Shown here: positions 1 through 64,000 of the stretch, piece by piece
Layout: every line of letters starts with the position of its first letter
Numbering within the stretch: the stretch's first letter is position 1
Origin: Halichondria panicea
Lineage: Eukaryota > Porifera > Demospongiae > Suberitida > Halichondriidae
NCBI RefSeq assembly: GCF_963675165.1
Contig: NC_087391.1
Span: 2,189,001 to 2,253,000 of the forward strand
Length of the DNA stretch: 64,000 nucleotides
Direction of reading: 5' to 3'
The notes under the pieces: generated by a model
What the model saw: only the letters and a program-made list of their open reading frames with translations
Databases searched by the model: none
What the model was told of the DNA's origin: nothing
Position numbers and translations under genes: made by a program

Positions 1-187
1 TACAACGGATACCTACAAGTGCAGCAGTGACACTGACATTGTTGACAGTAGTATTAGTGACTACAGTAAACTGAAACCACTAGCTGTCACTTTACTATCA
101 GCTAGTGATGTTTTGTACCTAATCATTGTAGGAACATAACCTACACATTAGTAAGCGTTCATGTCTCATGACATTCAGCTTGCTTAC

Positions 188-2309
188 CTGAGATGTTGAC
201 TTTCATGTGACTTCTGATTTGAACTTGACACATGAGTACACACACAATGATCACCAAGACGATGATCACCAGGAAGAGAGCTCCGCCCACTCCACCAGCT
301 ATACCAGCCACCAACGCCAGACTCACGGCACTTTCTACAGGGGGAGAAAGAGGATGTACAGTCATGTAGCTTTGATTGTTCAAAGGGAACATCAAAGCAT
401 TTAGTTGATGGGAATTTAATTACCTCATAATTATATCCCTCCATAATTTATGGGAAGATTATAACAATTAATAGCTGGGTAACCATGGGGAACAGTGAGA
501 CATCTGTAACTACATGTAGTTTCCAATAAGGTCAATGCCTCTAATATAATTAGTGGCTACAGTGCACACTAATAATTATGTGAGCCATTACATTGTACTA
601 TACACTCACCAGGTTCACAGTTACTTCCAGTGAATCCAGACAGACAGGTGGTACATCTTGTGGATATGTTTCGTTCAGAAAGACACACTGTACAGTCACG
701 GCTACTATCATACCCAGGCAGACAAGTGGAGCAGCTGGAGCCGAGATCGCGATTGCCTATGCACTCAGAGCAATTTGTGGTAGGGTCAAAGTTAGTGGCC
801 AAGCATGTTTGACAGAGTGTTGCTGGGTCCCCTCCTGGTAGAGCACACACACTGCAGTCTGTATCAGTGAACCTGTCTGGTTGTAGGCAGAGGGAGCAGT
901 CGGTAGAGGGGTCTCTGTTGGGTAGGCAACTAGTACAGTCCGAGGTGATGTCCCAGCCTGGTAGACACTGGGCGCAGTTGGTAGAGGGATCTCTGTTGGG
1001 TAGGCAACTAGCACAATCCGAGGTGATGTCCCAGCCTGGTAGACACTGGGCGCAGTTGGTAGAGGGATCTCTGTTCGGTAGACACTGGGTGCAGTTGGTA
1101 GAGGGATCTCTGTTGGGTAGGCACTGGGTGCAGTTTGTCTGAAGGTCATAGAGTTCCAACAAACATGATGTACAACCATCAGAAGGATTGAAGTTTGTGT
1201 CCAAGCATGATTCACAGTTAGTGGTTGGGTCATAGCTAGTCTGTACACAAATGGAGCAGCCTGTAGTATTATCCAGGTTGTAGAGGCAGTCGTTGCAGGC
1301 TACGAAAGGTGAAGGGTCAAATCGGTTATCAGTACATGTTAGAGTGCCATCAGCTTGACATGTCACCACTCGTGGATTGTTCTGAGGTGTTGTGGTACAG
1401 TCAGATCCACAGAAACCAGGAGAGCACTCGACTCTGAAACTCATCGTCATGTGAGATATGTCGTGGTATCCAGTGAATGTCATCTCCTCTGTGAAGTCTG
1501 CTCCAAGTTGGAGGTTGTCCAGGTTAATCAACAGACTGTCTATTATGTTCGGGAGTCGACTATCCACAGCTTCTATAAAGAACTGTATTTGCCCCTGTAT
1601 TAAAACTTCATCAAAATGGTAGGTGAAATGAATCTAAACTTACCATCCACATAGTAAAATCTGGTTTCGAAATACGTAAAGGATTGTCTGTTACTCCCAG
1701 TAGTGCTGTTGGACCTTGACTGAATGTTGTGCTCATTTCACTGAATGGGCAAGTGGAGGACATTGCACAGTCCGTGAAAAAATATGGAGGGTTATCAGCA
1801 TTGAGTTCACTGAGTGGTCTTGTCTCCAGTGATGCACCAAATGGTCTGATGGTCCAACGGAACCTCGTGTCACATCTCCCCTCTCCTGTGTTGTCACAGT
1901 TGGTGTTTGTGAATGGCTGATCATCACAGCACACTGGTACTAACAGGTCAGCACTTTCGAAATTACTCAGTGGAGCCACACATTCAGCACACAGTCCGGT
2001 TGGGTTGGTGTAGTTGACCAAGTTGACTATCAGTATAAATTCACCCTGAACCTGTCACAAGAGCACGAATAGTTACCTCCACATATCACAAATTCCACTA
2101 GAAAGTAACACATAATCAATATTCAACTGTGAGCTCAGTATGGAGTCAAATTTCATGTAGGAGAGCACGGAGGTGGTTAGATGTATAAACACAATGCAGC
2201 AGTAGATGACACTACTGTACCAATCTTAAAATCTACTTACAGCTCTGGGCGTGGCCACTAGTAAGGCTCCGAGTAGTAACACACAGAGTTGATTGCCCCT
2301 GACGTCCAT
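188..2309 (-). CDS. Gene A: Delta-like (MNNL-DSL-CxxC) membrane protein, 3' end outside window
   Basis: Coding exons on the minus strand: signal peptide 2241-2309, MNNL 1644-2051, DSL plus cysteine repeats 610-1594, transmembrane 188-334. The cytoplasmic tail exon lies beyond the left edge. Boundaries follow GT-AG sites and keep frame (phases 0, 0, 1, 1). The MNNL part shows the Notch-ligand pattern: NPTGLCAEC, a CC pair, CDTRFRW, then a Gly/Pro segment. It continues across intron 2 into QIQFFIEAVDS. The DSL part starts SFRVECSPGFCG. About 17 CxxC repeats follow. The membrane exon encodes a GG-rich start and a strongly hydrophobic Ile/Val/Leu helix. Its juxtamembrane stretch (CQVQIRSHMKVNISG) differs from the CKNRRRGHIKF type of the other copies. 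No inactivating change is seen. Identity as a Delta-like protein is family inference; binding to Notch is not shown. Confidence 0.82.
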
Positions 2310-2826
2310 TGCTCGTACAGACACACACTAGTGGAGAGTAAATATTGAGGACAGGGCATTCAAACAATGAACAACAGTTACATAGTGTGTGCTCGGTAGT
2401 AAGCTAATGTTTATATTGTATGTCTCTTGTTTTTGAGTGGCTCAGAATCAACACAGGGGGTATGTTGGCAACATTGTTGCTCAGCTGTTTTAATCATGTT
2501 AAAAACCTCAACAAGTGCTTGTAAGCCAATTACGTTGGCAGCCACTTGAGAAATACTTAAGTTGGAGCTGCTTGCCAACTATTAAAAATACTGTACATGA
2601 AGCCAGAGTGTGGAGTACACACGTACGTACAGGGATGCAATAAGGTTTAATAGAGCAACAGAAAGAAGAGACTGATCTCATATCGTTGCTAAGAATTAGA
2701 TCTAGCTTGGCTTGATTGAAACTGATATTTCACCAAGGAAAGGGGAAAGTTAATAATCATGTCTCCTACACTCTCCTACTATACTGTAGACACATGTACA
2801 TAGGTCTAGATCTGCCAGTCACTCAC

Positions 2827-2890
2827 CAAAACAAGAGGTCAGGTATATACTGGATCGAACCAGACTGACAGTAAATTGTGCCGAGACTTG
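2827..2890 (-). promoter_or_regulatory. Probable 5' UTR exon of gene A
   Basis: A clean donor (TTTTG then gtgagt on the minus strand) ends at 2827. The signal-peptide exon at 2241-2309 has a matching acceptor (ccactag) at about 2328, so a noncoding first exon upstream is likely. The same donor context recurs upstream of B (15351), F (46398) and G (59078). The exon's 5' end and the transcription start are not visible, so the upper bound given is a guess. Confidence 0.45.
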
Positions 2891-3640
2891 AACAGCTTCA
2901 GCCGATAACCTATATCTATGGCAACTTTAGTCAACGAATAATGATTAAGCTAAATTGGGTTTTACCCCGCCCCTGTTGTGGCTCTTTTTGTTGTAAGCTT
3001 AGATCTAATCAGAGATATTCGAGAAGATCTCTGATCTAACAATTATACTGCACATAATTATGTATATAATATAAGTGCATAGCAATGTCAAATATCTGGA
3101 CTCCAAAGCGCGGTGTCAGGGGGAAGATCGAGGCAATGGTCCGGATGGCAGTTACCGTATCGTGATTTGCGAGACTATGAACAAACAGAACAAACAAAAA
3201 AGCTTGTTGAAGCAATTATTATTCATAAAGCTACCAAAGAAAAATAGCCAAGCTGTTTCACCAGGAAGCCACACAATCGCACCTGCCACCACTGTAAACG
3301 TAGATGCTCCAGTTTGCACAATAACTATACAGAAGCCACACTGCTACACGGATAGCGGACATACAAAACACGTGTGTGCGTCCCTTCAATCCGGCAAAGT
3401 CTTTGTGATAATTCATTCATGGTCAGTACAAAACTGCAGTACAACATAATGTGTAGTACGGTAATTATAAAAGGTGTTTAAAGGGATGAGTAATTACGAT
3501 TGAAACTTAACAATTCAAGTGAACCAAAGCAAGTGAAGGTGCAAAACTTTTGACCAATGGCTACAGAGTCATAAATACAAATCTAATAGTCATAACACAC
3601 AACACACACTTTTAATATACAAGCAAAGGTGTCCATGCAC
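2891..3640. other. Spacer between genes A and B
   Basis: It holds a small inverted repeat at about 3000-3040 built on AGATCT/AGAGAT, also present in the duplicated F-G spacer near 46,600. A plus-strand stretch at about 3083-3247 reads openly into a lysine-rich end but has no gene around it. No complete gene is seen. Confidence 0.5.
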
Positions 3641-6600
3641 TCACTGCCCTAGGTCATAATGAGACTCGGCCTCAACTGTTATCTTGCCAGGTGTTGTGTT
3701 CGTGTACACAGAGCTAGCCAGGGGGGCCAATGCAGGGGGCAATGCATTCGTACTATCTATAGGATTGTCCACGTAGTCATACGAATGTTTGACAGAGGAG
3801 GAAGCAGAAAGGAATTCGTTCGCGTCTACATAATCATAAGTGCGTTGAGACGTTTCCTTTTTTATCGAAGTAGGAAGGAAGTTGCTAGTTTTTGTGCAAT
3901 CATGTTCAGGTTGAGTTACTTGCTCTTGGGGATAATTGGCAGTATCGTACAAACTTCCGTTAGGAGGTGGAGCTTTAGGCTGTACCTGTTTCGAATGATG
4001 ATTATTTGCTACATCGTATGCAGGAAGCTCAGCATCATGCTTACCCACTTTCGAGTATGCATTAACACTAGGTATAACCGGAGGATGGGGATGATTGGCA
4101 GTATCGTACATGCTTCCGTTAGGAGGTGGAGCTTTAGGCTGTACCTGTTTCGGGTGATGATTATTTGCTACATCGTATGCAGGAAGCTCAGCTTCATGCT
4201 TACCCACTTTCGAGTATGCATTAACACTAGGTATAACTGCAGGAGGGGGGTAAGTTGTATCGTACATGCTTCCATTAGGAGGTGGAGCTTTAGGCTGTAC
4301 CTGTTTCGAGTGATGATTATTTGCTACATCGTATGCAGGAAGCTCAGCTTCATGCTTACCCACTTTCGAGTATGCATTAACACTAGGTATAACTGCAGGA
4401 GGGGGGTAAGTTGTATCGTACTCGTCTCTCCCACAGAAATCCTCATCTTCAATCTCTTCATAAGCTCCAGCAGACTTTAATGGATGCCTGGTCCCCTTCT
4501 TAGAAATTGAATCACCCGGAGCAGGGAATACTTTGTCATAAACCGGCTGCTCAATAAATGTGGCTGTGTCATAGTCAGCCAGAGAAGTTGGTTGAGGTGT
4601 TACGTTAGCTACCGGAGGTTGATGCAATTTAGAATAGTCTTCATCCTGTGGGTTGGTAGGAGGTGGTCGATGAGTATGATCAGCTGTGTCGTAAACATGT
4701 GGGCCTTCACTTGGCTGGCTGTCATCAGGATAGCTGGCTGTGTCGTATATTGGTCTCTCGAGAGTAGACGTGAGATTGTTAGTGCCTGTTTTTGAGGGCG
4801 ATCTGAAACTAGGGTAACATAATTGAGAGTATTTATTTTCTGTGTGCAAGTTCGAGGTCTCGTACGGTAAATTAGTAAACGCACAATCATCTGATGACCC
4901 TTTTCCAGTCATAGAATTCATTTCCAATCCAGGGTCATATTTCAGATTCCGAAACTTCTGTTCTGCTGAGGATCCATTTCTAGTTCCAGCATCATCATAA
5001 GCAGTATAAGCTGCTCCTTCATCTGTTAACAGCAAATTATTTATGTGGTTTACAATTATATGTTGCTTGGCAAAAAATGAACATGCAACTAAAACCATAG
5101 TTAAAGGGGGGCTGGAAATGAAATGAATCATGTGCTCTACGTACAAAAATTGATACTTGTGGTTAGAATTAAGGGCTTTGAGTTCAATTCGCGTTTTGAT
5201 TTTTAATTAGTGGAAATGATAGAGCTAATCAGCTGCTCTAGAGACGACCATTCAGGCAGGTATTGTATAAAGTGCCTTCCACTGCTTCGCGCTGTTTTTT
5301 AGGGATCTTAATTTCTTGTTGTTATTTATACTTTTAACAGTGATACTGCAAATGCATTAAATCTAAGACATGGACTGGTATACCATAACATATATACTGT
5401 AGTTGGATTGGGATTGGATGGCGTAAGTATATTCTATAATTATGCCTCGGTGCATGTGTGCATGCGCAGCAAGGTATACAGTAGTGTGTTTGTGTGTGTG
5501 TTACACGTGTATAGACTGCTACAGCTGCTCGAAGTGCAAGTAGGAACTTCTATGGGCTTCTAGTCATGTTTTCTTTGGATTTCAATGTGTGGATTTGCTT
5601 CGTTCTTAAGTCAATAGGCTTAGTTTTAAGTCTCTTCAGACTCGTGTGTATAGAAAATATGTTTATATAAAACTTACTTAGAAGTTAGCTCTGCACTAGA
5701 ACGCTAGCCATTGGTATAACTGCAAGAGTGAGGAAAGAACAGCAAAGCTGCACTGTTTCATGAGAATATAGCAGCCGTTAATTATGGGCTTTGAACTGAC
5801 TTTTGGCAACCTTCTTTTTTGCAACATTCCTGCATGCAAATTATGCATGCGAAATATTAGTGAATAGCAAAGTATTAGCTTGATGTGCAGCTAGCTGAGG
5901 CATCAGCACCCGCGGTGCTTTTATTATGTCATCATCTATCAATACAGCACCTCTAACACGCCACTCGCCATCATGCAAAGACACTACTGTATACTGATTC
6001 AAATTTGCAACCATAATTATTTACATGCTAGAACACAGCGTCAAGCACCGTTGGGAAACACGGACTGTATCACGCGGATGCTTCCTTTTCCAATCCCTTT
6101 TCTGTTCTTTATCTAAAACTATATATACATGTATAATTATAGTCCTTGTGCTTTAAACAGTGTATATATAATTATGCCCTCAATTATACACCATGCACGG
6201 ACAGTCCTTTTATCTACACCAATAGGGTTACCAGTAGGTAAATAATACAGCATCGTTCATTAGACCTTTCTTTTTGCTGATTCAATTGTCTTAAAGGGAC
6301 TGACTATGCTTGATCTCAAACCCTTCCTTCACACACATGTATTAACAGTCAGATTAACTCACCTGAAACAAACCTTACGTGACCTCTTCTCCGAACTTTA
6401 CACACAAGCACACACACAATGATTACCAAGACGATGATCACCAGGAAGAGAGCTCCACCCACTCCACCAGCTATACCACCCACAGAAGAGGCTGTTGGTG
6501 TAACTAAAAGTATTGTTATTTATCGCTTAATTAGCATGGTTTTAAACTAATAAAAACCGTATATCCCTAGTGCATGCACACCAAGGCATACAATTTACGG

Positions 6601-9600
6601 CAGAGGAGGCAGATATATGAAGCATTTACTCATTAAGGTTGTTAATAGACGAATCAATATCCGCATGCTTCTTATAAGTTTTTCTATGCAACTGATTTAG
6701 CTAGCACTGTTTTTAAGGGTAGCTACGCTAAAGCAAAGGCTCATTAAGGTATGAAAAAAAGCAGTGCAATTAAGAGAAACCCTATATCAAAACGGTGCAA
6801 AATATTCTTACGTACTGGAGCAGACATCAGTATATAGAGTAAGAACATACGAGTTGATAAAGGACACTATACTAAAGCATACTCGTATAATTATACAAAT
6901 GCCAGTCACTCACCAGGTTCACAGTTACTTTCAGTGAATCCAGCCAGACAGGTGGTACATCTTGTGGATATGTTGGGTTCAGAAAGACATACTGCACAGT
7001 CATGGTTACTATTATATCCAGGCAGACAAGTAGAGCAGCTGGAGCTGAGATCACGATTGCCTATGCACTCAGAGCAATTTGTATTAGGGTCAAAGTTAGT
7101 GGCTAAACATGTTTGACAGAGTGTTGCTGGGTCCCCTCCTGGTAGAGCACACACACCGCAGTCTGTATCAGTGAAGCTGTCTGGTTGTAGGCAGAGGGAG
7201 CAGTTGGTGACTGGGTCTCTGTTGGGTAGGCAACTAGTACAGTCCAAGGTGATATCCCAGCCTGGTAAACACTGGGTGCAGTTGGTAGAGGGATCTCTGT
7301 TGTGTAGGCAACTAATACAGTCCGAGGTGATGTCCCAGCCTGGTAAACACTGGGTGCAGTTTGTGACTAGGTCTCTGTTGGGTAGGCACTGGGTACAGTT
7401 GGTAGAGGAATCTCTGTTGGGTAGGCACTGGGTACAGTTAGCCAGGGGATCTCTGCTGGGTAGGCAACTAATACAGTCCGAGGCGATGTCCCAGCCTGGT
7501 AGACATTGAGCGCAGTTTGTGACTAGGTCTCTGTTGGGTAGGCACTGGGTACAGTTAGCCAGGGGATCTCTGCTGGGTAGGCAACTAATACAGTCCGAGG
7601 TGATGTCCCAGCCTGGTAGGCACTGGGTGCAGTTGGTAGAGGGATCTCTGTTGGGTAGGCAACTAATACAGTCCGAGGTGATGTCCCAGCCTGGTAGACA
7701 CTGGGTGCAATTTGTGACTAGGTCTCTGTTGGGTAGGCACTGGGTACAGTTGGCAGAGGGATCTCTGTTGGGTAGGCACTGGGTGCAGTTGGTAGAGGGA
7801 TCTCTGTTGGGTAGGCAACTAGTACAGTTCGTGGTGGTGTCCCAGCCTGGTAGACACAGGGTGCAGTTGGTAGCGGGATCTCTGTTGGGTAGACACTGGG
7901 TGCAGTTGGTAGAGAGATCTCTGTTGAATAGGCACAGGGTACAGTTAGTCAGGGAATCTCTGTTGGGTAGACACTGGGTACAGTCGGTAGAGGGATCTCT
8001 GTTGGGTAGGCAACTAGTACAGTCCGAGGTGATGTCCCAGCCTGGTAGACACTGGGTGCAGTCGGTAGAGGGATCTCTGTTGAGTAGGCAACTAGTACAG
8101 TCCGAGGTGATTTCCCAGCCTGGTAGGCACTGGGTACAGTCGGTAGAGAGATCTCTGTTGGATAGGCACTGGGTACAGTCAGCAAAGGGATCTCTGTTGA
8201 GTAGGCAACTAGTACAGTCCAAGGTGATTTCCCAGCCTGGCAGGCACTGGGTACAGTCGGTAGAGAGATCTCTGTTGGGTAGGCAACTAGTACAGTCCGA
8301 GGTGCTTTCCCAGCCTGGTAGGCACTCGGTACAGTCGGTAGAGAGATCTCTGTTGGGTAGGCACTGGGTACAGTCGGTAGAGGGATCTCTGTTGAGTAGG
8401 CAACTAGTGCAGCCCGAGGTGATTTCCCAGCCTGGTAGGCACTGGGTACAGTCAGTAGAGAGATCTCTGTTGGGTAGGCACTGGGTACAGTCGGTAGAGG
8501 GATCTCTGTTGGGTAGGCAACTAGTACAGGCCTTGGTGGTGTCCCAGCCTGGTAGACACTGGGTGCAGCTGGTAGAGGGATCTCTGTTGAGTAGGCAACT
8601 AGTGCAGCCCGAGGTGATTTCCCAGCCTGGTAGGCACTGGGTACAGTCAGTAGAGAGATCTCTGTTGGGTAGGCACTGGGTACAGTCGGTAGAGGGATCT
8701 CTGTTGGGTAGGCAACTAGTACAGGCCTTGGTGGTGTCCCAGCCTGGTAGACACTGGGTGCAGCTGGTAGAGGGATCTCTGTTGAGTAGGCAACTAGTAC
8801 AGTCCAAGGTGATTTCCCAGCCTGGTAGGCACTGGGTACAGTCAGTAGAGAGATCTCTGTTGGGTAGGCACTGGGTACAGTCGGTAGAGGGATCTCTGTT
8901 GGGTAGGCAACTAGTACAGGCCTTGGTGGTGTCCCAGCCTGGTAGACACTGGGTGCAGCTGGTAGAGGGATCTCTGTTGAGTAGGCAACTAGTACAGTCC
9001 AAGGTGATTTCCCAGCCTGGTAGGCACTGGGTACAGTTTGTAGAGGGATCTCTGTTGGGTAGGCACTGTATACAGTTTGTCTGTAGATCGTAGAATTCCA
9101 ACAAACATAATTTGCAGTTAGTGGTTGGGTCATAGTTGTCATCCAAACATGTAGAACAGTCTGTAGTAATATCTAGGTTGTAGAGGCAGTTGTTGCAGGG
9201 TTCTAGTGATGAAGAGTCTAATCGGTTATCAGTACACGTTAGAATGCCATCAGCTTGACATGTCACCACTCGTGGATTGTTCTTAGGTGTGGTGGTACAG
9301 TCAGGTCCACAGAAACCAGGAGAGCACTCAACTCTGAAACTCATGGTAATGTGAGATATGTTGTGGTATCCAGTGAATGTCATCTCCTCTGTGAAGCCTG
9401 CTCCAAGTTGGAGGTTGTCCAGGTCAATCAACAGACTGTCTATTATGTTTGGAAGTCCGCTGTCCACGGCTTCTATAAAGAACTGTATTTGTCCCTATAT
9501 AAATAATAAATAAAAAAATTGGTAGGTGAAATAAATACAAACTTACCGTCCACATAGTAAAATCTGTTCTTGAAACAGGTAGAGGATTGGGTGCTACCCC

Positions 9601-12600
9601 CAGTAGTGCTGTTGGACCTTGACCGAATGCTGTACTCATTTCACTGAATGGGCAAGTGCTGGAGGACATTGGACAGTTTGTGAAGAAGTACCCCATGCTG
9701 GGTCTTGTCTCTAGTGTAGCACCGAATGGTCTGAGGGTCCAACGGAACCTAGTGTCACATCTCTCATCTCCTGTGTTGTCACAGTTGCCTGAGTTGAATG
9801 GTAGTTCATCACAGCACACTGGTATTGTCAGTGCATGATGACATTCAGCACACAGTCCGGTTGGGTTGGTATAGTCGACCAAGTTGACAGTGAGAATAAA
9901 TTCACCACTTACCTGCTAAGAAATAAATTAAGCTGATTTTGATATGCTGTAGACTCTGATTCTGATATGTTACTAGCCTCGGTCTGCGACTAATTTTTAA
10001 AAAATATAACGAAAGGAAAAAAATAGCCTAGTATCTATACCGCGTAGAAACTGGATTATTAGCGTATGGGCTAATGTGGTCAATAGCAGACCTCTATATA
10101 TGAGGATGAGCTTATAATGCAGTCATTCGAGCCTCACCCAGTAACCACCAGATGTTTTCCTGTGACAAATGATGACTCGCTAGCTAACAGCTTTAGTGCA
10201 AGACTAGGTTATAAGTTGAAAAGAAAGTTTGTGCGAACAGATAATGCTATGAACGATTCTGCAACAGCCTTTAATCACTGTGAGTCAAACTAGCAATAAC
10301 TCGAGAAAGAAGCTGTAGTTCGCAAATCCATGAATTAAAATCCAAGGCTGCTTCGTCACATTTCAACCGTTGAGCAGTTACAGCTGGAATACACATCGTG
10401 ACACACATGCATGCACACACTGCATGATACGCTAATAAGACAAGCTGACTTTGTATTGGAATAATAATAATTATTACTATGAGCCAGCTCAGCAAAATTT
10501 TGTTGCGTACGTGATCGTGTCCAACCTCCTAAATTGAAACAGGTGAAGGTGCATGCATGCAGCATGTGCTGGCAGCCTGTATGCATATTCAGACACCACA
10601 GTATATACATCACATAAATCTTAATGTACACGTACATCATTGCAGAGAGCAGCAAAATCTTACAACTTGGATTCTTTTAGTGTGCCCACACTCACACGAA
10701 GACTAAAATTCAACTTCAAGTTGTAGCATTTTGCTGCTGTCTGTGGTGTTTCAAAGCAGCCTAATGATGTATATATATATATATATATATTATGTACGAT
10801 GCATGTTGTCTAAACATGCAGCACGCCTCCCTGTTCTGTTTTAGTGCGAGGTGAGGCTCATACTAAAACAGAAATGTAACTGTTTTAGTATGAGCTATAT
10901 GAGCCTATACGTAGAAACTGGATTATTAGCGCATGCGCTTTAGGGTCAATAGCAGAGCTCTATATACGCTTATATTCGAGAATGCACCTTATCCTATAAT
11001 AAAGTCATTTCGAGCCCCACCCAGCAACTGGATGTCTCTGTGATGAGAGCTGACTCTGTGATGAGAGCTGACTCGCAAGCTGGCTAGAAAATGAGCAAGC
11101 AAGGCAAGCAGGCAACCCTTACTAGATCTATTATGTTACAGTTCATTTTACAGTTCATTTACATCATTTTAAATTCATATTATAAAGACATTTATATTGA
11201 CCAGGAACTTGGAATAAAAGGACCTCACCCATGTCTCACATTCTCTCAGCATGATCAGACAAGGTAACAGCATGCCCAGAGAGTCCTTACATATCACCAG
11301 CTAATCATACACTGTACAAGCTAACTAGCTCATAGATAAAAAAAATTAGCTGAATCAATTCTAAAATGTCCTTTGCATAATTGGATCAGCGCTTCAATTC
11401 GAGTACAAAAAGCTTGCAGTTGAGCATGCGCTTAAAATAAAGATACGTTTATATAGTTGAGTAAGCGCTAATAATCCAGTTTCTACGGTATATATTATAC
11501 CTTCACACTAAAACAGAAACTTATACACCTGGAGGTGTACTGCATGTCTATACAACAGTAATAGAAGTACCATGCACAGATAATAGCTAATAACTCGAGA
11601 AAAGTTAGTGATCTTGCATGCATGCGTGTCCATATGCACCTCACACTAAAACAGAAAATAATACACATGTGGATCGAGGCGTGCTGCATGTTTAGACACA
11701 GTATATACATATCAGTGTACTAAACTATAATTGCATAACTACCACAGTTTCTATAGCATAATTATATACGCTTATATAATTGAGTAAGCGCTAATAATCC
11801 AGTTTCTACAATAATTATTGCATGGGCGCTATTTAATTTAAGTCGAGGAATCCACCTGTTCTCTATGCTTCTATCTATGTGAAGCAGCTTAGTCTATTTC
11901 CTTGGTTGAGAACGCTTAAACACTAGTCTGACGCCATAACAGGGCGGATCTAGAAGCAAAAGGGTGCTGAGCATGCAAGGGAAGCAAAGCGCAGGCCGAA
12001 ATCTGAGGCCACACCTACCAATTAGTGTGTGTGACTCAGTGAGAGTCTATTGCAAACAATAGAGACAACAGAAAATCCTATCTAGACTGTTTCATCTTCA
12101 CCGTTGTCCAGGTCAGTTGCATGCAGTCAGTTAATTAATAGCTATTATAATTTATAATCATTATAGGGTTGTCATCAGGTCAGACATTCAGATCATAGGA
12201 CAAACTAAAGTAGTTCTTGAGACCGGGGGGGGGTGCTTAAGCCCCCACTGGATCCGCCCCTGCGTAAGAGGCTCTCGTATGGTCCAGATGTCTGAGCTTG
12301 GTTCTGTATACAGGTTACGGCAAGTCTATGCATGCATATCATGGTGCATGCTTCCAACTGATACTTGTGAAGACAACTCGATCATACGACTATATATCGT
12401 ACAGGTATATGAGATCCTATTCTGGCTTCAGACTAGTGTGCAAGCCTTCCACACCAACATAATGGCATAAACCACAGCTTCATGGAACTCAGTCATGCAA
12501 GGGAGAGTATTTACGAAGCATGTTCTTAGTAAACGGACTAGTTTATGGTTATTTACTACATTCGTAGTACTATATATTACTCGGTAATTTGTAGTGTATC

Positions 12601-12738
12601 CAGCCCTATAGCGTTCCATTAGAAAAAAGTCAGGCCTGCATGCAAGAACGAGGTTAATAATTTACTTACAGTTGTTGATGTGACCATCAGTAGAACTGCG
12701 AGTAGTGCAACACGTAACAAGTATCCTCTGGTAACCAT
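3641..12738 (-). CDS. Gene B: Delta-like membrane protein with giant CxxC array and tyrosine-rich tail
   Basis: Exons: signal peptide 12670-12738 (MVTRGYLLRVALLAVLL type), MNNL 9547-9912, DSL plus array 6914-9494, transmembrane 6363-6503, tail 3641-5022. An alternative first coding exon of the MDIRGNQL type lies at 14347-14415. The array exon is 2,581 nt and gives about 860 residues, by far the longest array in the window. It is uninterrupted, with roughly 55-60 CxxC units. The tail is about 460 residues, extended by three copies of a 52-53 residue unit at about 3950-4420. It contains AYEEIEDED, many YDTA/YDVA motifs and ends HYDLGQ. Intron 1 is 2.7 kb and full of repeats, so the choice of first exon is the least certain part. 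Predicted role: type I membrane ligand or receptor with a signalling tail (inference). Confidence 0.83.
3950..4420 (-). repeat. Three tandem 156-159 nt units inside the tail of gene B
   Basis: Each unit encodes YDT, then a proline stretch, VIPSVNAYSKVGKH, ELPAYDVANNHH and KAPPPNGS, with three or more tyrosines. Other family members, including the duplicated partner G, carry one unit. The gain is in frame and adds about nine tyrosines. Confidence 0.85.
5023..6362. other. Intron 4 of gene B
   Basis: This 1.3 kb intron joins the transmembrane and tail exons, phase 1. It contains a GT-rich microsatellite near 5490-5510 and short AT palindromes. The paralogous intron in G (48281-49598) is collinear. 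No separate gene is seen. Confidence 0.6.
6914..9494 (-). repeat. Coding 39-bp minisatellite (CxxC repeat array) in gene B
   Basis: The basic unit is 39 bp, encoding CTQCLPNRDPSTN-like residues. Between about 8400 and 9050 a higher-order block of five units (195 bp) recurs three times. The marker variant ggccttggtggtgtcc sits near 8529, 8724 and 8919, exactly 195 bp apart. Near-identity of these blocks points to recent amplification by unequal exchange or gene conversion. Flanking units (about 6914-7190 and 9060-9494) are diverged and match other copies one-to-one. Confidence 0.9.
9913..12669. repeat. Intron 1 of gene B: nested inverted-repeat elements
   Basis: The end motif gtagaaactggattattag occurs at 10044 and 10911 and in inverted form ending at 11486 and 11809, which suggests one terminal-inverted-repeat element inside another. 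A second inverted pair reading GTTTTAGTG(C)GAGGTG lies near 10845 and 11640. A TA dinucleotide tract lies at about 10770-10790. The G intron (52697-56324) is collinear. No coding exon is convincing here. Confidence 0.55.
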
Positions 12739-12751
12739 CACGATCCACACA
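12670..12751 (-). other. Signal-peptide exon, type 2, of gene B
   Basis: The coding part is 12670-12738, the acceptor (ttttgcag) lies just above 12751, and the donor is gtaagt. It encodes a 23-residue leader (MVTRGYLLRVALLAVLL...), phase 0 into MNNL. A further noncoding exon donor is visible at 12921. The leader resembles those of C, D, E and H. Confidence 0.7.
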
Positions 12752-12921
12752 CTGCAAAACACAAATACATGTTCCTGGGCTTGTATAGATTGGTGAATAT
12801 GTAGATCTACAAGCACAAAACCTAGAGCCTGGCATGTACACATGTCAGCCTAACGCAGATCTAGATCTAGTTCTGAAATGCATGTTCAAAGAGCTGCATA
12901 CTTACTTTACCTTAACTTACC

Positions 12922-14346
12922 ACAGTCACAGTATACTAGCACCTATTTGACACACAGCTATAATTAAAGATCTATCAGCCACTGAACTGAATGTAATAAT
13001 GATTTTCAATGTTGGAATACAAAATCAGCGTGGGCAGAACGCCCCCACAATCAGAGCAGAATCTATGACTGGTGACAAAAAGTACAAAACCAGCTGATTA
13101 TGGTTCCTGCATGCATGGTCCACAACTTAATTGGAGATGGTCACCGCCAGATGCAGTATTACTTTTCTGCAGAGAATCTATCTGCTAAACCCACCTGACC
13201 TCTGCCAAACATTTATTAAAGCTCTGTTCCAGGCCATTGCACGTTTTAAGGAAAGACGCTGCATGATGATTGCCATGTAATTCATGGATATCGTATCGAT
13301 CATTATCAATCATACCATAAATTGTCCATTCTAGTCTTTATAGTTCAGCTGACACAAGTTTGATAGAAACTTGACCAGGGACATGCAATAATTATATATT
13401 GTATATACTGTTTGAAAGAACAACTTTCTACTGGCTAAATTTGGATATCTATATCCTATAAAACAAACTGGACAGTTTATGAACAAGTGCATGATCGCAA
13501 ACACGCAACACTCACAGGCAAATGGTTGCTAGGATTATATAATAATTGTAATAGTCTGATCGTTTGAGCTTCACCGGGAAACTGTGTCATGTGAATTGGT
13601 ACCACTGTACCACTATACTACTGCACGATACAAAGTAACTGGCACATGCAATTAACTAGTGTCACCGTGGTCCAGGCCATGTAATGTGCTATTGTACCAG
13701 GATGTGCTATTGTACCAGGATGCCACATTGTGCTTGTACGTTGATGCACAGCATGCATGGCAGCAAAAATGTGGAAGAGGGATTGGCAACGTGCCTGAGA
13801 ACTCCTAGTATGTTTTTTTGTATGGGGTAAAGGACACCCTCTTAGCATGCAACCTTGGCAGTGTTTGGCAAACTTTGTGAAGGACCGTGCATTTGGAGCT
13901 GCTACTGGAATGACCTTTCACCTTGAGCTTTATACTATGGCACGACCACGTGCACTGCTTTTTGCTGAGTTGGCACAACTGATGACTAAGATGGGTGTGG
14001 CCAGTCTGGTCTGGTCACATGCTCATCTATATATCACTAGCCGAACCAATCCCCAGCAATCCCACTCCATTCTGACGAGATCAGTTATATCATTCACCTT
14101 TATAGACTAGTGAGCAAAGTAGAGTGGCAACTTGCAGTAACTAACTGTCTATATAGCTACAGTATTCACCTTCGACTATCATGCACAAAATTCAGTCACA
14201 CAAATAATTACCTCCACATATCACAAATAGCACTAGAAAATAACATATTCAACTGTGAGCTCAGTACGGAGTCAAAGCATGGAGTTGGTTATAAACACAA
14301 TGCAGCAGTAGATGACACTACTGTACCAATCTTATAATCTACTTAC
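12922..14346. other. Spacer between the two alternative first exons of gene B
   Basis: It is largely collinear with 56575-57990. A plus-strand open stretch at 13847-14110 has coding-like composition (MTFHLELYTMARPRALLFAELAQ is legible), but the duplicated copy at 57480-57674 carries frame-changing indels near its start, so it is more likely a relic. Bases 14150-14340 match the A and F intron just downstream of their type 1 signal exon. Confidence 0.45.
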
Positions 14347-14415
14347 AGCTCTGGGCGTGGCCACTAGTAAGGCTCCGAGTAGTAACACATAAAGTTGATT
14401 GCCCCTGATGTCCAT
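14347..14415 (-). other. Alternative signal-peptide exon, type 1, of gene B
   Basis: It encodes a 23-residue leader beginning MDIRGNQLYVLLLGALL, with a gtaagt donor, phase 0, and an upstream UTR donor at 15351. It is the same type as the only leader of A and F. It could be spliced to the MNNL exon of B at 9912, skipping the type 2 leader. It could also be a leftover of a gene whose body was lost. Confidence 0.6.
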
Positions 14416-14946
14416 TGCTTGTACAGACACACACTAGTGGAGAGTAAATATTGAGAGCAGGGCATTCATTTCTGCGAATGAGAGTAAAATCCCAATCTCA
14501 TTAATAAATAAACGCTATGAATAACATTAATTTCACAACTTTAGCACAATCAATGGCTCAACAGTGAAATTGCAGAAAAGTTTACCTGTGAAAATATGTC
14601 ACCTAAGGTAGTGAGTGTGTGCTTAGTAGAAAGCTAATGTTTATCCAGGGGCTCAAAATCAACACAGGGGGTACGTTGCTAAGCTGTTTTAATCATGTTA
14701 GAAATCTCAACAAGTGCTTGTAAGGCAATTACGTTGAAAGCCACTCGAGAAATACTTACTGCTTGCCAACTATTAAAATACTGTATGTGGAGTTTGGAGT
14801 ACACGCGTACAGGGATGCACAACGAGGTACGTAGAACAGAAAGAAGACACTGCTGGTAAGAATTAGCTGGCTTGGCTTGCTTGAAACCGATTTTGGTAGA
14901 AAAGGGAGAGTGTAAATTATATCTCTAAGACTGTACTGTAGATACT

Positions 14947-15297
14947 GTAAGACCTCGATTTAAGGCGACATTTTTAAGTAATTACGAGCCACAGAGATCG
15001 CTTTTTTTGGGAGTTGAAAAATAACTATGTTAAAGTCCTGGTATATTTAGAGGGTCGAATCTAATTGGAGGTAGCTCCACCTAGTCTACTTGCATCGATT
15101 TCAGGCCGCATAAAAAACATGTATTTTCCAGTGGGCTATAGCATTGAGGAAAGGGTGTGGCTACATTACCTCCATTTTAGGATGAGACATTAATCATGGT
15201 CAGCGCAGCTGTCGCTACTTTTAGAGCGGTCAAACATTGCCTAAGCTCGAGGGTGCATGTCGCGTATTTTGAGAGTCGCCTTAAAACGAGGTCTTAC
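14947..15297. mobile_element. 351-bp inverted-repeat element (GTAAGACCTCG ends)
   Basis: The ends GTAAGACCTCGATTTAAGGC and its near inverse (GCCTTAAAACGAGGTCTTAC) bracket a noncoding 351-bp segment. A second full copy lies at 58674-59024. Diverged, oppositely oriented copies lie in intron 1 of C, D, E and H. It has no transposase and is MITE-like. Confidence 0.75.
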
Positions 15298-15350
15298 GAT
15301 ACACATCTAGATCTACAGTAGAAATGAGAACAGCATGCCCAGTAACTCAC

Positions 15351-15420
15351 CAAACAACAAGAGGTCAGATCTCTGCAGGCATAGGCGCTAGACACGTTGA
15401 CACAGGTGGAACCAGGATCT
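15351..15420 (-). promoter_or_regulatory. Probable 5' UTR exon for the type 1 leader of gene B
   Basis: The donor is gtgagt at 15345-15350. The sequence on its exonic side (CCTCTTGTTGTTTG on the minus strand) matches the corresponding exon of A and F. The 5' limit is not visible. Confidence 0.4.
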
Positions 15421-15979
15421 TTAAAATAAAGACACACACTTGAGCAGCTTCAGCCATAGAAGAATTGCACCACCTATTTTTTCAAAACACACCTCTGTAT
15501 AAAAAAGAGCAGCGCTTATTTTTCAAAACACACCTCTGTAAAAAAATCATACCATCTATTTTTGCAAAACGCGCCTCTACTTTTTCACTGCTAATTTTGG
15601 CGGTAATCACCTCCCATATACATAGGCCAGCTGCTACCACCAGAAAGCACACAGTCACACCAACGTGCTCACACTATACAGAAACAACAACCACTACATG
15701 GATGACATAACACATACACGTAGTGTGCATGTGTGTCCTTTCAATCGAAGTTTTTTTTAAATAATAATGGTTAGTACAATACTGTGGGATACACAACAGA
15801 AATAATAATGGTGCAGTGCAAAAAAGGACAAACCATTTGAAGGGATATGTAATTACGATTAAAACTTAACAGTTCAGGTGAACCAGAATTGAAGGTAAAT
15901 GCAGTCGTAATATTATAATCTGATAATGTGAAACACACAACACACACTTCTAAAAATAATATAAAACGAACATGTCCAC

Positions 15980-18900
15980 TCACTGCCCTAGGTCATAATG
16001 AGACTCGGCCTCAAGCGCTATCTTGTCAGGCGTTGTGTTCGTGTACACAGAGCTAGCCAGGGAGGCCAATGCAGGGGGCAATGCATTCGTACCATCTATA
16101 GGATTGTCCACGTAGTCATACGAATGTTTGGCAGAGGAGGAAGCAGAAAGGAATTCGCTTGCATCTGCATAATCATAAGTGTGTTGAGCTAGAGACGTTT
16201 CCTTTTTTATTGAAGTAGGAAGAAAGTCGCTAGTTTCTGTATAGTTATGTTTAGGTCGAGTTGCTTGCTCTTGGGGATAATCGGCAGTATTGTACAGACT
16301 TCCATTAGGAGGTGGAGCTTTAGACTGTACCTGTTTCGGGTGATGATTATTTGCTACATCGTATGCAGGAAGCTCAGCTTCAAGTTTACCCACTTTCGAG
16401 TATGCATTAACACTAGGTATAACTGCAGGAGGAGGGTAAGTTGTATCGTACTCGTCTCTCCCACGAATATCTTCATCTTCAATTTCTTCATAAGCTCCAG
16501 CAGACTTTGATGGATGTCTGGTCCCCTTCTTAGAAAGGGGATCACCCAATGGAGGGAAGGCTTCGTCATAGACAGGCTGCTCAATAAATGTGGCCGTGTC
16601 ATAGTCAGCCAGAGAAGTCGGTTGAGGTGTTACACTTGTTATTGGAGGTTGGCGCAGTTTAGAATAGTCTTCATCTGGTGGGTTGCGAGGTTGATGCAAT
16701 TTAGAATAGTCTTTATTCTGTGGGTTGGTAAAAGGTGGTCGATGAGTATGATCAGCTGTGTCGTAAACAGGTGTGCCTTCTCTTGGCAGGTTGTTATCAA
16801 GACAGCTAGCTGTATTGTACGTTGGTCCATCGAGAGTAGACGTAAGATCCTGGGTGCCTGTTTTTACCGTATGTGAGGGTGGGCTGACACTAGGGTGAGA
16901 GTAACCATCTGCTGTGTGTACGTTCGAGGTCTCGTACAGTGAATTAGTAAATGCGTGATCATCTGATGACCCTGTTCCAGTCTTTAAGTCCATTTCCAAT
17001 CCCGGGCCATATATCGGATTCTGAAACTTATGTTCTGCTGACGATCCACTTCCAGTTCCAGTAATATCATAAGCATTACGAGCTGCTCCTTCATCTGTTA
17101 ACAATAGCAGAAAACACACACAAAGGTTATAACAATGAGTTGCTGGGAAAATATGAGCATGCAACTATAGCCATTGTAAGAAAGCATTATTACGAAGTAT
17201 AACATGCCTACCAACAGAGTTACACGCAGTATAGGTTAATACAGCATTATTCAAATTCAACTGCGCAGCTCACCTGAAACAAATTGGATATGACCTCTCC
17301 TTCGATTTTTACACACGAGCACACATACAATGATCACCAAGACGATTATCACCAGGAAGAGAGCTCCACCCGCTATACCACCCACAAGACCACCATTCAC
17401 AGAAGACACTGACAATGTAAATATAGGTCACATCAATCAACACTTGTTTTAGCACCTAATTAGTATGGCTGGATTGTGGATTAAAATGCATTAAGAATCA
17501 TATGCCTTTGCGTGCACACCAAAACATATCACCAAAGGAGGTTGGTCATGTAACAGCGCAGTTTTACGGAGGAATGTGCATGTACAGATAAAGAAGAAAA
17601 GATATACGGTACCTACAGAGAAAAGTTGCTGTCATAGCTACAGTAAGATGACGATCACAGCATTCTACACTACATTGTAATTTAGTAAGTAATGATACGT
17701 CCTATACAGAATGTGAGTAGCATACCGTATACCGTATAGCGGGTATATTTCGAGGGTATAAATTTTCGCGGATTTTATTTTCGTGGTCTGAGTTCCAGCC
17801 TTTTGGCGCATGCGCACATCAACATGCAGCTGTACCTCCACACCGTTAGCCTCGAATCCATAATACTGAACACGCCTACTATTATAAATTTTCGTGGGTA
17901 TAAATTTTCGCGGCACAGGCTCAATCCGCGAAAACCGCGAACATTTATACCCTCGAAATATACCCGCTATACGGTAGCAGGTATTATTTTTCGAGGGTAT
18001 AAACTTTCGCGGAAAGACCGGTAGGAAGGATTTCGCGGATTTAATGTTCATGGCAGTATCAGCCCTTTGGCGCATGCATGCATGCTGATATTAATGTTCA
18101 TGGGTATAAATGTTCGCCGCGGTATATACTTGATCAACAAAAACCGCGAAAGATTATACCTTTGAAATATACCCGCTATATGGTAGTCATACTCGAAGCA
18201 ATTACTTTATAAGCCAAATACTTACAGGTACATTGAGTTATGTCTCGGTTTGGTCTTAGTATGGCTAGTAAACAGGAGGTGTAATACAGGATTGAAAAAC
18301 ATTCAAGAACGCAACATTAAGATAAATAGCTAAGTTAGCGGGTTAAATCGTGGCCAACCTCCTCTTGAGCTCCCCCTAGTCAAATAAAACTTGAAGAGTA
18401 TGTAAACGTCAGCAATTAATAATAGCAATCAGGGCTGCATCCAGGATTTTGGATCAGGGGGGGCGAATTGGGCAAATTAAAAATGTTGGAGTGGCGAAGT
18501 CATCAGAATTATAGCAGTACAAATGAATCTGCCAGATACTAGGGGGGCGAAACTGTGCCCAGGGGGGGTGGCGAATTACCCCCTCGCCCCCCTCAATGCA
18601 GCCCTGGCAATTAAGCACCTATACACCATTTACTAAACTAACACCAGTCACTTACCAGGTTCACAGTTACTGCCAGTGAATTCAGCCAGACAGGTGGTAC
18701 ATCTTGTGGATATGTTTCGTCCAGAAAGACACACTGCACAGTTAAGGCTACTATCATATCCAGGCAGACAAGTGGAGCAGCTGGAGCCGAAATCACGATT
18801 ACCTATGCACTCAGAGCAATTTGTGTTAGGGTCAAAGTTAGTGGCCAAGCATGTTTGACAGAGTGTTGCTGGATCCCCTCCTGGTAGAGCACACACACTG

Positions 18901-20516
18901 CAGTCTGTATCAGTGAACATATCTGGTTGTAGGCAGAGGGAGCAGTTGGTGACTGGGTCTCTGTTGGGTAGGCAACTAGTACAGTCCGAGGTGATGTCCC
19001 AGCCTGGTAGACACTGAGTGCAGTTGGTAGAGGGATCTCTGTTAGGTAGGCACTGGGTACAGTTGGTAGAGGGATCTCTGTTGGGTAGGCACTGGGTGCA
19101 GTTGGTAGAGGGATCTCTGTTAGGTAGGCACTGGGTGCAGTTTGTCTGTAGGTCGTAGAGTTCCAACAAACATGATGTACAGCCATTGAGAGGATTAAAG
19201 TTTGTGTCCACGCATGATATACAGCTGGTCAATTGATCATATCTTGTGCCTATAATGCATGTCGAGCAATTTGTACAAGGATCATAGTTTGCATCAATAC
19301 ATGTTAAGCAGTTTTGGCCAATATCATATCCAGGAAGGCAGGCTGTGCAATTAGAGACTGGGTCATAGTTGGTCTGTACGCAAGTGGAGCAGCCAGTCGT
19401 AATATCCAGGTTGTAGAGGCAATCGTTGCAGGCTACAAGAGGTGAAGGGTCAAATCGATTATCAGCACATGTTAGAGTGCCATCAGCTTGACATTCGGCC
19501 ACTCGTGGATTGTTCTGAAGTGTGGTGGTACAGTCACGTCCACAGAAACCAGGAGAGCACTCGACTCTGAAACTCATGGTCATGTGAGATATGTTGTGGA
19601 CTCCAGTGAACGTCATCTCCTCAGGAAAGTCTGCTCCAAGTTGGAGGTTGTCCAGGTCAATCAACAGACTGTCTATTATGTTCGGGAGTCCACTATCCAA
19701 TGCTTCTATGAAAAACTGAATTTGTCCCTAATAATTATTAAAGTTATCAAAATAGTATATACGTGCAATGAATATGAACTTACAGTCCATACAGTAAAAT
19801 TTGTTTTTGAAACAGGTAGAGGATTGGGTGTTACTCCCAGTAGTGCTGTTGGACCTTGACCGAATGCTGTACTCATTTCACTGAATGGGCAAGTGCTGGG
19901 GGATATAGTACAGTCTGTGAAGAAGTACCCCATGCTGGGTCTTGTCTCTAGTGATGTACCGAATGGTCTGATGGTCCAACGGAACCTGGTGTCACATCTC
20001 TTCTCTCCTGTGTCGGTACAGTTGCCAGATTTGAATGGTAGCTCATCACAACACACTGGCATTATGTCATGACATTCAGCACACAGTCCGGTTGGGTTGG
20101 TGTAATTGACCAAGTTGACAGTTAGAATAAATTCACCACACACCTGCAAAGGAAATTTTTGAGCTCAGGCAATTTTCTGACCTCTAAAAGTAGCGACAGC
20201 TCGGGTGACAATTAATGCCGCGTCCTAAATAGAGGTAAATGTAGCCACACCTTAGCCTAGATTCCAAATGTTTTTAAGTGGCCTGAAATCGAGGCAAGTA
20301 AACTCTGTAGAGCTACCTTCAATTAGATGCGACCCTCTAAATATGCGACACCAGGACTTCAACATAATTTTTCAACCTCCAAATGAAGCGACCTCTGGCT
20401 TCGTAATTATTTTATGCTGTAGTTTTTTTTATTTTTATTCTTACAGTTTTGGATGTGGCCATCAGTATGACCGTGAGTAGTGCCACACGTAACATGTATC
20501 CTTTGGTAACCATCAT
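15980..20516 (-). CDS. Gene C: Delta-like membrane protein with tyrosine-rich tail
   Basis: Exons: signal peptide 20445-20516 (two adjacent in-frame ATGs at its start), MNNL 19784-20143, DSL plus cysteine repeats 18656-19727, transmembrane 17274-17408, tail 15980-17094. All junctions are GT-AG and in frame. The MNNL part has NPTGLCAEC, a CC pair and CDTRFRW. The array has about 19 CxxC units, several of them unlike the common 39-bp unit (CTAC, CLTC, CISC), so it preserves an older repeat composition. The tail of about 370 residues has an NPIY motif, AYEEIEDED, YSKL motifs, VYTN near the end, and ends HYDLGQ. It carries an extra YSKLHQ/YSKLRQ duplication near 16650-16720. No inactivating change is seen. 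Intron 3 hosts three MITE insertions. Confidence 0.87.
17723..18185. mobile_element. MITE with a related MITE nested in its left end (intron 3 of C)
   Basis: The outer element has ends related to TACCGTATAGC and carries internal cgagggtataaactttcgcgg-type arms. Copies lie at the same intron position in D (26157-26352), E (35017-35200), F (43923-44124) and H (61531-61744). In C, a second element of 243 bp (17732-17974), with ends CCGTATAGCGGG and CCCGCTATACGG, is inserted at a TA that is duplicated. Removing it restores the sequence seen in H. Confidence 0.8.
18430..18606. mobile_element. 177-bp MITE in intron 3 of gene C
   Basis: The ends are CAGGGCTGCAT and ATGCAGCCCTG, flanked by the direct repeat GCAAT. 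The same intron position in D (about 26565) and E (about 35440) reads straight through, so the empty site is visible. There is no coding capacity. Inner G/C runs near both ends are also inverted. Confidence 0.85.
20144..20444. mobile_element. Intron 1 of gene C, mostly a decayed 351-bp family element
   Basis: Bases from about 20170 to 20410 match the inner part of the element at 14947-15297 in inverted orientation, with the outer ends worn. The same insertion fills intron 1 of D (28002-28313), E (36665-36957) and H (63091-63387), so it predates those duplications. Confidence 0.65.
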
Positions 20517-23027
20517 GATCTACACACTGCAAATTGAAAGCACAAATGTGACTACAATGGACATACAATATTATAAATTAACATGTACATGTTCTTGGAG
20601 CTTGTATATGTATGTATAGCCTCGATCCCAGGCCGCACTTCTTCTGAGAGGCGAAGGAGGCTAGTATATGTAGGGATTGATGAATATGTAGATGTAGATC
20701 TACAAGAGCCTGGCATGCAACAACTGTCAGACTGACTGACACTGAGCCAGCAGGCCGGTCTAGAAAGTTAATCAAACATCTTACTTCTGCTATGTGTTCA
20801 ATGAGCTGCTATAATTATATCAACCCAGTTACCTTAAACTTACCAAAGTATCACTTATTCTTGACACAGCTACTTGTTCTCTTGATTACTATACATGTAT
20901 AATTATACCTAACTATGTCTGCTTGATCCAGACAGATCTATGATCCAGCCAGCCAAAATAGATTATTAATGAGATTCATTGTGAAATTAAGAGATCAGCG
21001 TGGGCAGATCTCACGCAATCTATGTCTACAGCCATCTACATGCACTAGCAAAAAACAAATCCACCTCTGCCAACCATAAGCTCTGGTCCAGGCTGCCGCG
21101 CTTTTTAAGGAAAAGAACGCTGCATCGTAATTACGCATCGATCATTTCGATCATACCATCATTTTCCCATTCCAGCAATACAACTGACACAAGTTCGATA
21201 AAAACTTGTTTGAATCGCCCAGATTGAACTCGAGGCTTTGCCATGCATTCAGCACATAACACACCACAGGTAAAGTGACAAACTATCGACTACATCATAA
21301 CTATATAGCAAGTTGTAAGGGGATAACACATTGTGCTGGTTGAAAGAACAACTTTCTATATACTGGCTAAATTGGGAGAATAAATCATATCTATATCCAA
21401 CAAAACAAACTGAACAGTTGCAAATAAGGCATACACAACACTCACAGGCAAATGGCAGCTGCAGGGATAAACAACCGAGTGAAAGAGATCCTTCGGGAGG
21501 CGAAACAATGTCATGTGAATTGGTCGATATACAAACTAGGCATATGCAGATCCATGTGTCACCTGGTCCATTACCCAAATGTAATGTGTTATTGTACCAT
21601 GCAGGAAGCCATAATTATGTTTTACAAGGACAATATTAATTATGGTTTGACTACGGCAAGTACAATACATGCTACAGTACCGATAAACTTAAACTCCACC
21701 ACATAAGGCTCTCCGCACTATTCTACACACTTGAAGCCAGCTTTTTGCTTTTACGTGAAAAGGTAGCACAGGAGAGTTGATGAGGCAATTGAATCGGCAT
21801 GCAGTAAGACCTTATATGCCCTCGTTAGCAAAGTGCACGCAGCCTTCATACAATGCCATATAGAGAGAGTGACACAGCACATAAGGTATTCAAGAATACA
21901 ATGGTGTGGTTTGCACAGACTTCACATGGTCATAATTAACCCGAGGTGCGGCGCGGCGCCACAGGGTATAGTAGTCGGTCAGTCTATTGTCTGTCTGTCT
22001 GTCGTTCGGTGTATTCTGAGTCTGCTCACCTGGATGCGATAGCGCTGTGTTTGTACCATGGATAGCCTCAACACAACAAGGTAGTAGTTTTAATTGGCAG
22101 ATTTTGATGTTAAAGCTTCGTTGTCGAATAAAAGCGAGCAAGCTAAGAAGCTAAGAAGCTTAAACCTGCACGTTGGCCTTGATGTAACGTGGTTTTGACG
22201 CGAGGCTGTAGATTACACTAAACCCCAAATTAACGCATAGGTTTGCAGCTCTAATTATATCCATGGTTACAATAAACAAGTGAAAGATACGTGAAATAAT
22301 CTGTGTGTATAAATGCATCTGAAAACCATGCAGGTGGGGGGAGGGGTATGCTACTGTACATGTGCCAGAGAACTGGTGAGGGAACCACGTTTATCTCACC
22401 AGTTTTCTGGCATGCGTGTTGGTTTCGCTTATTTGAAAGTCAGGAGAGGTTCAACAGTTGTCATAACTTGTCAACATGTCATGTTACACATTGAAATTGT
22501 TATGTCGCAGGATCATGCTGTTCAACACACAACAAAGGTATAAGTAAGACAAAAGGCAGTGGAGCAGAGGCTCCCATACACAAAGAGCTGCCTGGAGCGG
22601 GCCCCTATAGCTAGACCCAAAAGGAACAAAAAACAACTATACAGAAAGAACCTACTAACCAACAGAACCGTACAATAACGAGAACAGTACAATACAGAAA
22701 GTAAAGTTAACCACAGGAAATGATTAGTAATCTAATTAAGACAACTAAAAGTAAACACTATACACATTACCATAATTATTTTGGCCACTGACGCCACTCG
22801 TAGCTTGTAACCTATATTTATACATGTGTACTATCCGTTACATATACTGTTAATTAATATACAGCCAAAAACAGTCTGGAGTAGTAATTGCTACGACACG
22901 CACTAGCTATTGCGAGCGTAGCATAATACCGAATCAGCTGCTGGCTCCATAGATTCACGAGATCGTTGATGACGCGTATAGAACCTTCGCTGTTAGAAAG
23001 TGACAGGCAGTTAGTGTACTGTGTAGT

Positions 23028-23183
23028 CAGGGTGTCATACAGGGGAAAGGGAGGGATATCCCCCCCCCCCCTTTTGAGTGTCCATAGCTGGGTATTGAAA
23101 TAACAGTTGACCTTTTTTTAGCAACATTTTCTGGTTAATTTTCTCATTTCCCCCTTCTACTACAAAATCCTGTATGACACCCT
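23028..23183. mobile_element. 156-bp inverted-repeat element (AGGGTGTCATACAGG ends)
   Basis: AGGGTGTCATACAGG at the left and CCTGTATGACACCCT at the right enclose a noncoding segment with a long C run. The paralogous spacer near 31,785 reads through without it, giving an empty site. A half copy with one end lies near 29,515. Confidence 0.8.
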
Positions 23184-23351
23184 CATTGCAGATGTGCGCG
23201 TAGGAACATAAGAAGTTAAATCAGATGTATAAGCTAATTTCCAGCTACTCACAGGAATTATGTAGCAAATGTTGGATTTTTAAACTGTGCAGTGGTCAGA
23301 GTGATATAGCAAGCATTCAAGTCAAAAGATTTGAATCCTAGCTAGAGTATA

Positions 23352-23621
23352 CCGTATAGCGGGCATATTTCGAGGGTATAAAATGTTCGCGGTTTTCGCG
23401 GATTGAGCCTGTACCGCGAAAATTTATACCCACGAAAATTTTGAATAGTAGGCGTGTTCAGTATTATGGATTCGAGGCTAACGGTGTGGAGGTACAGCTG
23501 CATGTTGATGTGCGCATGTGCCAAAAGGCTGGAACTCAGACCACGAAAATAAAATCCGCGAAATCCTTTGTAGAGGTCCATCCGCGAAAATTTATACCCT
23601 CGAAATATACCCGCTATACGG
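23352..23621. mobile_element. 270-bp MITE, same family as the nested element in C
   Basis: The ends CCGTATAGCGGG and CCCGCTATACGG are flanked by TA on both sides, and the interior is the inverse of the 17732-17974 copy. The paralogous site near 40,575 lacks it. TA target and end structure suggest mobilisation by a Tc1/mariner-type transposase, which is inference. Confidence 0.85.
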
Positions 23622-24472
23622 TAATCAGAGGAAACATAATTATGGTGGGATCAAATAGAAAATCCCAATTAGGAAATGAAGACTGTAAAAATAGGGCGGT
23701 AGCAGATCTACACCAATTATCAATCCCTAAATAGCCATTGCAGACCAGAGGAGGTTGGACACGATCACGTGCAACAAATTTTGGCTGAGCTGGCTGACTA
23801 TGATTTCAATGTAAAGTTCTAGCTTGTTTTGTTAGCGTATCAGAGACTAAGAGCTGACTATTTTAGACTTCCTGGCTCCTTTAGGGTATAACTACCCCGA
23901 CATCCAATTATCCCAAATCCTTTTCAGTTATCAGTGCATAGAATGTTTACTAGATTCCTGCCAGCCAGTACAATGCAAGCTATATTCAGCACTGCTGAAC
24001 TATACTCTACCCTACAGTTTAGCTAATCCTGCTCCAACCAGGCAACAGATAAAGCTAGCCAGGCTCCATTAGCAATAACTTCAGTATCTATGGTAACCTG
24101 AGAAAAAACTTTAGAATGTCACATGAATGATGACGCATGTTCAACCTCCTTTGACTGCAGACCAACCACATAGAAAAAAGAAAGCTGAGTGTGTGTGTGT
24201 GCTCGATATAGTAAGCTAATGTTTACATGATTGATGTCTCGATCAGCTGTTAATAATGTTAGAAAACAGTACATTACCTCAAGAGCTTGTAAGCCAATTA
24301 CGTTGGCAGCCACTTGAGAAGCACTTAAAGTTGTAGCTGCTTGCCAACTACGTGCATGTATTTAACTGTACACATGAAGCACACAAGGATGCAATGAGGT
24401 AGAGTAACAGAGACAGTCAAGTGAACTAGAAGTGAAGGTACAAAACTATATAATACAAACAAACATGTCCAC

Positions 24473-27400
24473 TCACTGCCCTAGATCATAATGAGACTCG
24501 GCCTCAAGTGTTATCTTGCCAGGTGTTGTGTTTGTGTACACAAAGCTAGCCAGGAGGGCCAATGCAGGGGGCAATGCATTTGTACCATCTATAGGATTGT
24601 CCACGTAGTCATACGAATGTTTCGTAGAGGAGGAACCAGAAAGGAATTCGTTAGCGTCTGCATAATCATAAGTGCGTTGAGACGTTTCCTCTTTTATCGA
24701 AGTAGGAAGAAAGTTGCTAGTTTCTGTATAATCGTGTTCAGGTCGAGCTGCTTGCTCTTGGGGATAATCAGCAGCATCGTACAAACTTCCATTAGGAGGT
24801 GGAGCTTTAGGCTGTACCTGTTTCGGGTGATGATTATTTGCTACATCGTATGCAGGAAGCTCAGCTTCATGCTTACCCAGTTTCGAGTATGCATTAACAC
24901 TAGGTACAACTGGAGGAGGGGGGTAAGTTGTATCGTACTCGTCTCTCCCACGAATATCTTCATCTTCAATCTCTTCATAAGCTCCAGCAGACTTTGATGG
25001 ATGCCTGGTACCCTTCTTAGAAAGTGACTCCTCCAAAGGGGGGAAGGCTTCGTCATAGACCGGCTGCTCGATAAATGTGGCCGTGTCATAGTCAGCCAGA
25101 GCAGTTGGTTGAGGGGTTACACTTGTTATTGGAGGTTGATGCAATTTAGAATAGTCTTTATTCTGTGGGTTGGTAAGAGGTGGTTGATGAGTATGATCAG
25201 CTGTGTCGTAAACAGGTGTGCCTTCTCTTGGCAGGTTGTTATCAAGACAGCTAGCTGTATCGTACATTGGTCCATCGAGAGTAGACGTGAGTTCCTGGGT
25301 GCCTGTTTTTACCGTATGTGAGGGTGGGCTGACACTAGGGTGAGAGTAATCATCTTCTGTGTGCACATTCGAGGTCTCGTACAATGAGTTAGTAAATGCG
25401 TGATCATCTGATGACCCTGTTTCAGTCTTTAAGTCCATTTCCAATCCAGGGCCATATATCGGATTATGAAACTTATGTTCTGCTGACGAGCCACTTCCAG
25501 TTCCAGTAATATCGTAAGCATTATGAGCTGCTCCTTCATCTGTTATAACAATAGCAGGAAACACGCACAAAGGTTATAACAATGAGTTGCTGGGAAAATA
25601 TAAGCATGCAACTATAGCCATTATAAGAAAGCATTATTACAAAGTATAACATGTCTACCAATAGAGTTACACACAGTATAGGGATTAAGCATTATTCAAA
25701 TTCAACTGCGCAGCTCACCTGAAACAAATTTGATGTGACCTCTCCTTCGATTTTTACACACAAGCACACACACAATGATCACCAAGACGATTATCACCAG
25801 GAAGAGAGCTCCACCCGCTATACCACCCACAAGACCACCATTCACAGAAGACACTGACAATGTAAATACAGGTCACATCAATCAACACTTGTTTTAGCAC
25901 CTAATTGGATTATGGATTAAAAATTTATTTAAGAATGATATGCCTGTGCGTGCACACCAAAACACAACTAAAGGAGGTTGGTCATGTAATAGCGCAGTTT
26001 TACGGAGGAATGTGCATGTACGGAAAGATATACGGTACCTACAGAGAAAAGTTGTTGTCATAGCTATAGTAAGCTAAAGATTGCTAACGATCACAGCATT
26101 CTACACTACATTGTAATAGTAAGTAATGATACGTCCTATACAGAATGTGAGTAGCATACCGTATAGTAGATATAATTTTTCGAGGGTATAAACTTTCGCG
26201 GAAAGACCGGCAGGAAGGATTTCGCGGATTTAATGTTCATGGGAGTATCAGCCCTTTGTCGCATGCATGCTGATATTAATGTTCACGGTATAATTATGCT
26301 TGATCAACAAAAACCGCGAAAGTTTATACCTTCAAAATATATCCGCTATGTAGTCAAACTCGAAGCAATTAATTTATAAGCCAGATACTTACAGGTACAT
26401 TGAGTTATGTACGTCTTGGTTTGTAAACAGGAAGTGTAATACAGGATTGAAAAACACGCAAGAACGCAACATTAAGATAAAATAGCTGACTTAGCGGGTT
26501 AAATCATGACCAACCTTCTCTGGAACTCCCCCTAGTCAACTAAAACTTGTAAAGGTCAGCAATCAATAATAGCAATTAAGCACCTATACACCATTTACTA
26601 ACAAACACCAATCACTTACCAGGTTCACAGTTACTTCCAGTGAATCCAGCCAGACAGGTGGTACATCTTGTGGAGATGTTTCGTTCAGATAGACACACTG
26701 TACAGTCACGGCTGCTGTCATATCCAGGCAAACAAGTGGAGCAGCTGGAGCTGAGATCACGATTACCTATGCATTCAGAGCAATTTGTGTTAGGGTCAAA
26801 GTTAGTGGCCAAGCATGTTTGACAGAGTGTTGCTGGGTCCCCTCCTGGTAGAGCACACACACTGCAGTCTGTATCAGTGAACCTGTCTGGTTGTAGGCAG
26901 AGGGAGCAGTTGGTGACTGGGTCTCTGTTGGGTAGGCAACTAGTACAGTCCGAGGTGATGTCCCAGCCTGGTAGACACTGAGTGCAGTTGGTAGAGGGAT
27001 CTCTGTTGGGTAGGCAACTAGTACAGTCCGAGGTGATGTCCCAGCCTGGTAGACACTGGGTGCAGTTGATAAAGGGATCTCTGTTGGGTAGACACTGGGT
27101 GCAGTTGGTAGAGGGATCTCTGTTGTGTAGGCAACTAGTACAGTTTGAGTTGATGTCCCAGCTTGGTAGACACTGGTTGCAGTTGGTAGAGGGATCATAG
27201 TTGGTCTGTACACAAGTGGAGCAGTCTGTAGTAATATCCAGGTTGTAGAGGCAGTCGTTGCAGGCTACAAGAGGTGAAGGGTCGAATCGATTATCAGTAC
27301 ATGTTAGAGTGCCATCAGCTTGACATGTCGCTACTCGTGGATTGTTCTGAGGTGTTGTGGTACAGACAGGTCCACAGAAACCAGGAGAGCACTCGACTCT

Positions 27401-28385
27401 GAAACTCATGGTCATGTGAGATATGTTGTGGTATCCAGTGAATGTCATCTCCTCTGTGAAGTCTGCTCCAAGTTGGAGGTTGTCCAGGTCAATCAACAGA
27501 CTGTCTATTATGTTCGGGAGTCCACTGTCCAATGCTTCTATGAAAAACTGAATTTGTCCCTAATAATTATTAAAGTTATCAAAATAGTATATACGTGCAA
27601 TGAATATAACTTACAGTCCATACAGTCAAATCTGTTTTTGAAACAGGTAGAGGATTGGGTGTTACTCCCAGTAGTGCTGTTGGACCTTGACCGAATGCTG
27701 TACTCATTTCACTGAATGGGCAAGTGCTGGGGGACATAGTACAGTCTGTGAAGAAGTACCCCATGCTGGGTCTTGTCTCCAGTGATGTACCGAATGGTCT
27801 GATGGTCCAACGGAACCTGGTGTCACATCTCGCCTCTCCTGTGTTGTTACAGTTGCCAGATTTGTATGGTAGTTCATCACAGCACACTGGTATTGTGTCT
27901 GTAGGATGGCTTGTATTCAGCGGTCTCTGACATTCAGCACACAGTCCGGTTGGGTTGGTGTAGTTGACCAAGTTGACAGTTAGAATAAATTCACCACACA
28001 CCTGCAAAGGAAATGTTTGAGCTCAGGTAATTTTCTGACCTCTAAAAGTAGCGACAGCTGGGATGATAATTAATGCCGCGTCCTAAATAGAGGTAAATGT
28101 AGCCACACCATAGCCTCGATTCTAGCGGAATCAAATGTTTTTAAGTGGCCTGAAATCGAGGCAAGTATAGACTCTGTAGAGATACCTTCAATTAGATGCG
28201 ACCCTCTAAATATGCGACAACATGACTTCAACATAATTTTTCAACCTCCAAATGAAGCGACCTCTGGCTTCGTAATTATTTTATGCTGTAGTTTTTTTTA
28301 TTCTGATTCTCACAGTTTTGGATGTGGCCATCAGTATGACTGTGATTAGAGCTACACGTAACATGTATCCTCTGGTAACCATCAT
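24473..28385 (-). CDS. Gene D: Delta-like membrane protein with tyrosine-rich tail
   Basis: Exons: signal peptide 28314-28385, MNNL 27615-28001, DSL plus cysteine repeats 26620-27559, transmembrane 25719-25853, tail 24473-25539. All are in frame with GT-AG junctions. The leader reads MMVTRGYMLRVALITVIL. The DSL part has about 16 CxxC units after it. The membrane exon begins with a Val/Ser/Asn/Gly-rich stretch, then a hydrophobic helix, then the basic stop-transfer CKNRRRGHIKF. The tail of about 355 residues has NPIY near its start, AYEEIEDED in the middle, a pYxN-type VYTN near the end, and ends HYDLGQ. It is closest to F in the tail. No inactivating change is seen. Confidence 0.88.
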
Positions 28386-28893
28386 GATCCACACACTGCA
28401 AATTGAAAGCACAAATGTGACTACAATGGACATACAATATTATAAATTAACATGTACATGTTCTTGGAGCAGCTTGTATATGTATGTATAGCCTCGATCC
28501 CAGGCCGCACTTCTTCTGAGAGGCGAAGGAGGCTAGTATTATGTAGAGATTGGTGAATATGTAGATGATGTAGATCTACAAGAGCCTGGCATGCAACAAC
28601 TGTCAGACTGACTGACACTGAGAGTTAATCAAACATCTTACTTCTGCTATGTGTTCAATGAGCTGCTATAATTATATCAACCCAGTTACCTTAAACTTAC
28701 CAAGTATCACTTATTCTTGACACAGCTACTTGTTCTCTTGATTACTATAAATTATACCTAAGTATGTCTGCTTGATCCAGACAGATATGATCCAGCCAGC
28801 CAAAAATAGATTATTAATGAGATTCATTGTGAAATTAAGAGATCAGCGTGGGCAGATCTCACCACAATCTACAGTCATAGTGGTGGCTATCTA

Positions 28894-29782
28894 CAGGGTT
28901 TTGCAGAATTCTTGCAACAGGGCTAAACAGACACAGCAATGACTTCCATATATGGAAGTCAACTGCTGACTTATAATAATATTATAGTGTACATGTCCAG
29001 GTATATGTATAATGAAAGATGTCCTGTGAGCCTAAGAGAGCATCAACTTATTTATATTGACAACATTTAATTAAGGTGGCGGATGGTACACCAGGTGGAT
29101 GCAAGGCAAATATTGTTGTGATGTTGGTGTGTGCAGAACTGTTGGCATAGCTGTGTATTGACTGATCATTATCAGTTGTTTTTAGTACCATTTGGAGGTT
29201 TTTGCATTCTTCAAAATAATAACCAGACAGAAGATGGCAAAGCAAAGAAGTGAGAGGAGCATACCTTCAAGACATGCACATTTTCAATGGTCATCCTGAA
29301 ATGTTGGTTACAATATAAGGCCTATAAGGGGCAAGGCATCTGTCTTCAAGCTTATCAATATCAGCCAATACCACTGTTTGGAGGGTGTCATTAAATTTTA
29401 TCAACTGTTCCGGTATATCATTGAAAAGAGCAACAGTTCTTACAAACGTATGAATATAAGCTGATGCTCTCTGGACATATTTCAATTCAAATGATTATAC
29501 ACATACCAGGGTGTCTGTCATACAGGATTTTGAATTAGAGGGGATTTTGAAGAGTCACCAGAACATTAAAAAAAAAAGTCAACAGTTATTTCAATACCCT
29601 ACCGGCTATATGGATACTCAGTCGTATGACTGAGTGGATTGGAGCCAGAGGGGAATAATCATACATCCCTGTATGCTGCATATACATGTACATGTACACA
29701 AAATAATTATTAGTTGACTTCCATATATGGAAGTCATTGCAATGTCTGTTTAGCCCTGTTGCAAGGATTTTGCAAAACCCTG
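28894..29782. mobile_element. 889-bp element with terminal inverted repeats of about 70 bp
   Basis: It begins CAGGGTTTTGCAGAATTC and ends in the near inverse. Each arm includes the palindrome ACTTCCATATATGGAAGT. TA flanks both ends. The paralogous C spacer near 21,035 has the empty site. The interior has two short minus-strand open stretches (29048-29245 and 29291-29485) and a nested half of the AGGGTGTCATACAGG element near 29515. No intact transposase is seen. Confidence 0.8.
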
Positions 29783-30183
29783 TACATGTACTAGCAAAAA
29801 ACAAATCCACCTCTGGCAACCATAAGCTCTGGTCCGGGCCGCCGCGCTTTAGAACGCTGCATCGTAATTACGCATCGATCATTTCGATCATACCATCATT
29901 TTCCCATTCTATATAGTTCAGCAATCACAAGTTCGATAAAAAAAATTTGTTTGAATCGCCCAGATTGAACTCGAGGCTTTGCCATGCATTCAGCACATAA
30001 TATACCACAGGTAAACTGACAAACCATCGACTACACAAGCATAGCAATTTTAAGGGGGAAATTTGATTGTGCTGGTTGAAATAAAAACTTTCTACTGGCT
30101 AAATTTGGAGAATAAATCATATCTATATCCAATAAAACAAACTGGACAGTTGCAAATAAGGCATACACAACACTCACAGGCAA

Positions 30184-30315
30184 ATGGCGGCTGCAGGGAT
30201 AAACAACCGAGTGAAAGAGATCCTTCGGGAGGTGAAACAATGTCATGTGAATTGGTACGATACAAACTGGCACATGCAGATCCATGTGTCACCGTGGTCC
30301 ATTACCCAAATGTAA
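30184..30315 (+). other. Orphan plus-strand exon-like ORF (MAAAGINNRVKEILRE)
   Basis: A 43-residue open frame starts with a Met-Ala-rich, charged helix-like sequence; a cag acceptor-like site precedes the ATG. Related frames lie at 21452 (C spacer) and 38983-39066 (E spacer). The C copy changes after about residue 24 and the E copy stops after 27 codons. It was not recognised as any family. It may be the first exon of a decayed gene carried along in the duplication unit. Confidence 0.3.
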
Positions 30316-30920
30316 TGTGTTATTGTACCATGCACGAAGCCATAATTATGACAATGACGATATCATTTATGTTAATTATGGCTTGACTATGCATATGGTA
30401 AGTACAATACACGTATAGCTACAGTACCAATAAACTTAACTCCATGCACCACATGATATAAGGCTCTCTGCACTATTCTACACTTGAAGCCAGCTTTTTG
30501 CTTTTAGGTGAAAAAGGTATACGTAGCACAGGAGAGTTGATGAGGCAATTGAATCGGCATGCAGTAAGGCCTTATACGCCCTCGTTAGCAAAGTGCACGA
30601 AGCCTTCATATGCATACAATGCCATATAGAGAGTGACACAGCACATAAGGTATTCAAGAATACAATGGTGTGGTTTGCACAGACTTCACATGGTCATAAT
30701 CAACCCGAGGTGCGCCGCGGCGCCACAGGGTGTAGTAGTCAGTCAGTCTATTGTCTGTCTGTCTGTCGTTCTGTGTACTCTGAGTCTGCTCACCTGGATG
30801 CGATAGCGCTGTGTTTGGTACCACAATGGATATAGCCTCAACATAACAAGGTAGTAAATTTAAATTTGGCAGATTTTGATGTTAAAGCTTTGTTGTCGAA
30901 AAAAGCGAGCTAGCTACCGT

Positions 30921-31111
30921 ATTACTAGAATATTTTGCTGGTGAAAAACCTTTGCGAATAAGCCAAATCAGCAGAAAATTTTACCCTTTGCGATCTAACT
31001 ATTTCGTTCTGGCAAGGATCGTGTGTATTTACTAGTAATAATTTACTGTTGCGAATTGATCAACCAGCAAAGCTCGCAAATGTTTGATGCTCGCAAAACA
31101 TTCTAGTAATA
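30921..31111. mobile_element. Inverted-repeat insertion (ATTACTAGAAT ends)
   Basis: ATTACTAGAATATTTTGC at the left is matched by the inverse GCAAAACATTCTAGTAAT at the right. The C (about 22,135) and E (about 39,685) spacers lack the segment and run directly from the AAGCGAGC context into the GCACGTTG context. It is noncoding. Confidence 0.75.
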
Positions 31112-32755
31112 ACGATACATGCACGTTGTCCTAGATGTACATGCGCGGCTTTGACGCGAGGCTGAAGACTACACTAACAGCTATTCAGGGCCGTAAGATG
31201 TTTTTACGGTGGGGGGCAAAGCATGCTACTGTGGCAGAAACTGGTGAAGGAAACCATGCTAATTGTTTATCTCACCAGTTCTCTGGCGTGCATGTTAATT
31301 TCGCTTATTTGAAAGTCAGGAGAGGTTCAACACTTGTTATAACTTGTCAACATGTCATGTGACACATCGAAATTGTTATGTCACAGGTTTATGCAGACAT
31401 TTGAGAGTTTAGTGATAAAATACAAAGGTATAAGTATGTACAAGACAAAAGGCAGTGGAGCAGAGGCTCCCATACACAAAGAGCCGCCTGGAGCGGGCCC
31501 CTATAGCTAGGCACAAAGGGAACAAAGAACAACTATACAGAAAGAACCTACTAACGAACAGAAACCACAATAACGAGAACAGTACAATACAGGAAGTAAA
31601 GTTAACCACAGGAAATGATTAGTAATATAATTAACACAACTACACTATACACATTACCACAGAAATTATTATTATTTTGGCCACTAACGCCACTCATAGC
31701 TATAATTATACATGTGTACTATCTGTATGACGTGTGTATAAGAACCTTCGCTGTCAGAAAGTGACAGGCAGTTAGTGTACTGTGTAGTGCCTCATTGCAG
31801 CTGTGCACGTGAAGGGACATAAGAAGTTGAATCAGATGTAAATTGCCTTACAAGCTCATTTCCAGCTACTCACAGGAATTATAATTATAGCAAATGCAAA
31901 TGTTGGATTTTGACACTGTGCAGTGGTCAGAGTGGTGGTGGTGTAGCAAGCATTCAAGTCAAAAGATGTGAATCCGCAACTAAACAACTGTAAAAAGTTA
32001 TTGCTAATGTCCGACTGTACTGAGCCTGACTAGCTTATCTGTTGCCTGATTGGAGCCAGGATTACCTAGACTATAGGGTAGAGTATAGAGTTTCTATGGT
32101 AACGTGAAAAAACTTTAGGAATGTCACATAAATGATTGACGCATGTCCAACCTCCTCTGACTGCAGGCCAGCCACATAGGAAAAAGAAAGCTATGTGTGT
32201 GTGTGCTCGGTATATGCTAATGTTTACATGCATCGTATGTCTCGATCAGCTGTTAATAATTACCTCAAGAGCTTGTATGCCAATTACGTTGGCAGCCACT
32301 TGAAAAGCACTTAAAGTTGTAGTTCCTTGCCAACTATATACATGTATTAAAAAAAAATACTGCATGCATTCATGAACCACACATGGATGCAATGAGATAG
32401 AGCAACAGAGAAGTCAAGCTTTGTAGCTAGCATAAAAATAATAGGCTGGTTTCATTCAATTAGCTAAATTGGCTAGGCTTGATTTAGGAAGTTTAATGTC
32501 TAGTACGCCACTGTAATAGATCTGTTCTGGACTGATGCTCAACCCTATATAACCGTGCTGTTTTGATAGCTACATTTGAAGCCCATAACTTAAGCCCTTT
32601 GAAAGGTGTATCTAAATAAAGTGTTTAGATCAGTGATTGCTTTCTGATCAATTCTCGAAGGAAAAGCATGAGCTATAATAGTTACTATAGAGCCTACTAA
32701 TGGGATAGTTATACAAGCTGCAACTGGTTATCATGTACTATATGCATTAACCTTG

Positions 32756-32797
32756 ATTCCAGGCCAATTAAAATACGTATTTTAATTGGCCTGGAAT
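32756..32797. repeat. 42-bp perfect palindrome
   Basis: ATTCCAGGCCAATTAAAATAC is followed by its exact reverse complement. The equivalent at 41860-41895 in the E spacer has a G for A in one arm and the matching C for T in the other, so pairing is kept. Confidence 0.85.
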
Positions 32798-33326
32798 TAA
32801 TCGAGGCTATATATGCATCAAAGTTTATATCGGGAGGTCACCAATTCACCAACAATGCCAATGAGTAATTGGAGCAGTTTCTAGCTAGCTGACATGCCAG
32901 AACTGATGTGAAACTGTTTGTGGTCACACCACCTCGCTCCGTGCATTCCATCCCATCATATAGTGCAAAGTAAGAGTACAAATGCATCCTCATTAACAAC
33001 GTTCTATAATATGATAGGCCACCTCTTCAACCATGGAAGCCACACCTACATGCTCAAGTTCTGTATAGTGCACAAAACACTCACGCACCCACACCACTAC
33101 ATGGATAGCTGTCATAAACATGTTGTGTGTGTGTCCCTTCAATCGAAAGTATTTGTGACAATTATGGCCAGTCAAAAACTGTACAATACATGTGGTACAA
33201 CGTACCGTGTAAAGGGTGTACAAAAGAACGGGAGGGGATGAGCTATTATGATGATACACAGCTTTACAATTCAAGTGAACCATAAGTGAAGGTACAAAAC
33301 TATATAATACAAATGAACATGTCCAC

Positions 33327-36300
33327 TCACTGCCCTAGGTCATAATGAGATTCGGCCTCAAGTGTTATCTTGTCAGGTGTTGTGTTCGTGTACACAGAGC
33401 TAGCCAGGGGGGCCAATGCAGGGGGCAATGCATTTGTACCATCTATAGGATTGTCCACGTAGTCATACGAACGTTTGGCAGAGGAGGAGCCAGAAAGAAA
33501 TTCGTTAGCGTCTGCATAATCATAAGTGCGTTGAGACGTTTCCTTTTTTATCGAAGTAGGAAGAAAGTCGCTAGTTTCTGTATAGTTAAGTTTAGGTCGA
33601 GTTGCTTGCTCTTGGGGATAATCAGCAGCATCGTAAAGAATTCCATTAGGAAGTGGAACTTTAGGTTGTACCTGTTTCGGGTGATGATTATTTGCTACAT
33701 CGTATGCAGGAAGCTCAGCTCCATGCTTACCCACTTTCGAGTATGCATTAACACTAGGTATAACTGCAGGAGGAGGGTAAGTTGTATCGTACTCGTCTCT
33801 CCCACGGATATCCTCATCTTCAATCTCTTCATAAGCTCCAGCAGACTTTAACGGATGCCTGGTCCCTTTCTTAGAAAGGGGATCACCCAATGGAGGGAAG
33901 GCTTCGTCATAGACCGGCTGCTCAATAAAGGTGGCCGTGTCATAGTCAGCCATAGAAGTTGGCTGAGGTGTTACACTTGTTATTGGAGGTTGACGCAGTT
34001 TAGAATAGTCTTCATCCGGTAGGTTGGTAAGAGGTGGTCGATGAGTATGATCAGCTGTGTCGTAAACAGGTGTGCCTTCTTTTGGCAGGTTGTCATCAGG
34101 ATAGCTGGCTGTATCGTACGTTGGTCCATCGAGAGTAGACGTGAGATCCTGGGTGCCTGTTTTTACCGTATGTAAGGGTGGGCCGACACTAGGGTGAGAG
34201 TAGTCATCTTCTGTGTGCACATTCGAGGTCTCGTATAGCGAATTAGTAAATGCGTGATCATCTGATGACCCTGTTCCAGTCTTTAAGTCCATTTCCAATC
34301 CAGGGCCATATATTGGATTCTGAAACTTATGTTCTGCTGACGATCCACTTCCAGTTCCAGTAATATCGTAAGTATTCTGAGCTGCTCCTTCATCTGTTAT
34401 AACAATAGCAGGAAACACGCACAAAGGTTATAACAATGAGTTGCTGGGAAAATATGAGCATGCAACTATAGCCATTGTAAGAAAGCATTATTACGAAGTG
34501 TAACATGCCTACCAATAGAGTTACACACAGTATAGGGATTAAATTAATACAGCATTAAACCGTGCAGCTCACCTGAAACAAATTTGATATGACCTCTCCT
34601 TCGATTTTTACACACGAGTACACACACAATGATCACCAAGACGATTATCACCAGGAAGAGAGCTCCACCTGCTATACCACCCACAAGACCACCATTCACA
34701 GAAGACACTGACGGTGTATATACAGGTCATCAATCAACACTTGTTTTAGCACCTAATTAGTATGGCTAGATTGTGGATTAAGAATGATATGCCTGTGCGT
34801 ACACACCAAAACACAACTAAAGGAGGTTGGTCATGTAATAGCGCAGTTTTTCAGAGGAATGTGCATGTACGGATAAAGAAGAAAAGATATACATACCTAC
34901 AGAGAAAAGTTGCTGTCATAGCTATAGTAAGCTAAAGACTGCTAACGATCACAGCATTCTACACTAGATTGTAATTTAGTAAGTAATGATACGTCCTATA
35001 CAGAATGTGAGTAGCATACCGTATAGGAGATATTATTTTCGAGGAAAGACCAGCAGGAAGGATTTCGCGGATTTAATGTTCATGGGAGTATCAGCCCTTT
35101 GTCGCATGCATGCATGCTGATATTAATGTTCGCGGTATAATTATGCTTGATCAACAAAAACTGCGAAAGTTTATACCTTCAAAATATATTCGCTATGTAG
35201 TCAAACTCGAAGCAATTAATTTATAAGCCAGATACTTACAGGTATATTGAGTTATGTACGTCTTGGTTTGGTCTTAACATGGCTAGTAAACAGGAAATGT
35301 AATACAGGATTGAAAAACACGCAAGAACGCAACATTAAGATAAAATAGCTGACTTAGCGGGTTAAATCGTGACCAACCTCCTCTGGAACTCCCCCTAGTC
35401 AACTAAAACTTGTAAAGGTCAGCAATCAATAATAGCAATTAAGCACCTATACACCATTTACTAACAAACACCAATCACTTACCAGGTTCACAGTTACTTC
35501 CAGTGAATCCAGCCAGACAGGTGGTACATCTTGTGGATATATTTCGTCTAGATAGACACACTGTACAGTCACGGCTGCTGTCATATCCAGGCAAACAAGT
35601 GGAGCAGCTGGAGCTGAGATCAAGATTGCCTATGCATTCAGAGCAACTTGTGTTAGGGTCAAAGTTAGTGGCCAAGCATGTTTGACAGAGTGTTGCTGGG
35701 TCTCCTCCTGGTAGAGCACACACACTGCAGTCTGTATAAATGAACCTGTCTAGTTGTAGGCAGAGGGAGCAGTTGGTGACTGGGTCTCTGTTGGGTAGGC
35801 AACTAGTACAGTACGAGGTGATGTCCCAGCCTGGTAGACACTGGGTGCAGTTGGTGGAGGGATCATAGTTGGTCTGTACGCAAGTGGAGCAGTCAGTAGT
35901 AATATCCAGGTTGTAGAGGCATTCGTTACAAGCTACAACAGGTGAAGGGTCTAATCGGTTATCAGTACATGTTAGAGTGCCATCAGCTTGACATGTCACT
36001 ACTCGTGGATTGTTCTGAGGTATAGTGGTACAGTCATGTCCACAGAAACCAGGAGAGCACTCGACTCTGAAACTCATGGTCATGTGAGATATGTTGTGGA
36101 CTCCAGTGAACATCATCTCCTCTGTAAAGTCTGCTCCAAGTTGGAGGTTGTCCAGGTCAATCAACAGACTGTCTATTATGTTGGGTAGTGCACTATCCAA
36201 TGCTTCTATGAAAAACTGAATTCGTCCCTAATAATTATTAAAGTTATCAAAATAGTATATACGTGCAATGAATATAAACTTACAGTCCATACAGTAAAAT

Positions 36301-38132
36301 CTGTTTTTGAAACAGGTAGAGGATTGGGTGTTACTCCCAGCAGTGCTGTTGGACCTGAACCGAATGTTGTCCTCATTTCACTGAATGGACAAGTGCTGGG
36401 GGACATAGCACAGTCTGTGAAAAAATATGGAGAGTTTTCAGAATCGCTCAGTGGTCTTGTCTCTAGTGATGCACCGAATGGTCTGATGGTCCAACGGAAC
36501 CTGGTGTCACATCTCTCCTCTCCTGTGTTGTTACAATTGCCAGATATGAATGGTAGTTCATCACAGCACACTGGTACTGGCATTGTCTCATGACATTCAG
36601 CACACAGTCCGGTTGGGTTGGTGTAGTTGACCAAGTTAACAGTTAGGATAAATTCACCACACACCTGCGAAGGAAATTCTTAAGCTCAGGCAAATTTCTG
36701 ACCTCTAAAAGTAGCGACAGCTGGGATGACAATTACTTATTAATGTCACATTCTAAATAGAGGTAAATGTAACCACACCCTAGCCTTGATTCTAATGTTT
36801 TTAAGTGGCCTGAAATCAAGGTAAGTAGACGAGCTACCTTCAATTAGATGCGACCCTCTAAATAATGTGATACCAGGACTTCAACATAATTTGTCAACCT
36901 CCAAATGAAGCGACCTCTAGCTTCGTAATTATTTTATTCTGTAGTTTTTTATCTTACAGTTTTGGATGTGGCCATCAGTATGACCGTGAGTAGTGCCACA
37001 CGTAACATGTATCCTCTGGTAACCATCATGATCCAAATTAAAAGCACAAATGTGACTATAATGGACATACAACATGTACATGTTCCTGGAGCTTGCATAT
37101 AATTATACATAATATTATGTGTATAGCCTCAATCCCAGGCTGCACTTCTTCTGAGAGGCAAAGGAGGCTAGTATATGTAGATGATGTACATCTACAAGAG
37201 CCTGGCATGCAACGAATGTCAGTCTGACTGAGGCAACAGCTAGATCTAGTAGGTCTAGAAAGTTAATCAAACATCTTACTTCTGCTAGTTCTGACCATGT
37301 GTTCAGTGAGCTGCTACAACCCAGTTACCTTATAACTTACCAAAGTACCACTTATTCTTGACACAGTTACTTGGTCTTAAATTACTTGACCCAGACAAAT
37401 CTATGATCCAGCCATGCACCCAAAAATAGATTATTAATGAGATTCATTGTTGGAAATTAAAATATCAGTTGTTTTATCACTTCTATCACAGTGGTGGTTG
37501 AACTGCAAAGAGACGATACAGTCTATTTTAGCTATCCTCTGCAGTCTATCTACTAGAAATTAATCCACCTCTGCCAACTATAAGCTCTGGTCCAGGCCGC
37601 CGCGCTTTTTAAGGAAAATAACGCTGCATTGTAATTACACATCGATCATTTCGATCATACCGTCATTTTCCAAGTCTATATAGTTCAGCAATTCACCACT
37701 TACCTCCTAAGAATTAAATTATACCGATTTTGACATACTGTAATACCTAGATTTAAGGTGACCCTCCAAATGTGCAACACCTTCAAGCTTGGGCAATTTT
37801 CTGACCTCTAAAGTAGCACCAGCTGCTAATGTCTCGTCTTAAATGGAGGTAAATGTAGCCACACCCTAGACTCGATTCCGGCTACTGAAAAATAATGTTT
37901 TTAAGCGGCCTGAAATCGAGGCAAGTAGACTATAGAGTGGGGAGCTACCTCCATTTACGACACTATGACTTAATATAATATTTATTTGTCAACTTCCAAA
38001 AGAAATGACCTCTGATTTTGTAAAGGTATATGCTGTAATTTTTTTTTTTCTGATTCTTACAGTTTTGGACGTGGCCATCAGTATGACCGTGAGTAGTGCC
38101 ACACGTAACATGTATCCTTTGGTAACCATCAT
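33327..38132 (-). CDS. Gene E: Delta-like membrane protein with tyrosine-rich tail, duplicated leader region
   Basis: Exons: MNNL 36284-36664, DSL plus cysteine repeats 35483-36227, transmembrane 34573-34707, tail 33327-34393. All are open and in frame. Two leader exons exist: proximal 36958-37029, which lacks the upstream acceptor sequence of its relatives, and distal 38061-38132, which keeps it (cag above 38142). The distal one is the better first coding exon. The array is short, about 11 CxxC units. The tail has 24 tyrosines, NPIY near the start, AYEEIEDED, YSKL and YSKV motifs, VYTN and terminal HYDLGQ. It is one of the two shortest intact ectodomains in the cluster. Confidence 0.85.
36958..37029 (-). 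pseudogene. Proximal leader exon of E with lost splice acceptor
   Basis: The leader coding sequence and donor (gtaaga) are intact. The short stretch that carries the acceptor in C, D and H (gtgtgtgga next to ttgcag on the minus strand) is deleted directly upstream of the ATG. It could still serve if transcription starts inside it; otherwise it would be skipped. Confidence 0.6.
37686..38060. other. Duplication scar: MNNL exon fragment plus intron 1 element
   Basis: At about 37686-37700 the first codons of an MNNL exon with its acceptor reappear. They are joined abruptly to E's own upstream sequence, then run through an intron-1-type MITE (end GTAATACCTAGATTTAAGG near 37740) into the distal leader exon. 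This is what remains if the body of another family member was deleted between gene E and its promoter. Confidence 0.65.
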
Positions 38133-38142
38133 GATCCACACA

Positions 38143-41100
38143 CTGCAAAATTAATGTGAGAACCTACATGTTTCTGGCTATAGAGATTGGTACGTGGTGA
38201 ATATGTAGATGATGTAGAAGAAGTAATTGTCAAGCCTGGCATGCAACACATGTCAGACTGACACAATAAATAGCGAATCTACATATCTAGAAATCTAATT
38301 CTGATATAATTATATAGAAATCTAGTTTTCTGACATGTTCAATGAGCTACTATAGTCTAATTATATCAATCCAGTTAACCGTAACTTACCAAAGGTACTA
38401 CCTATTCTTGACACAGCTACTCTCTTGATGCTTGAATTAATTAGCCAGATTATTAATGAGATTCATTGTTGGAGATACGTGGGCAGATCTCACCACAATC
38501 ATCAGCTTGTACTTGTGGAACTGCAGAGAGAGGATAATCTCCACTAGCAAAACAAATCCATCTCTGCAAGCATAACTCTGGTCCAGGCCACCGCGCTTTT
38601 TAAGGAAAAGAACGCTGCATTGCAATTCATGAATAAATCATATCGTTTATGGTATTATCATACCATCACTTGCCCATTCTATAGTTCAGCAATACAACTG
38701 ATACAAGTTCGATAAAAACTTGTTTGAAACACGCAGACTGAACTCAAGGCTTTGCCACGCAGGCTGAACTCGAGGCTTTACCATGCATTCAGCACATAAT
38801 ACACCACAGGTAAACTGACAAACTATCAACTACACAAATATAGTAATTGTAAGGGGACAACACATTGTGCTGGTTTGAAAAAACAACTTTCTACTGGCTA
38901 AATTTGGAGAATAAATCATATCTATATCCAATAAAACAAACTGGACAGTTGCAAATAAGGCATACACAACACTCACAGGCAAATGGCGGCTGCAGGGATA
39001 AACAACCGAGTGAAAGAGATCCTTCGGGAGGTGAAACAATGTCATGTGAATTGGTACGATACAAACTAGGCACATGCAGATCCATGTGTCACCTGGTCCA
39101 TTACCCAAATGTAATGTGTTAATGTACCATGCAGGAAGCCATAATTATGTTTGCATGACAATGACGATATCATGTTAATTATAGCTTGGCTATGGCAAGT
39201 ACAATACATGTGTAGCTACAGTACCAAAAACTTAAACTCCACCACATGATATAAGTAAGGCTCTCTGCACTATTCTACACACTTGAAGTCGGCTTTTTGC
39301 TTTTACGTGAAAAGGGTTGCACAGGAGACAATATTAATGAGGCAATTGATTTGGCATGCGGTAAGACCTTATATGCCCTCGTTAGCAAAGTGCAGGCAGC
39401 CTTCATACACTGCCATATAGAGAGTGACACAGCACATAAGAATACGATGGTGTGGTTTGCATAGACTTTACATGGTCATAATTAACCCGAGGTGCGCCGC
39501 GGCGCCACGGGTATAGTAGTCGGTCAGTCTATTGTTTGTCCGTCGTTCCGTGTATTCTGAGTCTGCTCACCTGGATGCGATAGCACTGTGTTTGTAACAC
39601 AATGGATATAGCCTCAACATAACAAGGTAGTTAAATTTGGCAGATTTTGATGTTAATTTAAAGCTTTGTTGTCGAATAAAAGCGAGCTAAGCTAAGAAGC
39701 TACATGCACGTTGGCCTAGATGTACATGTGCAGCTTTGACGCGAGGCTGTAGACTATGCAAATTTTTTATCTCACCAGCTCTCTGGCATGCGTGTTGATT
39801 TCGCTTATTTGAAAGTCAGGAGAGGTTGAACAGTTGTCATAACTTGTCAACATGTCATGTGTGACACATTGAAATTGTTATGTCGCAGGATCATGCAGAC
39901 ATTTGTTCAACACACAACAAAGGTATAAGTAAGACAAAAGGCAGTGGAGCAGAAGCTCCCATACACAAAGAGCTGCCTGGAGCGGGCCCCTATAGCTAGA
40001 CCCAAAAACAACTATACAGAAAGGACCTACTAACGAACAGAACCAACAGAACCCTTAACAAGCACACAGGAAGTAAAGTTAACCACAGGAAATGATTAGT
40101 AATCTACAACTACACTTATACACATTACCATAATTATTTTGGCCACTGATGCCACTCGTATGCGTAACTTGTAACCTATAATTATGCATGTGTACTATCC
40201 GTTACATATACTGTTAATTAATATACAGCCAAAAACAGTCTGGAGTAGTAATCGCTACCACACGGAGTAGCTATTGCAAGTGTAGCATAATACTGAATCA
40301 GCTGCTGGCTCCATAGATTCACGAGATCGTTGATGACGCGTATAGAACCTTGCTGTTAGAAAGTGACAGGCAGTTATTAGTGTACTTTCACGTGCCTCAT
40401 TGCAGATGTGCACGTGAAGGGACATAAGAAGTTGAATTAATTTCCAGCTACTCACAGGAATTATAATTATAGCAAATGCAAATGTTGAATTTTGATACTG
40501 TGCAGTGGTCAGAGTGATATACCAAGCATTCAAGTCAAAAGATTTGAATCCACAACTGTTACAATACAGCGCTATAGTATAATCAGAGGAAACATAAATT
40601 ATGGAGAGCTGAGACTGTATATTTACACACAACATGTGGAAGACTAAATAGAAAACCCCAATTAGAAATTGAAGACTGTAAAAATAGGGGGTAGCAGATC
40701 TACACCACGTTGTTCAATTACCAATCCTAAATAGCCATTGCAAACCAGAAGAGGTTGGACACGATCACGTGCAACAAATTTTGGCTGAGCTGGCTGACTA
40801 TGATTTCAATGTAAAGTTCTAGCTTGTTTTGTTAGCGTACCAGAGACTAAGAGCTGACTATTTTGGATTTCCTGGATCCTTTAGGGTATAACTACCCCGA
40901 CATCTAATTATCCCAAATCCTTTTCATTCTGAAGAGCTATCAGTGCACAGAATGTTTACTAGATTCCTGCCAGCCGATACAATGCAAGCTACATACAGCA
41001 TCGCTGAACTATACTCTACCCTATAGTCTAGCTAATCCTGCTCCAACCAGGCAACAGATAAAGCTAGCCAGGCTCCATTAGCAATATCTTTTTACAGTTG

Positions 41101-42239
41101 TTTAGTATCTATGGTAACCTGAGAAAAAACTTTAGGAATGTCACATGAATGATGGCGCATGTTCAACCTCCTCTGACTGCAGACCAGCCACATACAAAAA
41201 AGAAATTAAAGCTGTGTGTGTGTGTGTGCTCGGTATAGTAAGCTAATGTTTACATTCATTGATGTCTCAATCAGCAGTTAATAATGTTAAAAACAGTACA
41301 TTACCTCAAGAGCTTGTAAGCCAAATACATTGGCAGCCACTTGAGAAGCACTTAAAGTTGTAGCTTCTTGCTAACTACGTACATGTATTTAACTGTACAC
41401 ATGAAGCACACAAGGATGCAATGAGGTAGAGTAACAGAGAGAGTGAAGCTTCGTAGCTAGCATAATAAAATAATAGGCTGGTTTCATTCGATGTCCTGCT
41501 AAGAATTAGCTAAAATTAATAGGCTAGGCTTGATTTATTGAAAAGGGAAGTTTTAATGTCTAGTGTACGCCACTGTAACAGATCTGTTCCGGCGTACTGA
41601 TGCTCAACCGTGCTGTTTTGATAGCTACTTTGAAAGGTGTATCTAAATAGATCAGTGATTGCTTTCTGATCAAACTGCTGTTCCATTCTTGAAGAAAAAG
41701 CATGAGCTATAATAGGCAATCTATTATAGAGCCTACTCAGAGGAGGGAGGACACGATTAAGCTAAGGTTAATCATGTCCCCCCTCCTCTGGAGCCTACTA
41801 ATGGGATAGTTATACAAGCTGCAACTGGTTATCATGTACTATATGCATTAACCTTGACTCCAGGCCGATTAAAATACGTATTTTAATCGGCCTGGAATCG
41901 AGGCTATAATTATATGCATCAAAGTTTAAATCAGGAGGTCACCATTCACCAACAATGAGTAATAATTATTGATAATTTCCATCGCAATTGCAAAGTAAGA
42001 GTGCAAATGCATCCTCATTAACAACATTCTATTGTAACGATGTGTGTGTCCCTTCAATAGAAAATCTTTGTGACAATTATGGCCAGTCAACAACTGTACA
42101 ATACATATGGTACAACGTACCGTGTAAAGGGTGTACAAAAGAACGGGAGGGGATAAGCTATTATGATTATACAGCTTAACAATTCAAGTGAACTAGAAGT
42201 GAAGGTACAAAACTATATAATACAAACAAACATGTCCAC
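38143..42239. other. Spacer upstream of gene E
   Basis: A UTR donor for the distal leader lies at 38390. The region is collinear with the C and D spacers: MAAAGINNRVKEILRE stretch at 38983, conserved segment near 39920-40060, palindrome at 41860-41895, micro-insertion at 41738-41790. No complete gene is recognised. Confidence 0.5.
41738..41790. mobile_element. 53-bp hairpin insertion with 9-bp target duplication
   Basis: CAGAGGAGGG...TTAA at the left pairs with its near inverse at the right (21 of 23 positions), with a loop of about 7 bp. GAGCCTACT flanks both sides (41729-41737 and 41791-41799). The paralogous D-spacer site near 32,692 has one GAGCCTACT and no insert. Confidence 0.8.
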
Positions 42240-45200
42240 TCACTGCCCTAGGTCATAATGAGATTCGGCCTCAAGTGTTATCTTGTCAGGCGTTGTGTTC
42301 ATGTACACAGAGCTAGCCAGGGGGGCCAATGCAGGGGGCAATGCATTTGTACCATCTATAGGATTGTCGACGTAGTCATACGAATGTTTGACAGAGGAGG
42401 AACCAGAAAGGAATTCGCTAGCGTCTGCATAATCATAAGTGTGTTGAGACGTTTCCTCTTTTATCGAAGTAGGAAGAAAGTTGCTAGTTTCTGTATAATC
42501 GTGTTCAGGTCGAGCTGCTTGCTCTTGGGGATAATCAGCAGCATCGTACAAACTTCCATTAGGAAGTGGAGCTTTAGGCTGTACCTGTTTCGAGTGATGA
42601 TTATTTGCTACATCGTATGCAGGAAGCTCAGCTTCATGCTTACCCAGTTTCGAGTATGCATTAACACTAGGTACAACTGGAGGAGGGGGGTAAGTTGTAT
42701 CGTACTCGTCTCTCCCACGAATATCTTCATCTTCAATCTCTTCATAAGCTCCAGCAGACTTTGATGGATGCCTGATCCCCTTCTTAGAAAGTGACTCCTC
42801 CGAAGGGGGGAAGGCTTCGTCATAGACCGGCTGCTCGATAAATGTGGCCGTGTCATAGTCAGCCAGAGCAGTTGGTTGAGGGGTTACATTTGTTATTGGA
42901 GGTTGATGCAATTTAGAATAGTCTTTATTCTGTGGGTTGGTAAGAGGTGGTTGATGAGTATGATCAGCTGTGTCGTAAACAGGTGTGCCTTCTCTTGGCA
43001 GGTTGTTATCAAGACAGCTAGCTGTATCGTACATTGGTCCATCGAGAGTAGACGTGAGTTCCTGGGTGCCTGTTTTTACCGTATGTGAGGGTGGGCTGAC
43101 ACTAGGGTGAGAGTAATCATCTTCTGTGTGCACATTCGAGGTCTCGTACAATGAATTAGTAAATGCGTGATCATCTGATGACCCTGTTCCAGTCTTTAAG
43201 TCCATTTCCAATCTAGGGCCATATATCGGATTTTGAAACTTATGTTCTGCTGACGAGCCACTTCCAGTTCCAGTAATATCGTAAGCATTATGAGCTGCTC
43301 CTTCATCTGTTATAACAATAGCAGGAAACACGCACAAAAGGTTATAACAATGAGTTGCTGGGAAAATATGAGCATGCAACTATAGCCATTGTAAGAAAGC
43401 ATTATTACGAAGTATAACATGCCTACCAATAGAGTTACACACAGTATAGGGATTAAATTAATACTGTGCAGCTCACCTGAAACAAATTTGATATGACCTC
43501 TCCTTCGATTTTTACACACGAGTACACACACAATGATCACCAAGACGATTATCACCAGGAAGAGAGCTCCACCCGCTATACCACCCACAAGACCACCATT
43601 CACGGCAGAAACTGACGGTGTAAATACAGGTCACATCAATCAACACTTGTTTTAGCACCTAATTAGTATGCCTGGATTGTGGATTAATATGCATTAAGAA
43701 TCATATGCCTGTGCGTGCACACCAAAACATATCACCAAAGGAGGTTGGTTATGTAATAGCGCAGTTTTACGGAGGAATGTGCATGTACGGATAAAGAAGA
43801 AAAGATATACGTACCTACAGAAAAAAGTTGCTGTCATAACTATAGTAAGCTAAAGACTGCTAACGATCACAGCATTCTACACTACTAAGTAATGATACGT
43901 CCTATACAGAATGTGAGTAGCATACCGTATAACAGGATTATTTTTCGAGGGTATAAACTTTCGCAGAAAGACCGGTAGGCAGATTTAATGTTCGTGGCAG
44001 TATCAGCCCTTTGGTGCATGCATGCTGATATTAATGTTCATAGGTATAAATGTTCGCCGCGGTATATATTTGATCAACAAAACCGCGAAAGTTTATACCT
44101 TTGAAATATACCCGCTATATGGTAGTCATACTCGAAGCAATTACTTTATAAGCCAGATACTTACAGAGTTATGTCTCAGTTTGGTCTTAGTATGGCTCGT
44201 AAACAGGAGGTGTAATACAGGATTGAAAAACATGCAAGAACGCAACATTAAGATAAAATAGCTGAGTTAGCGGGTTAAATCGTGGTCAACCTCCTCTGGA
44301 ACTCCCCCTAGTTAACTAAAACTTGAAGAGTAGGTAAACATCACAGCAATTAATCATTGTACAGTTATAGCAATTAAGCCATTTACTAAACAACACCAGT
44401 CACTTACCAGGTTCACAGTTACTGCCAGTGAATCCAGACAGACAGGTGGTACATCTTGTGGATATGTTTCGTCCAGATAAACACACTGCACAGTCACGGT
44501 TACTATCATACCCAGATAGACACCTGGAGCAGCTGGAGCCGAGATCACGATTGCCTCTGAATTCAGAGCAATTTGTATTAAGATCAAAGTTAGTGTCCAA
44601 GCATGTTTGACAGAGTGTTGCTGGGTCCCCTCCTGGTAGAGCACACACACTGCAGTCTGTATCAGTGAACCTGTCTGGTTGTAGGCAGAGGGTGCAGTTG
44701 GTATAGGGATCTCTGGTGGGTAGACAACCAGTACAGTCTAAGGTGATGTCCCAACCTGGTAGACACTGGTTGCAGTTGGTAGAGGGATCATAATTGGTCT
44801 GTACGCAAGTGGAGCAGCCAGTAGTAATATTCAGGTTGTAGAGGCAGTCGTTGTAGGCTACAAGAGGTGAAGGGTCAAATCGATTATCAGTACATGTTAG
44901 AGTGCCATCAGCTTGACATGTTGCCACTCGTGGATTGTTCTGAGGTGTGGTGGTACAGTCAGATCCACAGAAACCGGGAGAGCACTCGACTCTGAAACTC
45001 ATGGTCATGTGAGATATGTTGTGGTATCCAGTGAATGTCATCTCCTCTGTGAAGTCTGCTCCAAGTTGGAGAGTGTCCAGGTCAATCAACAAACTGTCTA
45101 TTACGTTCGGCAGCACACTGTCCACAGCTTCTATGAAGAACTGTGTTTGTCCCTATATAAAAAGTTTGTAAAACGGCAGTTCAAATGAATATAAACTTAC

Positions 45201-45871
45201 CATCCATACAGTAAAATTAGTTTTTGAAACAGGTAGAGGATTGGGTGTTACTCCGAGTAGTGCTGTTGGACCTTGATCGAATGTTGTGCTAATTTCACTG
45301 AATGGGCAAGTGCTGGAGGACACTGGACAGTTAGTGAAAAAATACGGAGGGTTGACAGCATTGGGTATACTGGTGGGTCTTGTCTCTAGTGAAGCACCAA
45401 ATGGTCTGATGGTCCAACGGAACCTGGTGTCACACCTCTCCTCTCCTGTGTTGTCACAATTGGTGTTTCTGAATGGTTGATCATCGCAGCACACTGGTGG
45501 TGGTAGCTTGTCAGCACTTGCCACAGTACTCAGTGGAACAGCACATTCAGCACACAGTCCGGTTGGGTTGGTGTAGTTGACCAAGTTGACTGTCAGTATA
45601 AATTCACCCTGAACCTGTCACAAGAGCATGAATAGTTACCTCCACATATCACACATTCCACTAGAAAGTAACACATAATCAATATTCAACTGTGAGCTCA
45701 GTATGGAGTCAAATTTCATGTAGGAGAGCACAAGGTGGTTAGATGTATAAACACAATGCAGCAGTAGATGACACTACTGTACCAATCTTATAACCTACTT
45801 ACAGCTCTGGGCGTGGCCACTAGTAAGGCTCCGAGTAGTAACACACAGAGTTGATTGCCCCTGATGTCCAT
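42240..45871 (-). CDS. Gene F: Delta-like membrane protein, hybrid of A-type front and D/E-type tail
   Basis: Exons: signal peptide 45803-45871 (MDIRGNQLCVLLLGALL type), MNNL 45201-45614, DSL plus cysteine repeats 44408-45152, transmembrane 43477-43611, tail 42240-43306. All are in frame. The leader, intron 1 and MNNL match A. The tail and transmembrane exons and their introns match D and E, and intron 3 carries the D/E-type MITE. The array is short, and two conserved cysteines are replaced (Tyr in the first unit, Phe in the CSEF unit), leaving about nine intact CxxC pairs. The tail ends HYDLGQ with NPIY and AYEEI motifs kept; the near-terminal motif is VYMN. Confidence 0.85.
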
Positions 45872-47226
45872 TGCTTGTACAGACACACACTAGTGGAGAG
45901 TAAATATTGAGGACAGGGCATTCAAACAATGAACAGCAGTTACATAGTGTGTGCTCGGTAGTAAGCTAATGTTTATATTGTATGTCTCTTGTTTTTGAGT
46001 GGCTCAAAATCAACACAGGGGGTATGTTGGCAACATTGTTGCTAAGCTGTTTTAATCATGTTAAAAACCTCAACAAGTGCTTGTAAGCCAATTACGTTGG
46101 CAGCCACTTGAGAAATACTTAAGTTGGAGCTGCTTGCCAACTATTAAAAATACTGTACATAGCCAGAGTGTGGAGTACACACACGTACAGGGATGCAATG
46201 ACTCTGAGGTTTAATATAGCAACAGAAAGAAGAGACTGATCTCATATCGATTTGTTTTGCTAGGAATTAGTTCTAGCTTGGCTTGATTGAAACTGATATT
46301 TCACCAAGGAAAGGGGAAAGTTAATAATCATGTCTCCTACACTCTCCTACTATACTGTAGACACATGTACATAGGTCTAGATCTGTCAGTCACTCACCAA
46401 AACAAGAGGTCAGGTATATACTGGATCGAACCAGACTGACAGTAAATTGAGCCGAGACTTGAACAGCTTCAGCCGATAACCTATATATCTATAAATTTTG
46501 CAAATAATTTATGGCAACTTTAGTCAATGAATAATGATTAAGCTAAATTGGGTTTTACCCCGCCCCTGTTGTGGCTCTTTTTGTTGTAAGCTTAGATCTA
46601 ATCAGAGATATTCGAGAAGATCTCTGATCTAATAATTATACTGCACATAATTATGTATATAATATAAGTGCATAGCAATGTCAAATATCTGGACTCCAAA
46701 GCGCGGTGTCAGGGGGAAGATCGAGGCAATGGTCCGGATGGCAGTTACCGTATCGTGATTTGCGAGACTATGAACAAACAGAACAAACAAAAAAGCTTGT
46801 TGAAGCAATTATTATTCATAAAGCTACCAAATAAAAATAGCCAGCTGTTTCACCAGGAAGCCACACAATCGCACCTGCCACCACTGTAAACGTAGATAAC
46901 TATACAGAAACCACCCCACTACACGGATAGCTGACATACAAAACACGTGTGTGTGTCCCTTCAATCCGGCAAAGTCTTTGTGATAATTCATGACCAGTAC
47001 AAAACTGCAGTACAATTAACATAATGTGTACAATGTAGTACGGTAATTATAAAAGGTGTTTAAAGGGATGAGTAATTACGATTGAAACTTAACAATTCAA
47101 GTGAACCAAAATCAAGTGAAGGTGCAAAACTTTTGACCAATAGCTACAGAGTCATAAATACAAATCTAATAGTCCATAACACACAACACACACTTTTAAA
47201 ATATACAAGCGAACGTGTCCATGCAC
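45872..47226. other. Spacer between genes F and G
   Basis: A close copy of the A-B spacer. It has a probable 5' UTR exon of F with donor at 46398, the AGATCT inverted repeat near 46,600, and the plus-strand lysine-rich stretch near 46,670-46,830, shortened here by a stop. Confidence 0.55.
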
Positions 47227-50003
47227 TCACTTCCCTAGGTCATAATGAGACTCGGCCTCAAGTGTTATCTTGCCAGGCGTTGTGTTCATGTACACAGAGC
47301 TAGCCAGGGGGGCCAATGCAGGGGGCAATGCATTCGTACTATCTATAGGATTGTCCACATAGTCATACGAATGTTTGACAGAGGAGGAAGCAGAAAGGAA
47401 TTCGTTCGCGTCTACATAATCATAAGTGCGTTGAGACGTTTCCTTTTTTATCGAAGTAGGAAGGAAGTTGCTAGTTTTTGTGCAATCATGTTCAGGTTGA
47501 GTTACTTGCTCTTGGGGATAATTGGCAGTATCGTACAAACTTCTGTTAGGAGGTGGAGCTTTAGGCTGTACCTGTTTCGAATGATGATTATTTGCTACAT
47601 CGTATGCAGGAAGCTCAGCTTCATGCTTACCCACTTTCGAGTATGCATTAACACTAGGTATAACTGCAGGAGGGGGGTAAGTTGTATCGTACTCGTTTCT
47701 CCCACAGAAATCCTCATCTTCAATCTCTTCATAAGCTCCAGCAGACTTTAATGGATGCCTGGTCCCCTTCTTAGAAATTGAATCACCCGGAGCAGGGAAT
47801 ACTTTGTCATGAACCGGCTGCTCAATAAATGTGGCTGTGTCATAGTCAGCCAGAGAAGTTGGTTGAGGTGTTACGTTAGTTACCGGAGGTTGATGCAATT
47901 TAGAATACTCTTTATCCTGTGGGTTGGTAAGAGGTGGTCGATGAGTATGATCAGCTGTGTCATAAACATGTGGGCCTTCACTTGGCTGGCTGTCATCAGG
48001 ATAGCTGGCTGTTCGTATATTGGTCCCTCAAGAGTAGACGTGAGATTGTTAGTGCTTGTTTTTGAGGGCGATCTGAAACTAGGGTAACATAATTGAGAGT
48101 ATTTATTTTCTGTGTGCTCGTACGGTGAATTAGTAAACGAACAATCATCTGATGACCCTTTTCCAGTCATAGAATTCATTTCCAATCCAGGGCCATATTT
48201 CAGATTCCGAAAATTTTGTTCTGCTGAGGATCCATTTCTAGTTCCAGCATCATCATAAGCAGTATAAGCTGCTCCTTCATCTGTTAACAGCAAATTATTT
48301 ATGTGGTTTACAATTATATGTTGCTTGGCAAAAAATGAACATGCAACTAAAACCATAGTTAAAAGGGGACTGGAAACGAAAATGAATCATGTGCTCTACG
48401 TACAAAATTGATACTTGTGGTTAGAATTAAGGGCTTTGATTTCAATTCGCGTTTTGATTTTTAATTAATGGAAATGATAGAACTAATCAGCTGCTTGAAA
48501 AACTCTAGAGACGACCATTCAGGCAGGTATTGTATAAAGTACCTTCCAGTGCTTCGCGCTGTTTTTTAGGGATCTTAATTTCTTGTTGTTATTTATACTT
48601 TTAACAGTGATACTGTAAATGCATTAAATCTAAGACATGGACTGTTACACCATAACATATATACTGTAGTTGTATTGGGATTGGATGGCGTAAGTATCCT
48701 ATAATTATGCCTCGGTGTGGCGAGGTATACAGTAGTGTGTTTGTGTGTGTGTTACACGTGTAGATTGCTACAGCTGCTCAAAGTGCAAGTAAAAACTTCT
48801 ATGGACTTCTAGTCATGGAGTGTGGATTTGCTTCGTTCTCAAGTCATGCTTAGTTTTAAGTCTCTTCAGACTCGTGTGTAGAAAAATCTGTTGAAATAAC
48901 TTAGCTATTCTACTTAGAAGTTAGCTCACTAGAACGCTAGCCTTTGGTATATCTGCAAGAGTGAGGAAAGAACAGCAACGCTGCACTGTTTCATGAGAAT
49001 AGCAGCTGTTAATTATGGGCTTTGTTGAACCGACTTTTGGCAACCTTCTTTTTTGCAACATTCTTGCATGCAAATTAATATTGAGTATTAGCTTGATGTG
49101 TAGTTAGCCGAGGCATTAGCACCTGCGGTGCTTTTATTATGTCATCATCTATAACCATCTATCAATACAGCACCTCTAACACACCACTCGCCATCACGCA
49201 AAGACACTACTGTATACACACTACTGTATACACATATACTGGTTCAAATTTGCAACCATATTTACATGCTAGATCACAGCCTCAAGCACCGTTGGGAAAT
49301 ACGGACTGTACCACGCGGATGCTTCCTTTTCCAATCCCTTTTCTGTTCTTATCTAAAACTATAATTATATACATGTATAATTATAGTCCTTGTGCTATAA
49401 TTATTGTATATATGCCCTCAATTATAAACACCACGGACAGTCCTTTTATCTATATACCAATAGGTAAATAATACAGCATCGTTCAAACGTTATGGTTAGT
49501 CCTTTCTTTTTGCTGATTCAATTGTCTTAAAGGAACTGACTATTCTTGATCTCAAACCCTTCCTTCACACACATGTATTAACAGTCCGATTAACTCACCT
49601 GAAACAAACCTTACGTGACCTTTTCTTCGAACTTTACACACGAGCACACACACAATGATCACCAAGACGATAATCACCAGGAAGAGAGCTCCACCCACTC
49701 CACCAGCTATACCACCCACAGAAGAGGCTGTTGGTGTAACTAAAAGTATCGTTATTCATCGCTTAATTAGCATGGTTAAACTAAAAAAAATGTATATCCC
49801 TAGCGCATGCACACCAAGACATAACAGTTCACGGTAAGAGGAGGCAGATATGAAACATTTACTCATTAAGGTCGCTAATAGACTGATCAATATCCGCACG
49901 CTTCATTATTATAATGTAATGAATAAGAACATAAGCTAGAGTTAGTAAGAACACTATACTAAAGCATACTCGTATAATTCCAAAATGCCAGTCATGCACT
50001 CAC

Positions 50004-51720
50004 CAGGTTCACAGATACTTCCAGTAAATCCAAACAGACAGGTGGTACATCTTGTGGATATATTTCGTCCAGATAGACACACTGTACAGTCACGGCTGCT
50101 ATCATATCCAGGCAGGCAAGTGGAGCGCTGGAGCCAAGATTGCGATTACCTACGCACTCTAAACAATTAGATTTAGTATTAGGGTCAAAGTTAGTTGCCA
50201 AGCATGTTAGACAGAGTGTTTCTGGGTCTCCTCCCGGTAGAGCACACACACTGCAGTTTGTATCAATGAACCTGTCTGGTTGTAGGCAACTAATGCAGTT
50301 GGTAGAGGGATTTCTGTTGGGTAGACACTGAGTGCAGTTGGTAGAGGGATCTCTGTTCGGTAGACACTGAGTGCAGTTGGTAGAGGGATCTCTGTTCGGT
50401 AGGCAACTAGTGCAGTTGGTAGAGGGATTTCTGTTGGGTAGACACTGAGTGCAGTTGGTAGAGGGATCTCTGTTGGGTAGGCAACTAGTGCAGTTGGTAG
50501 AGGGATTTCTGTTGGGTAGACACTGAGTGCAGTTGGTAGAGGGATCTCTGTTGGATAGACACTGAGTGCAGTTAGTAGAGGGATCTCTGTTGGGTAGGCA
50601 ACTAGTACAGTCCGAGATAATGTCCCAGCCTGGTAGACACTGGGCGCAGTTGGTAGAGGGATCTCTGTTCGGTAGACACTGAGTGCAGTTGGTAGAGGGA
50701 TCTCTGTTGGGTAGGCAACTAGTACAGTCCGAGATAATGTCCCAGCCTGGTAGACACTGGGTGCAGTTGGTAGAGGGATCTCTGTTGGGTAGACACTGGG
50801 TGCAGTTGGTAGAGGGATCTCTGTTGGGTAGGCACTGGGTGCAGTTGGTAGAGGGATCTCTGTTGGGTATATGCACTGGGTGCAGTTGGTAGAGGGATCT
50901 CTGTTGGGTAGACACTGAGTGCAGTTGGTAGAGGGATCTCTGTTGGGTAGGCAACTAGTACAGTCCGAGATAATGTCCCAGCCTAGTAGACACTGGGTGC
51001 AGTTGGTAGAGGGATCTCTGTTGGGTAGACACTGGGTGCAGTTGGTAGAGGAATCTCTGTTGGGTAGACACTGAGTGCAGTTGGTAGAGGGATCTCTGTT
51101 GGGTAGGCAACTAGTATACAGTCCGAGATAATGTCCCAGCCTGGTAGACACTGGGTGCAGTTGGTAGAGGGATCTCTGTTTGGTAGACACTGAGTGCAGT
51201 TGGTAGATCGATCTCTGTTGGGTAGACACTGGGTGCAGTTGGTATAGGGATCTCTGTCGGGTAGACACTGGGTGCAGTTGGTAGAGGAATCTCTGTTGGG
51301 TAGGCACTGGGTGCAGTTGGTAGAGGGATTTCTGTTGGGTAGGCACTGGGTGCAGTTGGTAGAGGAATCTCTGTTGGGTAGACACTGGGTGCAGTTGGTA
51401 GAGGGATCTCTGTTGGGTAGGCACTGAGTGCAGTTGGTAGAGGAATCTCTGTTGGGTAGGCACTGGGTGCAGATGGTAGAGGGATCTCTGTTGGGTAGGC
51501 ACTGAGTGCAGTTGGTAGAGGAATCTCTGTTGGGTAGGCACTGGGTGCAGTTGGTAGAGGGATCTCTGTTGGGTAGACACTGGGTGCAGTAGGTAGAGGG
51601 ATCTCTGATGGGTAGACACTGGGTGCAGTTGGTAGAGGGATCTCTGTTGGGTAGACACTGGGTGCAGTTGGTAGAGGGATCTCTGTTGGGTAGACACTGG
51701 GTGCAGTTTTTCTGTAGGTT
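50004..51720 (-). repeat. Coding 39-bp minisatellite in gene G
   Basis: It has the same unit as gene B, but almost all units are the Asn form (STNCTQC) with long runs of LPNRDPSTN. The five-unit 195-bp block of B is absent. So the arrays of two recent duplicates were rebuilt independently after the duplication. Confidence 0.85.
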
Positions 51721-52696
51721 ATAGAATTTCAACAAGCATGTTGTACACTCATCGAAAGGATTGAAAGTAGAGTCCAAGCATGACGCACAGTTATCGGTTG
51801 GGTCATATCTTGTGTTAACGCATGATGAGCAACTTGTTTTAACGTCATAGTTGAGAAAGCAGGCTTGACAGTTTGTGTCTGGATCATATTTGGCATCCAA
51901 ACAGGTAGAACAGCCTGTAGTAATATCCAGGTTGTAGAGGCAGTCGTTGCAGGCTACAAGAGGTGAAGGGTCTAATCGGTTATCAGTACATGTTAGAGTA
52001 CCATCAGCTCGACATGTCGCCACTCGTGGATTGTTCTGAGGTGTGGTGGTACAGTCAGATCCACAGAAACCAGGAGAGCATTCGACTCTGAAACTCATGG
52101 TCATGTGAGATATGTTGTGGTATCCAGTGAACGTCATCTCCTCTGTAAAGTCTGCTCCAAGTTGAAGGTTGTCCAGGTCAATCAACAGACTGTCTATTAT
52201 GTTTGGCAGCATACTGTCCACAGCTTCTATGAAAAACTGTATTTGTCTCTATATATAATTATATATAAATAAAGAGTTAAAACATGGTAGGTGAAATGAA
52301 TATACAACTTACCGTCCACATGCTATAATATGTTTTTGAAACAGGTAGAGGATTGGGTGTTACTCCCAGTAGTGCTGTTGGACCTTGACCGAATGTTGTA
52401 CTTATTTCACTGAATGGGCAAGTGCTGGGTGACATTGTACAGTCTGTGAAGCTGTACCCCATGCTGGGTCTTGTCTCTAGTGATGCACCGAATGTTCTGA
52501 TGGTCCAACGGAACCTGGTGTCACATCTCTCCTCTCCTGTGTTGTCACAGTTGCGAGATTTGAATGGTTTATCATCACAGCACACTGATACCAACTGGTC
52601 TTGAGCAACTCCAGCTTTAACCTGACATTCAGCACACAGTCCGGTTGGGTTGGTGTAGTCGACCAAGTTGACAGTGAGAATAAATTCACCACTTAC

Positions 52697-55600
52697 CTGC
52701 TAAGAAATAAATTAAGCCGATTTTGATAATTATGTGTAGACTCTGATTCTGATAAGTTACTAGCCTCGGTCACAGGCTAATTTATAATGGAAGGAGAAAA
52801 ATAGCCTGGTATGTACCGCGTAGAAACTGAATTATTAGCGTATGGGCTAATGTGGTCAATAGCAGACCTCTATACGCTTATATTTGAGGATGCGCTTATA
52901 ATGCAGTCATTTCTATAGCCCCATCCAGTAACCAGATGTTCCTGTGACAATGATGACTTGCTAGCTAACAGCTTTAGTGCAAGACTAGCTTATAAGTTGA
53001 AAAGAAAGTTTGTGCGAACAATGATGCTATAAAAGATTCTGAAGAGACTACAACAGCCTTCGATCACTGTGAGTCAAACTAGCAATAACTCGAGAAAGAA
53101 GCTTTATTTTCCAAATTCACGAATTAAAATCGTGGCTAGAAGCTTATAGAAGTGTAAGGTATTGCAACCATTGGAGTTACAGCTGGAATACACATCGTGA
53201 CACACACACACACAGTCAGCTTTATCGTATCCCTTGTGCGACTACGCCTCGAGGCTTAACAAACATGACAATCATGCTTCTAAGATCATTCATCAAGCCA
53301 TCAGGTACATGTATATAGACTTTTGTTTCCGTTAAGCTCCTCTTCTATAACACTCTTGATTAATGTATGGTAGATACTAATTACACCTCTTATAACACTC
53401 TCAGTAATGCTTTTTGAGTGAAGCAAACATGGCAAGAGGCATTAGCACAACGCAGCTTGCAAAGTTCATTATGCCTCAGTGCGCATGCGCACGCGAGGTA
53501 TATACGGTAATGTGTTTGTGCATGTGTCTGTCTGTGTGTCTGTGTGCTCAAGGATCAATGAAGTGTAAGTAAGAGTTAAAGTTTCTATAAGCTTCTAGTT
53601 GGATTTTAATTGCAAAATAATGCTTCGTTCTCGAGTTATGCCTACTTGGAATGTTATTATATAGCCTTTTCAGAAGGGTGTGTAGCAAACTTATCCATGG
53701 AGTGTGCTAGTATAGCTAGCTCTGCACTAGAACGCGCTAGCTATTGGTAGCTGCAAGAGAGATGCGAGGCTCGATCTATACTGTACTGATGCAGCCATTA
53801 AGTTTAGCTTTTAGACTTGTATTTTTGGCATCCTTTTTAATCAATCATGGTCAATCATTTCGCACTCTTTGATTCCCTAGCCCTGTGATTACAGATGCAG
53901 CAAAATTACCATAAGAACATTATGATACCTGCATGTGTGTATTAGCAATAATTATAGCTTTCTGTTATGTAGCTTTGACACACCCACCGAGGCATCAGCA
54001 CCCGCGGTGCTTCATTGTACCAGGATTAGCTAGGGTTGCATTGTACTGGCAGACAAAAATCTAGTAAAGAATCTAGCAAACGCTCTGATAACTCGTCAGA
54101 ATAGAAGGTATATATTTGGGTGCACACTCGAAGGAGCAAGGAATTTCAAAATAGTCTGATCTCAGTCTCTGATATGCTAACAAGACAAGCTGACTTTGGA
54201 TTGAAACAATAATATACAATGAGCCAGCTCAATAAAATATTGTTGCAGCACGTGATCATGTCCAACCTCCTAATCAGGTGAAGGTGCATGCATGCAGCAT
54301 GTACTGGCAGCCTGTATGCATGTTCAGACACCACAATATATAGATCTCTCATAAATCTTATACTATGCACGTACATCACTGTAGAGTAATACATACATGC
54401 AGAGAGCAGCAACTTGGATTCTTATAGTGTGAGCCTGCATGCCCACAATCACACGAAAACTAAGTTTGTAGCATTTGCTGCTGTCTGTGGTGCTTCAAGC
54501 AGCGTAATACACAGTAGACTCTCGCTATTCCGGCTCTCTGAAGTACGGCCACCTCGATATATCGGCCATTTGGCTTGGCACGGAATGCTAGCTATATGTT
54601 TACTGCCCAAAACTCACCCTGAAGTACGGCCACTCGCTATTCCGTTTACCGGCCAGTGCTGGCTGTCCCAAACAAGGTTTTCAATGTAATTTTATACGTA
54701 TATTACGGCCGGATATGACGTTTTGGGTGTGGTTTAGCAAATAAAATTGGATTACACTTAAATAGAGAACATTATCCTACATTATCCTCGAGACAAGAAC
54801 CGCAAAAGTAGTCATTAAATTTGAGGTAAGGTCGTTTTTAAGCCGCGCCTATTTCTTTGAGCTACAGCCACCTCGCTATTCCGGCCAAGCTGCATGGTCC
54901 CAAGGGTGACCGGATTAATGAGAGTCTACTGTAGTTGGATAGATAGATATAATTATGTACAATGCATGTTGTCTAAACATGCAGCACACCTCCATGTGTA
55001 TATAAGTTTCTGTTTTAGTGCGAGGTGAGGCTCACACTAAAAACAGAAATAGTATGAGCTATATATATATGAGCCTATATATTATACCTTCACACTAAAA
55101 CAGAAACTTATACACCTGGAGGTGTACTGCATGTCTATACAACAGTAATAGAAGTACCATGCACAGATAATAGAATGATACCAGCGAAAATCTAATAACT
55201 CTGAGAGAAGTTTATTTTTGTTTTAGTGTGATTTGCATGCGCATATGCATATCCACACCTCACACTAAAACAGAAAATAATACACATGTGGATCAAGGCA
55301 GGCTGCATGTTTAGACACAGTGTAATATACGTAAGTCTATACACATCAGTATACTAAACTGCTTTGTATATAACTACCACAGACACCAGCAAATTCAGGA
55401 GAGTTTCCGGTATTTCTTTAGTGTGAGCCCTCACATAATTATAACAACAGAAAGTTTGGCCTTTCTTTTTACTGATTTGTAGCATGACACATGCATCAGT
55501 ATACTACTATGTCTATAAGCTAGACTACCTTTATGTGTCATGCACATGATCTGCAGGTCACAGCTACACTGCTGTGCAGCACTGCACTGGCAATGATTAT

Positions 55601-56324
55601 ATTAAAACTCACGCAATATCAAACAATGCCCTATCAAACAATGCCCATTGTTTCCGGTATTTCAGTTTCAGTGTATTACAGATTTTATGGCCTAACATAC
55701 GCTTACATGTATATAATTGAGTAAGCGCTAATAATCCAGTTTCTACGATATTGCATGGGTGCTATTTAATTTAATTCGGGGAATCCCTCCACCTGTTCTC
55801 TTTTTAATCTATGCTTCTCTATCTATGTGAAGCAGCTTAGTCAAACTAAAGTAGTTTCTGAGACTGGGGGGAGGAGGTACTCAAGCCCCCTAAACCCCCC
55901 ACTGGATCCGCCCCTGCGTAAGAGGCTCTCATCTACCTCTATGATGGTTGTATGGTCCAGATGTCTGAGCTTGGTTCTGTACAGGTTACGGCAAGTCTAT
56001 GGTGCTTCCTACTGTTGCTTGTGAAGACAACTCAATCATACGACTATCGTAGAGGTAGATGAGATCCGCTTATGGCTTCAGACTAGTGTGCAAGCCTTCC
56101 AAACCAACATAATGGCATAAGCCACAGCTTCATGGAACTTAGTCATGCAAGGGAGAGTATTTATGAAGCATGTTCTTAGTAAACGAACTAGTTTATATAC
56201 GGTATAATTTACTACATTCATAGTACGATTAGTTGGTAATTTGTAGTGTATCCAGCCCTATAGCGTTCCATTAGAAAAAGTCAGGCCTGCATGCAAGAAC
56301 GAGCTAGGTTAATAATCTACTTAC
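52697..56324. repeat. Intron 1 of gene G: inverted-repeat elements
   Basis: It is collinear with the B intron, with gtagaaactg-type ends at 52820 and, inverted, ending at 55746. It has gained about 0.9 kb near 53,200-54,110 (containing a tail-intron-like stretch with GAGGCATCAGCACCCGCGG) and the 420-bp element listed separately. Confidence 0.5.
54512..54931. mobile_element. 420-bp element with CAGTAGACTCTCG ends
   Basis: CAGTAGACTCTCGCTATTCCGG at the left and CCGGATTAATGAGAGTCTACTG at the right form terminal inverted repeats, with further inverted copies of GTACGGCCACCTCG inside. The B intron near 10,760 lacks it. The ends look like those of pogo-type elements. No transposase frame is present. 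Confidence 0.75.
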
Positions 56325-56406
56325 AGTTGTTGATGTGACAATCAGTAGAACTGCGAGTAGTGCAACACGTAACATGTATCCTCTGGTAACCATCACGATC
56401 CACACA
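56325..56406 (-). other. Type 2 leader exon of gene G
   Basis: It encodes MVTRGYMLRVALLAVLL with donor gtaagt and acceptor ttgcag; a noncoding exon donor follows at 56575. It is the counterpart of 12670-12751. Confidence 0.65.
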
Positions 56407-57990
56407 CTGCAAACACAAATACATGTTCCTGGGCTTGTATAGATTGGTGAATATGTAGATCTACAAGCACAAAACCTAGAGCCTAGCATGTACACATGTC
56501 AGCCTAACACAGATCTAGATCTAGTTCTGAAATGCATGTTCAAAGAGCTGCATACTTACTTTACCTTAACTTACCACAGTCACAGTATACTAGCACCTAT
56601 TTGACACACAGCTATTAAAGATTTATCAGCCACTGAACTGAATGTAATAATGATTTTCAATGTTGGGATATAAAATCAGCGTGGGCAGAACGCTCCCACA
56701 ATCAGAGCAGAATCTATGACTGGTGACAAAAAGTACACAACCAGCTGATTATGCATGGTTCCTGCATGGTCCACAACTTAATTAGAGATGGTCACCGCCT
56801 TTACTTTTCTGCAGAGAATCTATCTGCTAAACCCACCTGACCTCTGCCAAACATTAATTTTATTAAAGCTCTGTTCCAGGCCATTGCACGTTTTTAAGGA
56901 AAGACGCTGCATGATGATTGCCATGTAATTCATGGATATCGTATCGATCATTATCGATCATACCATAATTTGTCCATTCTAGTCTTTATAGTTCAGCTGA
57001 CACAAGTTTGATAGAAACTTGACCAGGGACATGCAATGTATTATACTGTTTGAAAGAACAACTTTCTACTGGCTAAATTTGGATATCTATATCCTATAAA
57101 ACAAACTGGACAGTTTATGAACAAGTGCATGATCGCAAACACGCAACACTCACAGGCAAATAGTTGCTAGGATTATATAATAATTATAATAGTCTGATCG
57201 TTTGAGCTTCATCGGGAAACTGTGTCATGTGAATTGGTACCACTGTACCACTATACACTACTGCACGATACAAAGTAACTGGCACATGCAATAACTAGTG
57301 TCACCGTGGTCCAGGCCATGTAATGTGCTATTGTACTAGGATGCCACATTGTGCTTGTACGCTATATTTTTGATGCACAGCATGCATGCCAGCAAAGATA
57401 GTAGAGGAAGAGGGATTGGCAACGTGCCTGAGAACTCCTAGTATGTTTTTGTATGTGGGTAAGGGAACCCTCTTAGCATGCAACCTTGGCAGTGTTTGGC
57501 AAACTTTGTGAAGGACGGTGCATTGGAGCTGCTACTGGAATGACCTTTCACCTTAAGCTTTATACTATGGCACGACCACGTGCACTGCTTTTTGCTGAGT
57601 TGGCACAACTGATGACTAAGATGGGTGCCAGTCTGGTCACACGTTCATCTATAATTATATCAATAAAATACTAGCCGAACCAATCCCCAGCAATCCCACT
57701 CCATTCTGACGAGATCAGTTATATCATTCACCTTTATAGACTAGTGAGCAAAGTAGAGTGGCAACTTGCAGTAACTAACTGTCTATATAGCTACAGTATT
57801 CACCTTCAACTATCATGCACAAAATTCAGTCACACGAATGATTACCCCCACATATCACAAATAGCACTAGAAAATAACATATTCAACTGTGAGCTCAGTA
57901 CGGAGTCAAAGCATGGAGTTGGTTATAATTATGTATAAACACAATGCAGCAGTAGATGACACTAGAGTACCAATCTTATAATCTACTTAC

Positions 57991-58059
57991 AGCTCTGGGC
58001 GTGGCCACTAGTAAGGCTCCGAGTAGTAACACACAGAGTTGATTGCCCCTGATGTCCAT
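57991..58059 (-). other. Type 1 leader exon upstream of gene G
   Basis: It encodes MDIRGNQLCVLLLGALL with donor gtaagt; an upstream UTR donor lies at 59078. It is the counterpart of 14347-14415. Its retention in both duplicates means the two-leader layout is older than the A-B-C to F-G-H duplication. Confidence 0.6.
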
Positions 58060-58673
58060 TGCTCGTACAGACACACACACTAGTGGATAGTAAAATAATA
58101 TTGAGAGCAGGGCATTCAAACAATGAACAGCAGCTACATGTTTAGGTATTAATAATTTCTGCTATTTCTGTGAATGAGAGTAAAATCCCTTCACTACATC
58201 ATTATGAGTAAATAAACGCTATGAATAACATTAATTTCACAACTTTAGCACAAATCAAAAATGGCTCAACAGTGAAATCGCAGTAAAGTTTAACTGTGAA
58301 AATATGTCACCTAAGGTAGTGAGTGTGTGCTTGGTAGAAAGCTAATGTTTATCCAGGGGCTCAAAATCAACACAGGGGGTACGTTGCTAAGCTGTTTTAA
58401 TCATGTTAGAAATCTCAACAAGTGCTTGTAAGGCAATTACGTTGAAAGCCACTCGAGAAATACTTACTGCTTGCCAACTATTAAAATACTGTATGTGGAG
58501 TTTGGAGTACACGCGTACAGGGACGCACAATGAGGTACGTAGAACAGAAAGAAGACACTGACTTCATTATCGATTTGTTTTGCTAAGAATTAGCTGACTT
58601 GGCTTGCTTGAAACCGATTTTGGTAGAAAAGGGAGAGTGTAAATTATATCTCTAAGACTGTACTGTAGATACT

Positions 58674-59024
58674 GTAAGACCTCGATTTAAGGCGACATTT
58701 TTAAATAATTACGAGCCACAGAGATCGCTTTTTTTGGGAGTTGAAAAATAACTATGTTAAAGTTCTGGTGTATTTAAAGGGTCGAATCTAATTGGAGGTA
58801 GCTCCACCTAGTCTACTTGCATCGATTTCAGGCCGCATAAAAAACATGTATTTTCCAGTGGGCTATAGAATTGAGGAAAGGGTGTGGCTACATTACCTCC
58901 ATTTTAGGACGAGACATTAATCATGGTCAGCGCAGCTGTCGCTACTTTTAGAGCGGTCAAACATTGCCTAAGCTCGAGAGTGCATGTCGCGTATTTTGAG
59001 AGTCGCCTTAAAACAAGGTCTTAC
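58674..59024. mobile_element. Second full copy of the 351-bp element
   Basis: Same ends and length as 14947-15297, at the collinear position of the duplicated block. Confidence 0.75.
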
Positions 59025-59662
59025 GATACACATCTAGATCTACAGTAGAAATGAGAACAGCATGCCCGGTAACTCACCAAACAACAAGAGGTCAGATCTC
59101 TGCAGGTATAGGCGTTAGACACGTTGACACAGGTGGAACCAGGATCTTCAAAATAAAGACACACACTTGAGCAGCTTCAGCCATAGAAGAATTGCACCAC
59201 CTATTTTTTTCAAAACACACCTCTGTAAAAAAATCATATCATATCACCTATTTTTGCAAAACGCGCCTCTACTTTTTCACTGCTAATATTGGCGGTAATC
59301 ACCTCCCATATACATAGGCCAGCTGCTACACCAGAAAGCACACAGTCACACCAACGTGCTCACACTATACAGAAACAACACCACTACATGGATGACATAA
59401 CACATACACGTAGTGTGCATGTGTGTCCTTTCAATCGAAGTTTTTTTTTAAATAATAATGGTCAGAATAGGATACACAACAGAAATAATAATGGTGCCGT
59501 GCAAAAAAGGACAAACCATTTGAAGGGATATGTAATTACGATTAAAACTTAACAGTTCAGGTGAACCAGAATTGAAGGTAAATGCAGTCTTAATATTATA
59601 ATCTGATAATGTGAAACACACAACACACACTTCTAAAAATAATACAAAACGAACATATTCAC

Positions 59663-62600
59663 TCACTGCCCTAGGTCATAATGAGCCTCGGCCTCAAGTG
59701 TTATCTTGTCAGGCATTGTGTTCGTGTACACAGAGCTAGCCAGGGGGGCCAATGCAGGGGGCAATGCATTTGTACTATCTATAGGATTGTCCACATAGTC
59801 ATACGAATGTTTGGCGGAGGAGGAAGCAGAAAGGAATTCGCTTGCGTCTGCATAATCATAAGTGTGTTGAGACGTTTCCTTTTTTATCGAAGGAGGAAGA
59901 AAGTCGCTAGTTTCTGTATAGTTATGTTTAGGTCGAGTTGCTTGCTCTTGGGGATAATCGGCAGTATCGTACAGACTTCCATTAGGAGGTGGAGCTTTAG
60001 GTTGTACCTGTTTCAGGTGATGATTATTTGCTACATCGTATGCAGGAAGCTCAGCTTCATGCTTACCCACTTTCGAGTACGCATTAACACTAGGTATAAC
60101 TGAAGGAGGAGGGTAAGTTGTATCGTACTCGTCTCTCCCACGAATATCTTCATCTTCAATTTCTTCATAAGCTCCAGCAGACTTTGATGGATGCCTGGTT
60201 CCTTTCTTAGAAAGTGAATCGTCTGGAGGAGGGAAGGCTTCGTCATAGACCGGCTGCTCAATAAATGTGGCTGTATCATAGTCAGCCAGAGAAGAAGATG
60301 GTTGAGGTGTTACGCTTGTTACCGGAGGTTGACGCAGTTTAGAATAGTCTTCATCCGGTGGGTTGGTAGGAGGTAGTCGATGAGTATGATCAGCTGTGTC
60401 ATTAACAGGTGTGCCTTCTCTTGGCTGGCTGTCATCAGGATAGCTGGCTGTATCATACATTGGTCCATCGAGAGTAGACGTGAGATCCTGGGTGCCTGTT
60501 TTTACCGTATGTGAGGGTGGGCTGACACTAGGGTGGCGTAATTGAGAATAATCATCTTCCGTGTTCACATTTGAAGTCTCATACAGTGAATTAGTAAATG
60601 CATGATCATCTGATGACCCTGTTCCAGTCTTTAAGTCCATTTCCAATCCAGGGCCATATATCGAATTCTGAAACTTATGTTCTGCTGACGATCCACTTCC
60701 AGTTCCAGTTCCAGTATTATCGTAAGCATTACGAGCTGCTCCTTCATCTGTTATAACAATAGCAGGAAACACGCACAAAGGTTATAACAATGAGTTGCTA
60801 GGAAAATATGAGCATGCAACTAAAACTAATATAGCCATTGTATTCCAAAGTATTCAATTATTATTCAAATTTAACTGCATAGCTCACCTGAAACAAATTT
60901 GATGTGACCTCTCCTTCGATTTTTACACACAATTTTTACACACGAGCACACACACAATGATCACCAAGACGATTATCACCAGGAAGAGAGCTCCACCCGC
61001 TATACCACCCACAAGACCACCATTCACGGCAGAAACTGACGGTGTAAATACAGGTCACATCAATCAACATGTTTGCACCTAATTAGTTGGCTAGATTACC
61101 TTAAGGTGACATATTTTCATAGGTAGATTTGTTTGCGTTTTTACAGTTTTGTACATTTTGCGGTATAATTTTTGCGAAATGTCGATCTGGATACATTAAA
61201 CAAGAGGGCGGCCAATTATTTGCGAGTACTAATTTTTGCGATTTTACTGTCATTCGCAGAAATAGCAGAAATTAATACACGCGAAAATATGTCACCTTAA
61301 GGTATGCATTAAGAATGATATGCCTGTGCGTGCACACCAAAACATATCACCAACAAAGGAGATTGGTCATGTAATAGCGGAGGAATGTGCATGCACGGAT
61401 AAAGAAGAAAAGATATACGTACCTACAGAGAAAACTTGCTGTCATAGCTATAGTAAGCTAGAGACTGCTAACGATCACAGCATTCTACACTACTAAGTAA
61501 TGATACGTCCTATACAGAATGTGAGTAGCATACCGCATAGCAGGTATTATTTTTTGAGGGTATAAACTTTCGCGGAAAGACTGGTAGGAAGGATTTCGCG
61601 GATTTAATGTTCGTGGGAGTATCAGCCCTTTGGCGCATGCATGCATGCTGATATTAATGTTCGTGGGTATAAATGTTCGCGGTACATGCAAAAACCGCGA
61701 AAGTTTATACCTTTGAAATAATTATACCCGCTATAATTATGGTAGTCATACTCGAAGCAATTACTTTATAAGCCAGATACTTACAGGTACATTGATTGGT
61801 TTGGTCTTAGTAGGGCTCGTAAACAGGAGGTGTAATACAGGATTGAAAAACATGCAAGAACGCAACATTAAGATAAAATAGCTGAGTTAGCGGGTTAAAC
61901 CGTGACCAACCTCCTCTGGAGTCAACTAAAACTTGAAGAGTAGGTAAACGTCACAGCAATTAATCATTACTAATTAAGAACCTATACACATTTACTAAAC
62001 AAACACCAGTCACTTACCAGGTTCACAGTTACTTCCAGTGAATCCAGCCAGACAGGTGGTACATCTTGTGGATATGTTTCATCCAGATAGACACAGTGCA
62101 CAGTTAAGGCTACTATCATATCCAGGCAAACAAGTGGAGCAGCTGGAGCTGAGATCAAGATTGCCTATGCATTCAGAGCAATTTGTGTTAGGGTCAAAGT
62201 TAGTGGCCAAGCATGTTTGACAGAGTGTTGCTGGGTCCCCTCCTGGTAGAGCACACACACTGCAGTCTGTATCAGTGAACCTGTCTGGTTGTAGGCAGAG
62301 AGAGCAGTTGGTGACTGGGTCTCTGTTGGGTAGGCAACTAGTACAGTCCGAGGTAATGTCCCAGCCTGGTAGGCACTGGGTGCAGACTACAAGAGGTGAG
62401 GGGTCAAATCGGTGATCAGTACATTGACATGTCGCCACTCGTGGATTGTTCTGAGGTGTTGTGGTACAGTCAGATCCACAGAAACCAGGAGAGCACTCGA
62501 CTCTGAAACTCATGGTCATGTGAGATATGTTGTGGAATCCAGTGAACGTCATCTCCTCTGTGAAGTCTGCTCCAAGTTGGAGGGTGTCCAGGTCAATCAA

Positions 62601-63459
62601 CAAACTGTCTATTATGTTCGGGAGTCTGCTGTCCACGGCTTCTATGAAGAATTGAATCCGCCCCTATATATAGAAGGCAGGTAAAACCAAAAACCACTCC
62701 ATGAAAAAAACATTAACTTACTGTCCATGCATTAAAAGTTGTGCTTGAAACAGGTAGAGGATTGGGTGCTACCCCCAGTAGTGCTGTTGGACCTTGACCG
62801 AATGTTGTGCTCATTTCATTGAATGGGCAAGTGCTGGGGGACACTGAACAGTCTGTGAAGTTGTACCCAGTGCTGGTTCTTATCTCTAGTGATGCACGGA
62901 ATGGTCTGATGGTCCAACGGAACCTGGTGTCACAGCTATTCTCTCCTGTGTTGTCACAGTTTCCAGATTTGAGTGGTAGTTCATCACAACACACTGGACC
63001 AAATGTTGTGTTTAAGTGACATTCAGCACACAGTCCGGTTGGGTTGGTGTAATTGACCAAGTTGACAGTTAGAATAAATTCACCACACACCTGCAAAGGA
63101 AATGTTTGAGCTCAGGCAATTTTCTGACCTCTAAAAGTAGCAACAGCTGGGATGACAATTAATGCCGCGTCCTAAATAGAGGTAAATGTAGCCACACCAT
63201 AGCCTCGATTCTAGCGGAATCAAATGTTTTTAAGTGGCCTGAAATCGAGGCAAGTAGACTCTGTAGAGCTACCTTCAATTAGATGCGACTCTCTAAATAT
63301 GCAACACCAGGACTTCAACATAATTTTTCAACCTCCAAATGAAGCGACCTCTATTTTATGCTGTAGTTTTTTTATTTTGATTCTTACAGTTTTGGATGTG
63401 GCCATCAGTATGACCGTGAGTAGTGCCACACGTAACATGTATCCTCTGGTAACCATCAT
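59663..63459 (-). pseudogene. Gene H: Delta-like paralogue truncated by nonsense and frameshift
   Basis: Partner of C. Exons: leader 63388-63459, MNNL 62722-63090, DSL plus repeats 62018-62663, transmembrane 60888-61035, tail 59663-60747. The DSL part has lost an in-frame stretch (ADGTLT of its relatives), and the first repeats are fused out. A CGA codon of the relatives is TGA at 62079-62081, ending the protein before the membrane. The membrane exon also has a 13-bp tandem duplication near 60927-60945 that gives a stop right after the helix. The tail frame itself is intact. Either a decaying gene or a source of a short soluble MNNL-DSL protein. Confidence 0.8.
61099..61302. mobile_element. 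204-bp MITE in intron 3 of gene H
   Basis: The ends CCTTAAGGTGACATATTTTC and the inverse are flanked by TA on both sides. The same position in C, D and F lacks it. Degraded relatives, with GAAAATATGTCACCTAAGG, lie near 14,590 and 58,295. Confidence 0.85.
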
Positions 63460-64000
63460 GATCTACACACTGCAAATTGAAAGCACAAATGTGACTACAA
63501 TGGACATACAATATTATAAATTAACATGTACATGTTCTTGGAGCTTGTATATGTATGTATAGCTTCGATCCCAGGCCGCACTTCTTCTGAGAGGCAAAGG
63601 AGGCTAGTATATGTAGAGATTGATGAATATGTAGATGATGTAGATCTACAAGAGCCTGGCATGCAACAACTGTCAGACTGACTGACACTGAGCCAGCAGG
63701 TCTAGAAAGTTAATCAAACATCTTACTTCTGCTAGATTATGTGTTCAATGAGCTGCTATAATTATATCAACCCAGTTACCTTAAACTTACCAAAGTATCA
63801 CTTATTCTTGACACAGCTACTTGTTCTCTTGATTACTATATACCTAAGTATGTCTGCTTGATCCAGACAGATCTATGATCCAGCCAGCCAAAAATAGATT
63901 ATTAATGAGATTCATTGTGAAATTAAGAGATCAGCGTGGGCAGATCTCACCACAATCTATGGTCACAGTGGTGGTTGAACTGCAGAGAGACGATACAGTC
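63460..64000. other. Upstream region of gene H
   Basis: It resembles the regions upstream of C and D. A probable 5' UTR exon donor (gtaagt) lies at 63785-63790. No other gene is seen before the window ends. Confidence 0.5.

Follow-up and report, generated by a model that had tools for sequence, protein, structure and literature searches.

What are eight genes that look like Notch ligands doing side by side in the genome of a sponge? The usual teaching is that Notch ligands form a small, conserved group of signals used in development. The window considered here (the whole stretch of DNA that was analysed, 64,000 nucleotides of Halichondria panicea, C15:2189001-2253000) carries on its minus strand eight five-exon genes arranged head to tail, each starting with a signal-peptide exon, followed by E2 (MNNL-like), E3 (running from MNNL/DSL-like sequence into CxxC repeats), E4 (membrane helix) and E5 (tail). 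This bears out the eight tandem same-strand copies announced in a preliminary description of the window, and the limits given there (188-63459) fit the outermost exons, a helix exon on the left (201-332) and a signal exon on the right (63391-63456). The cluster extends beyond the window and comprises 14 copies in all (C15:2.187-2.305 Mb). The genome searched amounts to 131 Mb in 39 contigs. The features are as follows, with positions counted from the start of the window unless a contig is named.

201..2309, minus strand: copy g13, with signal exon 2241-2309, E2 1644-2051, E3 611-1594 and E4 201-332 (donor not seen)
C15:2187481-2188653, minus strand: tail of g13, just left of the window (391 aa, 20 Tyr)
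3644..14415, minus strand: copy g12, with E2 9547-9912, E3 6915-9494 (58 CxxC) and E4 6364-6480 (partial match)
3644-5023, minus strand: tail exon E5 of g12 (460 aa, 32 Tyr)
12679-12738 or 14347-14415, minus strand: the two candidate signal exons of g12
7158..9101, minus strand: longest 39-nt CxxC coding minisatellite in the window, inside E3 of g12
15983..20513, minus strand: copy g11, with signal exon 20448-20513 (weak match), E2 19784-20143, E3 18657-19727, E4 17275-17409 and E5 15983-17095 (371 aa, 24 Tyr)
24476..28382, minus strand: copy g10, with signal exon 28317-28382 (weak match), E2 27615-28001, E3 26621-27559, E4 25720-25854 and E5 24476-25540 (355 aa, 23 Tyr)
33330..37026, minus strand: copy g9, with signal exon 36961-37026 (weak match), E2 36284-36664, E3 35484-36227, E4 34574-34708 and E5 33330-34394 (355 aa, 24 Tyr)
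42243..45871, minus strand: copy g8, the model copy, with signal exon 45803-45871, E2 45201-45614, E3 44409-45152, E4 43478-43612 and E5 42243-43307 (355 aa, 23 Tyr)
47230..58059, minus strand: copy g7, frame-broken, with E2 52313-52696, E3 50005-52248 (frame changes in the repeat array), E4 49600-49716 (partial match) and E5 47230-48281 (frame changes)
56334-56393 or 57991-58059, minus strand: the two candidate signal exons of g7
59666..63456, minus strand: copy g6, disabled, with signal exon 63391-63456 (weak match), E2 62722-63090, E3 62019-62663 (in-frame stop), E4 60889-61036 (frame broken) and E5 59666-60748 (361 aa, 23 Tyr)

The preliminary description had credited every copy with the full architecture, the tail being included where it lies in the window. 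The exons could indeed be located in all eight, but g6 and g7 are broken and the tail of g13 lies outside the window, while E2 to E5 are open in the remaining six copies. In g8 the E2/E3 join is in phase 0, and the E3/E4 and E4/E5 joins are in phase 1. AG acceptors at E2 and E3, E3 donors and an AG ahead of the first codon of the tail are present in all the window copies (8/8). Over the whole cluster, the E3 donor reads G/GTRAG (the slash marking the exon end) in 13 of 14 copies, the exception being g2, whose E3 end was not located; the AG ahead of the tail is likewise found in 13 of 14, the tail start of g2 being off register. The helix exon is present in all eight window copies and in 14/14 copies of the cluster, with a donor in 13 of the 14 (that of g13 was not seen). 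In g7 and g12 this exon matches only in part, and no acceptor was seen. A signal exon was found in each of the eight window copies, as a weak match in four and as two candidates in two. These exons are of two kinds: the first, a strong match, occurs in g8 and g13 and also near g7 and g12; the second, a weak match (E 0.014-0.041) in the same place and with a GT donor, occurs in six copies of the cluster, four of them in the window. Signal peptide and helix were assigned by eye.

The HMM search against MNNL and DSL that the preliminary description had proposed found neither domain: Pfam returned no MNNL or DSL match for one spliced protein and nine ectodomains, and genome-wide searches, which yielded 29 MNNL and 26 DSL exon matches, placed none of them inside the window. 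When the PDB was searched with a profile of the family, no Delta or Jagged chain was retrieved, and the sole match was a marginal one to a Notch EGF chain (E 9.6). The genome does contain true MNNL+DSL genes, two of which sit to the left of the window, at distances of about 4 and 11 kb and on the same strand as the cluster. A profile built from four such genes finds fly Delta (7alk) in the PDB with an E value of 5.5e-37, together with DLL1 and JAG1 chains. In an hhalign comparison with these four Deltas, the family profile (27 of the 30 ectodomains read; g6, g17 and g20 were dropped for stops) aligned over 192 columns with a probability of 98.6% and a score of 105, against 27.9 for the best of 100 column shuffles and 16.0 for the reversed profile. 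The exons also match one by one: family E2 scored 35.4 against Delta E2 (shuffles up to 29.0) and family E3 scored 68.1 against Delta E3 (shuffles up to 19.4), and the cross pairs, at 16.4 and 12.4, scored no higher than shuffles do. When the alignment is left uncut, the W/G junction of the family falls on the W/G where the exons of the four Deltas appear to meet. Because the match to the genome's own Deltas is this strong, it is well supported that the ectodomain is a degenerate derivative of Delta; the descent from Delta ligands put forward in the preliminary description is upheld by the profile comparison, not by the direct Pfam search.

The DSL part is degenerate. The aligned region has lost one cysteine, gained another and shows no counterpart of the GHxxC motif that the four Deltas have, and the degenerate stretch reads ECSPGFCGPDCTTTPQNNPRVATC; the six cysteines and curated HMM match that together characterize a DSL domain were not found in the family. 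At the profile level both E2 and E3 correspond to true MNNL exons, which marks the MNNL part as homologous but divergent. After the DSL-like part, where EGF repeats would follow in a Delta, the one spliced protein scanned gave no EGF family match; what follows there is a 39-nt coding minisatellite that encodes a 13-residue CxxC repeat. AlphaFold2 gave a mean pLDDT of 31.9 for the ectodomain, whose input read through a 48-nt intron with TAG as Q, and of 34.1 for ten CxxC repeats, and no reading of the fold was drawn from these models.

The family is much larger than the window. The search of the genome with the ectodomain gave 97 matches, corresponding to at least 43 E3-type loci on two contigs (a count made by eye that includes broken loci), distributed as follows.

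C15, 2.19-2.305 Mb: 14 loci
C15, 1.07-1.13 Mb: 14 loci
C15, 1.26-1.32 Mb: 10 loci
C15, 1.92-1.96 Mb: 2 loci
C15, 36 kb: 1 locus
C6: 2 loci

Broken copies occur in the other clusters too (g17 and g20), and the 36-kb locus contains three stops. Tails were read in 30 of the 43 loci, and they are of several kinds: 14 are the long tail seen in the window (tail A), 10 are tail d, five are tail c and one is tail b. Tails b, c and d are short (62-107 aa, with 3-8 tyrosines), and all three occur in one array. Searching the genome with tail A gave 42 matches at a cut-off of E 0.01, at which weak matches can escape; the C15:2.187-2.305 Mb cluster is the only place where the full tail was found, and five matches outside it are helix-only (E 0.004-0.009). 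Tail A showed no detectable similarity to tail d (hhalign 0.4%), nor did blastp match it to tail c at E 1. A common origin of tail A with tail d and two Delta tails was considered and is unsupported (hhalign 0.4-1.2%), and a kinship with D1 was not sustained either, the blastp searches with two A tails reaching only E 0.25-0.76. Tails b and d and the C6 tail are related to one another (3.9e-11, 1.7e-7). Tail c is borderline with respect to the C6 tail (0.019) and gave 0.24 with tail d; judging from these values, it may or may not be a third kind.

Tail A is long and proline-rich, and it is rich in tyrosine, which makes up 6.5% of the g8 tail vs 1.7% of the ectodomains of the cluster. The seven unbroken tails of the window copies have 355-460 residues and 20-32 tyrosines; the length of about 355-460 residues reported earlier was therefore correct, but the accompanying figure of some 24 or more tyrosines was not. 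An alignment of 12 copies (g13 left out) has 23 columns with a tyrosine majority, and their mean conservation is 0.978, compared with 0.915 elsewhere in the tail (permutation p 0.0036); only six phenylalanine columns are higher. The g8 tail contains seven YDxA motifs, plus NPIY, YEEI and YMN, although motifs this short, YDxA included, may occur by chance. The genome has 71 matches to SH2 domains. An ITIM-like pattern was present in three of the 12 tails scanned, namely both c tails and g13. Calling this region a signalling tail, as the preliminary description did, is well supported as a statement of anatomy, and of anatomy only. The contrast drawn there with known Deltas, said to lack such a density of tyrosines, was overdrawn, considering that the tails of two true Deltas of the same genome, 238 and 212 residues long, have 12 and 11 tyrosines, respectively.

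Among the copies of the cluster, dN/dS is 0.56 for E2, 0.28 for the start of E3 and 0.41 for the tail (13 copies, g7 left out). E2, which also varies in length, is the least constrained part, and pN/pS reaches a point value of 1.07 in its first loop (codons 20-40); in the tail, the point values for codons 0-20, 120-140 and 130-150 are 1.26, 1.03 and 1.50. Values above 1 are local only, dN/dS being below 1 in all three exon parts, and overall positive selection was rejected. Since no exon has an overall dN/dS above 1, strong indications of an arms race are lacking. The dN/dS values below 1 and the conserved tyrosine columns indicate that the locus is more than a chance pattern.

The ectodomain tree and the distribution of the tails do not agree, and some cluster signal remains in the tree. 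The synonymous distance between the 2.19-2.305 and 1.07-1.13 Mb clusters is 0.30 for E3, against 0.30 within the former, and 0.30 for E2, against 0.25 within it; the C6 copies stand apart (E2 dS 0.65). Tail A as a single clade is rejected by the AU test (p 0.0012; 28 ectodomains, g17 and g20 dropped), a test that recombination can distort. The label A needs four changes on the tree, vs 9.6 in shuffles, and the nearest neighbour is from the same cluster in 19 of 28 copies, vs 9.5 expected (p 0.0014). Because of this residual cluster signal and of the distinct C6 copies, any exchange would be partial. Runs of matched variants between tail-A and other copies exceeded shuffles at a minor count of at least 3 (z 12.2 for E2, 10.8 for E3); at a minor count of at least 6, z was 16.0 for E2 and 2.9 for E3, the latter inside the shuffle range. 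Pairs within the tail-A cluster also exceeded shuffles (z 7.9, 7.3, 7.2 and 2.0), and uneven rates along the gene would do the same. The AU result and the excess of matched runs speak for exchange of ectodomains between members with different tails, within the limits set by the cluster signal, the C6 copies and the weak result for common E3 variants. Gene conversion could explain the mosaic ectodomains, and so could tail swapping.

A first way to account for these genes is that they are ordinary, if fast-evolving, Notch ligands, i.e. many Deltas that bind one or two Notch-like receptors and whose tail tyrosines serve endocytosis or adaptor binding. The homology of the ectodomain to Delta, the true Deltas adjoining the cluster and the tyrosine-rich tails of the Deltas of this genome all speak for it. 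So does Amphimedon, for which a published study (PMC3482393) describes five Deltas, one of them (AmqDelta4) without EGF repeats, with divergent tails carrying predicted SH2 and PTB sites, and reports that the binding sites of bilaterian DSL domains are not conserved even there. Against it stand the missing DSL cysteine and GHxxC motif, the lack of an EGF match in the spliced protein and of any Pfam DSL match, and the numbers: the genome has three LNR exon matches, i.e. one or two Notch-like loci, vs at least 43 loci of the family. With only one or two Notch-like loci available, it is unlikely that all the copies are Notch ligands. We consider canonical Notch activation unlikely as their main job, and this explanation as a whole rather improbable.

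The proteins might instead work mainly in adhesion or as part of the matrix, with the CxxC array as a stalk whose length varies and the tail as a link to the cytoskeleton. The number of repeats does vary widely, with 5-58 CxxC per E3 frame (28 copies, with g17 and g20 set aside; some frames are shortened by stops), and a long proline-rich tail would suit such a role. However, the tail tyrosines are conserved above the average of the tail, with only the six phenylalanine columns higher, and whole tails differ between clusters, which fits signalling better than anchoring; this second explanation appears quite unlikely. A third explanation is that the genes are for the most part tandem copies adrift, which have no role of their own and persist through turnover. 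In its favour, two of the eight window copies are frame-broken and broken copies occur in other clusters (g17, g20 and the 36-kb locus); against it, six of the eight are open, dN/dS lies at 0.28-0.56 and the tyrosines are conserved, and we consider it highly improbable.

The explanation we favour, and consider reasonably probable on the sequence evidence, is that the genes encode lineage-specific, single-pass cell-surface receptors that arose from a Delta-type Notch ligand and whose tails would serve tyrosine-phosphate signalling, with canonical Notch activation not being their main function. In such a receptor, the C2-like head, whose first loop varies, would contact a ligand on an adjacent cell or on a microbe, and the CxxC stalk would set its reach. 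Clustering of the receptors may then lead tyrosine kinases to phosphorylate the tail, on which SH2 and PTB proteins could dock. Tails of different kinds would couple similar binding specificities to distinct outputs, in the manner of paired receptors. The at least 43 loci, the different tails and the mosaic ectodomains raise the likelihood that a diversified family serves recognition, and a recognition receptor is the likeliest reading of these predicted proteins.

Known systems offer partial parallels. The allorecognition loci Alr of Hydractinia and fuhc of Botryllus are clusters of genes for type I membrane proteins, in which copies turn over and pseudogenes occur. The family described here shares with them the clustering of membrane proteins, the turnover and the broken copies, and differs in having an ectodomain of a different kind. 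With DSL ligands and the Amphimedon Deltas (PMC3482393) it has in common the signal peptide, the MNNL-derived domain, the DSL-derived region, the single helix and the tail motifs of SH2/PTB type. Unlike DSL ligands, it has no MNNL or DSL domain detectable by Pfam, has lost a DSL cysteine, has CxxC in place of EGF repeats, and comprises at least 43 loci that combine different tails with one ectodomain.

A functional analogy may exist with the paired receptors of vertebrates, such as Siglec-11/16 (PMC5701461) and the CEACAM proteins (PMC2832619), which are likewise reported to have similar ectodomains with different tails and signs of ectodomain exchange. The combination of the same ectodomain with different tails is what we found, tail A having no detectable similarity to c or d on that ectodomain; the signalling role of these tails is putative. 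The further pairing of an activating member with a charged helix and an inhibitory member with an ITIM was not found, as there was no charged residue inside the membrane helices read by eye and the ITIM-like pattern was limited to the three tails mentioned above. The family also differs from the vertebrate receptors in having a Delta-type domain, no Ig domain having been found. It would resemble a paired receptor system in the way it works, while these comparisons support placing it neither in a vertebrate family nor, with its altered DSL region and no EGF match, among the standard Deltas.

Relatives were also sought in bacterial and archaeal genomes and in viral contigs, where pattern matches were seen in 24 and 38 stretches, none of which was confirmed. 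Among the open-access papers listed, none reports a Delta-type expansion of this kind in its title or the opening lines of its abstract.

More tentatively, the family could be a self/non-self or microbial recognition system of sponges, composed of Notch-ligand ectodomains with a diversifying head, a CxxC stalk of variable length and interchangeable phosphotyrosine tails, in parallel to the Ig-based paired receptors of vertebrates; we regard this more specific proposal as doubtful. If it holds, the further Delta-related receptor clusters on C2, C12 and C14 of the same genome would be sister branches.

For the study of Notch ligands, the locus illustrates that descendants of Delta can escape domain searches alone, and that a Delta-type ectodomain appears here as a multigene family coupled to tyrosine-bearing tails of several kinds, as is known for immune receptors of vertebrates. 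To the best of our knowledge, the genes behind the recognition reactions of sponges are still largely unknown, and the loci described here would provide concrete candidates for them.

A further member of the family of the window, and other genes with MNNL or DSL matches, lie on other contigs of the H. panicea genome (ORF coordinates are within each stretch):

C6:5297001-5307000, ORF 4478-2286: member of the family
C2:2054501-2063500: further tandem array of genes with MNNL and DSL matches
C12:1856001-1864000: tandem genes with MNNL plus EGF-like domains
C14:5698001-5706000: tandem genes with MNNL plus EGF-like domains
C4:5589001-5597000, ORF 5598-4774: single exon with three DSL matches

The C6 member has a repeat exon of 731 residues containing 48 CxxC motifs, and a short tail ending C-terminally in YDYIQMN. 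The C2 genes have a Ser/Thr-rich stalk and a membrane helix, and ORF 8219-8686 is readable as a tail with EEPxYS/T-type motifs in repeats.

A DSL domain was not obvious in the tandem genes of C12 or C14; in the latter, a membrane helix and a tail bearing NPVYG/NPIYG motifs can be read. The three-DSL exon of C4, preceded by an exon that by eye appears MNNL-like, is reminiscent of the genes with multiple DSL domains described in cnidarians (PMC2770060).

Within the window, 195-nt blocks, each equal to five 39-nt units, were seen by eye to recur in part of the CxxC array at 6909-9494, which suggests that this array underwent recent block expansion.
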